Shown here: positions 1 to 52,955 of the stretch, in pieces
Layout: every line of letters starts with the position of its first letter
How positions within the stretch are numbered: position 1 is the stretch's first letter
From: Nitrososphaerota archaeon
GTDB taxonomy: Archaea; Thermoproteota; Nitrososphaeria; Nitrososphaerales; CADDZS01
Length of the DNA: 52,955 nt
Direction of reading: 5' to 3'
Assembly (NCBI GenBank): GCA_013288145.1
Contig: JABDCJ010000010.1
Location: 301-53,255, forward strand
Position numbers and translations under genes: made by a program
The notes under the pieces: model-generated
Database searches by the model: none
What the model was told of the DNA's origin: nothing
The model's input: only the letters and a program-made list of their open reading frames with translations

Positions 1-575
1 TTGGCCAAATTACTGGTTGACCAAACGCAATAATGAATGTAAACAGAGGTCGTTTCAAGCTCTGCGGTACCAAGATGTGTGTCCCCTTGGGATCGCGCCG
101 AAAATTGAATAATAAACCGATGCATAAAATATGTACAATATAAGCTAGATTGTATAATACAGATAGTTCAATTGAGGGTCTCACCGGAACAATTCGAATT
201 ACGACTTCACGCAAGCGCGTGAGGTTGCGCTAGGGGGGTCGGTTTTAAGGCAACTATAAAACCATCATGATACACTCGAATTGCATGTAAAATGGGGTTC
301 TAACGGATCCACCAAATCACCGAAATGCGATTCCGCAAGATCCAACTAATAGGATCGGAAGTTGCCATTGACGACTAATCAACCAAACATGCTTACTATA
401 AATCAGAAACATGCTCTGCGTTGCTCATATTTCCTTTATAGTAGGCTTGTCGACTCTAGCAGTCCCTCCCATTCAACAAATCGGACGTCAATAGAAGGCG
501 AAGATGAAACATGATGACAAGTAGATGTTGTAAATAGACGGACTGGCAGAATTCGCCTAGATCGGAAAGTTTCAA
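1..575. other. Gene-poor left end
   Basis: No open frame with recognisable protein content was found here on either strand. The stretch is AT-rich around 120-165, where several TATA-like words sit close together. It has a perfect 6-bp hairpin at 207-222 (arms TCACGC and GCGTGA) and a larger imperfect inverted repeat at 387-450 that is listed separately. It could hold an untranslated RNA or the tail of a regulatory region, but nothing here matches an RNA family I can name. Confidence 0.4.
387..450. repeat. Inverted repeat built from two inward TATA-like boxes
   Basis: Two 16-base arms at 387-402 and 435-450 are reverse complements apart from two mismatches, separated by 32 bases. The shared core is TACTATAAA, which resembles an archaeal TATA element and faces inward from both sides. 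If both work, transcripts would start about 25 bases inside each box and overlap. It could equally be a binding site for a dimeric regulator or a stem in an RNA. No adjacent gene explains it. Confidence 0.45.
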
Positions 576-719
576 CTAGGAATATAATTCAAAAGCCCGT
601 TTTATCTGGGAAGCATGCAAATCCCAGTCGCAGGAAAGACAAAGGAACTGCTTGTGGTCAGAGCAGTAGGTCACATCTTCGTCGTTACCGCATTTTTCAC
701 AGAAACCATAATCGACCAA
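576..719 (-). CDS. Small B-box-type zinc-binding protein (47 aa)
   Basis: This short frame starts at TTG (719) and ends in TAG. A GGGGGT tract seven bases upstream can pair with the 16S anti-Shine-Dalgarno with one G-U pair, and a TATA-like TTATATC lies near 771-779, which fits a leadered transcript. The 47 residues carry C7-x2-C10-x8-C19-x2-H22-x4-C27-x2-C30-D-x3-H35, the ligand spacing of B-box zinc fingers of the plant CONSTANS type. Such domains bind two zinc ions and usually mediate protein contacts. The frame is too short for routine gene callers. Domain assignment is by spacing only; partner and role are unknown. Confidence 0.68.
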   Translation of the reverse strand: MVDYGFCEKCGNDEDVTYCSDHKQFLCLSCDWDLHASQIKRAFELYS

Positions 720-770
720 GCATGAACCCCCTTTCGATCTGCTCCTCACTCCGAGCTATGGATTCCGCTG

Positions 771-779
771 TGATATAAC
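771..779 (-). promoter_or_regulatory. Candidate TATA box for the B-box protein
   Basis: On the minus strand this reads AGTTATATC and lies about 55 bases before the TTG start at 719. That leaves a leader of roughly 25-30 bases, which matches the ribosome-binding-like GGGGGT near the start. Confidence 0.35.
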
Positions 780-949
780 TATTTGATGAAAATTAAGCGG
801 GCTTTTTAGGTCATTCAGTTACGCAACAATCGGCCTCTATCAATGAAAGGACGCAAACACCAAGAATTTTTGATTAAAGCTGTTCTCAAGGGTGGGAAAC
901 GTTATAATTCGATTTCAGACTTTTCAATGCAAGACACACTGACCCTCTC

Positions 950-2950
950 TTGTCTGAAGGCTATCGTAAGCTAGCGGCCATAATGTTCACTGACATCGTG
1001 GGATACACTGGAATAACTCAGACCGACGAAGCTCGAGCGATGCAGATCCTTCGGACGCACAACGAATTGCTCCGTCCGGTTTTCCAAAAGGACAAAGGCC
1101 GCGAGATAAAGACAATTGGAGACGCCTTTCTCATAGAATTTGAAAGCGCGCTTGATGCGGTAAACTGCGCGATTGAAGTGCAGTACCTCCTTCGCAGGTA
1201 CAACGAGGATCCTGCAATTTCTGAGCAAAACAAGATCAGGATTCGAGTAGGAGTTCACCTAGGTGACGTGATTCATCGGGAAAACGATGTTTTTGGCGAC
1301 GCGGTAAATATTGCTTCGAGAATCCAGCCTTTGGCCGAGCCCGAGGGTATCTGCGTCTCAGAACAGGTGTTCCATCAAGTTCGAAACAAGCTGCAGATGG
1401 AGTTCCAATTGATTGAAGGAGTTCATCTGAAGAATGTAATCTATCCGGTCGGCGTTTACCGGATAATTCTTCCCTGGTCACCGAAATATGAGGAAAAAGA
1501 AATCGGCCAGTCTACAATACCAATCAAGAGGCGGCTTGCCGTTCTCCCGCTGGAAGCCGGGGATGAATACTTTGCAGAAGGCTTGACTGAGGAATTGATA
1601 ACGGTCCTTTCCAACATCAAGGACCTCAGGATCATAGCACGGACATCCATCCAAAGGTACAAAGGAACGACAAAAAGCGTCGTCGAGATCGGCAAGGAGC
1701 TGAACGTCGGCTCGATACTTGAGGGCAGCGTGCGAAAGACCGACAACAGGGTCAGAGTCACTGTCGAAGTGGTGGATGCTCTAAACGACGAGCACATGTG
1801 GGCGTCAAGTTATGATCGGGAGATGGTAGACATTTTCTCGGTGCAAACCGACATTGCGAAGCAAGTTGCCAAAGCGCTCAGGATGAAACTCCGGACATCC
1901 GAGAAGGTTCGCATTGTAAAGAAACCGACGTTGAATATTGACGCTTACTCGCTCTACCTCAAGGGTAGGTTTGCCATGCACAAGAGAAACCGCCAGGCAA
2001 TCGGAGAAGCTATTGAGCTCTTCAGCGATGCGATAAAGAAAGATGAAAAATATGCGAAAGCGTACTCCGGTCTCGCCGACTGCTACCTCATTAGCGGCTC
2101 GTATGGATATGGAGAAGCGCAGCAGGCCTATTCCAAGGCCAAGGAGTATGTCTCAAGGGCGCTCGAATTTGACGAAAATCTTCCAGAAGCCCACATCAGC
2201 CTTGGTTTCCTGCTTGAGGCGTTCTATTACGACTTTGCAGGTTCCAGAGAACAGTTTGAGCATGCAATTAAGCTAAATCCAAGCAACTCACAGGCCCGGC
2301 ACTGGTACGCGATAAATCTTGCAATTTCAAACCAGATAGATCAGGCGATTGCAGAGCTCGAAAGAGCAAAAGAGTCTGATCCTCTATCTGCGCAAATTGG
2401 AACTGTTCTTGGGGGTTTTTACACTTACGAGGGGCGTGACGAGGAAGCGCTCCGAACCTGGGAGTCCGTTCTTAGGTCAAACCCAAACAATGTACCGGTT
2501 TACCTCAACCGCGGGGTGTACTTTGCGAAATTAGGCAAGAAGGATGAGGCTCTTTATGACATGTCCAAAGCTCTGAGCATAGCCACGGAGGCGGTCGAGG
2601 TCAAATGCCTTTTCGGGTACGTCCACGCGGTACTAGGGCGACTGGATGAAGCCCTCGAGATATTGGCTGAAGTGAAATCTCTAGAGCATTCAAAGAAAGA
2701 ATATGTCTCTCCGTTCTACCTCGCTGTTCTTTACGCGGGGCTGGGCGACAATGAGGAGTGCATAAATTACGTAAGAAAGTCTATCGAGGACAAGTCAGCC
2801 GAGATCGAATCGTTGATTCATGATTCGATGTTTGAGCGCGTTCGGCCAGATCCCAGGTTGCGCGAGATGCTGGAGAAAATTGGAGTATCCTTAGTTGCCC
2901 GGCCTGCCGCCAAGAAGAGTGTCAGTCCGAGCCCCGTCGCTTATTCCTAA
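950..2950 (+). CDS. Class III adenylyl cyclase with TolB-like and TPR domains
   Basis: Predicted to convert ATP to cAMP. The N-terminal cyclase domain (about 5-172) keeps the full catalytic set: metal aspartates D15 and D58, purine-selecting K54 and D113, and transition-state N120 and R124. Residues about 195-320 form a TolB/FlgO-like domain (RRLAVLPLE start, GSVRK). Residues about 330-640 are tandem TPR helices. This cyclase-TolB-TPR order is common in rhizobial-type bacteria and is less expected in an archaeon. No membrane segment is visible, so it should be cytosolic. The TTG start at 950 puts the family's usual N-terminus right at the start. A TATA-like TTATAATT lies at 902-909. The next gene encodes a cyclic-nucleotide-binding protein, suggesting a signalling pair. 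Confidence 0.88.
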   Translation: MSEGYRKLAAIMFTDIVGYTGITQTDEARAMQILRTHNELLRPVFQKDKGREIKTIGDAFLIEFESALDAVNCAIEVQYLLRRYNEDPAISEQNKIRIRVGVHLGDVIHRENDVFGDAVNIASRIQPLAEPEGICVSEQVFHQVRNKLQMEFQLIEGVHLKNVIYPVGVYRIILPWSPKYEEKEIGQSTIPIKRRLAVLPLEAGDEYFAEGLTEELITVLSNIKDLRIIARTSIQRYKGTTKSVVEIGKELNVGSILEGSVRKTDNRVRVTVEVVDALNDEHMWASSYDREMVDIFSVQTDIAKQVAKALRMKLRTSEKVRIVKKPTLNIDAYSLYLKGRFAMHKRNRQAIGEAIELFSDAIKKDEKYAKAYSGLADCYLISGSYGYGEAQQAYSKAKEYVSRALEFDENLPEAHISLGFLLEAFYYDFAGSREQFEHAIKLNPSNSQARHWYAINLAISNQIDQAIAELERAKESDPLSAQIGTVLGGFYTYEGRDEEALRTWESVLRSNPNNVPVYLNRGVYFAKLGKKDEALYDMSKALSIATEAVEVKCLFGYVHAVLGRLDEALEILAEVKSLEHSKKEYVSPFYLAVLYAGLGDNEECINYVRKSIEDKSAEIESLIHDSMFERVRPDPRLREMLEKIGVSLVARPAAKKSVSPSPVAYS

Positions 2951-2998
2951 CTTTGCTGAAAAGGACTAAATCCTCCTCGCATAAAGGCCGGAACAAAA

Positions 2999-3448
2999 AT
3001 GAACCCGAAGTTTTCCGAGAAGGATGAACCCGAACTTGTGAAAGTCCTCCGGAACGTTCCTATTTTCTATAATTTGAACGATGAGGCGATCAAGTCGCTT
3101 CTTGAGATCGCAAGCGAAGCCAATTTTGGACCCGGTAAGACGATAGTCAAAGAGGCAAGCAGAGACGACACCCTTCACGTGATTCTCTCAGGCAAGGTTG
3201 AAGTCCAGAAAATGGGGAGGACGATCGCACGTCTCGGTTCCGGTCAGTTCTTCGGAGAAATGGCTTTTCTGGACGATCTGCCAAGCGAACGATCTGCAGA
3301 CGTTGTCTCAGTTGAGCAAACGCGCACTCTTGCAATTCCCGGATGGAGCTGGTATTCTTTCCTGAGAAAAAATCCGGATGTCGCAATCGAGGTCATTCGA
3401 ACCTTAGGGCATAGATTGCGCGAAGCTAATGAAGCACTTGCGGATTGA
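2999..3448 (+). CDS. Cyclic-nucleotide-binding domain protein
   Basis: A stand-alone CAP/PKA-R-type cNMP-binding domain of 149 residues. The phosphate-binding cassette lies at about 84-102: G86-E87 should bind the ribose hydroxyl and R98 the cyclic phosphate, followed by S99-A100. The spacing between E and R resembles the E. coli CAP cassette. There is no helix-turn-helix, kinase or channel domain, so it probably acts by contact with a partner. It starts 48 bases after the cyclase stop on the same strand and is likely co-transcribed. I infer that it senses cAMP made by that cyclase. Ligand choice is not proven by sequence. Confidence 0.88.
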   Translation: MNPKFSEKDEPELVKVLRNVPIFYNLNDEAIKSLLEIASEANFGPGKTIVKEASRDDTLHVILSGKVEVQKMGRTIARLGSGQFFGEMAFLDDLPSERSADVVSVEQTRTLAIPGWSWYSFLRKNPDVAIEVIRTLGHRLREANEALAD

Positions 3449-3477
3449 AAATCTAACGCAGGAATTTAGGTGCCAAG

Positions 3478-3813
3478 TCAGCTCATAAGTTTCTGTAGCC
3501 GCAGAAGATCATCAATCTGTCCTTTTATCTTCAATCTGCCCTTCATGTATTCTGTGATGGGACTAGCTGTTCCGTTCATAATACTCACCATCAGCGAATC
3601 TTCAATAGTAACTACAATGTTCGCGTTTGCTTCTTTCTTCTTTTCCAAGCTAGCAAGCTTTCCATCGTCTATTCTAAAGAAGTAGTCTTTCTTCAGATCG
3701 GTTAACGAAAACTGAACCGTTTTTGAAAACCCTTTCAGCGCCTTCTGAACAGAAGGATCTGCAAGTTTCTCCTTCAGTTTGACAATTGAAGTAGGTTCGT
3801 AATCTCCGGACAA
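3478..3813 (-). CDS. SCP2 sterol-carrier-like domain protein
   Basis: The 111 residues match the SCP-2 fold: an N-terminal helix, a strand region with FRIDDGKL, then a strand plus the helix around ANIVVTIEDS and a C-terminal GRLKIKGQ segment. SCP2 domains form a hydrophobic tunnel that binds lipids or acyl-CoA esters. The start codon is TTG (3813). A TATA-like GTTTAAAC sits at about 3850-3857 in the divergent gap shared with the next gene. It converges on the cyclic-nucleotide-binding gene. A thiolase/DUF35 pair lies 17 kb away, but no direct link is visible. Confidence 0.78.
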   Translation of the reverse strand: MSGDYEPTSIVKLKEKLADPSVQKALKGFSKTVQFSLTDLKKDYFFRIDDGKLASLEKKKEANANIVVTIEDSLMVSIMNGTASPITEYMKGRLKIKGQIDDLLRLQKLMS

Positions 3814-3935
3814 TGTAAATTCGGACCGGTGTCATTTCCTCTAATTTATGGTTTAAACTTGCCCATCAGGCTCGATTATTTCGTCTGAAACATTTTAAGA
3901 CGTATGAAACATCGAATCGGATTTCGTAGAAGCAA

Positions 3936-4997
3936 ATGACCCGAGTAGGGATTGGTCTTATTGGTGCAGGAATAATGGGATCGCGGGGACATTTTCCCGG
4001 TTATATGGAGATCCCTACGCAAGCCCAAGTTGTTGCAGTTTGCGATAAAAATCAAAAAGCTGTGGATAGTATTGTGGAGAAATCCGGCGCGAAGGGATAT
4101 TCGAACTATGAGGATCTTATTTCAGATTCGTCCGTAGACGCAGTTGACATTTGCCTACCGCACAACCTTCACGGACCAGTCGCTCTGGCTGCACTTAGAG
4201 CGGGCAAGCACGTTATTGTCGAAAAACCCATCACTATAGACCTGGATCAGGCAGATCAAATTATCGCAGAGGCAAAAAAGAGAAAGCTCAAACTCATGAC
4301 GGCTGAAAACATGCGATTCATCAAGGCTTACGAAATAGCAAAGCGGCTCGTTGTTGATGGTACAATCGGGGAAATTTCGTATGTCAGAGGGTATACCGGC
4401 GGACCCAACGAAGATACTTCAGATCCTTCAAACTGGAGAATTAGGGCCTCAGAATCGGGCGGTGGAACAATAATGGATGATGGAATCCATATTTTTTACT
4501 TGTTCAGGTGGTTCGCGGGAGAAATTAAAAGCATCTATGCCAAAACAACCAAATTCGGAAAAAGTGAGATAAGCGAAGTGGAAGACAATGCCGTTGGTAC
4601 TCTGAAATTCTCAAACGGTGCTCTGGGTATTTTCGGTTTTTCGACTACTACGGCTGCACCATGGACTGAGGAGTTGCAACTTTTCGGTACTAAGGGCTCG
4701 ATCTTGGTTGATTTCCTTGCATCAAATCCACTTCGAGTTTACTCCATAGTCGGGAGATCGGACGACAAGTCCAAATGGTGGAGCCGCTATGGCGACGTCT
4801 CCTGGGAGTACCCGTTCATTGAACACTCTACGACCGAGTGGGTGACTCAGTCAATGCGCCGCGAGGTGCAGCATTTCGTTGAATGTATCCTGAATGACAA
4901 TGAACCGCTGGTCACAGGCGAAGACGGCAAAAAGGCCGTAGAGCTCGTTCTGAAAGGGTACGAATCAGCGAGAACTGGAAGGGAAGTTTTCCTCTAA
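3936..4997 (+). CDS. Gfo/Idh/MocA-family sugar dehydrogenase
   Basis: NAD(P)-dependent oxidoreductase for a sugar, inositol or glycoside hydroxyl. The Rossmann motif GxGxMG is at residues 10-15 (GLIGAGIMGS), the family EKP signature (KHVIVEKPI) at about 90, and the C-terminal half is the alpha/beta substrate domain. Length (353) is normal. It is strikingly similar to the protein at 5832-6896, including the last 50 residues (REVQHFVECIL, YESAR.GREV), so the two are paralogues flanking an SDR gene. An AT-rich TTTTAAG at 3892-3898 is a plausible promoter element. The substrate is unknown. Confidence 0.9.
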   Translation: MTRVGIGLIGAGIMGSRGHFPGYMEIPTQAQVVAVCDKNQKAVDSIVEKSGAKGYSNYEDLISDSSVDAVDICLPHNLHGPVALAALRAGKHVIVEKPITIDLDQADQIIAEAKKRKLKLMTAENMRFIKAYEIAKRLVVDGTIGEISYVRGYTGGPNEDTSDPSNWRIRASESGGGTIMDDGIHIFYLFRWFAGEIKSIYAKTTKFGKSEISEVEDNAVGTLKFSNGALGIFGFSTTTAAPWTEELQLFGTKGSILVDFLASNPLRVYSIVGRSDDKSKWWSRYGDVSWEYPFIEHSTTEWVTQSMRREVQHFVECILNDNEPLVTGEDGKKAVELVLKGYESARTGREVFL

Positions 4998-4998
4998 G

Positions 4999-5775
4999 CT
5001 AGAATTTTCCTTCCACCAGATACTTCGAAGCACTAAAGCCACCGTCAACCGGCAGGGTCACTCCTGCAATGAAAGAAGCCTCGTCCGAACTTAGAAACGC
5101 GACCGCCGCGGCTACGTCTTCCGGAGTACCTGGCCTTTTCACTGGAGTATTTGCAACCATCCATGACGAGCTTTTTGAGTCCTTGTCGATCTCTTTCATC
5201 ATCCCGGTACCGGGAACAAAGCCGGGCGCAACTGCGTTAACGTTGATCTCGGGACCGAGCTCAACCGCGAGAGATCTTGTAAACTGGATAATTCCTCCTT
5301 TCGAAGCTCCGTACGCAGCCCGTCCATTCTGACCCAGCAGGCCGCTTATTGATGCAACGTTCACGATTTTACCACGGTGTTTTTCTTGCATCATTGGCAC
5401 GACGGCCTTTACCATGTAGAACATTCCAGTCAGATTGACTGCAATCGTCCGGTTCCACTCCTCATTGGGTATCTCTAGTACCCTTCTAACATATCTTATT
5501 CCCGCGTTGTTGACCAGAACGTCTACCAGCCCGAAATGGTCTCTCACATTTGAAACACTCCGGATCACGTTTTCATAATCTGATACATCGGTCGGGAATG
5601 ATTTCGCCTTTCCACCCGAACTGACGATGATATCTTCCGTTTCCTTTGATGTCTTTTCGTCAAGGTCGAAAATCGCGACGCTGGCTCCCTTCTTTGCAAA
5701 ATGCTCAGCGATCCCCCGGCCGATTCCATAGCCAGCACCCGTTACGATTACCGTCTGATTGTCAAAACGAGTCAT
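4999..5775 (-). CDS. Short-chain dehydrogenase/reductase (SDR)
   Basis: Classical SDR of 258 residues. It has the nucleotide motif TGAGYGIG at 12-19, NNAG at 89-92, and catalytic S142, Y155 and K159 in the YxxxK motif. An aspartate at the end of strand 2 (IFDLDE, D37) favours NAD over NADP. The C-terminal GGF end is typical of glucose or gluconate dehydrogenase-like SDRs. It lies convergent to the upstream Gfo/Idh/MocA gene with one base between them, and follows its paralogue (5832-6896) on the same strand 56 bases downstream, so those two are probably one transcript. Likely role: oxidation or reduction of a sugar or keto-sugar intermediate. Confidence 0.88.
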   Translation of the reverse strand: MTRFDNQTVIVTGAGYGIGRGIAEHFAKKGASVAIFDLDEKTSKETEDIIVSSGGKAKSFPTDVSDYENVIRSVSNVRDHFGLVDVLVNNAGIRYVRRVLEIPNEEWNRTIAVNLTGMFYMVKAVVPMMQEKHRGKIVNVASISGLLGQNGRAAYGASKGGIIQFTRSLAVELGPEINVNAVAPGFVPGTGMMKEIDKDSKSSSWMVANTPVKRPGTPEDVAAAVAFLSSDEASFIAGVTLPVDGGFSASKYLVEGKF

Positions 5776-5831
5776 TTTTCATACACGCGACTGAAGCTGG
5801 AGATAAAAAGTTTGGAATTTTCGTTTCATGT

Positions 5832-6896
5832 TCAAACGGGTACTTCTCTTCCAAGCCTCGCGGATTCATAGCATTTCAAAGATATTTCCATGTCCCGTCT
5901 TCCTTCCTCACCGCTAACGAGAGGTTTCTTGTCTTCTAGGATACATTCGACAAAGTGCTGCACCTCTCGTTTCACAGAGACTCGTTTCCACTCCAGGGAC
6001 GAGTGCGAAATGAATGGTTCCATCCAGCCCACGTCGCCGTATTGCGTCCACCATTTTGATGCATCCTCGGATCTTTCCTTGGTGGAAAATATTTGCACCG
6101 GACGCTCGGAAAGCATGTCAGCAACTATAGCGCCCTTCGTGCCGAACAACTCCAATCGTTCAGTCCAGGGCGATTCTGTGGTGTTTGTCAGGGTAAAGTT
6201 TGCCATCGCGCCATTCTGGAAATGAATGAGTCCCATCGCATTGTCCTCGACATCCTGGTAAAGATCTTTGAGAAATGTGGTGATAGAGGTTTGAACACTT
6301 TTCATTTCTCCAACCATCCAGCGAAGTAGATGGAATGTATGCACTCCGGCGTCAAACATTACTCCACCTCCGGCTGTTTGCTTATTGCCTATCCAGTTAC
6401 CGGGGCTAGAAAGCCAAGCCACTTCGGAACCACCGATGAACGTCCTTGCTGAGCAAATATTTCCGATCGCTTCCCTTGCGAGAAATTCACTGACGACTTG
6501 GTACGCTCTAACAAATCGGGTGTTCTCCGCGACCATCAGCTTTACCCCTTTGTCTTTTGCAGCCTGTATGACTGCATCAGCTTCGTCCAGCGTGGTTGTG
6601 AACGGCTTTTCGCAAATCACGTGCTTGCCTGCTTTCACCGCTGCAAGGGCGATTTTGCCGTGAAGAAAGTGCGGCACGCAGATATCCACGAGGTCTACAT
6701 CAGGGTCAGAGATTAGTTCAGAGTAGTCACTGAACTTCCTCGCATTGTGAATTCTGGCAGGCTGGTCCAGAACGGCGGGATCGGTATCGCAGATTGCTAC
6801 CAGTCTGGCACGCTCTGGAATTTCCTCGTAACCGCGAAGATGTCCCCAGGTTCCGACTCCGCCCAAACCTATTATTCCGACTCGAACTGTATCCAA
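5832..6896 (-). CDS. Gfo/Idh/MocA-family sugar dehydrogenase (paralogue 2)
   Basis: NAD(P)-dependent dehydrogenase of 354 residues with the N-terminal Rossmann motif GLGGVG, the CEKPF signature near residue 95, and a DAGVHTFHLLRW segment in the catalytic half. It is a close relative of the 3936-4997 product over the whole length, consistent with duplication and inversion around the SDR. It starts at TTG (6896), just before the Rossmann strand, and no ATG is better placed. It precedes the SDR gene on the same strand. The paralogues may act on two related sugars or on two positions of one substrate; that is inference. Confidence 0.88.
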   Translation of the reverse strand: MDTVRVGIIGLGGVGTWGHLRGYEEIPERARLVAICDTDPAVLDQPARIHNARKFSDYSELISDPDVDLVDICVPHFLHGKIALAAVKAGKHVICEKPFTTTLDEADAVIQAAKDKGVKLMVAENTRFVRAYQVVSEFLAREAIGNICSARTFIGGSEVAWLSSPGNWIGNKQTAGGGVMFDAGVHTFHLLRWMVGEMKSVQTSITTFLKDLYQDVEDNAMGLIHFQNGAMANFTLTNTTESPWTERLELFGTKGAIVADMLSERPVQIFSTKERSEDASKWWTQYGDVGWMEPFISHSSLEWKRVSVKREVQHFVECILEDKKPLVSGEEGRRDMEISLKCYESARLGREVPV

Positions 6897-7022
6897 TACA
6901 ATCAGTATGCTGAACGCCTGACGAGAAATCGGTTATTTATGGTGAACCGGAGGAGCGAGAATTAGTTCAATTTTTTTATGCCATAGAATCCGGGAGCTTA
7001 ATCTCCCAGGAAGAAAATTGCA

Positions 7023-7682
7023 TTGGACGAGGCCACAGCTGAAGAAAATCTCAGAAGAGAAACAATTGATTACGGTCTGAAATGCTACAAAGCAGGCTAC
7101 GTTACTGAAACAGAGGGAAATCTAAGTGCAAGATTGTCTGAAGATAGATTTCTCGTTTCACCCAGCCACGTACCGTACGAAAGACGCACTGTTGATGACA
7201 TAGTTGTAATCGATGCCGAAGGCAACGTGATCAAAGGTTCACGGAAGCCCACAACTGAAACGAGGATGCATCTGGCAGTTTACAGGGCGAGAACTGACGT
7301 GAATGCAATTGTTCACTCGCATCCAGTCTATTGCAGCATGCTGGCTGTCATGGACGAACCGCTGCGGCCCATTCTGGACGAGATGCTGCCTTATCTTGGA
7401 GGAGTGATTGAAGTCACGCGCTTTGCACCTTCAGGAAGCGCGGAAATTGCGGCAGAGTGCGTAAAGTCCCTCGGTAACAGAGCTGCGGTACTTTTGGCAA
7501 ACCACGGAAACCTGTGCGTCGGCAAGAACATGAGCCGGGCTTTTCAGACAGCCAAGTACATTGAAAAGTACGCTCAGATATACGTGCAAGCGCTCAGTCT
7601 GAACAGGGTGCGGCAGGTTCCGGATCAACGACTTAAACAGCAGGTCCCAATCTACGAACACCTGAAAACGATTGATTGGTAG
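7023..7682 (+). CDS. Class II aldolase/adducin-family enzyme
   Basis: Zinc-dependent aldolase or decarboxylase of the fuculose-1-phosphate aldolase fold, 219 residues. The expected ligands are visible: H98 and H100 (HSHP) and H161 (NHG), with E79 after PTTE as the likely catalytic acid/base. The early GN-LS motif (about 32-35) binds the substrate phosphate in relatives. Relatives include L-fuculose-phosphate and L-ribulose-phosphate enzymes and 3-oxo-tetronate-4-phosphate decarboxylase. The FGGY kinase 2 kb downstream could supply the phosphorylated substrate. It starts at TTG (7023); a T-rich TATA-like stretch lies at about 6970-6978. Confidence 0.87.
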   Translation: MDEATAEENLRRETIDYGLKCYKAGYVTETEGNLSARLSEDRFLVSPSHVPYERRTVDDIVVIDAEGNVIKGSRKPTTETRMHLAVYRARTDVNAIVHSHPVYCSMLAVMDEPLRPILDEMLPYLGGVIEVTRFAPSGSAEIAAECVKSLGNRAAVLLANHGNLCVGKNMSRAFQTAKYIEKYAQIYVQALSLNRVRQVPDQRLKQQVPIYEHLKTIDW

Positions 7683-7704
7683 ATGTTTACCGCCAGCCGA
7701 GAAC

Positions 7705-7713
7705 TCTTAAAAC
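7705..7713 (+). promoter_or_regulatory. TATA box for the BKACE gene
   Basis: CTTAAAAC is centred about 31 bases before the ATG at 7741, the spacing expected for an archaeal promoter with a leaderless or near-leaderless transcript. Confidence 0.5.
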
Positions 7714-7740
7714 TCAAAATTCTAGTCGGCCTTCGTAGCA

Positions 7741-8565
7741 ATGATGAATGGAGAAAAAAAGCTGGAAAAACTGATCATCACTGTCACCGCAAACGCTTCC
7801 TGGATTTTTCCGGAAACAAGAAATCATCCGCAAACAGCGGATGAAATTGCTGATGCCGTCTATGACAGCTATAAGGCTGGTGCGAGCGTTGCCCATATTC
7901 ACGCGGACGGCATTCAGAAGGAAACAAGCAAAAAGATCCGGGACAAGTGCGACATCCTAGTTCAATACGGGTTATCGGGTCAGTCACTTGAAATGAGAAG
8001 GCCGCTATTCGAGCAACATCCCGACATGATTTCAATAATTTTGACTCATCACGATGAACAGTTTACTAAGGAAGCGTTCAATGTTCTCCATCTAAAGTCA
8101 GAACTAGAGGAGTACAGCCGTCTCTGTCTAAAGTACGATGTAAAGCCCGAGTTTGAAGTCTGGCATACCGGCGCTTATTGGAACATGATATACCTCGAGA
8201 AAAAGGGGCTCGTGAAAAAACCGTACCTGTTGACGGTATTCTTCGGATGGCCGGGAGGTAGCTGGTCGCCGGTCGAGGCCGACGAATTCTTCCAGCGTGT
8301 CAAGTATATGCCTGAAGGTAGTGTGTACTCGACGAGCGTAATGGATCAGGATCAAACGAAGATCCTAATGCTTGCCATTGCAAGCGGAGGCCATGTGAGA
8401 GTAGGGACGGAAGATTATCCATTCATCTCGGAAGGAGTGCTCGCAAAGGATAACGCTGCGCTTGTCTCTAGGATTGCGAAGATTGCTCGCGATATCGGAA
8501 GGGAAATCGCTACTCCTGAAGAGGCAAGAGCTATGATCGGGCTCAAGAAGTCCGACTCAGTTTGA
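7741..8565 (+). CDS. Beta-keto acid cleavage enzyme (BKACE, DUF849)
   Basis: A TIM-barrel zinc enzyme of 274 residues. Family members react a beta-keto acid with acetyl-CoA to give acetoacetate and a new CoA ester. Zinc ligands H52 and H54 (AHIHAD) and E224 (RVGTED) are present, as is the GGHVRVG loop. Length is normal. The substrate-specificity positions cannot be assigned by eye. It lies 58 bases after the class II aldolase but has its own TATA box. In this neighbourhood a 3-keto sugar acid made by a Gfo/Idh/MocA enzyme would be a reasonable substrate; that is a hypothesis. Confidence 0.87.
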   Translation: MMNGEKKLEKLIITVTANASWIFPETRNHPQTADEIADAVYDSYKAGASVAHIHADGIQKETSKKIRDKCDILVQYGLSGQSLEMRRPLFEQHPDMISIILTHHDEQFTKEAFNVLHLKSELEEYSRLCLKYDVKPEFEVWHTGAYWNMIYLEKKGLVKKPYLLTVFFGWPGGSWSPVEADEFFQRVKYMPEGSVYSTSVMDQDQTKILMLAIASGGHVRVGTEDYPFISEGVLAKDNAALVSRIAKIARDIGREIATPEEARAMIGLKKSDSV

Positions 8566-8590
8566 TTCAAAAGTTAGAAAATCTTCCACC

Positions 8591-9625
8591 TTACAGAGAA
8601 GTCTCTATAACTCCTTCCATTCTCTTTCCATGAAGATAATTCTGAATTTGGTTGGCCACTATCTCGGCCCCACGCAAAGGTACTTCCCTTGACGCCCCAG
8701 CAATGTGCGGAGTGACAAACACATTATCCATTGAAATGAGTGGATTATCCGGCGAAACCGGTTCGATTTTCATCACATCCAACGCTGCTCCAGCGATTTT
8801 CTTGGAGTTAAGCGCTTCCAGCAGTGCGTTTTCATCGACCAGACTTCCACGAGCTGAATTTATGAAAAATGATCCTGTCTTCATCAAGTCGAACTGCCTT
8901 TTGCTAAACATGTCCAGATTTTCCCTAGATTCCCGAGCGTGAAGAGAGATGAAATCCGATGATGAAATAAGAGCATTAAGCTCAACCGCCGTGATTCCTT
9001 GAACCTCGATTTTGGATTTTGGAATGAACGGATCGTAAACTAGAACAGACATGCCGAAAGCAAGTGTCCGCTTTGCAACTTTGAACCCGACGTTTCCGAA
9101 TCCAACTAGTCCGAGAGTCTTTCCCTCTAGTTCGTATCCGAAGAAACTATCGTACACGGATCGATCAAACTTTCCTTTGCTTCGCAGAAATAGGTTAGCC
9201 TTTGACAGATTCCTTGCGAGGATAATCATTACGCCTATCACGTAATCGGCAACGGCATCAGCATTCCTACCAGGAGCGGACACAACTTTGATCCCTCGGT
9301 TACTTGCTGCTCTGATGTCTACATTTACTGGTCCTCCCCTCGCGCAGCAGATCAATCTCAGATTGGGCGAGGCATCCATGACTTCTGCCGTGACCGGAGC
9401 ATCATGGACAACTAAGATCTCTTCATCTTTGAGCTCGCGAACTAGCTGTTTTGGATTGCCGGAGTACTCCCGGATTGATTTTTCAGATGGTGTGCTTGGA
9501 ACAAGCGAGTCGGATTCGTCCATTTGAATAAACCGAATGGCATTGTCCGATGACAAAAAAGCGAACGCCGACTGAAATATCGCCACGGGAACGTACAAGT
9601 CCCCGGCAACCAGAATTTTTTTCAT
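8591..9625 (-). CDS. D-isomer-specific 2-hydroxyacid dehydrogenase
   Basis: NAD(P)-dependent reduction of a 2-keto acid or oxidation of a D-2-hydroxy acid, related to phosphoglycerate, glyoxylate and hydroxypyruvate reductases. Visible motifs are the Rossmann GLVGFGNVG, the catalytic arginine in NSARGSLVDE, the glutamate in the MKIEP segment, and histidine in PHIAGAS. It has no ACT domain, so it is not a regulated SerA form. I place the start at ATG (9625, MKKILVAG); a TTG five codons upstream is the alternative. It converges on the BKACE gene and diverges from the FGGY kinase across a shared TATA element. Confidence 0.86.
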   Translation of the reverse strand: MKKILVAGDLYVPVAIFQSAFAFLSSDNAIRFIQMDESDSLVPSTPSEKSIREYSGNPKQLVRELKDEEILVVHDAPVTAEVMDASPNLRLICCARGGPVNVDIRAASNRGIKVVSAPGRNADAVADYVIGVMIILARNLSKANLFLRSKGKFDRSVYDSFFGYELEGKTLGLVGFGNVGFKVAKRTLAFGMSVLVYDPFIPKSKIEVQGITAVELNALISSSDFISLHARESRENLDMFSKRQFDLMKTGSFFINSARGSLVDENALLEALNSKKIAGAALDVMKIEPVSPDNPLISMDNVFVTPHIAGASREVPLRGAEIVANQIQNYLHGKRMEGVIETSL

Positions 9626-9656
9626 TTGCCTCGTTTGCAAAATCTAGAAAATCCCG

Positions 9657-9666
9657 GTTTATATAA
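9657..9666. promoter_or_regulatory. Shared, near-palindromic TATA element
   Basis: The word TTTATATAA reads as a strong TATA box on both strands. On the plus strand it lies about 29 bases before the ATG of the kinase gene (9691), giving a leaderless transcript. On the minus strand it lies about 37 bases before the ATG of the hydroxyacid dehydrogenase (9625). One element could therefore drive both divergent genes. Confidence 0.55.
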
Positions 9667-9690
9667 CGACATATCGCGCTGATAATAGCA

Positions 9691-11136
9691 ATGGAAAGTC
9701 CCGTGTTCTGCGTTATTGATATCGGCACGGGCGGAGCTAAATGTCAAGTCTTCGATGAGGAGGGTGCACTTTTGTTCGATGAAACTGCTTTGATAGATCT
9801 CAGACAGGACGGTACGGCGCTGAGCTTTGATCCTGCCGAAGTATGGCGAAATGTTTGCCTGTTGACAAGAAAAGCGGTCAAACAGTGCTCAAAACACGGA
9901 AAGAAGATTGTAACAGTTAGCTCGACGAGCATGCGCGAGGGCAATGTCTTCTACGACAAAGAAGGTGTGGAGCTTCTCGCAGTGCCAAATCTGGATGAAC
10001 GAGCATTCAACGAATCCGGAGAAATAGGGGCCTCGCTTGGAGAAGAAATCTATCTCACTTCAGGTCACTGGCCTTCCTCAATCTTTCTAGTTAGCCGGCT
10101 GAAATTCCTGAAGAAAAAGGAAAAGGAACTCTATCGCAAAGTAGACAGAGTTTCAATGATTAACGACTGGATCCTCTACAAGTTTTCAGGGAAAATTGCA
10201 ACCGAACCCACAAACGGATGTGAGACGGTTCTATTCAGCTTGAAGAAGAGGCAATGGAGCGACGAACTGATTGCAGAGTTAGGTTACGACAGGTCGATTC
10301 TTCCCGAGATCCTTGAATGCGGTAAAATTTTAGGGCAGATAGATAAGATAGCGATCCAAAAGACGGGACTCGATAGATCTACTCAAATTGTAATCGGAGC
10401 TGCAGATACGGAGGCAGCTGTCGCGGGATCTGGGCTTTTTGATCCAGGAGATATTGCAGCAGTTGCTGGCACTACGACACCTATTCAGGCCGTCGTTGAA
10501 AACCCCTTCCTAGACGAGGAGAGAAGGACTTGGACTTGCTGTCACGTTCTTCCGAATAGGTGGACCGTGGAAAGTAACGCGGGCGCGACGGGTCTTGTAT
10601 ACCAGTGGTGGTCTAACATGAGCGGTCTAAATTTTCCGGAACTCGATCAGGAAATTGAACAAGATAAGCCGGCTCCCGGAAAAGTAAAAGTCAATGTTGG
10701 GACGAGAGTTATGAATTCCAAACGTCCCCATCCTACGACGGGAAATATCAACATCAGTCCTTGGACACACCGTTCGGAAGTTAGCCTCGGTATTCTTGAA
10801 ACAAACTGCTTTAGCGTGAGGGCCAATCTGGAACAGCTCGAATCGGTACTCGGGAAAAGATTCTTAGAGTTGTATTTCTGTGGCGGAGCATCAAAAAGCA
10901 AGCTTTGGAGGAATCTCCAATCAAACATCTTGGGAAGGTCCTTGATCTCTTTTGTTAAAGAGGCGACCACAGGAAAAGGAGTCGCCATGCTCTCTGCGGT
11001 TGCGTTCGGATCATGCAAAAGCTTGAATGAAGCCTCAAAATCGTTTGCCGGACAAAAAATCAAGACAAAGCCTAACGGGCGTGCCTTTGAAATGTATGAG
11101 CCGTTTTACAATCAGTGGTCTGACGCAAATAGTTAG
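9691..11136 (+). CDS. FGGY-family carbohydrate kinase
   Basis: ATP-dependent sugar kinase of 481 residues. The N-terminal phosphate loop (DIGTGGAKCQVFD, about 9-21), the middle segment GAADTEAAVAG carrying the catalytic aspartate, and the C-terminal adenosine motif (FCGGASKSKLW) are all present. The family includes xylulokinase, gluconokinase, erythritol and L-fuculose kinases; the substrate cannot be assigned. The leaderless promoter is the shared TATA at 9657-9666. Together with the class II aldolase at 7023 it forms a phosphorylate-then-cleave pair. A TIM-barrel isomerase follows 90 bases downstream on the same strand. Confidence 0.88.
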   Translation: MESPVFCVIDIGTGGAKCQVFDEEGALLFDETALIDLRQDGTALSFDPAEVWRNVCLLTRKAVKQCSKHGKKIVTVSSTSMREGNVFYDKEGVELLAVPNLDERAFNESGEIGASLGEEIYLTSGHWPSSIFLVSRLKFLKKKEKELYRKVDRVSMINDWILYKFSGKIATEPTNGCETVLFSLKKRQWSDELIAELGYDRSILPEILECGKILGQIDKIAIQKTGLDRSTQIVIGAADTEAAVAGSGLFDPGDIAAVAGTTTPIQAVVENPFLDEERRTWTCCHVLPNRWTVESNAGATGLVYQWWSNMSGLNFPELDQEIEQDKPAPGKVKVNVGTRVMNSKRPHPTTGNINISPWTHRSEVSLGILETNCFSVRANLEQLESVLGKRFLELYFCGGASKSKLWRNLQSNILGRSLISFVKEATTGKGVAMLSAVAFGSCKSLNEASKSFAGQKIKTKPNGRAFEMYEPFYNQWSDANS

Positions 11137-11226
11137 TTATCTTGTAATCGCCGTTACCTCAACGAAAAATCGACTCTGAGGGCAAAAGCTGAATTAATTT
11201 GGTCAATTTAGAGGAGACAAATTACA

Positions 11227-12084
11227 ATGACTCCTAGCTGGAAGTTTAGCTACCTTCCGTACTTTGGTTTCAATTCTATGGACGAGGCTCTCGACGCGAT
11301 CTCATCTTTAGGATACGAGGGAGTCGAGATTCCCTCCCTTTTGCCCTACAAAACCGCCGGAGAGCTGAATGAAGTAGTAACGAGAGCAAAATCGAGAAAT
11401 TTGGAGATATCCGAAGTTGGATTCTCACAAGATTTTGTTGTACTGGACGAGGACAAGCGAAAAGAGCGGGTCGCCCAGACAAAGAAGAAGATCCAAATGG
11501 CATCGGATTGCGGGATTTCAATTGTGAAGGGATTGACCGGTCCCTATCCCTGGGACAAGAATGCTCTGAAGCTAGGCGTGGACTTGACTGAGGGCAAAGC
11601 GTGGAAGCTTGTATTGGATAGCTTTAATGACTTCATTGCAACCTCCGAAAAACTCGGCGTATACTTTGCACTCGAGGCTTGTTTTGGAACACTGACTCGC
11701 GATTATTACACAACCAAGGAGCTCATTGATTCTGTAAACTCGAAGTTCCTGACGCTCAACATGGATCCGTCACACTACAACCTTTATGGAAACGATGTTG
11801 CATGGGTTGTCAGGCGTTTCGGGAGGGAAAAAATCAAGCATGTTCACCTCAAAGATTCGGTCGGAGTCCCGCGAGACGAGGGGCGAGACTTTATCTTTCC
11901 TCTACTGGGAGAAGGTACAATTGATTGGAAGGCGTTCTTCGAGGCTTTGCGAGAGATCGGTTATCAGGGATACTTTTCGGCAGAATACGAATCGATGAAT
12001 TATTTCAAAAATATCTTGGACAGCGACCCCGTAAAGACAGCTGAGCTCAGTCTGCAGTTGATGAAAAAACTAGCTTCTTTATGA
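11227..12084 (+). CDS. Xylose-isomerase-like TIM-barrel sugar isomerase/epimerase
   Basis: A protein of 285 residues from the AP-endonuclease-2/xylose isomerase superfamily. The complete divalent-metal site is visible: E150, D180, H183, H207 and E253. Relatives interconvert or epimerise keto sugars, or act as lyases on 3-keto-glycosides. A purine-rich GAGGAGA at about 11211 is a good ribosome-binding site. It begins a same-strand run with a Gfo/Idh/MocA dehydrogenase and an MDR dehydrogenase, so these three probably work in sequence on one substrate. Confidence 0.85.
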   Translation: MTPSWKFSYLPYFGFNSMDEALDAISSLGYEGVEIPSLLPYKTAGELNEVVTRAKSRNLEISEVGFSQDFVVLDEDKRKERVAQTKKKIQMASDCGISIVKGLTGPYPWDKNALKLGVDLTEGKAWKLVLDSFNDFIATSEKLGVYFALEACFGTLTRDYYTTKELIDSVNSKFLTLNMDPSHYNLYGNDVAWVVRRFGREKIKHVHLKDSVGVPRDEGRDFIFPLLGEGTIDWKAFFEALREIGYQGYFSAEYESMNYFKNILDSDPVKTAELSLQLMKKLASL

Positions 12085-12150
12085 GAACGAACTTTTTCTA
12101 TCCAACCTATTCAGGTTTTCAAGAATCATTAGGGTAAAGAGAAATTTACA

Positions 12151-13218
12151 ATGGTAAACAAAAACGATGGAAAGAAGATCGGCGTCGGAATGATCGGCAC
12201 CGGTAATATCGCCGATCTTCATTCGATAGGCTATATCAAAAACGAACATTCAAAGATCGTGGCTGTCGCGGATGTGCGGGAATCTATCGCCGAGGAGAAA
12301 AGGAAAGCATTCGGTGCTGAAAAAAGCTACTCTGACTATAATCAGCTTCTTAGAGATGAGTCTGTCGATGCTGTTGATGTCTGTGTCCCGAACTTTCTGC
12401 ACTCCAAAATCGCCATCGCAGCCGCGGAAGCGGGAAAGCATGTGCTCGTCGAGAAGCCAATGGCGATAACGATCGCAGAGTGTGATGAAATGATTTCGGC
12501 GGCGAGGCGAAATGGCGTAAAGCTGATGGTTGGACACAACCAGATTTTCTACCCTCCTCATCAGGAGACAAGGAGACTGATTCAGGAAGAAATTGGAAGA
12601 CCAATTCTTCTCCTCACGCGGCTGCACAACGGATTTCGGCAGAACAAGGGATGGCGTGCAGACCGGAGCTCGGTAGGTGGAGGTTTTTTCATAGAGGCGT
12701 GTGTTCACCGGCTGTACCTTGCGCGTTATTTGATAGGAGAGCCGAAAACGATCTTCTGTCGGATGACGAAGATATTTCCTGACACTGTCGCAGAAGATAT
12801 TGCCCAGGTAACAATGGATTTTGAAAACCGAATTCAGGGATCGCTCATTGCTAATGAAGGAGGTCCGGTTCCACTCTGGGACGATAGGACTGAAGTCATC
12901 GGAAGCGAGGGCCTGATCATCGTAAACGGGTTCGAAGAGCAGGCGATCGCGGGTCCTCCATTGATGTTTTACAAGAATGGCAGATGGATGTATTACGTGA
13001 AAGCAGGTCATCCTGCGACCGTCGGGGATCGGCCTCTTGGAAATCTAGAAATTGAAGCTGACTTTCTCAAGACCTATGCTCATGTGACAAGCCATTTCGT
13101 AGATTCGATTTTCGAAGACAAACAGCCGATTGTAACTGGTGAGGATGGGAAAAGAACGATGGAGATCGTGCAGGCTTGTTATGATTCGGCAAAACTGGAA
13201 AAGCCGATTTCGATCTGA
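12151..13218 (+). CDS. Gfo/Idh/MocA-family sugar dehydrogenase (paralogue 3)
   Basis: NAD(P)-dependent dehydrogenase of 355 residues: Rossmann motif GMIGTGNIA, the VEKPM signature, and a GGFFIEACVHRLYL catalytic segment where the family usually has D-x-GxH. It is a separate branch from the 3936/5832 pair. Its TGA stop overlaps the ATG of the next gene by one base, which indicates translational coupling with the zinc dehydrogenase. Confidence 0.88.
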   Translation: MVNKNDGKKIGVGMIGTGNIADLHSIGYIKNEHSKIVAVADVRESIAEEKRKAFGAEKSYSDYNQLLRDESVDAVDVCVPNFLHSKIAIAAAEAGKHVLVEKPMAITIAECDEMISAARRNGVKLMVGHNQIFYPPHQETRRLIQEEIGRPILLLTRLHNGFRQNKGWRADRSSVGGGFFIEACVHRLYLARYLIGEPKTIFCRMTKIFPDTVAEDIAQVTMDFENRIQGSLIANEGGPVPLWDDRTEVIGSEGLIIVNGFEEQAIAGPPLMFYKNGRWMYYVKAGHPATVGDRPLGNLEIEADFLKTYAHVTSHFVDSIFEDKQPIVTGEDGKRTMEIVQACYDSAKLEKPISI

Positions 13219-14252
13219 TGGTGGGTAAAATGAAAGCAGCAGTGATGCATGAAACAAACAAACCACTCGAGATAGAAGAAGTTCCGGTGCCGGAGCTTGG
13301 CTACGACGATGTGCTCGTTGAAACAAAGGCTTGCGGGATCTGCGGAACGGATCTGCACATCATTGAGGGTACTGGCTACAAGCCGAAACTTCCGCATATT
13401 TTAGGGCATGAGCCAGCTGGAGTGGTATCGAAGCTCGGACCCGGCGTAACAAAATTCAAAGTTGGCGATCGAGTAGTCCCGAACATTTTCTTCACCTGTG
13501 GCGAATGCTTCTTCTGTAGGACAAACCGCGAGACGCTGTGTACTAACTTTAAGGGAGCTCTCGGAGTCGGGATAAACGGTGGCTACGCGCAGTACTTCAG
13601 AGCGCCGTCCAAGAGTCTCTTCATTCTTCCGTCGAAGATTGGTTTCAAGGAAGGTTCCGTTATCGCTGATGCTGTTGTAACGTCGGTACATGCAGTGCGC
13701 AGAAGAGCTCAGGTCAAGGCTGATGATGTCGTGGTTGTTATTGGAGTGGGAGGAGTGGGTCAGAGCGTCATCCAAATTTCAAAACATGCGGGAGCGAGAG
13801 TTTATGCAGTTGCTAGAAGACCGCAGCGCGTCGAAGTGGGATCAAGATTTGGAGCTGATGACGTGATCAATTCCTCAACTCAAGATGTCGGGAAAACTGT
13901 GAATGATCTAACTGGAGGAAACGGAGCAGACATTGTAATCGATAACGTTGGCTCAAAGGAAACCTTGATTCAGGCGCTAGCGGCGGTCCACAGAGGAGGC
14001 CGGATAGTTATGGTCGGTGAGACAGAAGATACTATTCCTCTCTCGACGTTCAAGCTTTGTGTGAACGAGCTAGACATACTGGGATCGCGCTCGGGTGGAA
14101 GGCAGGATACCTTAGAAGCAATTGAACTCGTAGAATCAGGAGTCGTTACGCCATTTGCCAGTGACACTTTTCCTCTGGAAAGAATAAACGACGCCCTGGA
14201 TTCCATCAGGCAGGGAAAAGTGATGGGCAGGGCAGTTGTGACGATGGAATAG
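13218..14252 (+). CDS. Zinc-dependent medium-chain alcohol/polyol dehydrogenase
   Basis: MDR-superfamily enzyme of 344 residues, close in layout to sorbitol, threonine and galactitol dehydrogenases. The catalytic zinc site uses C39 (CGICGTDLH) and the GHE histidine. The structural zinc lobe CGECFFCRTNRETLC has all four cysteines. The Rossmann motif GVGGVG lies near 178. The start overlaps the upstream stop as TGATG; a second ATG four codons later (MKAAVMH) is an alternative. It probably oxidises a secondary alcohol of the sugar handled by the preceding isomerase and Gfo/Idh/MocA enzyme. Confidence 0.9.
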   Translation: MVGKMKAAVMHETNKPLEIEEVPVPELGYDDVLVETKACGICGTDLHIIEGTGYKPKLPHILGHEPAGVVSKLGPGVTKFKVGDRVVPNIFFTCGECFFCRTNRETLCTNFKGALGVGINGGYAQYFRAPSKSLFILPSKIGFKEGSVIADAVVTSVHAVRRRAQVKADDVVVVIGVGGVGQSVIQISKHAGARVYAVARRPQRVEVGSRFGADDVINSSTQDVGKTVNDLTGGNGADIVIDNVGSKETLIQALAAVHRGGRIVMVGETEDTIPLSTFKLCVNELDILGSRSGGRQDTLEAIELVESGVVTPFASDTFPLERINDALDSIRQGKVMGRAVVTME

Positions 14253-14253
14253 T

Positions 14254-15102
14254 CTAGCTGACTCCGACCTTCTTGAATACGTGTTCCAGATATTCTCGAG
14301 AAGTTCTCATAACCGAGTCGACGTCATTTGGAAGCTCGGACCAGGATTGCGTGCAAATGTAACCGTCGAAGTTAATTTCAACTAGAGCTCGAGCGATTCC
14401 TTCCCAGTCAACGGTTCCATTTCCGAGAGCTTCGTGAGTCCACCTGATCCCATCATTGTCTGCGCCGTGAACGTAGCAGAGATTCTTACCGGCTTTCCGG
14501 ATGTCATCCATAAAGTTCCTGTAGCTAATGTTCTGCTGGGCAGTATCGTAAATTATCTTCACGCATGACGAGTTGAGCTCCTTGATCATCTGGAGGGCAT
14601 CGTCGACCGTTATCATCAGCGGGCTTTCAGCTATGTACTGCGGATGAAGACCAAGGATGAACTTTGTTTTTTCGGCCTCTGCCACGAGCTCTTGAAGCGC
14701 ATCCATTGTCCACTTCATTGCCTGTTCTTTTGAAGTGCCGTAAAAGACGTGTCCTGTTAGGACGTTCATCAACGGGCAGCCCAGTTCCTCTGCAAGATGT
14801 ATGTTGTCCATGTAATATTGCAGAGTATTTTTTCGGATACTTTCTCTCGGACTGCTAAAGTTGTACTGTAGTCCGAGACCGCCACCAGCGACGGCAAATC
14901 CCGTTAGCTTCAGACCGAGATCAGAAATGAGTTTCTTCATCGATTGCCTTTCGGTTTTGGTGAAATCTTGAGGCCACGCATGCGGCGGTCCAGTGTAAAG
15001 ATCCACACCTCCATAGCCGGTGCTAGCGATTCTTCTGACCGCCTCTTCGACAGTAGTCTGCCTATTGTATCCTAAAGTACAGGCTGAAAGTTTGATTGAC
15101 AT
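14254..15102 (-). CDS. Xylose-isomerase-like TIM-barrel protein with altered metal site
   Basis: A superfamily member of 282 residues whose usual metal ligands are largely replaced. The first glutamate is H153 (LGLHPQY), the aspartate D186 is kept, the paired histidine is Q (DTAQQ, about 189), H212 is kept, and the last glutamate is Q252. It may bind a different metal or do non-metal chemistry. The stop lies one base from the convergent zinc dehydrogenase. On the minus strand, GATAAATA near 15150 is a possible TATA element. Fold assignment is firm; activity is not. Confidence 0.8.
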   Translation of the reverse strand: MSIKLSACTLGYNRQTTVEEAVRRIASTGYGGVDLYTGPPHAWPQDFTKTERQSMKKLISDLGLKLTGFAVAGGGLGLQYNFSSPRESIRKNTLQYYMDNIHLAEELGCPLMNVLTGHVFYGTSKEQAMKWTMDALQELVAEAEKTKFILGLHPQYIAESPLMITVDDALQMIKELNSSCVKIIYDTAQQNISYRNFMDDIRKAGKNLCYVHGADNDGIRWTHEALGNGTVDWEGIARALVEINFDGYICTQSWSELPNDVDSVMRTSREYLEHVFKKVGVS

Positions 15103-15215
15103 TTTCTCTTATCCCTCGAACTTTGAGAGCTCGCAACTCCCCCGGTATTTATCTTGTTTATTGTGGGGTGTTGAAGCCTTCAATTAGTAGCTAAATTGAG
15201 ACTCGAATGAGAAAA

Positions 15216-15533
15216 TCAAATACTGCGAGCGCTGTTTCGAATTTTTCTGCCGGCGATTCTAAAGGCGTCGTTAATTGTGTATGAACTTGCAGGCGAGCTT
15301 AGATCGAAGAACTTTTCTTTTATCATTTCGCGAATTATCGACCTTTCCGCAAAAACGTAGCCGTCTCCGAACACGATTTTCAAAGCTTCCAGAAATGCGT
15401 CAGGATCCGATAGAATCTCGATTGAAGAGGCCTCTCCGACGATCCCCATAGCAGAATACGTGGCGAGTCTCATGTTAGAGCCGAATGCGTCCAAACCTAG
15501 GTCAACACATCGAACAAGATCGCAACCGCTCAA
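15216..15533 (-). CDS. Small NitrOD5-like domain protein
   Basis: The 105 residues show a pattern I associate with the thaumarchaeal output domain NitrOD5: an N-terminal GLDAFG segment, an acidic middle with DPDAFLEALKIVFGDG, and a following helix. This is recalled pattern, not a search result. Such domains occur at the C-terminus of archaeal sensor proteins; here it stands alone. The start is TTG at 15533. It has no membrane segment and no catalytic motif. It could be a regulator of the neighbouring catabolic genes, but nothing shows that directly. Confidence 0.55.
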   Translation of the reverse strand: MSGCDLVRCVDLGLDAFGSNMRLATYSAMGIVGEASSIEILSDPDAFLEALKIVFGDGYVFAERSIIREMIKEKFFDLSSPASSYTINDAFRIAGRKIRNSARSI

Positions 15534-15692
15534 CTTGAGGCCAACTACTCCCCAAGATTCCAGCCGTGAGATTTCCCGCAGATTAACTTTTCTCGGGGAT
15601 CGACGAATATACTAGAGTTTTTTTGACAAATCTAGCTGTAGCAGTCCATGCAGAATTCCTGAAACCTTGACCTTGTATCTTCAATGAATCAA

Positions 15693-17819
15693 TCATTTGG
15701 AAATAAGGTTCAGCGGGTGTATGAGCTCGCACTTTGTGCCGTCCTGAAGCTGGGTAGTGCAAACGCTGCTTTCGGTTGCAATTATCTTGATCGGCGGATT
15801 CTCGCTATTGAATAGATCAAAGAGTGGCTTCCCGACAGCCATTGAAAGGTCGTAACCAAGTGGCCCTTTTTTCAATCCGAACGTACCGGCCATGCCGCAG
15901 CAGGTTCCGGTTTCAATCACCTTGACTCGGTAACCCGCGTTCTCCAGTGCGGAAATTGTAAACTTTCCTGAACTCAAAGCTCTCTGGTGGCACGGGATGT
16001 GAAAACCTATCGTGCCTCGATCTTCAGTTCTGTTGTTTGCCCTCCTCAAGCTCGTCTGTTCACATTTTTCCATAAGATACTCGAAATACTCGAAAGATCT
16101 TCCTGCAACATCAGTACTCTTCTTTGAGTTATCCAGGAGTTTTGGATATGCAAATCTAAGGCAGTAGACAGCAGTGGGTTCTGTCGCGACAATATCGTAA
16201 CCCTTTTCGACGTAATCCGCAAGTAAGTTGACGTTCCATTCTGCGATCTGTTTTGCCTTCTTCAATTCGCCATACGAGATGTAAGGCATGCCGCTCGGTT
16301 TGAGCTTGGGTGCCAGTACAATCTCTATTCCGGATTCCTGAAGTAAATTGACTGCCTTAACTCCAAGCTCCGGCTCGTTATAGTTAGCGACGAGATCTAC
16401 AAAGTATACTATTTTCCCTTTCGGATTTTGTACCTGTTTTTTGATCGATGCAAACTGCTTTTCAAAGGTCCGTCTCTTGAACCGCGGCAGCTGGCGTCTT
16501 TTCTCGATCCCGAGAAACCTGTCCATGAAGCTGCGCGTGAGTCTGCTCTGAATGATCCAGTTTGAGAGCGGCGCCGTTGCGCTCGCGATCCTCGCGAAAT
16601 CATCTGAGCGCGAAAGGATCTTGTTTGGAGTAAGCTGTCCGTTTTGCTCGACATCCTCCTCCTTTACTTTTGCAATCATCATCGGGATGTCGATATCAGC
16701 GGGACAGATTTCCTTGCATAGACCGCAAGAGATGCAGAGGTGGGCAAACTCGCTGGCTTTGTCCAGACCGTGAACTTCCTCGGTCCAGGGGATCCCAATC
16801 GGGCCGGGATAGATGTAACCAAAGGTATGACCTCCGACAACGCCATACGTGGGGCAGGCGTTCATGCAAGCGCCGCACCTTATGCAGTTCAGCCCTTCCT
16901 TCAGCCACGGATCCTGCCTCATCTTCGAGCGGCCGTTATCCAAAATTATGACGTGGAGTTCTCTTGCAGTTGTTTGACCCAGTGGGAGCCGTTCAGTAAC
17001 GATTGAAACATAATTTGTTAGCCTCGTTCCGGTTGCACTAATCGGGTGCGCCATAACGAGCTTGAGTGCCTCGTCCCACGTATCGATGATCTTTTCCATT
17101 CCGACAACGACGACGTGAATGTCGGGAACTGCGCTGACCAGTCTTGCATTTCCTTCGTTTGTCTCGACTATTATGGAGCCTGTCTCAGCAACTGCAATGT
17201 TCGCGCCGGTTATGCCAAGCTGTGAATTCAAGAAGGTAGGTCGAAGATGCTTCCTCACCGCATCCATGATTGCTACGAGATCGTCCGGGATTTGCGTTCC
17301 TGTTACATCCGAAAATATTTCGGCGACTTCGCCCTGGGTCTTATGGATCGCGGGAAAGACCAAATGGTACGGTTTTTCATCGACGAGCTGGATGATTCTC
17401 TCTCCCAGATCCGTCTCTACGACAGTGAGATCCTTCTTTTCCGCCTGGAGGTGATGGTTTAGTTCGATCTCCTCGGTTGTCAGCGATTTTGATTTCTCAA
17501 TCAGAGTGACGTTGTTTTTGTTTGCGAGATCAAGTATGTAATCGATAACTGCTTTTCCGTCTTTTGCGAAGAAAACCTTGTTCCCGTTTTTTTCGCAGTT
17601 ACTAGAAAAAGTCTCTATTAACGAGTCCAGGTTTTCAATTGATGCGGTTTTGATTTCCTTGATACCTATCCGGAACTCTTCCGGATCTTCAAGAGTCGCC
17701 AGCTGGTCCCGTCTTGCGTCACGGCCGCGCTTTACGGCAACCAGAAGCGTCTTTCCGCGTTCTGGTGCATTAAGAGCAGCAGTGATTTTTCTTTTCAGAT
17801 TTGTGTAGTCTTTAGGCAC
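15693..17819 (-). CDS. LutB-LutA-like fusion: LUD domain, two [4Fe-4S] clusters, CCG domain
   Basis: This 708-residue protein joins a LUD domain (about 20-290; GITGANIAVAETGS), a ferredoxin region with two CxxCxxCxxxC clusters (C312/315/318/322 and C362/365/368/372) and a C-terminal cysteine-rich domain. It resembles LutB fused to LutA. Family role: cytosolic electron transfer during oxidation of L-lactate or a related 2-hydroxy acid. The second CCG motif is intact at 640-642. The first is degenerate: the usual CCGMP reads KPSGMP, so one heterodisulfide-type site may be lost. The lutC-like gene lies 21 bases upstream on the same strand. No FAD oxidase subunit is nearby. Confidence 0.87.
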   Translation of the reverse strand: MPKDYTNLKRKITAALNAPERGKTLLVAVKRGRDARRDQLATLEDPEEFRIGIKEIKTASIENLDSLIETFSSNCEKNGNKVFFAKDGKAVIDYILDLANKNNVTLIEKSKSLTTEEIELNHHLQAEKKDLTVVETDLGERIIQLVDEKPYHLVFPAIHKTQGEVAEIFSDVTGTQIPDDLVAIMDAVRKHLRPTFLNSQLGITGANIAVAETGSIIVETNEGNARLVSAVPDIHVVVVGMEKIIDTWDEALKLVMAHPISATGTRLTNYVSIVTERLPLGQTTARELHVIILDNGRSKMRQDPWLKEGLNCIRCGACMNACPTYGVVGGHTFGYIYPGPIGIPWTEEVHGLDKASEFAHLCISCGLCKEICPADIDIPMMIAKVKEEDVEQNGQLTPNKILSRSDDFARIASATAPLSNWIIQSRLTRSFMDRFLGIEKRRQLPRFKRRTFEKQFASIKKQVQNPKGKIVYFVDLVANYNEPELGVKAVNLLQESGIEIVLAPKLKPSGMPYISYGELKKAKQIAEWNVNLLADYVEKGYDIVATEPTAVYCLRFAYPKLLDNSKKSTDVAGRSFEYFEYLMEKCEQTSLRRANNRTEDRGTIGFHIPCHQRALSSGKFTISALENAGYRVKVIETGTCCGMAGTFGLKKGPLGYDLSMAVGKPLFDLFNSENPPIKIIATESSVCTTQLQDGTKCELIHPLNLISK

Positions 17820-17840
17820 GGATACTGTTACCTCTGAGAT

Positions 17841-18425
17841 TTAGATCAGGACCACGTGAACTTCGTGCGGGCCGTGTACACCCAAAACCGACTTCAGCTC
17901 GATGTCAGAAGTCCGCGAAGGACCTCCAATGAATGTAATGGACGGCTTTTTTTCAGACTCTGGTCTCAACAGGTTTCCCATTATGGGGGAGAGCTTTGAA
18001 AGCTTTCCAAGGATTTTACCTTTCTCAAGAATGGCGATGTGCACGCGTGTCAGAGAGGAAAGCAATCGGTGTTCGTCGGTAAAAGAAACGTCAACTATAG
18101 TGCCCGTCTGGGCGATTCCATACTCTGCCATCGTGATTCCAACGTCGATTAGACCCATTACCTCCCTCGGATTTTTCTCAAGTTTTTCGTAGCTTATGGT
18201 TCCATTTACTTTTCGAGAAATATCATAACGAGAACCATTATACGAGAGAGCAATATCAGGAGAACAGCAGCTATCGCCCTTTCCACGCGTTTGAATAAGA
18301 TTGTTGATTATTGAAGCGACTTCATCCGGATTTTTTGCAGGATAGATCATTCCCGCCTGCTTTGAAAAACGTAGTGAAAATTCATCCACTGCGGCTGACG
18401 CAGATGAAGACATTTCTTCGATCAT
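17841..18425 (-). CDS. lutC: LutC-like LUD-domain protein
   Basis: A LUD-domain protein of about 194 residues. The AEYGIAQTGTIVD segment corresponds to the conserved core of LutC/YkgG, followed by a GGPSRTSDIE motif and the C-terminal GVHGPHEVHVVLI. LutC is the third component of the LutABC lactate-oxidation complex. I use the ATG at 18425; an upstream in-frame GTG at 18473 would add a basic 16-residue tail unlike the family. An AATTAA element near 18474-18482 fits the shorter form. It is almost certainly co-transcribed with the LutBA-like fusion. Confidence 0.83.
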   Translation of the reverse strand: MIEEMSSSASAAVDEFSLRFSKQAGMIYPAKNPDEVASIINNLIQTRGKGDSCCSPDIALSYNGSRYDISRKVNGTISYEKLEKNPREVMGLIDVGITMAEYGIAQTGTIVDVSFTDEHRLLSSLTRVHIAILEKGKILGKLSKLSPIMGNLLRPESEKKPSITFIGGPSRTSDIELKSVLGVHGPHEVHVVLI

Positions 18426-18529
18426 GAGGGTTCTTCGGAGACAGCGTCTCTGTTCTCCAAGATTTTTCCGCACTCTTAATTATTCCTGAAGAAAGCGAAG
18501 TCAGAAAAATTAATGATTTACCAGAGTTC

Positions 18530-19204
18530 TCAACCAAACCTCGTCGGGTCCTTCGAGTGAAGACGTAATCCGAGTCCAGCTCTGATCAAAATAGTTGTGA
18601 CTATCGCGATTCCTCCTCCGATAGCCACGTCCAAGATTCTTGCGCCAATCAACAGTTCGGACTGTCCAGCGGAGATGATTCCCAAGAGTATGATAATAAG
18701 TGGAACTATGAATAGCTGAGACAAAATCGTGTTGGCGCCTCGCAAACTGAACATTCCGATCATGACTAAAAGCAAAGTCACTCCGAGAAAATAGGAGTTG
18801 TATATTCCCAAAATCAGGGCCACAGCGATCAGCCCACTGCCCAAGGTGCCGATAAACACCGCAAGAGTAGAAGTTGCGGTCGAGCTCACGGTCGAGCGGA
18901 GCGTGATAATTATTATGAGCAGAACCCAGTAGTCCCTGGGAAGCCTAAGCGCGATTCCTATGGCGAGCCCGACTGAACATGCTACCCCGACTAGAAAAGC
19001 TCGCATGAGCACTTGCAGTCGCGGCGACAACCCCTCCGGGAAGGACTGCTCTTGTGTTGGCGAAACAGATCCAATACTCTGTATTGGGCCTTGAGCTTTG
19101 GAAGGAATTGTGCTCTTCTCTGTTATACGATTTTTACGCGATCTAAAAAATCGGGCTAATGCAAATCCAAATAGAGCCCACAGTGCCCCGGCGGAGACCA
19201 GCAA
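18530..19204 (-). CDS. FUSC-like membrane protein, C-terminal half (frameshifted)
   Basis: A hydrophobic 224-residue product with at least six membrane segments and the ALRLPRDYWVLLIIIITLR motif of the fusaric acid resistance (FUSC) transporter family. Its frame stays open upstream to about 19315, before the TTG called as start, giving extra membrane-protein-like residues (ALFFAVGVGL). That extension overlaps the stop of the gene at 19311-19652, which encodes the missing N-terminal half in another frame. The two pieces therefore look like one broken gene, or an assembly or read error. It lies upstream of the lut-like genes on the same strand. Confidence 0.7.
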   Translation of the reverse strand: MLVSAGALWALFGFALARFFRSRKNRITEKSTIPSKAQGPIQSIGSVSPTQEQSFPEGLSPRLQVLMRAFLVGVACSVGLAIGIALRLPRDYWVLLIIIITLRSTVSSTATSTLAVFIGTLGSGLIAVALILGIYNSYFLGVTLLLVMIGMFSLRGANTILSQLFIVPLIIILLGIISAGQSELLIGARILDVAIGGGIAIVTTILIRAGLGLRLHSKDPTRFG

Positions 19205-19310
19205 CAGTCCCGTCGCGGCGGCGATTTCTGAACCGCCGGGGAGACCGACACCAACGGCAAAAAAAAGTGCTCGTAATTGTAGCGACAGTTGCCCAACTCG
19301 GATAAACTCC

Positions 19311-19652
19311 CTACATCAGTGCTGTGAATACTCCGACTCCAACTAGAGAGATTGCCAGATTGCCTGTGGTATTTACAAGCCTCCCTACGGCGAACGCAGT
19401 CGCTTCGATGAAACAGGCTGCCAGGAGTATCTTCAAAGAAGTCGAACTAGTGCGAGATCCCAACGTGTTAGTGAGGAACAATGCACCGAGGGTTGCGTAT
19501 GCAAGTACTAGTTGACCTGTCGCAAGCGCCAAAATGAATGGAACAAAGACGAAGATCGCTTCTCTAAGTCCCGCCGAGAAATTGATAAGAGATCTATCGA
19601 CGTGAAAGATTTCTCGAAAGTTTTTGCTTTGTGCTGCTTTGGTGAGTAACAA
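19311..19652 (-). CDS. FUSC-like membrane protein, N-terminal half (frameshifted)
   Basis: The 113 residues contain about three membrane helices (FVFVPFILALATG, the LGALFLTNT region, FIEATAFAVGRL) in the style of the first half of FUSC-family transporters, and end abruptly with TAG at 19311. The continuation is in a different frame in the 18530-19204 piece. Start is TTG (19652). Joined, the halves give about 370 residues with one four-helix block repeated. Whether it is a pseudogene or a sequencing error cannot be decided here. Confidence 0.65.
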   Translation of the reverse strand: MLLTKAAQSKNFREIFHVDRSLINFSAGLREAIFVFVPFILALATGQLVLAYATLGALFLTNTLGSRTSSTSLKILLAACFIEATAFAVGRLVNTTGNLAISLVGVGVFTALM

Positions 19653-19968
19653 CTTGATCGGGATTCACCGCCGTCCCACTGGCTGGAATTTTCTGGAGAA
19701 GAAAGAGATCTGGGGTTTACCGCATAACCATGTCGCGTTGAGAAAGCGCAGCTCGAATGCAATGCCTAAACATCTATGTTCTGACTTAGCCACGGTGGAG
19801 CTGTGATAGGCATCTCGACGGTTGCTAATTCGGCAGGTCTAATCAAGACGGTTACACCAAGTTTGATGAACGCCTTCTAGATCGAGAAGTATCCCATATA
19901 CATTGTGAGAGATAATTCACTGCCAATTGTTAGGCTAAGAATTCAAAAGTTAAGATTTACCCCGGTAT
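19653..19968. other. Intergenic stretch without recognised gene
   Basis: About 316 bases between the FUSC-like fragments and the DUF35 gene. No frame here gives a protein-like product and no tRNA or clear hairpin terminator is visible. It should contain the promoter of the FUSC-like gene, but no convincing TATA element stands out. Confidence 0.4.
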
Positions 19969-20361
19969 TCATTCCAGGTTGAAAAAAGTTCGGGGCCATT
20001 TGCCAGCACCTACATCTTCGAAAGTAATGACAACCTTTGATCCGTGAACCGGTCTGCGATCTCCTCGCAGAACTCCAAGTAAATTACCTCCTTCATCCAG
20101 TTTTACGATAGCAAGTGTGTAAGGAGTCTCGACCGGAAATTCCTTTGACTTTACGTAGACATCTGTAAATGAAACCACTTTACCTTTTCCGGAAAGTCCC
20201 ATTGATTCGAGGTTCAGAGATCGGCAAACTCTGCAGCTCGGTCTGGTGGGAACCGTAATGTGACCAAACTCGCACCTTAGACCAATCAAAGTACCCTTTC
20301 GAGCTTCGGCGTAAAAGGTATCGACGGTAATCGGGAGTTTTGCTTGGGTCATTTGTCTCAC
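19969..20361 (-). CDS. DUF35 OB-fold acyl-CoA-associated zinc protein
   Basis: A 130-residue DUF35 protein with an N-terminal rubredoxin-like zinc hook and an OB-fold. The hook ligands are C29 (LRCEFGH) and C42/C45 (CRVC); the usual first CxxC pair is reduced, with H possibly substituting. In archaea DUF35 proteins bridge thiolase and HMG-CoA synthase and bind the CoA moiety. The ATG overlaps the thiolase stop by four bases (ATGA), so the two are translationally coupled and probably form a complex. No HMG-CoA synthase gene is present in the window. Confidence 0.85.
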   Translation of the reverse strand: MRQMTQAKLPITVDTFYAEARKGTLIGLRCEFGHITVPTRPSCRVCRSLNLESMGLSGKGKVVSFTDVYVKSKEFPVETPYTLAIVKLDEGGNLLGVLRGDRRPVHGSKVVITFEDVGAGKWPRTFFNLE

Positions 20362-21521
20362 CTAGCTTTGAAAATATGTACAAGAGCGTTAACGCCCGCG
20401 CCGCCCATTGAGTGAGTCATCGCCAGCCTTGCATCTTTTACCTGTCTTTCACCGGTAACGAGACCAGATAGCTGCTGGTAAACTTCGTAAACCTGACCGA
20501 TCCCGCTGGAGCCAATTGGATGACCCTTGGCTTTCAGTCCTCCGGAAGTGTTTACAGGAATTTCGCCGCCCAAACCAGTCGCCCCAGCTTCGGCAAGTTT
20601 TCCTCCCATTCCTTTTTCGCACAGCCCGATATCTTCGTAAGCGATAATTTCGTTAATCGTGAAGGCGTCGTGAATCTCGATCAGATCCATTTCTTTGATG
20701 CTTGCACCGGACATTTCAAGCGCCTTCTTTGAAGAAATCTTCGTTGCCTGGAAGCTGGTCAGTTCATCCCTGTATACAAAGTCAGAGTCGCTGGCTTCGG
20801 CACTACCCACGAGATCAATCGGAGCGTGGCTAAACTTTCCGGCTAGCTCCGGAGAACAAAGCGCAATGGCGCTTGCACCGTCGCACATTGGAGAGCAGTC
20901 CAAGAGTTTCAGTGGGGAACAGATTTGTTTTGATGAAAGTACGTCTTGTACGGTGATCTCTCTGTGCAGGTATGCCTTTGGGTTTTCCATAGCGTTGTGA
21001 TGGTTCTTCACAGCGATGCAGGCTAGCTGTTCTTCAGTGGTGCCGTATTTTCTCATGTGTTCCCTTGCAGAAAGTGCGTTCAGCGCCGCGAGGTTTGCTC
21101 CGCTCCACTGCTCGAACGGTCTGCTAGATGCCATGGAAATAATTTCGACTGCAGCCGGAGTGTCCAGAGTCGTCATCTTTTCAACGCCGCAGCAAATGAC
21201 AACATCGTACACACCTGATAGAATTGCAAGGATGCCGGACCTCAGAGCTGACCCGCCGGATGAAGAGACGCTCTCTTTTCTTGTCGTCGGGGTATTTGGA
21301 AAACCGTAATTGTTTGTGACCTCGGCTCCGCTCGCCTTGTGTTCGAACGCTTCGAAGGCTTGGCCAATGTAAATTGCTCCGACGGATTTCCTATCCAGTG
21401 CAGGACAGTTTGCGAAAATTTCGTCGAAGGCTTCGTACAACAGTTCAGCAGCAGAAAACCCTTGTCGCTTACCGTAACTGGCGCAGCCCGCAGAGATGAG
21501 ACTGCACAGTTGTTTACTCAA
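20358..21521 (-). CDS. Thiolase-family acyl-CoA acyltransferase
   Basis: A 387-residue thiolase of the SCP-x/archaeal type. It has the nucleophile-region motif SVSSSGGSALRSGI, HDAFTINEI, NTSGGLKAKGHPIGSSG and the C-terminal HSMGGAGVN. The expected active-site cysteine is not in the usual CSSG form; a serine-rich SSSGG takes that place, as in many archaeal and SCP-x-like members, so condensing activity should be checked. It starts at TTG (21521) and diverges from the amidase. It is coupled to the DUF35 gene. Confidence 0.84.
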   Translation of the reverse strand: MSKQLCSLISAGCASYGKRQGFSAAELLYEAFDEIFANCPALDRKSVGAIYIGQAFEAFEHKASGAEVTNNYGFPNTPTTRKESVSSSGGSALRSGILAILSGVYDVVICCGVEKMTTLDTPAAVEIISMASSRPFEQWSGANLAALNALSAREHMRKYGTTEEQLACIAVKNHHNAMENPKAYLHREITVQDVLSSKQICSPLKLLDCSPMCDGASAIALCSPELAGKFSHAPIDLVGSAEASDSDFVYRDELTSFQATKISSKKALEMSGASIKEMDLIEIHDAFTINEIIAYEDIGLCEKGMGGKLAEAGATGLGGEIPVNTSGGLKAKGHPIGSSGIGQVYEVYQQLSGLVTGERQVKDARLAMTHSMGGAGVNALVHIFKAR

Positions 21522-21637
21522 GTTTGAAAAGCAGAACTCACCTTACGATCGAGTCTTATTCTGTTTTTCCCGCACAAGGGTCGATTGCTCCGGCAATCAT
21601 ATTTACTAATTGAAATCGACCAATGATTGATCGCTGA

Positions 21638-23005
21638 TTGTCGCAGCCTTATTCGTTGAAAAGAGTGGCGGAGGAGCTCAGATCCCAGCGGCTGGATGTT
21701 CAACAGCTCGTTCGAGACGAAATCTCAAACATTCAAACCTATGAAGAATTCAATGCGTTTGTAACTACCTTCGATTTAGACTCGGAAATTGTTTCGAAGA
21801 ATCTTGCGAAAGCAAAATCGCATTTCGAAAGAAAATCGTCAGATGAAGATCAGACTTCTCTACTGGGTATTCCATTTACTGTAAAGGATAATGTCTTCGT
21901 GGCAGGTTATCGCACCACGGCAGGATGCGTTGCGTTCAAGGATTTTGTACCATTAGCGAGCGGAGACGTTTTTGATTTATTTTATTCCAGAGGCGCGATT
22001 CCTCTTGGTAAAACAAATCTCCATGAGCTCGCGCTAGGACCGACGTGTCATGCTTCATTCTTTGGTCCGGTCCGTAACGCAGTCGATTCAACCAGGGTTG
22101 CTGGTGGATCCAGCGGCGGCTCTGCGGTTTCGGTAGCGAGGGCAAAATATGCGATGCTCACAATTGGATCTGACACCGGAGGTTCTGTGAGAATTCCCGC
22201 TGCTCTCTGTGGAGTCTGCGGGCTAAAACCAACCTTCGGTACCATAAGCGCTTCAGGCGTGTTTCCGCTCAGTGGAACTCTTGACACAGTTGGAATGCTC
22301 GCACGTACAATGGAGGATCTAACGTTCGGTCTATCAGCCTTGATTCCAGAAATATTTGGAAAAGAGGTTCCGAAGAGAACTAGAGGTAAAAAGCAAAGAA
22401 TCGGAATTCCGGGCGGTCGCTACTTCGATGGAGCCGACGATTTAGTTTTGAAAGCGTTCTGGAATGCAATTGACAGAGTGCGAGAAGAATTTGAAATCGT
22501 CGAAGGAATCTCAATTCCCGACGAAGAGAAAATCGCTAGGATAAGGAGAGCCATAATGCTGAGGGAAGGTGCGTGGTTTTACTCCGAGGTACTCGCAAAT
22601 CCTGAATACCGCGAAAAGATGGATCCTGATGTTCTGGCCGCTTTCGATGCCGGTGGCAAGATGGGCATGATCGAAGCAATGCAGGCAGAGTCATTCAGAT
22701 TGGCGTTCACCTCAAAGATGTTCGGGGTATTCGACGAGGTAGATTTTGTCGCTACTCCGACGTGCCTAATTGAAGCGCCGAAAGTTGAGGATATGATGAA
22801 TCGCGAGGAATACGCGAGGCAGAGACCGCTGCTCATTCGCAATCCCGAAGTATGGAATCTTTGCGGTTTTCCGGCATTAACACTTCCAAGCCACAGACTA
22901 GGCGGGACCTCGCTTCCGATGGGTTTCCAACTAGCAGCGAGATACGGTAACGATCGGGAGGTTGTAGAAGCCGGAAACAGGATATGGCAATCGATTCATT
23001 CTTGA
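21638..23005 (+). CDS. Amidase signature family hydrolase
   Basis: A 455-residue amidase with the full Ser-cisSer-Lys triad. The lysine lies in FTVKDN, and the glycine/serine-rich signature GGSSGGSAVSVA and GSDTGGSVRIPA supplies both serines. Relatives include GatA, but no GatB or GatC is nearby and the C-terminus (ALTLPSH) is that of a catabolic amidase. It starts at TTG (21638) with ATATTTAC about 35 bases upstream. It may release ammonia or an amine from an N-acyl or amide substrate taken up by the island; the substrate is unknown. Confidence 0.88.
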   Translation: MSQPYSLKRVAEELRSQRLDVQQLVRDEISNIQTYEEFNAFVTTFDLDSEIVSKNLAKAKSHFERKSSDEDQTSLLGIPFTVKDNVFVAGYRTTAGCVAFKDFVPLASGDVFDLFYSRGAIPLGKTNLHELALGPTCHASFFGPVRNAVDSTRVAGGSSGGSAVSVARAKYAMLTIGSDTGGSVRIPAALCGVCGLKPTFGTISASGVFPLSGTLDTVGMLARTMEDLTFGLSALIPEIFGKEVPKRTRGKKQRIGIPGGRYFDGADDLVLKAFWNAIDRVREEFEIVEGISIPDEEKIARIRRAIMLREGAWFYSEVLANPEYREKMDPDVLAAFDAGGKMGMIEAMQAESFRLAFTSKMFGVFDEVDFVATPTCLIEAPKVEDMMNREEYARQRPLLIRNPEVWNLCGFPALTLPSHRLGGTSLPMGFQLAARYGNDREVVEAGNRIWQSIHS

Positions 23006-23117
23006 TTACGCCATTCAATTTTTGATTTCGATTTCCCGTGAGTTAGAAATTAGTTTCTTGTACAGAAAGCATTAATTTCTCGGGACTAGACGGTGGGAAT
23101 CAAAGGCCCATTCGACA

Positions 23118-24140
23118 ATGGCTAGAAGTAGATCAAGCAAAGCACTCGAAATTGCAGTTGATATCGGCGAGAATGAACAGGATCCAAATGAATTCAAGCA
23201 ATGCGTAATTCTATCCGAAAAGATGGGCTTTGATATTGCCTGGCTTGGAGATCATTTCATGCCCTGGGCGCATAGCAGTGATCGTTCTTCGTACGTCTGG
23301 TCACTAATGGGATCCTGCCTTGAGGCTACTAAGAAGATTAGATTGGGGCCGTATGTCACAACCCCGATTGGTGCAAGATATCATCCTTTGATCATTGCGC
23401 AGGCTTCCGCTACTCTTGACAACATGTACCCGGGAAGATTCGTACTAACGGTCGGCACAGGCGAAGCAATGAACGAAGTCCCGTTTTTTGAGAGATGGCC
23501 GGGCTGGAACGAGCGAATGGAAAGGCTTGTCGAAGGCATGCAGATGATACGGAAGATGTGGGACAGCAAGACGTTCTTTGATTTTGATGGCAAGTACTTC
23601 AAGGCAAATCAAGTCTACCTCTACACTAGAACCAGAACTCCGATGAAGATCTATGTTTCCGGCGTCGGCCCAAAGATGGCGAGAGCCGCGGGAGAATTTG
23701 GGGATGCTCTAATCACGCTGTCGCACGCGAACCCGCTGGAAAGGTGCAGGGATTTGATATTTCCTGAGTTTGAAGAAGGTGCAAGGAGCGCAGGAAAAGA
23801 TCCTTCAAAGATGGAAAAAGTGGTTTCTCTGAGCTTTACCCTGAAGGATCCTGAAACATACAACAAAACTGAACGGCGTTACGCAGGAATCGTAGCTAAA
23901 GAATCCTTTAACGAGCCCGACCCGAGAAAAATTGAGCAGATGGGAAGAGATCTTCCCAAAGAAGAGCTACTCAAGTCCACGGTATTTCTGGAGAAATGGT
24001 CTGACGTGATCGACCTTATTTCAAAGTTTCAGGAGATTGGAGTGACTCAGGTTGTGCTCCCCTCTGGTGCGGACAGGAAGATGATCAGGACGTTCGGCCA
24101 GAAAGTCCTCCCGCAATTCAAGACTAAAAGTCGCCGTTAG
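23118..24140 (+). CDS. LLM-class (F420-dependent type) oxidoreductase
   Basis: Luciferase-like TIM barrel of 340 residues. It shows the LGDHFMPW motif near residue 40, GTGEAMNEVPF near 120, and the KIYVSGVGPKMA strand, a combination typical of F420-dependent glucose-6-phosphate and alcohol dehydrogenases and methylene-H4MPT reductase relatives. Hydride transfer to or from coenzyme F420 is expected. The gene stands alone on the plus strand, converging on the TIM-barrel gene at 24170. A sugar or alcohol substrate is likely given the context, but is not shown. Confidence 0.85.
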   Translation: MARSRSSKALEIAVDIGENEQDPNEFKQCVILSEKMGFDIAWLGDHFMPWAHSSDRSSYVWSLMGSCLEATKKIRLGPYVTTPIGARYHPLIIAQASATLDNMYPGRFVLTVGTGEAMNEVPFFERWPGWNERMERLVEGMQMIRKMWDSKTFFDFDGKYFKANQVYLYTRTRTPMKIYVSGVGPKMARAAGEFGDALITLSHANPLERCRDLIFPEFEEGARSAGKDPSKMEKVVSLSFTLKDPETYNKTERRYAGIVAKESFNEPDPRKIEQMGRDLPKEELLKSTVFLEKWSDVIDLISKFQEIGVTQVVLPSGADRKMIRTFGQKVLPQFKTKSRR

Positions 24141-24169
24141 GAACGATCATCTGTTCTAAGCTGCGGCTC

Positions 24170-24946
24170 TCAAGAAACTCCAAGTTTATTCAGGTAAGCC
24201 TTGCTAATTGCAAGACTCTGAACCGGATCTCGAAGGCAGTAATCTTGCTCGATAATGTACCACTCGACTCGTGCTTCCCTGCAGGCCTCAATTATGGAAG
24301 GCATGTTCATGTTTCCCTCGCCTACTTCCATTGTCATTGGCTTTCCGCTGACCACTCCCATGTCCTTGATGTGGACTAGTGGCATCCTTCCCCGGTACTC
24401 TCGTAGCCACTCTTCCGGATCGCCCCCGGCATTCTGAATCCAGTAAACGTCGAGCTCGGCAAGATAATCCTCCCAGTTTGATTCATTGAAGACGATTTCC
24501 ATCGCTGTCTTTCCCGCAAATTTTTCAAACTCTTTCGCGTGGTTATGGTAGGCGAATTTTATTCCGTCTTCTTTCATCCTTTTTCCAAACGAAGCGAGCA
24601 TTCGAGTCCCGGACAGATAGCCCTCTTCATCTTTACAAAACCGGTCGTTCGGTAGTGTTGGAACCACTGCGTATTCCAGCCCGAGTATTTTAAAGCTCTT
24701 TAGAGCATTTTCAATACCATTCTCTAGCCGTTCGAATCCCGTATGTGCTGAAAAAGCATTCAGCCCCAGCTCATTCAAAAGACCCTTCAAGTCGACCGCG
24801 TCAAATTGCAGCAGAAGACTGTCGAGGTCAAGCTCGACCGCTTCAAACCCGATGTCTCTAAGCTGCTTGAATGTACTACCAACTTCTTTCGGATTATTCA
24901 ACTTGCTACGGATGGTATACGAGTTGAATGCCAGCTTGGTAGCCAT
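24170..24946 (-). CDS. IolE-like xylose-isomerase-type TIM barrel
   Basis: A sugar phosphate isomerase/epimerase-like protein of about 258 residues. Numbered from the upstream TTG, it has HNH at 141-143 followed by E147, LDVYW (D173), HIKD (H199) and IEQD (E240). This is the pattern of IolE-type dehydratases and of proteins that act on 3-keto-glycosides. I place the start at ATG (24946, MATKLAFN); the TTG seven codons upstream is the alternative. It is convergent with the LLM gene and lies 94 bases after the PLP-enzyme gene on the same strand. Confidence 0.84.
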   Translation of the reverse strand: MATKLAFNSYTIRSKLNNPKEVGSTFKQLRDIGFEAVELDLDSLLLQFDAVDLKGLLNELGLNAFSAHTGFERLENGIENALKSFKILGLEYAVVPTLPNDRFCKDEEGYLSGTRMLASFGKRMKEDGIKFAYHNHAKEFEKFAGKTAMEIVFNESNWEDYLAELDVYWIQNAGGDPEEWLREYRGRMPLVHIKDMGVVSGKPMTMEVGEGNMNMPSIIEACREARVEWYIIEQDYCLRDPVQSLAISKAYLNKLGVS

Positions 24947-25040
24947 TAACTCAATGGAACAACTCAATTAGTTACCGGATGAAGCTGAGAAGTTCCTAAC
25001 GATAAGACTGCGGATACTTGGAGTTGAAGACCGGGATGAA

Positions 25041-26129
25041 TTACTTCATCATTCCACGAGCAGCAACCTTCCAGACGTTTTCCACATTGCCCTTTCTCAA
25101 CGCAACCATTTCCTCGTGCTGGTTAATGCAGGTGCAGCAGTGCTGGGGAATCGCCTGCACGCGGTCACCGACCTTTAGAGAGCGGGTTGCACCTTTGAGC
25201 AAGACGTTTGCATGTTCTTCGGAAAATCCGTAGATCTCCGCTCCTTCAAGGCCGACCAGCCACGGATAAGCACAGTGATCGAAATGGAACGCCTTGCTTC
25301 CTGCATCAAGGATCGCTCGATCCTCCGTCGGCTTGCTCATAACTGTGGTCAGGACAGTTAGGGCGCAGTCATCCACGGTCGCAACTTCAGCCTCAACTAG
25401 ATTCATCGCGTTAAACAGATACATTCCGGGCTGTACTTCTGTCACCTCGGGACGCTTTGCATCGATCCACGTGCTGACTGATGAGCCCACGCTGGTCACC
25501 TTGATATCGAGTCCGGCCTTTCGAATTTCCTTCTGGGCGATTGCAATCTGATCCATTGCTTCGGTCGAAAGCTGCTCTCTTTCAGCCTTTGTCTTTCCAT
25601 GCATTGCCTGACCGTCGTATCCCATGACACCAGCAAAAACCAAATTTTTCAGACGTGAGATTTTCTCGGCAAGTGCGCCGGCTTCGATCGGGAGAACTCC
25701 GCACCGGTGCATGCCGACATCGACGTCAACGAACACCTTGAGTTCTGTGCCGACATCAGAGCAAGCTTTTGAGATTTCAACTGCATTTTCGTAATTGTCA
25801 ATCGCAACCTTCAGATCGATTTGATCGGCTAGCCTTGCGAGTCTAGGATACTTTTGTTTCCCTACGACCTCATTTGTAATGAAAATGTCAGTAATACCGT
25901 GAGTTGAAAACACTTCAGCCTCGCTGAGTTTTTGGAGGCAGACACCCTTGGCACCACCTTCCATCTGCAACTTGGCAATCTCCGGGACCTTGTGGGTCTT
26001 TACGTGTGGTCTGAGATTGACACCGCAATCTCGCGTGAATTTCGCCATCCTCTGCAGGTTTCTCTCCATTATGTCCATGTCTAGGACGAGTGAAGGAGTA
26101 TCGAGATCATCAACAGTCTGGGTCGGCAT
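25041..26129 (-). CDS. D-threonine aldolase/D-serine dehydratase-like PLP enzyme
   Basis: A fold-III (alanine-racemase-like) PLP enzyme of 362 residues with the C-terminal metal-binding domain of the DSD1/DTA family. K44 in PHVKTHK is the PLP lysine. VDVGMHRCG and the Q-P-G-M-Y motif are family signatures. The metal site is in IPQHCCTCINQH. Family members cleave D-threonine or D-3-hydroxyaspartate to glycine or glyoxylate derivatives, or dehydrate D-serine. It may yield two-carbon units feeding the neighbouring hydroxyacid enzymes, which is inference. Confidence 0.86.
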   Translation of the reverse strand: MPTQTVDDLDTPSLVLDMDIMERNLQRMAKFTRDCGVNLRPHVKTHKVPEIAKLQMEGGAKGVCLQKLSEAEVFSTHGITDIFITNEVVGKQKYPRLARLADQIDLKVAIDNYENAVEISKACSDVGTELKVFVDVDVGMHRCGVLPIEAGALAEKISRLKNLVFAGVMGYDGQAMHGKTKAEREQLSTEAMDQIAIAQKEIRKAGLDIKVTSVGSSVSTWIDAKRPEVTEVQPGMYLFNAMNLVEAEVATVDDCALTVLTTVMSKPTEDRAILDAGSKAFHFDHCAYPWLVGLEGAEIYGFSEEHANVLLKGATRSLKVGDRVQAIPQHCCTCINQHEEMVALRKGNVENVWKVAARGMMK

Positions 26130-26238
26130 AGGTTCTAGTTTGACTTTCCGAGACTAATATTCTGATTGGAATATGGTGGCTTTGAGAGAAGAGATTCTGT
26201 TCGGTCTTTTGTCATTTCCCGCAAGAAAGAATTAGTTC

Positions 26239-26246
26239 TTTTATAC
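26239..26246 (+). promoter_or_regulatory. TATA box of the 81-aa orphan gene
   Basis: TTTTATAC is centred about 28 bases before the ATG at 26271, the classic spacing for a leaderless archaeal transcript. It is the main evidence that this small frame is expressed. Confidence 0.55.
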
Positions 26247-26270
26247 TAGCTACCTACATATCCAGAACCT

Positions 26271-26516
26271 ATGAATCAAGAAAAAGATGAAGATCAGAAA
26301 TTCATAGACGACGATGAGCAAATGAAATATTCTCAGAAAATCGAAGCTGGGAATTATTCTGAGATCCCGAAGAATTGGCTAGAGTTATTTCTCAAGCGTT
26401 TTGAGACAAACTTGAAGGGGTATGATCAGCATATAGGAATCAAGCGACCCGTTGTTCGGGAAAATCTTGTGAGACAGATAAGCGCAATTCAAGCAGAGTT
26501 ACAGAGACGAGAATAA
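26271..26516 (+). CDS. Small charged protein of unknown function
   Basis: 81 residues, strongly acidic at the N-terminus (DEDQKFIDDDEQ) and helical and basic towards the end. No cysteine, membrane segment or known motif is seen. The central NWLELFLKRFETNLKGYD segment looks like a folded amphipathic helix. A well-placed TATA box supports the ATG start. Not recognised; no function is proposed. Confidence 0.55.
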   Translation: MNQEKDEDQKFIDDDEQMKYSQKIEAGNYSEIPKNWLELFLKRFETNLKGYDQHIGIKRPVVRENLVRQISAIQAELQRRE

Positions 26517-26677
26517 TCCTATATCTCATATCCCTTAAGGTATAACTAGTCTAGTGGAAGGTTATCCAACCTCTTTTTGAATCTCCGAAAATCTTGAAGC
26601 GACACTCAATCATTCTTATTCTGGCTCTATGACTTGGAAAATCATTTTCAAGCCTACCGCCGCTTTTTTGAAACCGA

Positions 26678-27472
26678 ATGCAAAACGCATTGGGATCAAA
26701 TACAAATCTGCTTGAACAGATTGAAAACTCGCCAAAAGTCGAAACCGCTCGTATTTGGGCGCTAACTGGGGCTGGCTTTGTTATCCGCTACAACGACGAC
26801 GTGCTTTACGTTGACCCGTGGCTTGTTACCGACCCAAAGAGAACTACCCATCGGACTTATCCGATCCCCTTTCCCCCCGAAAGCGTAAGGAAATGCAACG
26901 CAGTAATTTCGACGCATGAACATGAAGATCATTGCAATGTCGCAACTGTCAAAGGAATTGTCAATTCTAGTGGAGCAACCTTTGTTGGACCGAAATCAGC
27001 TGTGAGCAAAGTTGCTGCAGGCGGGCTGCCTGAATCAAGTACGCTCACAGTAAAGCCCGGATCTTTTCACAAGATTTCTCCTTCACTCAACATCCGAGTC
27101 TTTGAATCGCAAGATCCTTACGAACCACAAGCCGTAATGATAATGATTGAAACTCCGTGTGGAAACATTTTGCATAGTGGAGACACGTCTTACTTTCCGG
27201 GGTTCAAAGAAATTGGCGAAAAATACCGAGTTGAAGTCGCGCTACTCAATTTTGGCAAACAGATTCCGACACCTGAAAAGCCATACTATATGGACGCCGA
27301 GAAGGTCGCTCTTGCCGCGAAGGATTTGCGTGCCAAGATTATTGTTCCCATGCATTGGAACCTCTGGGAGGAAACCAGGGAAGATCCACGTCCGATTGGA
27401 CCGATTCTGAAAGCTGCCACCCCCTCGTCTGAGCTCAGAATCTTGGAAGGCGGAGAATTACTGACCGTCTGA
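26678..27472 (+). CDS. UlaG-like metallo-beta-lactamase-fold hydrolase
   Basis: A 264-residue MBL-fold protein with the metal motif H80-x-H82-x-D84-H85 (HEHEDH), a further aspartate in SGDTSYF and histidine in PMHWN. This arrangement fits the UlaG/L-ascorbate-6-phosphate lactonase-like branch, which opens lactones of sugar acids. A lactonase would fit directly after a sugar dehydrogenase in this island. Relatives of unknown substrate are common, so only the fold and metal chemistry are secure. It is convergent with the P450 gene. Confidence 0.83.
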   Translation: MQNALGSNTNLLEQIENSPKVETARIWALTGAGFVIRYNDDVLYVDPWLVTDPKRTTHRTYPIPFPPESVRKCNAVISTHEHEDHCNVATVKGIVNSSGATFVGPKSAVSKVAAGGLPESSTLTVKPGSFHKISPSLNIRVFESQDPYEPQAVMIMIETPCGNILHSGDTSYFPGFKEIGEKYRVEVALLNFGKQIPTPEKPYYMDAEKVALAAKDLRAKIIVPMHWNLWEETREDPRPIGPILKAATPSSELRILEGGELLTV

Positions 27473-27503
27473 ACGGATGAAAAAATTTACCTGGGCTTAG
27501 ACA

Positions 27504-28856
27504 TCAGGGTATTCTTTTCGTTACTTTCATCTTTATCCCATTCTTCGCCCGCAATGTTATCCGTGGCAGCATTTCCACTTTGTCTTTCTGAGCCAGGGTC
27601 AGGTTCCACTTTTGGGCCATTCGGGCGATAATTAGTTCGCCCTCCATCCATGCGAAAGGTTCGCCCACACAGCTTCTCGGGCCACCACCAAACGGGAAGT
27701 AGGCGAAACGCGGCAGCTTTGCCCTCATCTCCCTCGTCCACCGGTCAGGGTCGAAACGTTCCGGATTTTTGAAAAATCGCTCGTCGTGATGCAAGACGTA
27801 CTGGCTCATCAAAACATCCGTTTCCGCTGGAACAATATAATCACCAATAGTACAATCTCTGACCGCCTGCCACGTCAATATCCAAGCTGGAGGATAAAGT
27901 CTCATCCCTTCGGTTAGGACGTTTGTTAAGTACGGTAGTCTTGGCACGTCAGCAAAAGCCGGCGGATTGCCTTTGTCCAAGACGGAATCCACCTCTTCGT
28001 GGATTTTTTTCTCAACTTCAGGATGCGTAGATACCAGATACCACGTCCAGCTAAGAGCATTAGCTGTTGTCTCATGACCAGCCGCAAATAGAATCAATGC
28101 TTCATCTCTTATCTGTCTATCAGACATTGCCCCGCCGTCTAGATCTCTAGCACTGAGCAACATTGACAGAAGATCGCCCGGGTCGCTGCCGGTCTTTTTT
28201 CGGTCCTCAATCATACCATAGACCATCTTGTCAACTCTCTCCACTGCCCGGAGGTACTTTCTGTTGCTCGGTAATTTCTCCAAGAGCCACGCGAAGGGGC
28301 TAGAAAGTCGGTTGAAGTATTCGATAATGTCTGTCAGAGACTGACTCAAAGTCCCTGACTGTTCTTCAACGTCTTCATTAAACAGACACTTTCCGATGAT
28401 CGTCATGGTGAGTCTCGTCATCTCTGCGTGTAAGTCTAGAATCTGTCCGTCCTTCCAGTCGCCCAGCACTCTGTCAGTATAGGCCGTTATTACATCCGCA
28501 TATCCCGCTATTCGTGTGTGGCTGAACGCGGGCTGGACGAGCCGGCGCTGCCGGTGATGAAAATCACTTTCACTTGTCAGGAGTCCTTCGCCGAATACTT
28601 TCTTCGTTCGCTGGAGGAAATCGCCCTTTACAAAGTTCTTGTGTTGAGTTACGAGGACTTCCTGAATCAGATCGGGATCGCTTACAAGATAAAAATCAAA
28701 GAGCGGTGAGCGCATCTCCGCCATTTCTGGATATTTTTTAGCAACTCGCAGAACCGTACCGATAATATTTGTCGTCGGTGCAACGACCATTCTGGGAGGC
28801 TTCTTGCCTTTAACGAGAGGCTCGTCAACCGGCTTTTTTTCCTGAATCGAGATCAA
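27504..28856 (-). CDS. Cytochrome P450 monooxygenase
   Basis: A soluble P450 of 450 residues. It has the I-helix oxygen-binding motif AGHETT, the ExxR pair in EGMRLYPP, and the heme loop FGGGPRSC with C396 as thiolate ligand. No N-terminal membrane anchor is seen. The sequence resembles the fatty-acid and terpenoid-type bacterial CYP families more than the CYP119-type archaeal ones, so horizontal acquisition is plausible. Start is TTG (28856). No dedicated ferredoxin or reductase gene lies next to it. Confidence 0.93.
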   Translation of the reverse strand: MISIQEKKPVDEPLVKGKKPPRMVVAPTTNIIGTVLRVAKKYPEMAEMRSPLFDFYLVSDPDLIQEVLVTQHKNFVKGDFLQRTKKVFGEGLLTSESDFHHRQRRLVQPAFSHTRIAGYADVITAYTDRVLGDWKDGQILDLHAEMTRLTMTIIGKCLFNEDVEEQSGTLSQSLTDIIEYFNRLSSPFAWLLEKLPSNRKYLRAVERVDKMVYGMIEDRKKTGSDPGDLLSMLLSARDLDGGAMSDRQIRDEALILFAAGHETTANALSWTWYLVSTHPEVEKKIHEEVDSVLDKGNPPAFADVPRLPYLTNVLTEGMRLYPPAWILTWQAVRDCTIGDYIVPAETDVLMSQYVLHHDERFFKNPERFDPDRWTREMRAKLPRFAYFPFGGGPRSCVGEPFAWMEGELIIARMAQKWNLTLAQKDKVEMLPRITLRAKNGIKMKVTKRIP

Positions 28857-28892
28857 AGATTAGTCCGACCAGTAGGAAAATTGGGTTCACAG

Positions 28893-29720
28893 TCAGTTAT
28901 AAACAAACGTGGTTTGAATTTTCATTCCCTCTACATCACAAAATCTTCGTAATTTCGCGTCTTCTTTCGTAAACTCCTTTCCACATTTTGGACAGTTGAA
29001 AATTGCAGTCCGGGAGCTCATCCTTGATTTCTTTGAATTGCTAGCTCGTAACTCGGCGCGAATAGAAGAGGCAGTCTTCACCTTAAGAGAGGTTGCATAA
29101 ATTGGTTTGAGTTGTGACAGCTTATCGAGGAATAGTTGATCGTTTCCTCGGGCAATAGTGGTAAACGCAATTTCAATGACCGGAGTCACGGGATTGTGAG
29201 GAAGATGCTCTTCCCTCATTCTCCGTTTGCCTTCCTCTCTTATCTCCGAGGATCGTTGAAACATCTTATCGAATACCGCTTTATCGAGTTTGTTTGTCCG
29301 TTCCGCAAATCTCACCCGATATTCTGCGCGCTCAGACCAATTGTGTTCTTTGATCTTGGCATAAACCATTGTCTGGAAATCATCGTCTAGCTTGAGCATC
29401 GACGCAATTAGGGCATCCTTTTCAGGTAAATGATATTCTTGGAGTATATTTTGGAGTTTATCAACGCTGTTAACAGTATTGCATCTCAGTCCGATCCGGA
29501 CAGTCGACTCCAAAAGTCTGAGGTCGATGTGAGGATCAGGTCTGTTCTCAATCTCGTCCCTGCTTTCTTCACCCGGGAGAGGGAACGCCACCCAGTTTAC
29601 GTTTGACACAAGTGACACTATCTGCTCCTCGGTAAGTTTCGGCAATAATTCCTGAAGAACGGATTCGGAGAGTTCGAAATAGCGCACGTAATCCGTCTTT
29701 GGAGGAATTTGCACTTCCAT
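28893..29720 (-). CDS. Hypothetical protein with C-terminal zinc-ribbon-like motif
   Basis: A 275-residue, mostly helical, charged protein. The last 40 residues contain CPKCGKEF and, about 15 residues later, RRFC, which could bind zinc with an unseen fourth ligand. The rest has no motif I recognise and no membrane segment. It lies 36 bases upstream of the P450 on the same strand and may share its transcript. A regulator or nucleic-acid-binding role is possible on the basis of the zinc motif only. Confidence 0.6.
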   Translation of the reverse strand: MEVQIPPKTDYVRYFELSESVLQELLPKLTEEQIVSLVSNVNWVAFPLPGEESRDEIENRPDPHIDLRLLESTVRIGLRCNTVNSVDKLQNILQEYHLPEKDALIASMLKLDDDFQTMVYAKIKEHNWSERAEYRVRFAERTNKLDKAVFDKMFQRSSEIREEGKRRMREEHLPHNPVTPVIEIAFTTIARGNDQLFLDKLSQLKPIYATSLKVKTASSIRAELRASNSKKSRMSSRTAIFNCPKCGKEFTKEDAKLRRFCDVEGMKIQTTFVYN

Positions 29721-29881
29721 GGCGAAGTAGGTCGGTGTCGGAAGAAGGCAGATGGGCTTAAAATTATTTGTAAGGGACCGGGAACGTTTTCGTGCGATGT
29801 GTTGATTGAGAGGTAAAGGGAGCTTATCCGCAAAAGATATGATCCGCTTTTTTCCTCACTTGACAATATAGCTGATTTGCT

Positions 29882-30655
29882 TTGAATTCACTTGATTTGT
29901 TCAGTCTCTCGGGAAAAACGGCACTCGTGACTGGTGGAGGTCGCGGGATAGGCCGAACTATCGCATTCGCCCTAGCCGAAGCCGGGGCTGATGTCGCAAT
30001 CGCTTCACGCAATCTAGATAACTGCGTCCAAGTAGCTGTAGAGATTTCAAAATCAACGGGCAGGATCGCCTATCCTGACAAGGTTGATGTCACGAGCAAG
30101 GGAAGCATTACTGAACTCATTGGATCAGTCCGGGATAAATTCGGTGGAATCGATATTCTAGTCAACAATAGCGGTTCCACCTGGGGAGCTGCTTTCGAAG
30201 AAATGCCGCTCGACAAATGGGATCAGGTCCTTCGAACAAATCTTACCGGAACCTTCCTCATGTCTCAGGCTGTCGTTCCACTGATGAAAGAGCGCCATTG
30301 GGGCAGAATAATCAACATCTCTTCCATCGCAGGGCTTGTGTCACCTCCCGATTTCATGAATACTGTCGGATACACTGCCAGCAAGGGCGGGATTATTGCG
30401 CTGACGCGAGAGCTCGCGGTTAAACTTGCGCCCGCAGGAATTGTCGTGAACGCCATTGCGCCGAGCTTCTTCCCCTCGAAGATGACGAGTGCCTTCGTTC
30501 AAAAATTCCGTGACAAGATCGTGGACGGAAATCCCACAAAGCGGATGGGAGAGGAAGACGACCTAAAAGGCGTCGTAGTATTTCTCGCTTCACAGGCAGC
30601 GAGTTTTGTAACCGGTCAGGTGATAGCAGTCGACGGTGGTTACATCGCTGCTTAA
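29882..30655 (+). CDS. Short-chain dehydrogenase/reductase, gluconate-5-dehydrogenase-like
   Basis: A classical SDR of 257 residues with TGGGRGIG at 17-24, NNSG at 95-98, and catalytic S148, Y164 and K168. Strand 2 ends in SR (ASRN, about 42-43), which favours NADP, unlike the NAD-type SDR at 4999. The overall layout is close to 2-keto-gluconate/gluconate 5-dehydrogenases. It starts at TTG (29882). It converges on the enolase-superfamily gene, giving a plausible keto-acid-sugar reductase plus dehydratase pair. Confidence 0.87.
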   Translation: MNSLDLFSLSGKTALVTGGGRGIGRTIAFALAEAGADVAIASRNLDNCVQVAVEISKSTGRIAYPDKVDVTSKGSITELIGSVRDKFGGIDILVNNSGSTWGAAFEEMPLDKWDQVLRTNLTGTFLMSQAVVPLMKERHWGRIINISSIAGLVSPPDFMNTVGYTASKGGIIALTRELAVKLAPAGIVVNAIAPSFFPSKMTSAFVQKFRDKIVDGNPTKRMGEEDDLKGVVVFLASQAASFVTGQVIAVDGGYIAA

Positions 30656-30710
30656 TCCCTTGCTCAAACATTAACCACAGCTGAAACGGTTGAAGCCGGA
30701 AACTCGCTGG

Positions 30711-31835
30711 TCACGCCCGGTGCTTATCCACGTACGCGTCGTCGATCTCGATACCGAGCCCCGGCGAATTTGGAATTTTCACGTACCCGTCCTTTGACAC
30801 GTCAATCGGATTTTTCATCATCGGATCGTGACCCCAATTTAGCGCCGGAAGGTCGATTCCGTACTCGACAAATGGCGCATTTGGCACCGAGCCTATGAGC
30901 TGCAAAGCGGCGGCGAGAGTTATTCCGACATCGAAAGAATGTGGTACGAATAATTTTCCTGCCCCCTCGGCGAGAGCAGCCACCTTCTTCAGCTGCAATA
31001 TCCCTCCAGAAGCACAGACGTCCGCCTGTATAATGTCAAAGCAATCATTTTCGATCAGTTCTTTGAATCGAAAGAAGCCATTCTCGTCCTCTCCGCCCGC
31101 AATTTGAATGTCAACCTCGTTCGACAGTTTCGCAAGCTCGTCGTGGGCGGCATGAAACAGCGGCTCTTCCAGCCAGAAAACATCCAGTTTTTCAAGAGCT
31201 CTCGCTGTTTCAAGAGCGCGTTTGTAGGTCCAGAATGGTCCCGAGAACGTGGCTGCCTGGTTTGCATCCACCATGATTTTCATCTCGTCTTTTACAGCGT
31301 CTCGGACTGATCTTATCGCAGTGATGTCCTTCTCCAGATCGTCGCTGTGAATTCTTATCTTGGTTGCCCTAAATCCCATATCGAGGTACTTTCTTGCATC
31401 CCGCGCGTGTTCCTCTGGCGTCTTGATCATTCCAGTACTTGCATAAGCCATCACGCAATCTTGGGCGCCTCCAAGCAGTTTGTAGATTGGCTGCTTGCAA
31501 GCTTTTCCGATCGCATCCCAGATCGCAACTTCCACGCCCCACAGGTCAACAGTGTTCATGCTGTAAGTAATTCCGGATAGTATCCGGATGATCTTTTCAA
31601 CACCGAAAAGATCCGTTCCAATAACGAGGTCCTTGAAAACTCGGGATTCGCCCACGACCTTCATTTCTGAACCAAAGGAATTCTGCCAGCCGTACCCGAC
31701 AATATCCGAGTCTGTTCGCACTTTGATGAGTGTACCGTCTGCAGTGTTTTGAGTTACGTTTGGAAACCATGCAGGGTGAAATGGCGCTGCAAGTGGTAGG
31801 CGCAGGGGAATGAACTCTACGGAGGCAATTTTCAT
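30711..31835 (-). CDS. Enolase-superfamily sugar-acid dehydratase-like enzyme
   Basis: A mandelate racemase/muconate lactonizing-type protein of 374 residues. Metal ligands are D190, E223 and E249 (VDANQA, WLEEP, GGED). K159-I-R161 supplies the K-x-R motif on one face of the barrel, and D271 with H299 (VPHSF) forms the His-Asp dyad on the other. This set is typical of the acid-sugar dehydratases such as galactonate, fuconate and rhamnonate dehydratase; racemases usually have K-x-K. The gene lies 49 bases after a Gfo/Idh/MocA gene on the same strand and likely shares its transcript. Confidence 0.86.
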   Translation of the reverse strand: MKIASVEFIPLRLPLAAPFHPAWFPNVTQNTADGTLIKVRTDSDIVGYGWQNSFGSEMKVVGESRVFKDLVIGTDLFGVEKIIRILSGITYSMNTVDLWGVEVAIWDAIGKACKQPIYKLLGGAQDCVMAYASTGMIKTPEEHARDARKYLDMGFRATKIRIHSDDLEKDITAIRSVRDAVKDEMKIMVDANQAATFSGPFWTYKRALETARALEKLDVFWLEEPLFHAAHDELAKLSNEVDIQIAGGEDENGFFRFKELIENDCFDIIQADVCASGGILQLKKVAALAEGAGKLFVPHSFDVGITLAAALQLIGSVPNAPFVEYGIDLPALNWGHDPMMKNPIDVSKDGYVKIPNSPGLGIEIDDAYVDKHRA

Positions 31836-31884
31836 TTTCGAAAATCCTATCTAGAAGATTCGATATCAGCTTTTGCAGACGGAC

Positions 31885-33054
31885 TTACTCGGGTACTCTT
31901 GCCCACTTTTCAGTTCTATTTGATTCCGCGATCGCATCCAAGATGAGCATCGCTTTGTATCCATCAAGAAAAGTGGCGCCCATTGGTGCGAGCGGTTTGT
32001 CTTCGGCAAGGCACTCGATGTAGTGGTTGAGCTCGTTAGTAAACGAGTATTGCCAAGCAAAGCCGACCGCCTGATTTGTCCAGAATTTTTTCATGTAAGG
32101 ATGATCTTTCCCGACGACAGGTACTCGCCTGAATCCAGCCAAGTCTGATTGCTGTTCGTCCTTGATGAAGACCTCGAGCTCATTCAACCGCTCCAGGTTG
32201 AATCTGATCGTTCCCAATGTCCCGTAAACTTCGAAACGCAAATAGTCAATTCTTCCAGAGGTGAGCCAGCTCGACTCTAAAAGACCGAGAGCTCCGTCGC
32301 GGAATTTCATGCAGGCGATCGTCGTATCGTCCACGTCGACAGGGGCTCTTTCTACAGCTCCTTCCTGAACAGGTCTTTCCTTGATGTATGTCTTAGACGC
32401 ACCCGAAACAGAAGCGACATCCCCGACAAGAAATCTTGCGAGGTCCACCGCGTGCGAACCCAGATCCGCCAGTGCGCCATATCCAGCTGTCTCAGATCTG
32501 TGTAGCCACTTGTTCGGATAGTTCGGATCGTCAAACCCTCCGTTGTAGTTAAGGTACGCTCCCTTGAAGTAATGAATTTTCCCGAGTCGACCATCCTTGA
32601 TCAACTTCCTCGCAAACGTCACCGCAGGAAGAAATCTGTAGTTGAACCCGGTCATGTGCTTTACTCCCGCACGCTCAGCAGCATCAAGGATAGTTCTTGC
32701 GTCTCGAGCATTCTTAGCCAGGGGTTTTTCGCAGACGAGCTGCTTTCCCAATTCCGCCGCCCTTATGGTAGGTTCGGGGTGAAGGAAAGGTGGAGCGCAG
32801 TTGTCAAAAATCTCGACCTCTTTGTCATTGACAAGATCCTGCCATTTGGAGTATGTTCTTTCAAAGCCGAATCTCTCTCCTTCAAGTTCAACTGCGTCTT
32901 TTGATCTTCCCGCAAGCGCAACTAATCTCGGTTTAAGCTTTGGAGGATAATAGTATCGCGATAGATCTTGCCAGCCGTAGGCGTGAGCCCGTCCGATGGA
33001 GTATCCAAATATTCCGACACCGATTTCTTTGATTTTTTTCTTCTGGTCAGTCAT
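31885..33054 (-). CDS. Gfo/Idh/MocA-family sugar dehydrogenase (paralogue 4)
   Basis: A 389-residue dehydrogenase: an N-terminal nucleotide fold in which the usual GxGxxG is modified to GYSIGRAH, the CEKPLA signature near residue 110, and the FNYRFLPA and LGSHAVDLARFLVG segments of the catalytic domain. It is clearly related to the 34208-35341 product (GFNYR, LARFL, YIECLAED). It is the second gene of a four-gene minus-strand run that also contains an LLM enzyme and an enolase-superfamily enzyme. The N-terminal dinucleotide motif change suggests that cofactor binding should be checked. Confidence 0.87.
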   Translation of the reverse strand: MTDQKKKIKEIGVGIFGYSIGRAHAYGWQDLSRYYYPPKLKPRLVALAGRSKDAVELEGERFGFERTYSKWQDLVNDKEVEIFDNCAPPFLHPEPTIRAAELGKQLVCEKPLAKNARDARTILDAAERAGVKHMTGFNYRFLPAVTFARKLIKDGRLGKIHYFKGAYLNYNGGFDDPNYPNKWLHRSETAGYGALADLGSHAVDLARFLVGDVASVSGASKTYIKERPVQEGAVERAPVDVDDTTIACMKFRDGALGLLESSWLTSGRIDYLRFEVYGTLGTIRFNLERLNELEVFIKDEQQSDLAGFRRVPVVGKDHPYMKKFWTNQAVGFAWQYSFTNELNHYIECLAEDKPLAPMGATFLDGYKAMLILDAIAESNRTEKWARVPE

Positions 33055-33098
33055 TTATCCATTATCTCTCTATTGCCCTAATTGTTCAAGTATTCGCT

Positions 33099-34208
33099 TT
33101 ACTCTTTTGAAAGACGGGGAATGATCTCCTTCCCGATCAGCCGGTAGTTCTCGCGATTAGATACGAAATTTGGAAAGAAGATCTGCGTCGCGCCGGCTGA
33201 GATGAACTTTTCAATCTTCGAAAGACACTCGTCCACAGATCCGAAAGCGATTATACGATCAACTGCCTTCTTCAAAGTCTCTTCGGGAATCGTGAAATTT
33301 TTGACCGCGTCGGTAAGTGCTCTATCAAAGGCTGGACCAGGGGTTGCAAGCTGGTAATCCAGCTCCTTCGGCAACGGTTCTGAAAGATCTTCTTCCCGAA
33401 TTCCGATTAGCGGCAACATGTACTGGCTCAAAATCAACGTGGTCTTTAGCGAAAGTTCGATATCGGGCATCAGCCTGTCCCTTTGTTCTTCATCGATGAA
33501 GATTATGGTCGGGATGCTCACGACGATGTCAACGTCCTCCGCGTGGCGTCCAGCATTCATCGCGGCGTCGCGGATGAGCTTCACTTTTTCTTCAAAAATT
33601 TCTAGCGTATTCTGAGACCCAGGATACCAGCCATCCGCGAGTTCGCCAGCAAGTCGAAGCGTGCCCTTGGACGAGAACGACCCAATGTAAATCGGTGGTC
33701 TAGGCTTCTGGATTGGGCCTAGGCTGAGATGGGCGTTCTTTAGAGAATAATATTCTCCCACGAAGTTGGCGGGTTGTTCGTATGAAGAACTCCACAAAAG
33801 CTTCGCTACTTGAATTATCTCTCGAAGCCGTTTGATGCGAGCCTTCTTTTCTTCCCAAGGTATGCCATAAGGTCTGGTGTTCATTATCTCGCCGGTGCCG
33901 ATACCGAGAATTGCGCGACCTCCAGTTAGATTGTCAAGCGTTGCAACAATATTCGCAATCTTTGCCGGATGTATTCTCTGAATGTCGGTCACGCCGGAAC
34001 CGAGGCGGATTTTCTGGGTTTTTGCCCCGATGTAGCCGAGAGTAGTCCAGGTGTCAGTAATCGCTTGAAGAGGGTGAATGTCAACGAGGTGATCCGGGAC
34101 CCAGACGATGTCAAAGCCGAGTTGTTCGGCTGTTACCCCGTCAGCTACTATTCTGGCAATATTGTCACCGGTCAGTTCTCTGGAAAAGGTCAGTGGTCTT
34201 CTTGCCAT
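33099..34208 (-). CDS. LLM-class (F420-dependent type) oxidoreductase 2
   Basis: A luciferase-like TIM barrel of 369 residues with VWVPDHLVDIHP near 37, GIGTGEIMN near 100 and the PPIYIGSFSSKGTLRLAGE strand. It belongs with F420-dependent dehydrogenases and reductases. Its ATG overlaps the stop of the Gfo/Idh/MocA gene by one base (TAATG), so the two are coupled. Pairing an F420-type enzyme with an NAD-type sugar dehydrogenase suggests a two-step redox change on the same substrate, for example an epimerisation by oxidation and re-reduction. That is inference. Confidence 0.86.
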   Translation of the reverse strand: MARRPLTFSRELTGDNIARIVADGVTAEQLGFDIVWVPDHLVDIHPLQAITDTWTTLGYIGAKTQKIRLGSGVTDIQRIHPAKIANIVATLDNLTGGRAILGIGTGEIMNTRPYGIPWEEKKARIKRLREIIQVAKLLWSSSYEQPANFVGEYYSLKNAHLSLGPIQKPRPPIYIGSFSSKGTLRLAGELADGWYPGSQNTLEIFEEKVKLIRDAAMNAGRHAEDVDIVVSIPTIIFIDEEQRDRLMPDIELSLKTTLILSQYMLPLIGIREEDLSEPLPKELDYQLATPGPAFDRALTDAVKNFTIPEETLKKAVDRIIAFGSVDECLSKIEKFISAGATQIFFPNFVSNRENYRLIGKEIIPRLSKE

Positions 34209-35341
34209 TAGTTAACATCCACCCATTTTTGAGAAGAACTAGATTTCTGAATTGCTTCGATTATTTGCGCCACTTTCCAGCCGTCGAAGAAATCTGGTTT
34301 CAACTGCGAGCCGGTGGCCACGGCATTAAGTACTTCGTAGATTTCGTTATTGAGCGAGTCCTGAAATCCTGCCCCGGATCCTGTAGCAGGAAATGAAAAT
34401 GAAGATCCGTAGGGGTGAATAGGTCCCATCAAGATTGTCCGGTGGCCTTGCAAGTCTTTGGGATCTTTACCAGAATAATAACTCAACTCGTTAGGTCTTT
34501 CAAAATTGAAATAAACCGAGCCTTCGGTTCCATCTACTTCAAAATCCAGGTAGACCTTCCTTCCAAGTGAAGCCCAGCTTGTTTCAAGTCGTCCCGGTGT
34601 TCCATTTTCAAATTGCATCAAGGCGCATGTGTAATCATCCACGTCCACATCAGCTGTTTCCCCCGGTGAATATGCGATTTTCCTTTCCTTGATGAAAGTG
34701 GATTGCATACCGCAAACCGAGCGAATCTCTCCTATGAGAAATCTGGAAATATCCAAGATGTGCGAGCCGAGATCGGCGATTGCGCCGCCGCCTGCTCTCT
34801 TGGAGTCGTATCTCCATGTAAACGGCATGTCCGGATTTGCTCCCCAATCTTCAAGAAAGCTCGTCCTGAACTGTGTAATCTTGCCAAGAGCTCCGTCACT
34901 GATCAATTTCTTAGCAAGCAATACGGCGGGCATCCTACGATAATTGAAGCCCATCGCATTAACAACACCAGCTTTTCTTGCAGCGTCGTACATCCTTCGC
35001 GCATCAGCAGCTGATGCAGCAATTGGCTTTTCGCAAAGAATTTGCTTGTCGTTTTCTGCAGCCTCAACCGCTACATCCGCATGAAGGTATGTCGGAGCGA
35101 CGATATCTACAAGGTCTACATCTGGGGATGAAACAAGGGTCTTCCAATCGGAATAATACTTTTGAAATCCTAGCTTCGCTGCTGCTTGGGAAGCGAGCTC
35201 TTCGGTGGCGTCGGCTACGATAGAAAAAACTGGCTTTACGTTTTCAAGAGAATGAAGCAAAGGGACAGATTCATACGCAATGATATGGGCTTTCGCGATT
35301 GCGCCGCCCCCGATCATTCCGATTTTGATTTGTTTCTCCAT
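34208..35341 (-). CDS. Gfo/Idh/MocA-family sugar dehydrogenase (paralogue 5)
   Basis: About 377 residues from the ATG at 35341 (MEKQIKIGMIGGGAIA). The frame continues upstream to 35401, but a TATA element (CTTTTAAG, 35368-35375) lies about 30 bases before the inner ATG, and the family N-terminus begins there, so I prefer it. It carries the Rossmann GGGAIA, CEKPIA and GFNYRRMPA motifs and the DLGSHILDISRFL catalytic segment. It heads the minus-strand run with the LLM and further Gfo/Idh/MocA and enolase-type genes, and is divergent from the second enolase-type gene. Confidence 0.88.
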   Translation of the reverse strand: MEKQIKIGMIGGGAIAKAHIIAYESVPLLHSLENVKPVFSIVADATEELASQAAAKLGFQKYYSDWKTLVSSPDVDLVDIVAPTYLHADVAVEAAENDKQILCEKPIAASAADARRMYDAARKAGVVNAMGFNYRRMPAVLLAKKLISDGALGKITQFRTSFLEDWGANPDMPFTWRYDSKRAGGGAIADLGSHILDISRFLIGEIRSVCGMQSTFIKERKIAYSPGETADVDVDDYTCALMQFENGTPGRLETSWASLGRKVYLDFEVDGTEGSVYFNFERPNELSYYSGKDPKDLQGHRTILMGPIHPYGSSFSFPATGSGAGFQDSLNNEIYEVLNAVATGSQLKPDFFDGWKVAQIIEAIQKSSSSQKWVDVN

Positions 35342-35367
35342 GCAGAATCTGCGGAATCTGAATTGAA

Positions 35368-35375
35368 CTTTTAAG
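35368..35375 (-). promoter_or_regulatory. TATA box for the 34208-35341 gene run
   Basis: On the minus strand this reads CTTAAAAG, centred about 30 bases before the ATG at 35341. It decides the start of that gene and probably drives the run LLM, Gfo/Idh/MocA and enolase-type genes down to 30711. Confidence 0.5.
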
Positions 35376-35457
35376 GATGTAGAGATGTGGAAGGCATTCA
35401 AATGAGTAACCCTTACCTTTTATTTGCAAAGAAATTTCAGAATAGACGAACTTTCCC

Positions 35458-36729
35458 TTGGAACTAAAGATCACCGACGTAAAAACGGCTACTGTCATCG
35501 GCAACTACTACTGGACTTTTGCAAGAGTGTACGCAGGCGACCTTTACGGAACAGGTGAAGGCTACACTGCACCGCAGCTCGAAAACATAATTCTCGAACT
35601 TGCCCCTCTTGTAATCGGAGAGAATGCGCTAGATCTCAATTACATTTATGACAAGTTACGCTGGGCGGCAGTTCCCTCGGGAGTTTCTGGAATGACGTAC
35701 CACGCCATTTCTGCGATCGAGATTGCAATACTGGATCTCCTCGGAAAGTACCTCAACGTTCCCGTTTACACTCTACTCGGTGGAAAGTTTCGAAACAAGA
35801 TCCGGATGTATGTAGACACTCACGCCGGAGAATCGCTCCATGCTCGTGACCGCGCTCTCCAGCCGGCTTTCACCAAATGGATGAAGGAAATCAAAAATCA
35901 GGAAGTAGATTCGCACGATCAGGAAAATCCGAACGACCCAATGTTCGGCAGATCGGCGGTTCAAAAATTTTCGAATGCGTACACGCCGAAGGCTTACGCG
36001 GACAGGGCAATCAAGATGAAGAACGAAGGCTTCACTGCCGTCAAATTCGATTTGGATGTTCCAACGCCGTACTCTACTAGCCTAGGGCAAAAATCAGGGT
36101 CATTGAATACCCAGGAAATAAAATATCTCGCGGAACTTGTTAGGGCAGTCAGGGATGGGGTCGGAGACGACACAGACATCATGTTCGACTTACACTGGAA
36201 GTATGACCTCGGAAGCTCGATCCGTTTGTTGAAAGCGATGGAGCCCTTCGGCATCATGTGGCTTGAAGATCCTCTTCCGCCAAACGATTTGTCGTTACTG
36301 AGCAAGCTGACCCAGATGACCACGACGCCGATTGCGAGCGGTGAAAACGTCTACAACAGGTACGGCTTTGCAAAATTGCTTGAAACCGGCTTGCCGATTA
36401 TGACTCCGGATTCTATCAAAGCCGGTGGGCTGACCGAGACGAGGATGGGTGCAATGCTTGCAGCTATGAAGGAAGTCGTTGTCTCTCCGCACAACGTGAG
36501 CAGTCCCATAGGCACGGTGGCTCAAGCGCACTTGGCTGCCTCGATTCCAAATTTCGGTGTTCTTGAATTTCACGGCCGCGACGTGCCAATATGGTACAAG
36601 CTCTCGAAAGGAAACTCCAACATTATCAATGATGGTTTCATTACTTTGAAGGATGAGCCCGGTCTAGGGGTTGAGCTAGATGAATCCGTCGCCAGAAACT
36701 ATGCACTGGACGACAAGTTTAACCTGTGA
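35458..36729 (+). CDS. Enolase-superfamily dehydratase-like enzyme 2 (423 aa)
   Basis: A longer enolase-superfamily member with metal ligands D244, E270 and E296 (FDLHWKYD, WLEDP, SGENV). The barrel bases are K196-F-D198 on one side and H246 in D-x-H; a further histidine sits in SPHNVSS. The D-x-H form and the extra loop around 135-175 (KWMKEIK to the SAVQKF segment) set it apart from the 30711 enzyme and resemble the mannonate/galactonate-type subgroup. It starts at TTG (35458), with TTTTATTT about 36 bases upstream. It converges on the MFS gene with an 11-base overlap. Confidence 0.85.
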   Translation: MELKITDVKTATVIGNYYWTFARVYAGDLYGTGEGYTAPQLENIILELAPLVIGENALDLNYIYDKLRWAAVPSGVSGMTYHAISAIEIAILDLLGKYLNVPVYTLLGGKFRNKIRMYVDTHAGESLHARDRALQPAFTKWMKEIKNQEVDSHDQENPNDPMFGRSAVQKFSNAYTPKAYADRAIKMKNEGFTAVKFDLDVPTPYSTSLGQKSGSLNTQEIKYLAELVRAVRDGVGDDTDIMFDLHWKYDLGSSIRLLKAMEPFGIMWLEDPLPPNDLSLLSKLTQMTTTPIASGENVYNRYGFAKLLETGLPIMTPDSIKAGGLTETRMGAMLAAMKEVVVSPHNVSSPIGTVAQAHLAASIPNFGVLEFHGRDVPIWYKLSKGNSNIINDGFITLKDEPGLGVELDESVARNYALDDKFNL

Positions 36730-37948
36730 CTGAATCTATCGATCTGGACTCTTGTCCCAATGCTCCAGTCTTGGACGCTAGAAAGCAGGTTGCGCCGATG
36801 AGAACGTAGATCAATCCCATCATTGCTATGGCGTACTGAGGTCCCCAGATTCCCCAGACGAAACTTGAAACCGATGCACCCACAAGGATGCCAACGTCTT
36901 CCGCAGCACCATACAGCCCGATAACCCGACCCCAGTATCCTCGCGGGACAAACGTCGTGAGGAGCGAAAGAGTAAGCGGTGTTATCGCCGCATAAACCGC
37001 TCCAGTTGCGATCGTTATGATCTCCACTTGAATGATATTCTGAGCGACCACAAGGAAGAGATAGCACAAACCTGTTGCAGTAAGGCATCCAATTATCCAT
37101 TTTACCGGTTTTCTTGAACCGAGAGATCCCACGATTGGCTGTGTAAGACCAGTTGACAGATTGAACGTTGCAATCACGATGCTAATGCCAATTACGCTTA
37201 CGGACAGGCGTGGTTCCCTAAGGAGAATGTTTGGAAAGATAAGGCTGTAGAAACCGTTTCCGCCAGCGGCGATCAGTCCTACGAGGCCGAGAACAATAAT
37301 GCCGCGCCTGTTGAAACGTTTTGAAGAAGGGGGATTTTGTTCGGTGTGGCCAATTTCGTCTGCCTCAATCTCTTCGATCTGGCTCTGAGATCTGTTGCCC
37401 CACCATATCGGGACAAATGATGCGAAAGTAATGGCCGCCGTCAAAACGAAAGAGTCTGAGATTCCGATCAGGCTTCCGAAAAGACCGCCAAGAAGAGATC
37501 CAAGGGTTGCTCCTATCGAATAAGTGAATCCGAGCATCCCGAATGTTCTACCTCTATCGGCATGTTTTGCTTGCTGCGCTATTGCAAGCCGGGGAAAAAC
37601 TCCGGCCCCACCCAGTCCCAAGCCGAGCAAAAGCTCGATCCCGAGCAGTTGAGTCAGATCGGCCGGTCTTGCAAAAAACAACAGAGCAACGGAAGTAAGA
37701 ACTACTGCAAGTGGCGGCATGACTCCTTTGATACCATACCGCTCGTATACGAAACCCCAGAGCGCTTCAAAAATTAGAAAGCTTATCCCGTAAGCTGCGA
37801 AAGCAAGCCCGATCCCGATTGCTGAAAGGTTAATCGAACTGAAATACTGCGGGAATAGTGGAAGAGTCATCCCCCTCGCGACCTGGAAGAGGAATAGAAA
37901 CGAGAAAAGAGGGAAGAACCTTCGGAATTCTAAAACTTTCGCGAGCAA
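36719..37948 (-). CDS. MFS transporter
   Basis: A 409-residue major facilitator with about 12 membrane helices in two halves joined by a charged cytoplasmic loop near 195-215 (NRSQSQIEEIEADE). The loop after helix 2 has YERYGIKG, similar to the MFS motif A region. It is probably a proton-coupled importer or exporter of a small metabolite of the island. It starts at TTG (37948). Its 3' end overlaps the convergent dehydratase gene by 11 bases. The substrate is unknown. Confidence 0.84.
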   Translation of the reverse strand: MLAKVLEFRRFFPLFSFLFLFQVARGMTLPLFPQYFSSINLSAIGIGLAFAAYGISFLIFEALWGFVYERYGIKGVMPPLAVVLTSVALLFFARPADLTQLLGIELLLGLGLGGAGVFPRLAIAQQAKHADRGRTFGMLGFTYSIGATLGSLLGGLFGSLIGISDSFVLTAAITFASFVPIWWGNRSQSQIEEIEADEIGHTEQNPPSSKRFNRRGIIVLGLVGLIAAGGNGFYSLIFPNILLREPRLSVSVIGISIVIATFNLSTGLTQPIVGSLGSRKPVKWIIGCLTATGLCYLFLVVAQNIIQVEIITIATGAVYAAITPLTLSLLTTFVPRGYWGRVIGLYGAAEDVGILVGASVSSFVWGIWGPQYAIAMMGLIYVLIGATCFLASKTGALGQESRSIDSVTG

Positions 37949-38126
37949 ACGAGATCAATCTTCCCAATACCGTAGAAATCGACAGTTCGGGGATTACAAA
38001 TTTAGAACATGCAAGATATGCCTTTTCATCGATCTTTGAATGAATGAAGATGAATCGGGTACGGTTCGCAATTACTCGTCAAGATAATTTTGCACGATAA
38101 TGAAGCTGATTATCGTTTGCGTTAAG

Positions 38127-38162
38127 GAAGAAAAAAGGAAGGAGTGCCCAAAAAAAGTGGGC
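38127..38162 (-). terminator. Hairpin and T-tract terminator after the substrate-binding gene
   Basis: A 5-bp stem, GCCCA (38146-38150) with TGGGC (38158-38162), encloses a T-rich loop in the transcript and is followed by a run rich in T (on the minus strand CTTCCTTTTTTCTTCC). It lies 10 bases after the stop of the 38171-40249 gene. Confidence 0.5.
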
Positions 38163-38170
38163 GGGGGATA

Positions 38171-40249
38171 CTAACTTGCAGGGACGACTGTGTTGAGTAT
38201 TGCGGTTGTGGATTCGCCTGTGAACGACGTGTCCATGAGGAAGCTCTTAATCGCACTCTTGTCATAGGCAACTGAGCCCGAGGCGAATGCCAGCTTTGGC
38301 GAGGCCAACCAAATGTATGGAGCATCATTGTAGATTCTTTGATTCGCCGTGGTGCACAGCCCGATTTGTTGAGTTACATTGGTCGTGCTAAAGAACGAAT
38401 TGACGCATGCTTGGACTGTCGGGTTTCCATAGAGAGCATAGTCACCACCGCCAGGGTTCTGGTTATTGACGAATGCAACCCATGCATCGGCTGGAGTTGG
38501 TTCATTGGGCGCATAGCTCGGGTACCCCATCCACGTGAATTGGGCTAGCTGTTGAGAATAGTTAACGTCAAGCGCGAATGAATTGTACCCCGAGACGTAT
38601 GGTACAGTCAGTTCGGTGGCGGGTATCACGTTCACACTAACGGGGATGCCTATTGCGCCAAGATCCGCTTGAATAACCTGAGCTCCAGATATGCAGACAC
38701 CACAACCGGCCACTATGTCAAAGGCTAGTGGTTGAAGGGTCGCAGTATTAACTCCGGATGCTTTCATGTCTGCCATAGCTAGTGTCAGGTTGTAGCTGTA
38801 TGGTGGTAGGTTTCCCAAGTCGTAGAATTGACTGAACGCTGCGTACTCCGGCCCGACTAGTGGTGCATAGTCTCCAAAGAAAACTGATTGCCCGAGGTTC
38901 GTATAATTTATCGCGTGGACTATTGCTTGTCGTACGAGAGTGATATTTGTCGGGTAACGGAGCGTGTTCATACCCACTCCCTCGATGATCATTGATTGGT
39001 TCGGAATACTTGCTGCCCCGTATTTAGTCGGGTTCTGTTGTATTAGAGGCCAATCCTGAGCAAATATCGTGGCTATCTGAGCTGCTCCTGTGGACAGATC
39101 AGTGTATCTTACGAGATCGTCAGTTTTTCCGAAGACGAATATCGTCTTGTAGTGTCCAGGATCGACGTACGGATTGGTCGCAATCTGTGCTGCAGTCAGG
39201 TTCGCCCCCCAATAGTTAGTGTTCTGTACGAATTCTTCGTAACTGTTTGGAACGTATTTCGTCATAATGTACGGTCCAGTTCCAGGGACGATGACATTGT
39301 TGAAATTCGGATTATTACCCGTGGCGGGGGTGCCAAATCCTCCGTTGTTGACAATGAACTGAGAATCAACAATTACTCCAGTAAATTGTACCAAGATGTT
39401 TGGAAGAAATTCAAACGGTGCCTTAGTGTGTATGACCAGCGTATACGCGCTGGTGCAGTATATCGGTAATGATGTGTTCGACATTATCGATAGTAATTGT
39501 GAGGAAGGTTTTATGATTCCAGTCCCATTCATCATATTGACTGTAGACGCGCTGAAGTTCACGCCAGTGAAATTCAGGACATTGTAACCAGCCATAAAGT
39601 TCCCGGGGAACCCGTCAATCCAAGCGGTGGTGTACCATTGGGCCCAGATCTGATAGCAGTTGAAAGCGTCGCCGTTCGAAAAACTAACACCCTGTCTCAA
39701 ACCGAGGGTCCAAGTCTGCCCATCGGCAGCGACAGACCAATTCTGAGCTAAATCGGGTTCTACCACGACGGTCCCATTCTGATACAAGACATTGCCGTTC
39801 TCGGTTAGTACACTTTGGTAAACTGAGTCTAACCACCAATTACTTCCAGTGATGAAATTGGTCGCCACAAATGGACTAGCTCCATCGATTGGCAGGAAAG
39901 CTTCGTCGACAGTCAGCGTGTTGGAAGGAGCTGTGCTGCTACTAGACGACGAAGTAGACGAACTTGATGAGCTCGAAGAAGAGCTACTGCTCGAACTACT
40001 TGAACTCGAAGAGCTTGATGTAGAGGAAGAGGAAGACGAGGACGATGATGTTACCGGAACGCTCGACGCCGAAGATGATGAGGACGATGTCGTTGCGATT
40101 GTAGATGAAGATGAACTGGTCGTAGTCGAGCTTGACGAGGACGAAGACAGCGCAAGAGCCGCCGCCCCTGCGATCACGATAATTATGACTATGATTACAG
40201 CAATGATCACTCTGCTGATCGCTGCCACATTCCAAACATTATTTTTCAT
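38171..40249 (-). CDS. Family-5 (oligopeptide-type) ABC substrate-binding protein, orphan
   Basis: A 692-residue secreted solute receptor. Residues 13-34 are one hydrophobic segment after S12-R13 and could be a class III (pilin-like) signal or a membrane anchor; no lipobox cysteine is present. Residues 35-109 are almost only serine and threonine, a linker typical of archaeal surface proteins and likely glycosylated. From about 113 the SBP_bac_5 fold follows (DEAFLPIDGA, LAQNWSVAADGQTW, GTGPYIMTKY). It should bind a peptide, sugar or sugar oligomer. No permease or ATPase genes are in the window, so the partners must lie elsewhere. Confidence 0.87.
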   Translation of the reverse strand: MKNNVWNVAAISRVIIAVIIVIIIVIAGAAALALSSSSSSSTTTSSSSSTIATTSSSSSSASSVPVTSSSSSSSSSTSSSSSSSSSSSSSSSSSSSSSTSSSSSSTAPSNTLTVDEAFLPIDGASPFVATNFITGSNWWLDSVYQSVLTENGNVLYQNGTVVVEPDLAQNWSVAADGQTWTLGLRQGVSFSNGDAFNCYQIWAQWYTTAWIDGFPGNFMAGYNVLNFTGVNFSASTVNMMNGTGIIKPSSQLLSIMSNTSLPIYCTSAYTLVIHTKAPFEFLPNILVQFTGVIVDSQFIVNNGGFGTPATGNNPNFNNVIVPGTGPYIMTKYVPNSYEEFVQNTNYWGANLTAAQIATNPYVDPGHYKTIFVFGKTDDLVRYTDLSTGAAQIATIFAQDWPLIQQNPTKYGAASIPNQSMIIEGVGMNTLRYPTNITLVRQAIVHAINYTNLGQSVFFGDYAPLVGPEYAAFSQFYDLGNLPPYSYNLTLAMADMKASGVNTATLQPLAFDIVAGCGVCISGAQVIQADLGAIGIPVSVNVIPATELTVPYVSGYNSFALDVNYSQQLAQFTWMGYPSYAPNEPTPADAWVAFVNNQNPGGGDYALYGNPTVQACVNSFFSTTNVTQQIGLCTTANQRIYNDAPYIWLASPKLAFASGSVAYDKSAIKSFLMDTSFTGESTTAILNTVVPAS

Positions 40250-40408
40250 TCTTAGAAGGTACCTTTCAATCCGCGCTAGAGCCGACGTTATTTAGGATTT
40301 GCTACCATTAAGGAGCACAGCGCTAATCTGCGAAAGTCTTAATTCGCCCATTTTAGCGAAAGCTGTTTTCGATTTAGGCATAATAGGAGAAAGAATTAGG
40401 AGATTCTT

Positions 40409-41233
40409 CTAGAGAATCAAAATGGCCAATAGCCTGTCTACCGATTCTTTCGATTTCTTAACTACCGTGTCAACGTCCATGTCCCAGTATTTCTGATTGA
40501 ATAGTTCTACGGAAACCGGGCCTGCATAGTTTTTCCTTTTCAGCTCTTCGATGTATTTCTGGACACCCATTACTCCCTCAAGAGGAAACACTCTATCCGT
40601 ATCTACAACGGTTTCTATGCTGATTCCGGGAGCGTCATTGACATGAAAAGCAATCAGCTTGCTCGTAAGATCTGAAGGGAGATCTTCTATCGTCTCGCCG
40701 CTTCTGAACATGTGGAAGACGTCCAGAACTAGATCAGTCCCGCTTCGCCACCTTTTTAGACCTGCAATGGTTTTCTTAAGCGTATTCACCACCTTGTCGT
40801 TGTAGCTAACGTATTCGTAGCCCAACTTGATACCATTTTTTTCGGAAAGCTCGCCTAATCGATCCATGAAAAAATCAAATCTTTTCTCCACTAACTTTTC
40901 ATCCTGCCCGGCTTTGAAGTTCGCTGGATTCACAACCAAAATCCCCGAACCTATGCTGTTGCAAAGATCAAGAACTGCTTGCGATCGCTTTAACGATCCT
41001 GCCATTTCGTCTTCAGACATTATTGGATAATTATCAATGGCATTCAGACTGACGACCTCAATGTTGCTGTCTTTTATTACTGCCCTAATTTTCGATAAGT
41101 CGTCTTTTTTGATCGCGGCTTCGAGTCTGTCTATATCCAACTCAATCTGGGAGAATCCGTTCCTCCCGGCGCTTTCGATGAACCGTATAGTATCGGCTTT
41201 CATTACGGTTGCCTGGTTAATGCAGGGGATCAA
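40409..41233 (-). CDS. Xylose-isomerase-like TIM-barrel sugar isomerase/epimerase
   Basis: A 274-residue superfamily member with a complete metal site: E140, D171, H174, H197 and E243. The first 30 residues (INQATV, FIESAGRNGFSQIELD) follow the usual layout of these enzymes. It is the last gene of the catabolic island on this side, 36 bases after the biotin transporter gene on the same strand but with no functional link to it. Keto-sugar isomerase or epimerase, or a related lyase; the substrate is unknown. Confidence 0.84.
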   Translation of the reverse strand: MIPCINQATVMKADTIRFIESAGRNGFSQIELDIDRLEAAIKKDDLSKIRAVIKDSNIEVVSLNAIDNYPIMSEDEMAGSLKRSQAVLDLCNSIGSGILVVNPANFKAGQDEKLVEKRFDFFMDRLGELSEKNGIKLGYEYVSYNDKVVNTLKKTIAGLKRWRSGTDLVLDVFHMFRSGETIEDLPSDLTSKLIAFHVNDAPGISIETVVDTDRVFPLEGVMGVQKYIEELKRKNYAGPVSVELFNQKYWDMDVDTVVKKSKESVDRLLAILIL

Positions 41234-41269
41234 GTCTGATTTACCTTTTTTTAAGAACGTGCAGAAAAA

Positions 41270-41875
41270 TCAGTCCGCAGCTTTCAAAACTAAACCCCTC
41301 CGATGAACGGGGAGATCATTGCGAGATCGCCGGAAGTACAGCGCAACCGGCACTGCGAAGATCGCCTTGACAATATCAACCGGAATAAACGGCACTGCTC
41401 CCAAAAGATAAGCTCTGGATATTCCCATATTCGTAATATCATCAAGCCACAGCGGGCCTATGATGTATATAATGGCAAGCGAAACCACCGAAGCAACTAT
41501 GACCCGTACGGCATCCATTTTACTCGAGCTCGAAACTTTGCCAGAAATCATTCCGCCAAAAATCACACTAACAGGAAAAGCAAACAGGAACCCACCCAAG
41601 GGGCCGGCTAGCACAGCAACACCGCCGGTTCCCCCTGCAAAAACTGGGAGGCCAATTGCGCCGAGTAGCAAATAAAAGACACAGGATAGCGCGCCGTAGT
41701 AAGAGCCAAGAAGATTCACAATCAGGTAAATCATGAACACCTGAAGTGTCACGGGGACTACAGTAAAAGGCAATGGGATCGAAATCAAAGAGAATACTGA
41801 CAGCAATACTGCAAAGAGCGCCGATAGCGCTATTCCTCTTGTCTTCGGATAAGTTTTGGGAATTTCTTGAAGCAT
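41270..41875 (-). CDS. bioY: BioY-family biotin transporter S component
   Basis: A 201-residue membrane protein with six helices. The PLPFTVVPVTLQVFMIYL segment near 35 and the GxPVFAGGTGG loop near 75-85 are the hallmarks of BioY. BioY captures biotin and works alone at low rate or with EcfA/EcfT energising subunits, which are not in this window. It suggests the organism takes up biotin. Two further genes (HIT, VapC) follow upstream on the minus strand and seem unrelated. Confidence 0.88.
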   Translation of the reverse strand: MLQEIPKTYPKTRGIALSALFAVLLSVFSLISIPLPFTVVPVTLQVFMIYLIVNLLGSYYGALSCVFYLLLGAIGLPVFAGGTGGVAVLAGPLGGFLFAFPVSVIFGGMISGKVSSSSKMDAVRVIVASVVSLAIIYIIGPLWLDDITNMGISRAYLLGAVPFIPVDIVKAIFAVPVALYFRRSRNDLPVHRRGLVLKAAD

Positions 41876-41966
41876 CTACTTTCCTTAACCTCAGGAAGTC
41901 AATTCCCTCAAATCAGTAGCAAACAACAATGAGCACGTCCGAGATTTTCCAACTAATGTATTTCAG

Positions 41967-42431
41967 CTAGGCGGAAAGCTCTCGCTTGATCGATTCTTGA
42001 ATTGTCGTCTGTTGTTCTTCACTTTCGTATTTTTGTCTCGGCCAGAAAAAGCCGCGTAATCCGTCTTTTGCCCTGCGCGGCACAACATGAATATGAAGAT
42101 GAGGGACGCTCTGGCTGACCTTGTTGTTTATTCCCAGAAAGATTCCGTCTGCTTTAAGCGCGTTCCTTACAGCGATTGTCAATCGCTTAGCATTGGAAAA
42201 TAAAGGGCTGATTAGCTCATTCGGTAAATCTTCCAAAGTCTCGTAATGATCAATCGGGATCAGAAGCGTATGTCCCGGAAAAACTGGATGTCTGTCCAGG
42301 AAGGCTAGCGTTTGGTCATCTCGAAAAACAATACGAGCTGCAAGCGATCCGCTTACAATTGCGCAAAAGTCGCAACCAACTTGACTTTTCACCACTAAAT
42401 CCATTCCCTCATTAGATCTATTGTCTTTCAA
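41967..42431 (-). CDS. HIT-family nucleotide hydrolase/transferase
   Basis: A 154-residue histidine-triad protein. The HLHIHVVPR motif near 110 supplies the catalytic histidines, and CDFC near 20-23 is the N-terminal half of the zinc site seen in Hint-like members. Family members hydrolyse AMP-linked phosphoramidates or dinucleoside polyphosphates. It lies 14 bases after the VapC-like gene on the same strand. The LLIPIDHYETLEDL segment is typical of the family. Confidence 0.9.
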   Translation of the reverse strand: MKDNRSNEGMDLVVKSQVGCDFCAIVSGSLAARIVFRDDQTLAFLDRHPVFPGHTLLIPIDHYETLEDLPNELISPLFSNAKRLTIAVRNALKADGIFLGINNKVSQSVPHLHIHVVPRRAKDGLRGFFWPRQKYESEEQQTTIQESIKRELSA

Positions 42432-42445
42432 AACCGAGGGGTAAT

Positions 42446-42802
42446 TCAGCGTGGCTGAATTCTTACTTTGATCATAGGTTCAAACTTCAAAAAATCCCTA
42501 TCCATTGTTAAAACCTCCTCATTTCTTGTATAAGCCGTAGCCGCGATTAAGGTATCCGCATCTGACGTTGATTCCCCCTTTTTCTTCAAATCAAAGAATA
42601 ATTTGAGATATGAAACTGCAACTTCTCTTGTAATATCTGCAATTTCGAAAGTCTGCTCGATAAGAGCCAACGATTTCTTCCGTTTTTCTTCACTCTCTAT
42701 TCCACGGAGAAATTCTATCAACGTGATGACAGATATTGTTCCTTCTTGAAATTCTGATCGGTCCCTAATTCTCTGGACTAGGACTGAAGTATCGAAGATC
42801 AA
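42446..42802 (-). CDS. vapC: PIN-domain ribonuclease toxin (VapC-like)
   Basis: A 118-residue PIN domain. The four acidic positions are visible: D4 (IFDTSV), E30 (LIEFLRG region), D in SDADTLIAA and D in TMDRDF. VapC proteins are Mg-dependent ribonucleases that often cut tRNA or rRNA. The ATG overlaps the stop of the upstream small gene by four bases, the usual antitoxin-toxin arrangement. A tRNA gene lies 240 bases beyond the antitoxin, but no functional link is implied. Confidence 0.88.
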   Translation of the reverse strand: MIFDTSVLVQRIRDRSEFQEGTISVITLIEFLRGIESEEKRKKSLALIEQTFEIADITREVAVSYLKLFFDLKKKGESTSDADTLIAATAYTRNEEVLTMDRDFLKFEPMIKVRIQPR

Positions 42803-43059
42803 TCTAATTGAAACCCCTTTCGGAATTTCTTCGACTCGGAAAGAATTCCGTCAAGGTCATCGTCGTCTAAAAGTTCCCGAAGTTTTGTTAACGAGCTTTT
42901 CCCTCTCTTGTTTCTTCTCTCCAAGTAAAGTTCTTCAAGAAAGGAACTCCAGTCCTTTTTCCCTTTAATGGATTGCAAATGGGATTTTGTGATCCTTCTT
43001 AATGTGATTGTGCTCGTCTCTTCATTTGAGTTGTTCTTTCGCTCCAAAGCAATTGACAA
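42799..43059 (-). CDS. vapB: VapB-like antitoxin
   Basis: 86 residues, highly charged, with a TITLRRITKSHLQSIKG segment that looks like a ribbon-helix-helix or AbrB-type DNA-binding N-terminus and a C-terminal acidic tail (DDDDLDGILSESK) suited to wrapping a toxin. It precedes vapC and overlaps it by four bases. The TTG start at 43059 lies inside a triple CAATTG repeat, which is a likely autoregulatory site. Class of antitoxin is not certain. Confidence 0.75.
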   Translation of the reverse strand: MSIALERKNNSNEETSTITLRRITKSHLQSIKGKKDWSSFLEELYLERRNKRGKSSLTKLRELLDDDDLDGILSESKKFRKGFQLD

Positions 43060-43069
43060 TTGGCAATTG
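43050..43069. promoter_or_regulatory. Triple CAATTG operator-like repeat at the vapBC start
   Basis: Three palindromic CAATTG hexamers begin at 43050, 43057 and 43064, a regular 7-base spacing. On the minus strand a TTTAAAAC TATA-like word sits just upstream at about 43074-43081, so the repeat covers the transcription start and the first codons. Toxin-antitoxin complexes commonly repress their own promoter through such repeated palindromes. Confidence 0.5.
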
Positions 43070-43334
43070 GATGTTTTAAATCTATATTGAATTCGATCGC
43101 GCTGTTTGCCTTATTTTTTGCAGCGCAAGAATATCAAAAATCGAGAGAGATCTCTGAAGAAGTAAACCAAGACGAGACGGTAATTGTATTTCGCAACCTC
43201 GTTGTGTAAACAGCTCTCGTAATCGAACAACGCGTCAGATTCGGATGGTTCCACGAGTCCCGTTATCTGACACCGATCTTAAAAGACCCTAAAAAGAGGG
43301 CCGCCGGTGGGATTTGAACCCACGATCGAGAGGT

Positions 43335-43359
43335 GTCTGCCCTCTGAATTCACAGAGAA
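43335..43359 (-). other. Canonical tRNA intron at position 37/38
   Basis: Twenty-five bases between G37 (43360) and A38 (43334). The motif is a full hBHBh: anticodon stem GGAGG/CCTCT, bulges GG|T and AC|A, central helix CTGT with GCAG, and an intron stem TCTCTG/CAGAGG closed by a 6-base loop. Confidence 0.85.
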
Positions 43360-43383
43360 CCACAGCCTCCTATGCTAACCAAA

Positions 43384-43417
43384 CTGCGCCCGTAGCAGGA
43401 GATTTCTTTGCTGCAGT
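43384..43417 (-). other. Non-canonical tRNA intron in the D loop
   Basis: Removal of 34 bases between positions 15 and 16 restores the D arm. The bulge-helix-bulge has a 4-bp central helix of exon GTGC (43423-43420) with intron GCGC (43389-43386), three-base bulges AG|A and AG|T, and an internal intron helix with one mismatch. The outer helix is weak. Because AG is repeated at both ends, the cut could shift by one or two bases with the same product. Confidence 0.75.
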
Positions 43418-43550
43418 CTGCACCACAGCGGCCACGTAAGAGGAGTTTCGATCAAAGCCCTCTACCCGTGGTTATATGGGTTTTCTGGATCGGCCGGACG
43501 CAATCTTCTTATCGAATAGAATCCATATTTTTTCAGTTACAAACAACAAA

Positions 43551-44051
43551 ATGGAAATTCTAAGAGGAATAGCCCTTTCCAAATATCTGCTTGAAAAATA
43601 CACGAGAAATCCGAAAGGTTGGAACTTTACAATTGGTCCAGCGCCGAAAGATAGTTTCTTCGACGCGCTCGTCTCCGGACCGGAGGAAAACTGGCAGCTG
43701 AAAATCGATTCTATTTTCAAGCCCAATCCGGCGGTGTTAGGCGCGAAGGTGGAAGGTAATCAGAAGACATCGGGATCGTTTCCGTCGTACGGTTACCGGA
43801 AGCTCGATCCAGAGATAGTTCTGAAGATTTTGAAAGAGCAGGAAGATCTCGGATCAGAGGAATCGTTCGGAAGACTCATTGCATCTCTTGAACCCACAGC
43901 GCCGGTTGGAGGGTCAAGTTACGCGCAGGGACCCTTTGTATTCACAAACCAAAAGTTCCTTGGAATCTCTGACAGTCAAAAGAAGCTAGATGATCGGTTG
44001 AATTCTGAGCTGAAGAACCTACTCAGGGAAAAATACCCGAGCTACGGCTAA
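43551..44051 (+). CDS. Hypothetical protein (about 166 aa)
   Basis: A soluble protein with no domain I recognise. I place the start at the ATG at 43551 (MEILRGIALSKYLLEKY): a CATATTTTTT TATA-like element is centred about 26 bases before it. The frame also opens earlier at 43476, but that would place coding sequence over the element and over the tRNA promoter. Notable segments are GWNFTIGPAPKDSFFDALVSGPEENWQLK and a glycine-rich GGSSYAQGPF. The gene ends with a 4-base overlap with the convergent Toprim gene. Confidence 0.6.
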   Translation: MEILRGIALSKYLLEKYTRNPKGWNFTIGPAPKDSFFDALVSGPEENWQLKIDSIFKPNPAVLGAKVEGNQKTSGSFPSYGYRKLDPEIVLKILKEQEDLGSEESFGRLIASLEPTAPVGGSSYAQGPFVFTNQKFLGISDSQKKLDDRLNSELKNLLREKYPSYG

Positions 44052-44446
44052 ACGTGCCGGGATAGTCGCTGCGCGTACGGCGCAAGCTCTTCCACGTGTC
44101 GAATTTTTCCCTTGCTTGCAGGAAGCAGTTCTCTCTGGTAGAAGGTATCGATTCTAACTCGACCTCCGAGTATTCTCCTGGTCCTCTCTGAAAGCTTTTT
44201 CCCTTCTCTGTCGTTGTCTAGAAGGAGAATAATTTTCCTGAAACTCGCGGCAGTCTCTTCCAGTGTCAAGACGTTGTTTTTGTGACAAAGCATGAAGAGC
44301 TCCCCATCATAGCCAGCTTCCCGGAGAGCCTTGGCGTCGCGCAGTCCTTCCACGACGACCAGAGCACGCTCCTCGTCGTTGAGTTTTCGCATGAATTCCG
44401 AGAGTGATTCAATCAGGGATGATTCGGACGCGAAGAACTTGTCCAT
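44048..44446 (-). CDS. Stand-alone Toprim-domain protein
   Basis: A 132-residue archaeal small Toprim protein. The catalytic glutamate lies in VVEGLRDAKAL (about 33) and the metal-binding DxD in LLLDNDREGKKL (about 76-78), the order found in DnaG, OLD and RecR-like nucleotidyl-transferase domains. Proteins of this size are widespread in archaea; a role in RNA or DNA processing is expected, but the substrate is not known to me. It converges on the hypothetical gene with a 4-base overlap and diverges from htpX. Confidence 0.83.
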   Translation of the reverse strand: MDKFFASESSLIESLSEFMRKLNDEERALVVVEGLRDAKALREAGYDGELFMLCHKNNVLTLEETAASFRKIILLLDNDREGKKLSERTRRILGGRVRIDTFYQRELLPASKGKIRHVEELAPYAQRLSRHV

Positions 44447-44515
44447 GAACGGTAAATACTGACTCGGTGTTTGTAATTAAGTTCTCTGTGAACGAAAAAC
44501 CTTCAATTTAGAGAC

Positions 44516-45454
44516 ATGGTTATATCTCAGTTTGAACTATTGGTTTGGTTTGAAACTGAAATGATTGGACGCTTAGTATTGCTATTTACAACCCTCACGC
44601 TACTGCTCCTTGCATTTGCGCTGGTGATCGGTTACGCGTTTGGATTGGACCCCACGTCAATGATCGTTATCGCTCTCGTACTGTCAGTTGCGATCAATGT
44701 TGGAACCTATGCCTGGAGTGACAAACTCGTCCTCTGGTCGACGCATACGAAACTGATCAATGAGGAGGATAACCCGAAGCTGTACTCAATAGTTCGGAAT
44801 GTTGCCCAGCGGGCGAACATCCCGATGCCTCGCGTTGGAATCGTAGAATCGCAGCAGCCCAACGCCTTTGCCACAGGCAAGGGTCCGGATAAGGCGATAG
44901 TCGTAGCAACAACCGGTATTCTGCGGGTGCTGACTCCCGGCGAGTTAGAGGCGGTCATCGGTCACGAAATCAGCCACGTTACTCACCGCGATGTTCTCGT
45001 AGCAAGTGTAGCAGCTGCGATTGCGGGAACGATTTCTTTCCTGGGACAGATTATTTTCTTCAACTCATTCTATTACGGTGGAGGCAGGGGCAGGAACAAC
45101 AATGGCAATGCCGGGATTTTGCTTATCATCGCCGCGCTGTTAATTCCAATTGGAGCTATGCTCATACAGCTCGGAATCTCGAGAAGCAGGGAGAGCTACG
45201 CAGACGTAGAGGGAGCAAAATTGACTGGAAAGCCACAGGAATTGATCAATGCGCTACGCAAGATTTCAAGCCAGGCATCTGCAAGACAGTGGAACCAGAA
45301 AAATGCCCCCGCGCCCTCAACCGCGTCGCTTTGGTTCGTTAATCCTCTGAAGGGCTCTGCCTGGACTGAACTTTTCTCGACCCATCCGAGTCTTGAGAAG
45401 AGAGTTGCGAATATTACCAAGGTCGCCCAGCAAATGGGCATCATGGTTTCCTAA
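44516..45454 (+). CDS. htpX: HtpX-like M48 membrane metalloprotease
   Basis: A 312-residue zinc protease for quality control of membrane proteins. Two N-terminal membrane helices (about 17-42 and 46-65) precede the HEISH zinc motif (H150, E151, H154), and the third ligand lies in RSRESYADVEGA (E226). Two more hydrophobic segments lie at 160-185 and 200-220. The ATG at 44516 is used; a second ATG at 44561 (MIGRLVLL) would still keep the first helix and is possible. The downstream hydrolase frame continues directly after the stop. Confidence 0.88.
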   Translation: MVISQFELLVWFETEMIGRLVLLFTTLTLLLLAFALVIGYAFGLDPTSMIVIALVLSVAINVGTYAWSDKLVLWSTHTKLINEEDNPKLYSIVRNVAQRANIPMPRVGIVESQQPNAFATGKGPDKAIVVATTGILRVLTPGELEAVIGHEISHVTHRDVLVASVAAAIAGTISFLGQIIFFNSFYYGGGRGRNNNGNAGILLIIAALLIPIGAMLIQLGISRSRESYADVEGAKLTGKPQELINALRKISSQASARQWNQKNAPAPSTASLWFVNPLKGSAWTELFSTHPSLEKRVANITKVAQQMGIMVS

Positions 45455-45475
45455 GTCTTCGAGTTAGCTCTTCCC

Positions 45476-46132
45476 CTGTCTCCAACGATCAATACTGCCT
45501 TTACGAGCGCCTCCGATAATTCCCGGATCGAGCTTGATTCGAGCGGGGTTTCTCTTTCGTACCGTGACGAAGGGCAAAAGGGCAAAGAGTCTTTGTTGCT
45601 TCTTCACGGCTTGAACGCCCATTCGGGAACCTGGAGAGACAACATAGCTTTCTTTTCGAAAGAAACTAGAGTCATCGCTCCATCGCTGCCGCCCTGGCGG
45701 GGCTCGATCAAAGATCTGGACATCAGTCAATATGTCAGATACACTGAGGAGCTCGTAGCAAAACTCGGGCTACGAAGAATTGTAATCGCTGGAAATTCAA
45801 TGGGCGGATGGGTCGGGATGAGGATCGTTGCAAATCATCCGGAGATCGTGGAAGGTTTGATCCTCGAGGACTCGGCAGGAGTTTCGAGCCCTGAGAAAAA
45901 CGAGTTGTTATCAAAAGTGGATAATTCAGGAGTGCCTGTACTTATTATCTGGGGCGAAGACGATAAGGTGATTCCGGTTGATGCTGGAAGATATCTTCAT
46001 TCTAGAATTAAGACAAGCTCGCTGGTCGTGCTAAAATCTACCGGTCACGTTCCTCACTGGGAACGAGCGGATGAATTCAACGTTCTGGTCTCTGACTTTC
46101 TCAAAAAAGTGCGAGAAAACCGAAGTAGATAA
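45476..46132 (+). CDS. Alpha/beta hydrolase without an ordinary start codon
   Basis: An alpha/beta-hydrolase-fold protein. The nucleophile elbow GNSMGG, a late aspartate in IWGEDDKV and the histidine in TGHVPHWE give a complete Ser-Asp-His triad. The first available ATG, GTG or TTG is the TTG at 45593, but the frame upstream already encodes normal family sequence (SRIELDSSGVSLSYRDEGQ before LLLLHGLN), so translation must begin earlier. The only near-start codon is CTG at 45476, chosen here. The frame is the same as htpX, separated by its TAA. The 3' end overlaps the convergent transporter gene by 32 bases. Confidence 0.75.
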   Translation: MSPTINTAFTSASDNSRIELDSSGVSLSYRDEGQKGKESLLLLHGLNAHSGTWRDNIAFFSKETRVIAPSLPPWRGSIKDLDISQYVRYTEELVAKLGLRRIVIAGNSMGGWVGMRIVANHPEIVEGLILEDSAGVSSPEKNELLSKVDNSGVPVLIIWGEDDKVIPVDAGRYLHSRIKTSSLVVLKSTGHVPHWERADEFNVLVSDFLKKVRENRSR

Positions 46133-47393
46133 GGCAGGTCACCGATGTAACAATTGACCCGTACTTTAGAAATTCAAGGAAACTGAAGGAGCTTGATTTT
46201 CTAACCTCGGCCGAATTGACAATAATTACGTTGCTTACGGCTCCTAGGATCGTCAAGTTTCCTGCAAGAGTGCTACCGGCTGCTAAAGCAAGCCAGGGAA
46301 TCACGTACGATCCAGAGAAGCCCAGCGCGGTCATCTCGTACGTGTAGAGCTGAACGAAGGGAACATTGCTCAACACTTGGCTCAATGTAACAGAATTAAG
46401 AATTATCGAACCGGTTGCCTGAACGCTCATTGCTCGATTTGGCGTGGGTAGCGCCGAGAGCAAAATGGGACCAATGCCGGAGTCCCAGACGGTTCGCATC
46501 AAAACAAACATTCCCGTGAAGAAAATCAATACGCCCCAATTTATTTCGAGAAGCAGGAAGAGTCGCCTCGGAGTTAGGGCAAGCAAGATAATTCCAAAAG
46601 AAAATGCAAGAGAGTACAGATTGAATCCGAGCGTCTGAAGACCTGGCAGAGCTTCAACTATAGCGAATGAAAAAATTAGCGCTGCTAGAACTCCTACACT
46701 CAGCTTCGCGAGGCCTGAATCGGAAATAGCAGATCTGGGTTCGGGCAGGTTCTCCTGTATCCGGTCAAGTGATACGTTCGTATCGAGTTCTTTTTTGAAA
46801 AATAATTTCGACAGAAAATAGACGGCAAATAACGAAACGATGGTCGGAACTATCAGGTACGCGAAGAATTGCAGAAACGGCCGGGAAATCCCGCTGTCGA
46901 GAGCAACAAGTAGATTCTGGGGGTTTCCTATTGGAGTGAAGACGCTTCCAGTCGTTATCCCGAAGGCGAGAGGCATCAAGAGACCCTTGGGGTTCGCAAA
47001 ACCCATCTTGGAAGCGATCCCGATAACAAGCGGAGTCAGCATTAATGCGATCGTGTCGTTCAGAAGGAAGGCGGAGAGTAAGCCTGAACCGAAGATAATG
47101 TAAAGCAGGACTCGATCGCTATTACGGGCTCTTTTCAAGAGCCACAGGACCATAAATTCGATCAGGCCAGACTTTTCAAAGCCAGCAGTGATCACGAGCA
47201 TTCCAAACAGGAAAGAAAGTACACGAAAGTCAATTGCGTTGAACGCATCAATCGGCGTGATTGATAGTGTTGCGAGAGATAGAACTGCCCCAAAGACCAT
47301 CGATATCCATATGGGAAAAGTCTTCCCGCGGATCTTCCTGAAAATCAGCAGGAAATACGAGAGAACAAAGATCGCGAGCGCGATGTAAATCAA
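46101..47393 (-). CDS. ArsB/NhaD-type (IT superfamily) ion transporter
   Basis: A 430-residue protein with about 11 membrane helices. The GNPQNLLVALDSG motif near 175-187 and the repeated FLLNDTIALMLTPLVIG and LSNVPFVQLY halves are typical of the ArsB/NhaD/SLC13-like ion transporter superfamily. It could export arsenite or exchange sodium, or carry a dicarboxylate; sequence alone does not decide, and no ars regulators or ATPase genes are nearby. It overlaps the hydrolase gene tail to tail. Confidence 0.82.
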   Translation of the reverse strand: MIYIALAIFVLSYFLLIFRKIRGKTFPIWISMVFGAVLSLATLSITPIDAFNAIDFRVLSFLFGMLVITAGFEKSGLIEFMVLWLLKRARNSDRVLLYIIFGSGLLSAFLLNDTIALMLTPLVIGIASKMGFANPKGLLMPLAFGITTGSVFTPIGNPQNLLVALDSGISRPFLQFFAYLIVPTIVSLFAVYFLSKLFFKKELDTNVSLDRIQENLPEPRSAISDSGLAKLSVGVLAALIFSFAIVEALPGLQTLGFNLYSLAFSFGIILLALTPRRLFLLLEINWGVLIFFTGMFVLMRTVWDSGIGPILLSALPTPNRAMSVQATGSIILNSVTLSQVLSNVPFVQLYTYEMTALGFSGSYVIPWLALAAGSTLAGNLTILGAVSNVIIVNSAEVRKSSSFSFLEFLKYGSIVTSVTCLIYFGFLALF

Positions 47394-47534
47394 GAAATTT
47401 GAAACTCCACTCGACGCGCGGCGAGAAACAAATTCCGATCGATTTCGGAGTTAGAGTTAAAAACGCATTTACCCAGATCCCGTTCAAGCGATTTACTACA
47501 ATTTCATTTTTCTTTTTTTGCAAGAGAATTAAGC

Positions 47535-48233
47535 ATGGAAACCACAGCGAAAACTCCATACGAGGAGTATCTCAAACAATCTTTAGTCGAAGAGCGAGCC
47601 AGGTTAGATTCTCTCTACAATGAATTTGCAAAATCTAATCCGATCAAGAAAGCGATCATAAAGCGGAGAATTCAGGAAGCGTTACAGAATATTGATCTTC
47701 TTCAAAAAGATCTGGAGAAATACATGCATGGACTCTCTTGGCTTCGAGAACCCAGCAAAGAAAGAGATGAAAAAGCTGAACATCTTCCGAAGTTGGAGAA
47801 AGAAGCTGTCGCGCCGACTCCCGTAGCTAAACCCGCTCCCGGTGCGCCCGCAAAGCCGGTCCCTACAAGGCCTACAATCGGCAAGCCAATAGGCGCGCCA
47901 GGCAGTGCTCCTGCTGCCCCTGCCATAGCTCCGGCGAGACCTACAATTGGTTCTCCCATCGGGTCTAAACCAATGGTAGGCACTCCGGTCGCGTCAAGAC
48001 CAACAGTTGGCACTCCTGTAGCCTCTCGCCCCAAGATTGGGACTCCCATCGGCACACCGGCGCTTCAGAATCAGCCACCAGCTCAGCAGCCCCCCGCGGA
48101 GGGGCAACAACCCGCCGTTACTCGACCAGTTGTAGGAACCCCAGTGAAGAGACCAGTGATAGGTACGCCTATTGGTAAACCAAAGCCCACTGAAGAAACT
48201 GAAAATAAGGAATCAGACAGTACCTCGTCATAG
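47535..48233 (+). CDS. Protein with repeated P-x-[IV]-G-[TSK]-P-[IV] motif
   Basis: A 232-residue protein of unknown function. Residues 1-75 are charged and helical, possibly a coiled coil. From about 90 the chain is proline- and alanine-rich and carries seven copies of a short motif, each with [RK]P-x-[IV]-G-x-P (for example RPTIGKPIG, RPTVGTPV, RPVIGTPIG). The repeats imply an extended tail that may bind SH3-, GYF- or similar proline-recognising partners. No signal peptide or membrane segment is seen. It ends in an acidic Ser/Glu tail. It overlaps nth by six bases at the 3' end. Confidence 0.7.
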   Translation: METTAKTPYEEYLKQSLVEERARLDSLYNEFAKSNPIKKAIIKRRIQEALQNIDLLQKDLEKYMHGLSWLREPSKERDEKAEHLPKLEKEAVAPTPVAKPAPGAPAKPVPTRPTIGKPIGAPGSAPAAPAIAPARPTIGSPIGSKPMVGTPVASRPTVGTPVASRPKIGTPIGTPALQNQPPAQQPPAEGQQPAVTRPVVGTPVKRPVIGTPIGKPKPTEETENKESDSTSS

Positions 48234-48962
48234 CTTTCCGCGGACATTTTCTCTATAGTACTTGCACGTAACTTTCACCGGGCAAATTTTGCATCTCGGC
48301 CTGATCGGTAAGCATACCGTCTGTCCGAAGGCGACAAAGAGCTCGTTGATGTCGATCCAATATTTTCTATCGTAGAGTTTCGTAAGAGCTTCTTCAGTCT
48401 CTTCAGGTGTCTTCGTTTTCGCCAGTCCGATTCTGTTTGCAACTCTGTGAACGTGGACGTCAACCGGAATCGCGGGCTCTCCAAACCCGTAGACCAGAAC
48501 GCATCCCGCTGTTTTTCGACCGACTCCTGGAAGCTCTGTGAGTTCCTCATAAGTTCGAGGTACTTCGCTTTGATGGCGTTCGATGAGTTGCCTCGACGTT
48601 TCGATAATGTTCTTCGTTTTCTGTCTGAAAAATGAAACCGGTCTTATGTCGACTGCAAGCTGATCGGGATCTGCGTTTGCGAAAGAGGCGACGTCCTCAT
48701 ATTTTTCAAACAGTCGGTTCGATACTTTTTCTGTGACTGAATCTCTCGTTCTTTGAGACAATATTGTGGAAACAAGAATCTTGAAAGGATTGGAGTTACT
48801 AGATTCTCTTATCATTCCGAGCGCGGTTGTACTGTGGACGGCGGAGCGAATTAGGTGAAGGATTCGGATTGCTCGTGATTTCTGATCTTTCTTGATTCCT
48901 TTACGATTTGGTTGTCTGGATTTCAATTCCGTCTCCAATTTTTTCGCGATCCTCTGTTTCAT
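48228..48962 (-). CDS. nth: Endonuclease III (DNA base-excision glycosylase/AP lyase)
   Basis: A 244-residue Nth-family protein. The helix-hairpin-helix ends in LPGVGRKTA, whose lysine is the Schiff-base nucleophile, and VDVHVHRV carries the catalytic aspartate. The C-terminal C-x6-C-x2-C-x5-C cluster (CLPIRPRCKICPVKVTC) binds a [4Fe-4S] cluster. It repairs oxidised pyrimidines. The extra basic 40-residue N-terminus is longer than in E. coli Nth and common in archaeal forms. It is convergent with the repeat-protein gene. Confidence 0.92.
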   Translation of the reverse strand: MKQRIAKKLETELKSRQPNRKGIKKDQKSRAIRILHLIRSAVHSTTALGMIRESSNSNPFKILVSTILSQRTRDSVTEKVSNRLFEKYEDVASFANADPDQLAVDIRPVSFFRQKTKNIIETSRQLIERHQSEVPRTYEELTELPGVGRKTAGCVLVYGFGEPAIPVDVHVHRVANRIGLAKTKTPEETEEALTKLYDRKYWIDINELFVAFGQTVCLPIRPRCKICPVKVTCKYYRENVRGKL

Positions 48963-49145
48963 TCGATTCGACTCGTATTCTGAATGATAATGCTCGAAAG
49001 TAGAAAATCTATTTCAAAACATGTTATTTTCAATATTCGAACTTACTTTAAACACTATGAAATTCTCGGACCATTAATCGGGCCAAACCCGGGAATAGTT
49101 TATTTATTGTGCAACTCGCCAGTCTATCGGGCAACCCAAAAGCAA

Positions 49146-49487
49146 TTGACGCATTTTTTCACTCCCGAGGAAGCAAACAGAGCTCTGCCCGAGATAAGAA
49201 ATCTCGTTTCGCAAGCTGTCGAGCTGAAAAAGAAAGTCGACAGGGAAACTGACCCTGCAAAGAGAGAGGACATGGAAAAAATTGCGGTCTTGATTTCGAA
49301 GATCCAGGAGAAGGGTGCTGAATTGAAAGATCCAGACATCGGTCTCATCGATTTTCCTGCTTTACGGTTCAGCGAGCCTGTCTATCTGTGCTGGAAACTG
49401 GGCGAGGAAGAAGTGCTATACTGGCATGGTTCCGAAGGATTCCGGGGAAGGAAACCGCTTCGCCCCGAGGCCGCGAAAATCGTCTAG
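49146..49487 (+). CDS. DUF2203-family protein
   Basis: About 113 residues from the TTG at 49146 (LTHFFTPEEANRALP). The motifs FTPEEANRALP, ELKDPDIGLIDFPA and VYLCWKLGEEEVLYWH are those of DUF2203, a small helical family of unknown role. The frame continues upstream to 48984, but that section has no family similarity and overlaps a probable TATA element (TTTATTTATT, about 49099-49108), so I prefer the inner start. Confidence 0.75.
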   Translation: MTHFFTPEEANRALPEIRNLVSQAVELKKKVDRETDPAKREDMEKIAVLISKIQEKGAELKDPDIGLIDFPALRFSEPVYLCWKLGEEEVLYWHGSEGFRGRKPLRPEAAKIV

Positions 49488-49559
49488 AGGAATAACTGCT
49501 CTTTGATTGTGAGTCTAGCAAAAGCAGAGGCCGAAGTCTTAACAAAGCAGAGACATTTA

Positions 49560-50075
49560 TCAGGTAACTTCTTTCAAACGCGATTTTCTCAAGTCGTCGC
49601 AATATTCGCGTATCACCTGCTCCTGGCTCCTTTCTACAGAACCGCCTCTTTTCGCTCTGATCTGTTTTATCGCTTCTTCCGCGCTTATTCCCTGCTTGTA
49701 GCACAGATAAGCGGCGAGAACAGTACCAGTGCGTCCTAATCCAGCAGCGCAATGTACAGCTGTCTTCTTTCCGGATGCAACTTCCGCTACCACGAAATTG
49801 ACGCACTCCTTTAGCTGATCCAGCGTCGGAGGGAAATGATTTCTGACGGGAACGTTCAGGTACGTCAATCCCTCAACCCAGCCCCCGGTAAGCGGTCCCT
49901 CTTTGATGGAAAGTATCGCTCCAATTCCTTTCTTATCCCGCATCCAATCGACCTCCTTTTTTTGAAGCGGTCCAGCAGATCCGGCTACGCTTTCGTCAAT
50001 GAATGAGAAATTCATGGGGCGACCGAGTACCCTTCCACAAAACCACCTTATGATGTCGCCCTTTTCTAATGCCAT
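49560..50075 (-). CDS. DUSP23-like dual-specificity protein phosphatase
   Basis: A 171-residue cysteine phosphatase. The P-loop HCAAGLGRTG contains the nucleophile cysteine and arginine. The N-terminal NFSFIDESVAGSAGP and the VPVRNHFPPTLDQ segment align by eye with DUSP23/VHZ. In that segment the position usually filled by the general-acid aspartate (PDFCPP) is asparagine (RNHFPP), so activity may be reduced or use another acid. It diverges from the geranylgeranyl reductase gene. Confidence 0.86.
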   Translation of the reverse strand: MALEKGDIIRWFCGRVLGRPMNFSFIDESVAGSAGPLQKKEVDWMRDKKGIGAILSIKEGPLTGGWVEGLTYLNVPVRNHFPPTLDQLKECVNFVVAEVASGKKTAVHCAAGLGRTGTVLAAYLCYKQGISAEEAIKQIRAKRGGSVERSQEQVIREYCDDLRKSRLKEVT

Positions 50076-50256
50076 GAACTCTCAGCAGATTACAATTTCT
50101 TTGTGAGGTTGGATATTTTTGGGTACCGGATCTCAGTGAAAAACAGAGATGGCGCAAAATTGCTTCAACAAGCAGTCTTCTTATAACCGATTGAAAAGTT
50201 GTTGAGGAGCGGAAAATAGTCAGAAAGACTATTCGAGAGGAGATACTGAACTTTTT

Positions 50257-51708
50257 TTGGCAAATTACGATTATGACGTGATTGTTGCTGGCGGGGGCAT
50301 GTCGGGCTTGATCACCGCCGCCTCGATTGCCTCCTTTTCTGGGCAAAAAGCCAGAATACTGGTCGTCGATAGAAACCTGCCAGCTGATCCCGGCAAAAAG
50401 ACGCTGAACGGTTGGACATGCGGCGACGCGGTAAGCAAGAGAAGCGTCGATTATATTTCGAAAAACATCGGAATAAACTACGGGAGTCCCGAATTAGAGC
50501 ATCCCGTAGATGGGGTACTTGTCTATTCCCCGGATCACGAGACAAAAGTTCTCTTCGAAGGCGAGGGATTCATTCTAAATCGCAAGACTCTACCGCATAG
50601 GCAGGTCGAGGACGCAAAAAAACTCGGTGTTGACTTTGTCTACAATGTAATCTGCGATAAGGCGTACACAGAGGACGGTTTTGTTAGAGGAGTGATTGGG
50701 AGGACGATGCCCGAAGGTACTCCCTTCAAAAAGTCTGCGAAGATGGTTGTGGATGCGTCAGGTTCTGCCACCAAGCTTCGGCCAAATCTCCCGATTCCTT
50801 CGAAGATCGATTCAGACATTGATCGAGATGATCTTGAAAGTACTGGCAGGTACATCTTTGATTTTGAGGTAAACGGCGAAGATGCCACATGGTTTGATCC
50901 GAGATATGCCCTAATTCATCTAGACCAATACTTGGCTCCTGGAGGGTACGCTTGGACTTTTCCTAAAGGCAAAAGCAAGGTAAACATTGGATTAGGTGTC
51001 CAGAAAAAAGCTCTTGACGAACGAAACAAGAAATCCGGGAGGAAAGACAGTCTACAGGAGCTCATAGACCAGTATGTCGTAATGAACAAGGTGATCAAGA
51101 AGCCTGTTCAATCGCGGGGGACCGTTGATCAAGGAAACACAAAGGGCAGCTGGCAGGTCTCGGTTAGAAGACACAATGATTGTCTTGTCGCAAACGGTTA
51201 TGCAATTGTTGGTGACGCCGCTTGGATGGCTCGTCCGATTGATGCCGGCGGCATCGGTCCATCAATTTATGCGAGCGTGATGCTTGGAAAGACAGTCGCC
51301 CATGCCATCGAGGCTAACGATACGAGCGAGGAACGGCTTTGGCAGTACAATCTCGAATACATGAAACACCACGGGTATCAGATGGCTAGCTTCGAAGTTC
51401 TGAGACGATACTTGCAGACTCTAACGAACGATCAAATCAGCTACGGAATGAAGTACTTCCTCTCCGAAGACGACATTTCAAGTATAGTTAACAGGGAGCA
51501 TCCGAGATTCAGCAGATTGCGACTCTTGAATCCGGCGATGATCATGCGGGTTGCAAAAGAACCGAAACTCGCGGGCGGTCTAAAACACACCGCCGATATG
51601 AGCGAGGAGCTGATTTCTCACAACATGAACTATCCCGAGAAACCCTCAGGATTCTCGGCGTGGAAGTCCAAGCTGTTAGTGAAGCTCGAGCAGGCTTTCA
51701 AATTCTAG
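50257..51708 (+). CDS. Geranylgeranyl reductase family FAD-dependent reductase
   Basis: A 483-residue FAD oxidoreductase. The N-terminal VIVAGGGMSGLITA dinucleotide motif, a DASGSATKLRP segment and the FAD-contacting GYAIVGDAAWMARPIDAGGIGPS are hallmarks of the family. In archaea such enzymes saturate geranylgeranyl chains of membrane ether lipids. It starts at TTG (50257), with a purine-rich GAGAGGAGAT about 20 bases before. Archaea usually have several paralogues, so the exact substrate (lipid, quinone or chlorin-type chain) is not fixed. Confidence 0.88.
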   Translation: MANYDYDVIVAGGGMSGLITAASIASFSGQKARILVVDRNLPADPGKKTLNGWTCGDAVSKRSVDYISKNIGINYGSPELEHPVDGVLVYSPDHETKVLFEGEGFILNRKTLPHRQVEDAKKLGVDFVYNVICDKAYTEDGFVRGVIGRTMPEGTPFKKSAKMVVDASGSATKLRPNLPIPSKIDSDIDRDDLESTGRYIFDFEVNGEDATWFDPRYALIHLDQYLAPGGYAWTFPKGKSKVNIGLGVQKKALDERNKKSGRKDSLQELIDQYVVMNKVIKKPVQSRGTVDQGNTKGSWQVSVRRHNDCLVANGYAIVGDAAWMARPIDAGGIGPSIYASVMLGKTVAHAIEANDTSEERLWQYNLEYMKHHGYQMASFEVLRRYLQTLTNDQISYGMKYFLSEDDISSIVNREHPRFSRLRLLNPAMIMRVAKEPKLAGGLKHTADMSEELISHNMNYPEKPSGFSAWKSKLLVKLEQAFKF

Positions 51709-51912
51709 TACCACGCGTTCGATGGAATTTCGAGCTTTTGTTTCAAATCCAGAATTACATGAGACCGGATCATCTGAATCATATCGGCGAGCGTTACGTG
51801 ATTTTTCCCAAACTTGGAAAATCCCCGTTTCGAGTTACGCCAAATTTGCTTACATTCATGGCTATCTGTCATGTTATTTCAACGGCTTAACGCTAATCAA
51901 AATCAACGGAGA

Positions 51913-52086
51913 ATGAAATCAAAAATGGCAACAAGAGAAGAATTCACTAAAGAAGTAAGAAACGAGATTTACTCATGCGCATTTTGCGAATTCGTCCAGA
52001 ATTCAATGATGACAGAAGAGCTAGAGGCAATAGACGAAAAGAAATATCTGTTTCATCTAAAGCACGTTCACAATCTCGAACCATAG
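51913..52086 (+). CDS. Small CxxC-HxxH zinc-binding-like protein
   Basis: About 57 residues from the ATG at 51913 (MKSKMATREEF); a second ATG four codons later is equally plausible. CAFCEF is followed by H-x2-H in the C-terminal HLKHVH, about 25 residues later, a C2H2-like spacing that could bind one zinc. A weak CTTAACG lies about 28 bases upstream. The frame extends further upstream, but that portion looks non-coding. Role unknown. Confidence 0.55.
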   Translation: MKSKMATREEFTKEVRNEIYSCAFCEFVQNSMMTEELEAIDEKKYLFHLKHVHNLEP

Positions 52087-52216
52087 CAACCTCGCGTTTT
52101 TTTTCATAGTCGCGCCCCAGCCTTCATGGCATGGGTACGAATACTAGGCATAATATGATGTTCATGATTCGAGACGAAAAAATTTACTCGAACGCTGCAA
52201 CAAATTGGCCGAAAAC

Positions 52217-52711
52217 TTACTCTTCTTTTATTGCCTGCTCGAACCAGAGATCAAGATCATCTTCCTCATCGTCTGATTCTTCTTTTTCCTTGATTCCCTT
52301 AATCTCGATGACCTTAGGCTGTTTTTTCTCTTCTTCAAGCGGCTTGGGTTCTGAAGTCTTCGGTGGTTTTATTTCCGGCGGAGGCAACTCGGCAACCTCA
52401 CCTTCTTTTACCGTTACCTTCTCTTCTATGATTGGAATGGGGTCACTCTTGTCAACAATGGGAGCCGGTGGTGAAGGAATTACTTCTTGCGTTTCCTCTC
52501 TTCCCGATTGCTGCACAACCAAAACTGGTTTGGGCTGTTCCTTTGGAGCGGCGACCAAAGGCGCGGCGACCGGAAGTTCGATCTCCATCTCGTCCAGCTC
52601 TACTGAACGGATCACTTTTTCGACCTCCTCAAGTGCCTTGATTTCAAGGGTTTTTGAAATCTTCTTTTCTGAATCTAGCCGCTTGACCTCAATCCGCTTT
52701 TCGGAAAGCAT
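52217..52711 (-). CDS. Acidic, proline-rich protein of unknown function
   Basis: About 164 residues from the ATG at 52711 (MLSEKRIEVKRLD). The first 50 residues are charged and helical; then proline/glutamate/lysine-rich sequence, ending in a very acidic DDEEDDLDLWFEQAIKEE tail. The open frame reaches 52858, but the extra part overlaps the divergent PIN-like gene, so I use the inner ATG. The acidic tryptophan-containing tip looks like a peptide that docks onto another protein. Not recognised. Confidence 0.55.
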   Translation of the reverse strand: MLSEKRIEVKRLDSEKKISKTLEIKALEEVEKVIRSVELDEMEIELPVAAPLVAAPKEQPKPVLVVQQSGREETQEVIPSPPAPIVDKSDPIPIIEEKVTVKEGEVAELPPPEIKPPKTSEPKPLEEEKKQPKVIEIKGIKEKEESDDEEDDLDLWFEQAIKEE

Positions 52712-52826
52712 CAAAGTAAGAGATCTCGTGATCGAACTCAGAAGGATGAAGCCTGTCCGAAACGCAATGGCAATCTGCCTGAAAAACAGAATGTTTGATG
52801 GATTTCTATTTCCCCTTACCATTCTC

Positions 52827-52955
52827 ATGACGAGCCGGGTCGTCGCTATTGATTCCAACGTTTGTTTTTTGCTCCAAGAGCGGCTGAACTCTGATGAATC
52901 TAAAATCGGACTGCGCGATGTCGGCCGTGACTATGCACTTGATATTGTAAGACAG
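52827..52955 (+). CDS. PIN-like domain protein, 5' part (runs off the right edge)
   Basis: The ATG at 52827 opens a frame of 43 residues to the edge. It begins VVAIDSNVCFLLQERL, which resembles the first strand of a PIN nuclease domain with the first metal aspartate at D9. The start overlaps the long version of the divergent acidic-protein frame. Only the 5' part is visible, so the assignment is tentative. Confidence 0.5.
   Translation, partial: MTSRVVAIDSNVCFLLQERLNSDESKIGLRDVGRDYALDIVRQ

Follow-up and report, generated by a model that had tools for sequence, protein, structure and literature searches.

A putative catabolic island of separately distributed sugar-oxidising modules in a Nitrososphaerales-related archaeon

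The stretch of DNA analysed here (52,955 nucleotides; hereafter the window) carries at positions 3936-41233 a dense island of redox and sugar-handling genes (Table 1). We interpret it, with a probability of about 0.5, as a catabolic island whose separately distributed modules would degrade glycosides and oxidised sugars in a Nitrososphaerales-related archaeon that is probably heterotrophic. This reading is built on four observations: which genes are present, how far they are conserved, that the modules occur apart from one another, and that catalytic residues are retained. Judged by sequence, the host of the window is akin to the Nitrososphaerales MAG JOPF053 (hereafter G001); it is a relative of the ammonia oxidisers. 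For relatives of ammonia-oxidising archaea without ammonia oxidation, passages of PMC10640624 describe an organic-matter lifestyle deduced from genomes. If the host is such a relative, the island offers enzymes for testing: a candidate beta-eliminase of the AtOGE type from an archaeon, dehydrogenases of the LGDH type and candidate dehydratases of acid sugars.

Gene content of the island

Every enzyme class named in the original prediction was recovered with Pfam and NCBIfam: five Gfo/Idh/MocA dehydrogenases, four PF01261 TIM barrels, two enolase-superfamily (MR_MLE) proteins, two SDRs, one MDR, an FGGY kinase, a class II aldolase, a BKACE and an LLM pair, together with an MFS carrier. The lactonase-like hydrolase is a UlaG-like MBL protein and the solute receptor an SBP_bac_5 protein. 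The island also holds genes absent from that list, namely a D-2-hydroxyacid dehydrogenase (D2HADH), an LdhH/LutC-like LUD pair, a thiolase with an OB protein, an amidase, a P450, a D-serine-dehydratase/BhcC-like PLP enzyme and a conserved protein without family. The larger LUD protein was aligned with LdhH over almost its full length (residues 8-696), its 545 bits lying below the NF045670 cut-off of 800 bits. The amidase, the thiolase/OB pair, the PLP enzyme and the P450 have no evident place in sugar breakdown.

Table 1. Features of the island in the window. Scores given as x/y are bits and curated cut-off; percentages are identities to the related genomes.
Feature	Position	Strand	Evidence
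Gfo1, Gfo/Idh/MocA dehydrogenase	3936..4997	+	Pfam PF01408/PF22725; EKP and DxGxH present; 82% G001
SDR1 dehydrogenase	4999..5775	-	Pfam; NCBIfam subfamily PRK07231 passed, 255/215; 88% G001
Gfo2, Gfo/Idh/MocA dehydrogenase	5832..6896	-	Pfam; adjoins AldII in G001
AldII, class II aldolase, module A	7023..7682	+	PF00596; HxH, NHG present; 82% G001, 72% G256
BKACE, beta-keto acid cleavage enzyme, module A	7741..8565	+	PF05853; HxH, HVRxGxED present; 89% G001, 70% G256
D2HADH, D-2-hydroxyacid dehydrogenase, module A	8591..9640	-	PF02826; Arg, Glu, His motifs present; 74% G001, 65% G256
FGGY sugar kinase, module A	9691..11136	+	PF00370/PF02782; closest NCBIfam autoinducer-2 kinase, 256/528; 66% G001, 52% G256
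TIM1, PF01261 barrel, E/D/H/E metal site, module A	11227..12084	+	Pfam, alignment; 79% G251; paralogues 41-43% in G001, G256
Gfo3, module A	12151..13218	+	Pfam; Lys102, His186 kept, usual Asp replaced by Glu182 (A2 alignment)
MDR zinc dehydrogenase, module A	13218..14252	+	Pfam; adjoins Gfo3 in window, G001, G251, G256
TIM2, archaeal PF01261 family, module A	14254..15102	-	His153/Asp186/His212/Gln252
LdhH-like protein, LUD + 4Fe-4S + CCG	15693..17819	-	545/800; 84% G001, 77% G251, 67% G255, 64% G256
LUD-domain partner, LutC-like by domain	17841..18473	-	paired with LdhH-like protein in G001, G255, G256
FUSC_2 membrane protein	18530..19204	-	no match in fetched loci of relatives
OB-fold protein + thiolase pair	19969..21521	-	Pfam; on different contigs in G001 and G251
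Amidase	21638..23005	+	PF01425; 75% G001
LLM1	23118..24140	+	closest family F420-dependent G6P dehydrogenase, 178/210; adjoins amidase in G001
TIM3, candidate AtOGE-type 3-keto-O-glycoside beta-eliminase	24170..24967	-	8BVK 4.9e-26; His141-Asn-His143, Asp173, His199, Glu240
PLP enzyme, D-serine dehydratase/BhcC-like	25041..26129	-	Pfam, NCBIfam, 263/690; 89% G001
MBL hydrolase, UlaG-like (lactonase-like)	26678..27472	+	HxHxDH present
Cytochrome P450	27504..28856	-	PF00067; 79% G001, 58% G255
Conserved protein without family	28893..29720	-	68% G001
SDR2	29882..30655	+	gluconate 5-dehydrogenase subfamily cut-off passed, 308/279
Enol1, enolase-superfamily candidate acid-sugar dehydratase, module B	30711..31835	-	adjoins Gfo4 in G001, G251
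Gfo4, levoglucosan dehydrogenase-like, module B	31885..33054	-	307/650
LLM2, module B	33099..34208	-	Pfam, NCBIfam
Gfo5, levoglucosan dehydrogenase-like, module B	34208..35401	-	402/650; 6a3f 2e-100
Enol2, enolase-superfamily candidate dehydratase, module B	35458..36729	+	KxD, DxH motifs
MFS carrier	36719..37948	-	Pfam
SBP_bac_5 solute-binding protein	38171..40249	-	homologues beside TIM2 in G256, on G001 contig C58
TIM4, PF01261 barrel, E/D/H/E metal site	40409..41233	-	no match in fetched loci of relatives

The paralogues did not fall into already assigned subfamilies: with up to 25 top-scoring NCBIfam models considered for each protein, a curated cut-off was passed by the two SDRs alone. 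Since nearly all of the enzymes lie far below such cut-offs, their activities may differ from those of the assigned families. The predicted lack of glycosidases held for the window, in which 0 of 50 proteins matched a glycoside hydrolase family (Pfam, E up to 0.001), but not for the island type, because the G001 island carries two GH4 alpha-glucosidase-like (AglA-like) genes along with a TrmB sugar regulator. GH4 enzymes themselves use 3-keto chemistry, according to the part of PMC7676230 that deals with them. The density of Gfo genes in G001 (16 matches in 3.3 Mb) corresponds to 0.18 expected per 37 kb against 5 observed in the window, and 6 of the 16 fall on five contigs of the island that together account for 2.8% of the genome (binomial 3e-6). 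These figures are post hoc and overstate significance: Gfo genes were the reason for choosing the window, and likeness to the window was the reason for choosing the contigs.

Conservation and separate distribution of the modules

The gene neighbourhood is conserved in relatives. Of 33 island genes in the comparison, 30 have a counterpart in the fetched contigs of G001, with 43-91% identity and TIM1 represented by a paralogue only, and smaller sets were found in the related genomes G251, G256, G248 and G254. Since this comparison, which left out a 113-aa reading frame at 19311, covered the fetched loci only, a gene without a match in it may still be present elsewhere in the genome. Searches of whole genomes at the protein level covered Gfo5, TIM2 and TIM3, and whole-genome DNA searches two stretches; a single search of genome contigs with Gfo5 returned one relative.

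Module A (Gfo3-MDR-TIM2-FGGY-aldolase-BKACE-D2HADH) and module B occur apart. G256 has AldII, BKACE, FGGY, D2HADH, Gfo3, MDR and TIM2, with 0 Gfo5-type matches at 1e-60. The Gfo4 and Gfo5 types are present in G248 and the Gfo4 type in G254, neither of which has TIM2. Such absences may be gaps, because the related genomes are draft assemblies. The set Gfo4-LLM2-Gfo5-Enol1 is kept together in the window, G001 and G251, and Gfo3-MDR in these three and in G256. Because these sets stay together across genomes, the genes within a module would be expected to function jointly.

TIM3 and 3-keto glycoside chemistry

The best PDB match of TIM3 was the O-glycoside beta-eliminase AtOGE (8BVK, E 4.9e-26, residues 36-245). 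The Mn ligands of AtOGE are His132, Asp163, His189 and Glu233, and its H134A variant is inactive (PMC10628242). All four ligands are kept in TIM3 as His141, Asp173, His199 and Glu240, and the catalytic His134 corresponds to His143 in a YHNH motif. This motif marks a wider family, since the haloarchaeal and Paenibacillus homologues that we checked also carry it. TIM3 is therefore a candidate AtOGE-type 3-keto-O-glycoside beta-eliminase, as suggested by these correspondences. A structure model computed from two sequences (pLDDT 47) was discarded.

The 3-keto logic of the original prediction is supported by the active-site residues that TIM3 shares with AtOGE and by Gfo4 and Gfo5, which are nearest to levoglucosan dehydrogenase, but among 61 related genomes TIM3 was found in one, G001 itself. 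Since, in addition, the MBL gene was found among the fetched loci only in G001, the 3-keto arm (arm C below) is not a core feature. A Gfo gene adjoins TIM3 in G001 (L055:18107-19000); no Gfo is located beside TIM3 in the window. The Agrobacterium OGE operon consists of a glycoside dehydrogenase, AtOGE, AtHYD and a Gfo reductase (PMC10628242). The island resembles it in that most of the TIM3 sequence can be matched to AtOGE and further PF01261 barrels and Gfo enzymes are present, but it is not one compact operon, TIM3 lies away from Gfo in the window, and no hydratase can be named. Our literature search, which covered papers outside subscription, found none on an archaeal 3-keto-glycoside eliminase, and the word "archaea" is absent from the main text of PMC10066097 and PMC10628242.

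Gfo4, Gfo5 and the dehydratases

Gfo5 matched PDB entry 6a3f best (2e-100), the sequence of which is identical to that of 6a3i, described in a section of PMC10066097 as levoglucosan dehydrogenase. LgdA was the best NCBIfam model of both Gfo4 (307 bits) and Gfo5 (402 bits), each below the NF052479 cut-off of 650 bits. Both proteins contain EKP and DxGSH, the motifs with the Lys and the Asp/His that are catalytic in Gfo enzymes. Compared with the levoglucosan pathway LgdA-LgdB1-LgdB2-LgdC, as far as it is set out in portions of PMC7676230 and PMC10066097, Gfo4 and Gfo5 are nearest to LgdA and solute transporters are near in the window; unlike in that pathway, they adjoin enolase-type dehydratases, LLM and MFS genes in place of a recognisable LgdB1. 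Counted from Gfo5, TIM4 comes fourth among the genes, and TIM3 lies farther away.

Alignment to 2qq6 and motif inspection showed that Enol2 has the D/E/E metal ligands, the KxD and DxH acid/base motifs and the His-Asp dyad. These are the elements that carry metal binding and acid/base chemistry in the acid-sugar dehydratases of the enolase superfamily. The best NCBIfam scores of Enol2 (181/750 and 163/311 bits) were below the curated dehydratase cut-offs.

TIM2, Gfo3 and module A

TIM2 is conserved at 59-93% among the Nitrososphaerales-related archaea and Asgard archaea. Its structure model (pLDDT 95) has the epimerase (DTE) fold. In ketose 3-epimerases, two metal-bound glutamates form the catalytic pair. 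In TIM2 they are replaced by His153 and Gln252. All 41 sequences aligned (the window TIM2 and 40 of 75 other matches; A1 alignment) share this replacement, whereas the aligned PDB relatives have Glu. TIM2 differs in this from the D-tagatose 3-epimerase family, including the 3-keto-glucoside 4-epimerase YcjR. The active site of Gfo3 was compared in the window sequence and 33 of 107 other matches, picked for spread (A2 alignment). Among 398 genomes evenly drawn from the phylum, G001 was the one genome that matched TIM2 with an E-value no higher than 1e-60; the sample evidently lacked G251 and G256, both TIM2 carriers.

We tentatively propose that TIM2 and Gfo3 could be a new archaeal sugar-transforming pair in the Nitrososphaerales relatives; Asgard archaea have TIM2 too, perhaps together with Gfo3. 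In this pair Gfo3, with Lys/Glu/His where Lys/Asp/His is usual, would make a keto-sugar, and TIM2 might carry out an undescribed lyase, hydratase or rearrangement step feeding the FGGY kinase and the class II aldolase. The pair is small, strongly conserved (TIM2 even into Asgard archaea) and without an assigned family, and would be easy to express and screen.

Proposed scheme and alternative explanations

We propose three arms, in which substrates, directions of the redox steps and products are all inferred. In arm C, LGDH-type Gfo enzymes would act on a glycoside and oxidise its 3-OH, after which TIM3, as an AtOGE-type metal enzyme, would beta-eliminate the aglycone or partner sugar. In arm B, Gfo4/Gfo5, an LLM enzyme, the lactonase-like MBL, SDR2 and Enol1/Enol2 would turn aldoses into 2-keto-3-deoxy acids by way of (keto)aldonates, with no phosphorylation. 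In arm A, a second keto-sugar would be rearranged by Gfo3, MDR and TIM2/TIM1, phosphorylated by FGGY and cleaved by the class II aldolase; beta-keto and 2-hydroxy acids might then enter central metabolism via BKACE, D2HADH and the LdhH-like LUD protein.

It is worth considering that module A might instead be a Thermotoga-type inositol or 5-keto-gluconate route, in which Gfo3 and MDR would oxidise the ring twice and TIM2 would epimerise 5-keto-L-gluconate. The T. maritima cluster has the order IolG/IolM/IolN/IolO. IolO is the best NCBIfam model of TIM2, whose best PDB sequence match is TM_0416 (which we take to be IolO), and IolG is that of Gfo3, whose best PDB match is 3ezy (presumably T. maritima IolG); MDR is also matched by IolM. 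The scores of IolG, IolM and IolO (157, 181 and 98), however, are far under their cut-offs (355, 450 and 300), IolM being only the sixth-best model for MDR, and the catalytic glutamates are missing from all aligned TIM2 sequences. MBL, moreover, had no IolN-named match at E up to 5, in a library that may lack an IolN model, and lies distant from module A in the G001 loci. With the cut-offs missed and the TIM2 active site altered, membership in this route was rejected, and we consider the route itself distinctly unlikely.

The original prediction saw one new linear archaeal pathway joining 3-keto glycoside opening, acid-sugar dehydration, kinase and aldolase. The island is mostly common to G001, TIM3 suits the glycoside-opening step, and a contig of the same size (12988) appears in the match lists of TIM2, Gfo3 and Gfo5, an indirect linkage, the Gfo5 list being the best 120 of 1287. 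The modules, however, occur without each other, and across the window and 61 related genomes TIM3 is confined to the window and G001. The barrels, moreover, are far apart in sequence: TIM1 and TIM2 share 22% identity, and the remaining pairs align less well or not at all. In the alignment the four show three kinds of metal site. Kinase/aldolase and enolase-type dehydratase, furthermore, are alternative ends of sugar routes, not successive steps. We therefore find a single route hard to credit; the island is probably several modules. It is also unlikely that the island is a pool in which paralogous oxidative enzymes act side by side outside any common pathway, clustered by gene capture into one expandable region, although insertions and relocations were seen between the compared genomes. 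Portions of PMC10444878 describe a comparable mix in SAR202, where sets of paralogues that oxidise sugars and sugar acids without phosphorylation include parallel enolase-superfamily enzymes and NAD(P)-dependent dehydrogenases (group I) and flavin-dependent monooxygenases (group III). Unlike these enzymes, whose flavin and enolase members sit in separate groups according to the same portions, the island is archaeal and clustered and includes Gfo/TIM-barrel and kinase/aldolase genes; against such a pool, its Gfo4-LLM2-Gfo5-Enol1 and Gfo3-MDR sets are kept together across genomes. That the redox enzymes build or modify cell-surface glycans or lipids seems most improbable: UDP-GlcNAc 3-dehydrogenase also matches Gfo1-3 (136-155 bits, cut-off 450) and the island has a P450, but 0 glycosyltransferases or nucleotidyltransferases were found among the scanned island proteins, and SBP and MFS in the window, with TrmB and GH4 in G001, point to uptake and catabolism.

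Homologues on plasmids

TIM3 homologues were found in 225 plasmid records, three of which were inspected. No Gfo was found within 17-19 kb of the homologue on the haloarchaeal plasmids of Natribaculum and Halocatena, the gene table being incomplete, and the Paenibacillus record lists no genes around it. TIM2 gave no match in viral contigs; on plasmids it matched in 348 records, all below 60% identity. Two were inspected, one from Agrobacterium (34%) and one from Sinorhizobium (29%), and each carries Glu at the usual positions. Within the island itself, Gfo1 and Gfo2 share 50% identity.

Gene content of the island

The island appears to consist of modules rather than one combined pathway. Module A comprises Gfo3, the zinc dehydrogenase MDR, the barrels TIM2 and TIM1, an FGGY kinase, a class II aldolase (AldII), BKACE and a D-2-hydroxyacid dehydrogenase (D2HADH). 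Module B comprises Enol1, Gfo4, LLM2, Gfo5 and Enol2, and a third arm would open glycosides with an LGDH-type Gfo and TIM3. Here Gfo1 to Gfo5 are Gfo/Idh/MocA dehydrogenases, TIM1 to TIM4 are PF01261 barrels, and Enol1 and Enol2 belong to the enolase superfamily. The enzyme classes listed in the original prediction were all borne out, each at its predicted position, by Pfam scans of 50 window proteins and, for 30 of these, by NCBIfam scans. Beyond these classes, the window encodes D2HADH, a LUD pair resembling LdhH/LutC, a thiolase and its OB partner, and an amidase, together with a P450, a PLP enzyme similar to BhcC/D-serine dehydratase and a family-less conserved protein.

Judged by identity, the five Gfo enzymes do not represent five independent types: Gfo1 and Gfo2 are 50% identical, Gfo4 and Gfo5 40%, and Gfo3 shares 31-33% with the other four. 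The four barrels are distantly related (TIM1-TIM2 22%, E 1e-12; remaining pairs weaker). The density of Gfo genes far exceeds the average of the related MAG G001, a post hoc comparison since the window was chosen for its Gfo genes.

Coordinates of features in the window and in fetched loci (L) of kin genomes (G)
Locus	Position	Feature	Context
Window	950-3448	Adenylate/guanylate cyclase-TPR fusion, then cyclic-nucleotide-binding protein; possible signalling pair	Just upstream of island
Window	3936-41875	Run of genes, mainly catabolic and transport	
Window	28893-29720	275-aa conserved protein (hyp275), family-less, 68% in G001; CxxC at C-terminus, zinc-ribbon model matches at chance level only	Between P450 and SDR2
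L019 (G248)	13178-13936	Barrel with HPH motif resembling HxH of the eliminase AtOGE	Adjoins Gfo- and MDR-like genes; contig also bears Gfo4/Gfo5 homologues
L025 (G001)	2308-3444	TrmB sugar-specific regulator, not seen in window	Between aldolase and BKACE
L047 (G001)	1388-2770	GH4 protein (Pfam)	
L047 (G001)	3321-5765	814-aa ORF without Pfam match at 1e-5	Adjoins LUD pair
L050 (G256)	1670-5750	Four-gene set; gene sizes like those of ABC transporter permeases and ATPases	Adjoins solute-binding protein
L055 (G001)	6499-10528	Four-gene set, as in L050	Adjoins solute-binding protein
L055 (G001)	14056-15423	GH4 protein (Pfam)	

Conservation in relatives

The MAG Nitrososphaerales archaeon JOPF053 (G001) was the only source of a Gfo5 relative in a search of genome contigs. 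The expectation that the neighbourhoods are conserved in relatives was supported: 30 of the 33 island genes were matched in the fetched G001 loci (43-91% identity), and smaller sets were found in G251, G256, G248 and G254. TIM1 was represented in the G001 loci by a 43% paralogue only, the thiolase and OB genes lay on a separate contig, and FUSC, TIM4 and BioY were not found in these loci. Within each G001 contig the local gene order is preserved. The run P450-hyp275-SDR2-Enol1-Gfo4-LLM2-Gfo5-Enol2-MFS-SBP is unbroken; Gfo2-AldII-BKACE-D2HADH-FGGY-Gfo3 has gained a TrmB gene and lacks TIM1; and a further run reads Gfo3-MDR-two extra barrels-TIM2-LUD pair. We infer that these contigs abut one another.

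TIM1-Gfo3-MDR-TIM2-LUD and Gfo5-LLM2-Gfo4-Enol1 are retained in G251. A single G256 contig carries MDR-Gfo3-FGGY-D2HADH-AldII-BKACE, with an LLM gene between D2HADH and AldII; TIM2 and two extra barrels lie beside a solute-binding protein on another contig, and the LUD pair is elsewhere. G248 has a Gfo5/Gfo4 pair, and G254 a Gfo4 type with Enol2. In whole-genome protein searches of 61 kin genomes, G001 among them, Gfo5-type proteins (E up to 1e-60) were found in five, TIM2 (E up to 1e-30) in three and TIM3 (E up to 1e-15) in one. From these counts and gene sets, module A seems separable from module B, with TIM3 as a patchy addition, in draft assemblies that might conceal genes. The original prediction had read the island as one route combining 3-keto glycoside opening with sugar-acid breakdown. 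Its 3-keto logic gains one well-supported enzyme, whereas separable modules look likelier than the single pathway.

The window GC (0.44-0.50) is consistent with the 46-48% tabulated in PMC10640624 for heterotrophic Thaumarchaeota of terrestrial origin.

TIM2, Gfo3 and the end of module A

TIM2 and Gfo3 are the part of the island most worth experiments. Among the 76 TIM2 homologues listed (E up to 1e-20), a main block at about 60-93% identity is followed by one at 42%; the few named sources in the block are Thaumarchaeota, Sigynarchaeota, Lokiarchaeia and Promethearchaeati. His153, Asp186, His212 and Gln252, as well as His41, Asn191 and His223, are invariant in the alignment (n=41). The predicted structure is confident (pLDDT 95.1). 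By fold it is closest to 3wqo (MJ1311), to T. maritima TM_0416, which we take to be IolO, and to ketose 3-epimerases; YcjR was also among the Foldseek matches. The metal-site glutamates of D-tagatose 3-epimerases and MJ1311 align with His153 and Gln252, while a gap in the TM_0416 alignment leaves the counterpart of the first glutamate ambiguous. The His/Asp/His of TIM2 resembles the metal site of AtOGE, an Agrobacterium O-glycoside beta-eliminase, but the catalytic His position is Gln155 (40/41). These substitutions mean that TIM2 has a known epimerase fold without that epimerase's catalytic residues.

Two plasmid-borne bacterial relatives examined, of 348 records, have the usual glutamates (29-34% identity). 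On Agrobacterium plasmid pAtCFBP6626a (L082), a TIM2 homologue (34%) retaining them is surrounded by a cluster of Gfo, PF01261-type barrel, solute-binding protein, ABC transporter and zinc dehydrogenase genes.

At the usual catalytic Asp position, Gfo3 homologues (n=34) have Glu in 28, Asp in five and Ser in one; Lys102 and His186 are invariant. Gfo3 and TIM2 homologues (52-64% identity) beyond close relatives were found on contigs of identical size (12988, 16974), where about 0.02 such coincidences above 10 kb are expected by chance; size 12988 also occurs among the Gfo5 matches (41%; best 120 of 1287). The identical sizes are indirect evidence of Gfo3-TIM2 linkage beyond close relatives.

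An FGGY kinase with a class II aldolase is the standard phosphorylating end of ketose breakdown. BKACE, which reportedly participates in oxidative deoxyribonate catabolism, D2HADH and the LdhH-like protein (545/800, NCBIfam bits over curated cut-off) could process keto- and hydroxy-acids. Inositol and L-glucose-type routes were weighed because the top NCBIfam models are IolG for Gfo3 (157/355) and IolO for TIM2 (98/300), MDR matches IolM (181/450, sixth-best model), and the route of PMC12632266 uses an IolO-like epimerase. These scores, together with the altered TIM2 active site, argue against membership in either route.

Proposed glycoside opening and module B

The top PDB match of TIM3 is 8BVK, the deposited entry of AtOGE, whose ligands are His132, Asp163, His189 and Glu233 and whose catalytic residue is His134 (PMC10628242). 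The TIM3 equivalents are His141, Asp173, His199, Glu240 and His143, and all five are kept in the G001 copy. Homologues examined from Paenibacillus, Natribaculum and Halocatena also keep these residues, which places TIM3 in a wider family extending to haloarchaea. From sequence, we infer eliminase activity for TIM3; its AlphaFold model, built on two sequences, was of too low quality for use.

The island had also been described as lacking glycosidases. This held for the window, where Pfam gave no glycoside hydrolase domain in 50 proteins, but the G001 version carries two GH4 proteins, both closest to the NCBIfam model of alpha-glucosidase AglA (507/650 and 481/650 bits). Since GH4 is also present in two of nine kin genomes searched, the island is not defined by a lack of glycosidases. 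Members of GH4 are glycosidases that themselves proceed via 3-keto intermediates. The four Lgd enzymes are described as jointly functioning like a GH4-type enzyme (PMC7676230).

In module B, levoglucosan dehydrogenase is the top NCBIfam model of Gfo4 and Gfo5, under its cut-off, and the top PDB match of Gfo5 (6a3f/6a3i; 6a3i is so named in PMC10066097). The metal ligands, KxD, DxH and the His-Asp dyad of the PDB relative 2qq6 are all present in Enol2; Enol1 has the metal ligands and the dyad. SDR2 exceeds the NCBIfam cut-off of the gluconate 5-dehydrogenase subfamily. Module B thus fits the non-phosphorylative sugar-acid breakdown proposed for cultured SAR202, a proposal accompanied by tests of growth on fucose and rhamnose (PMC10444878).
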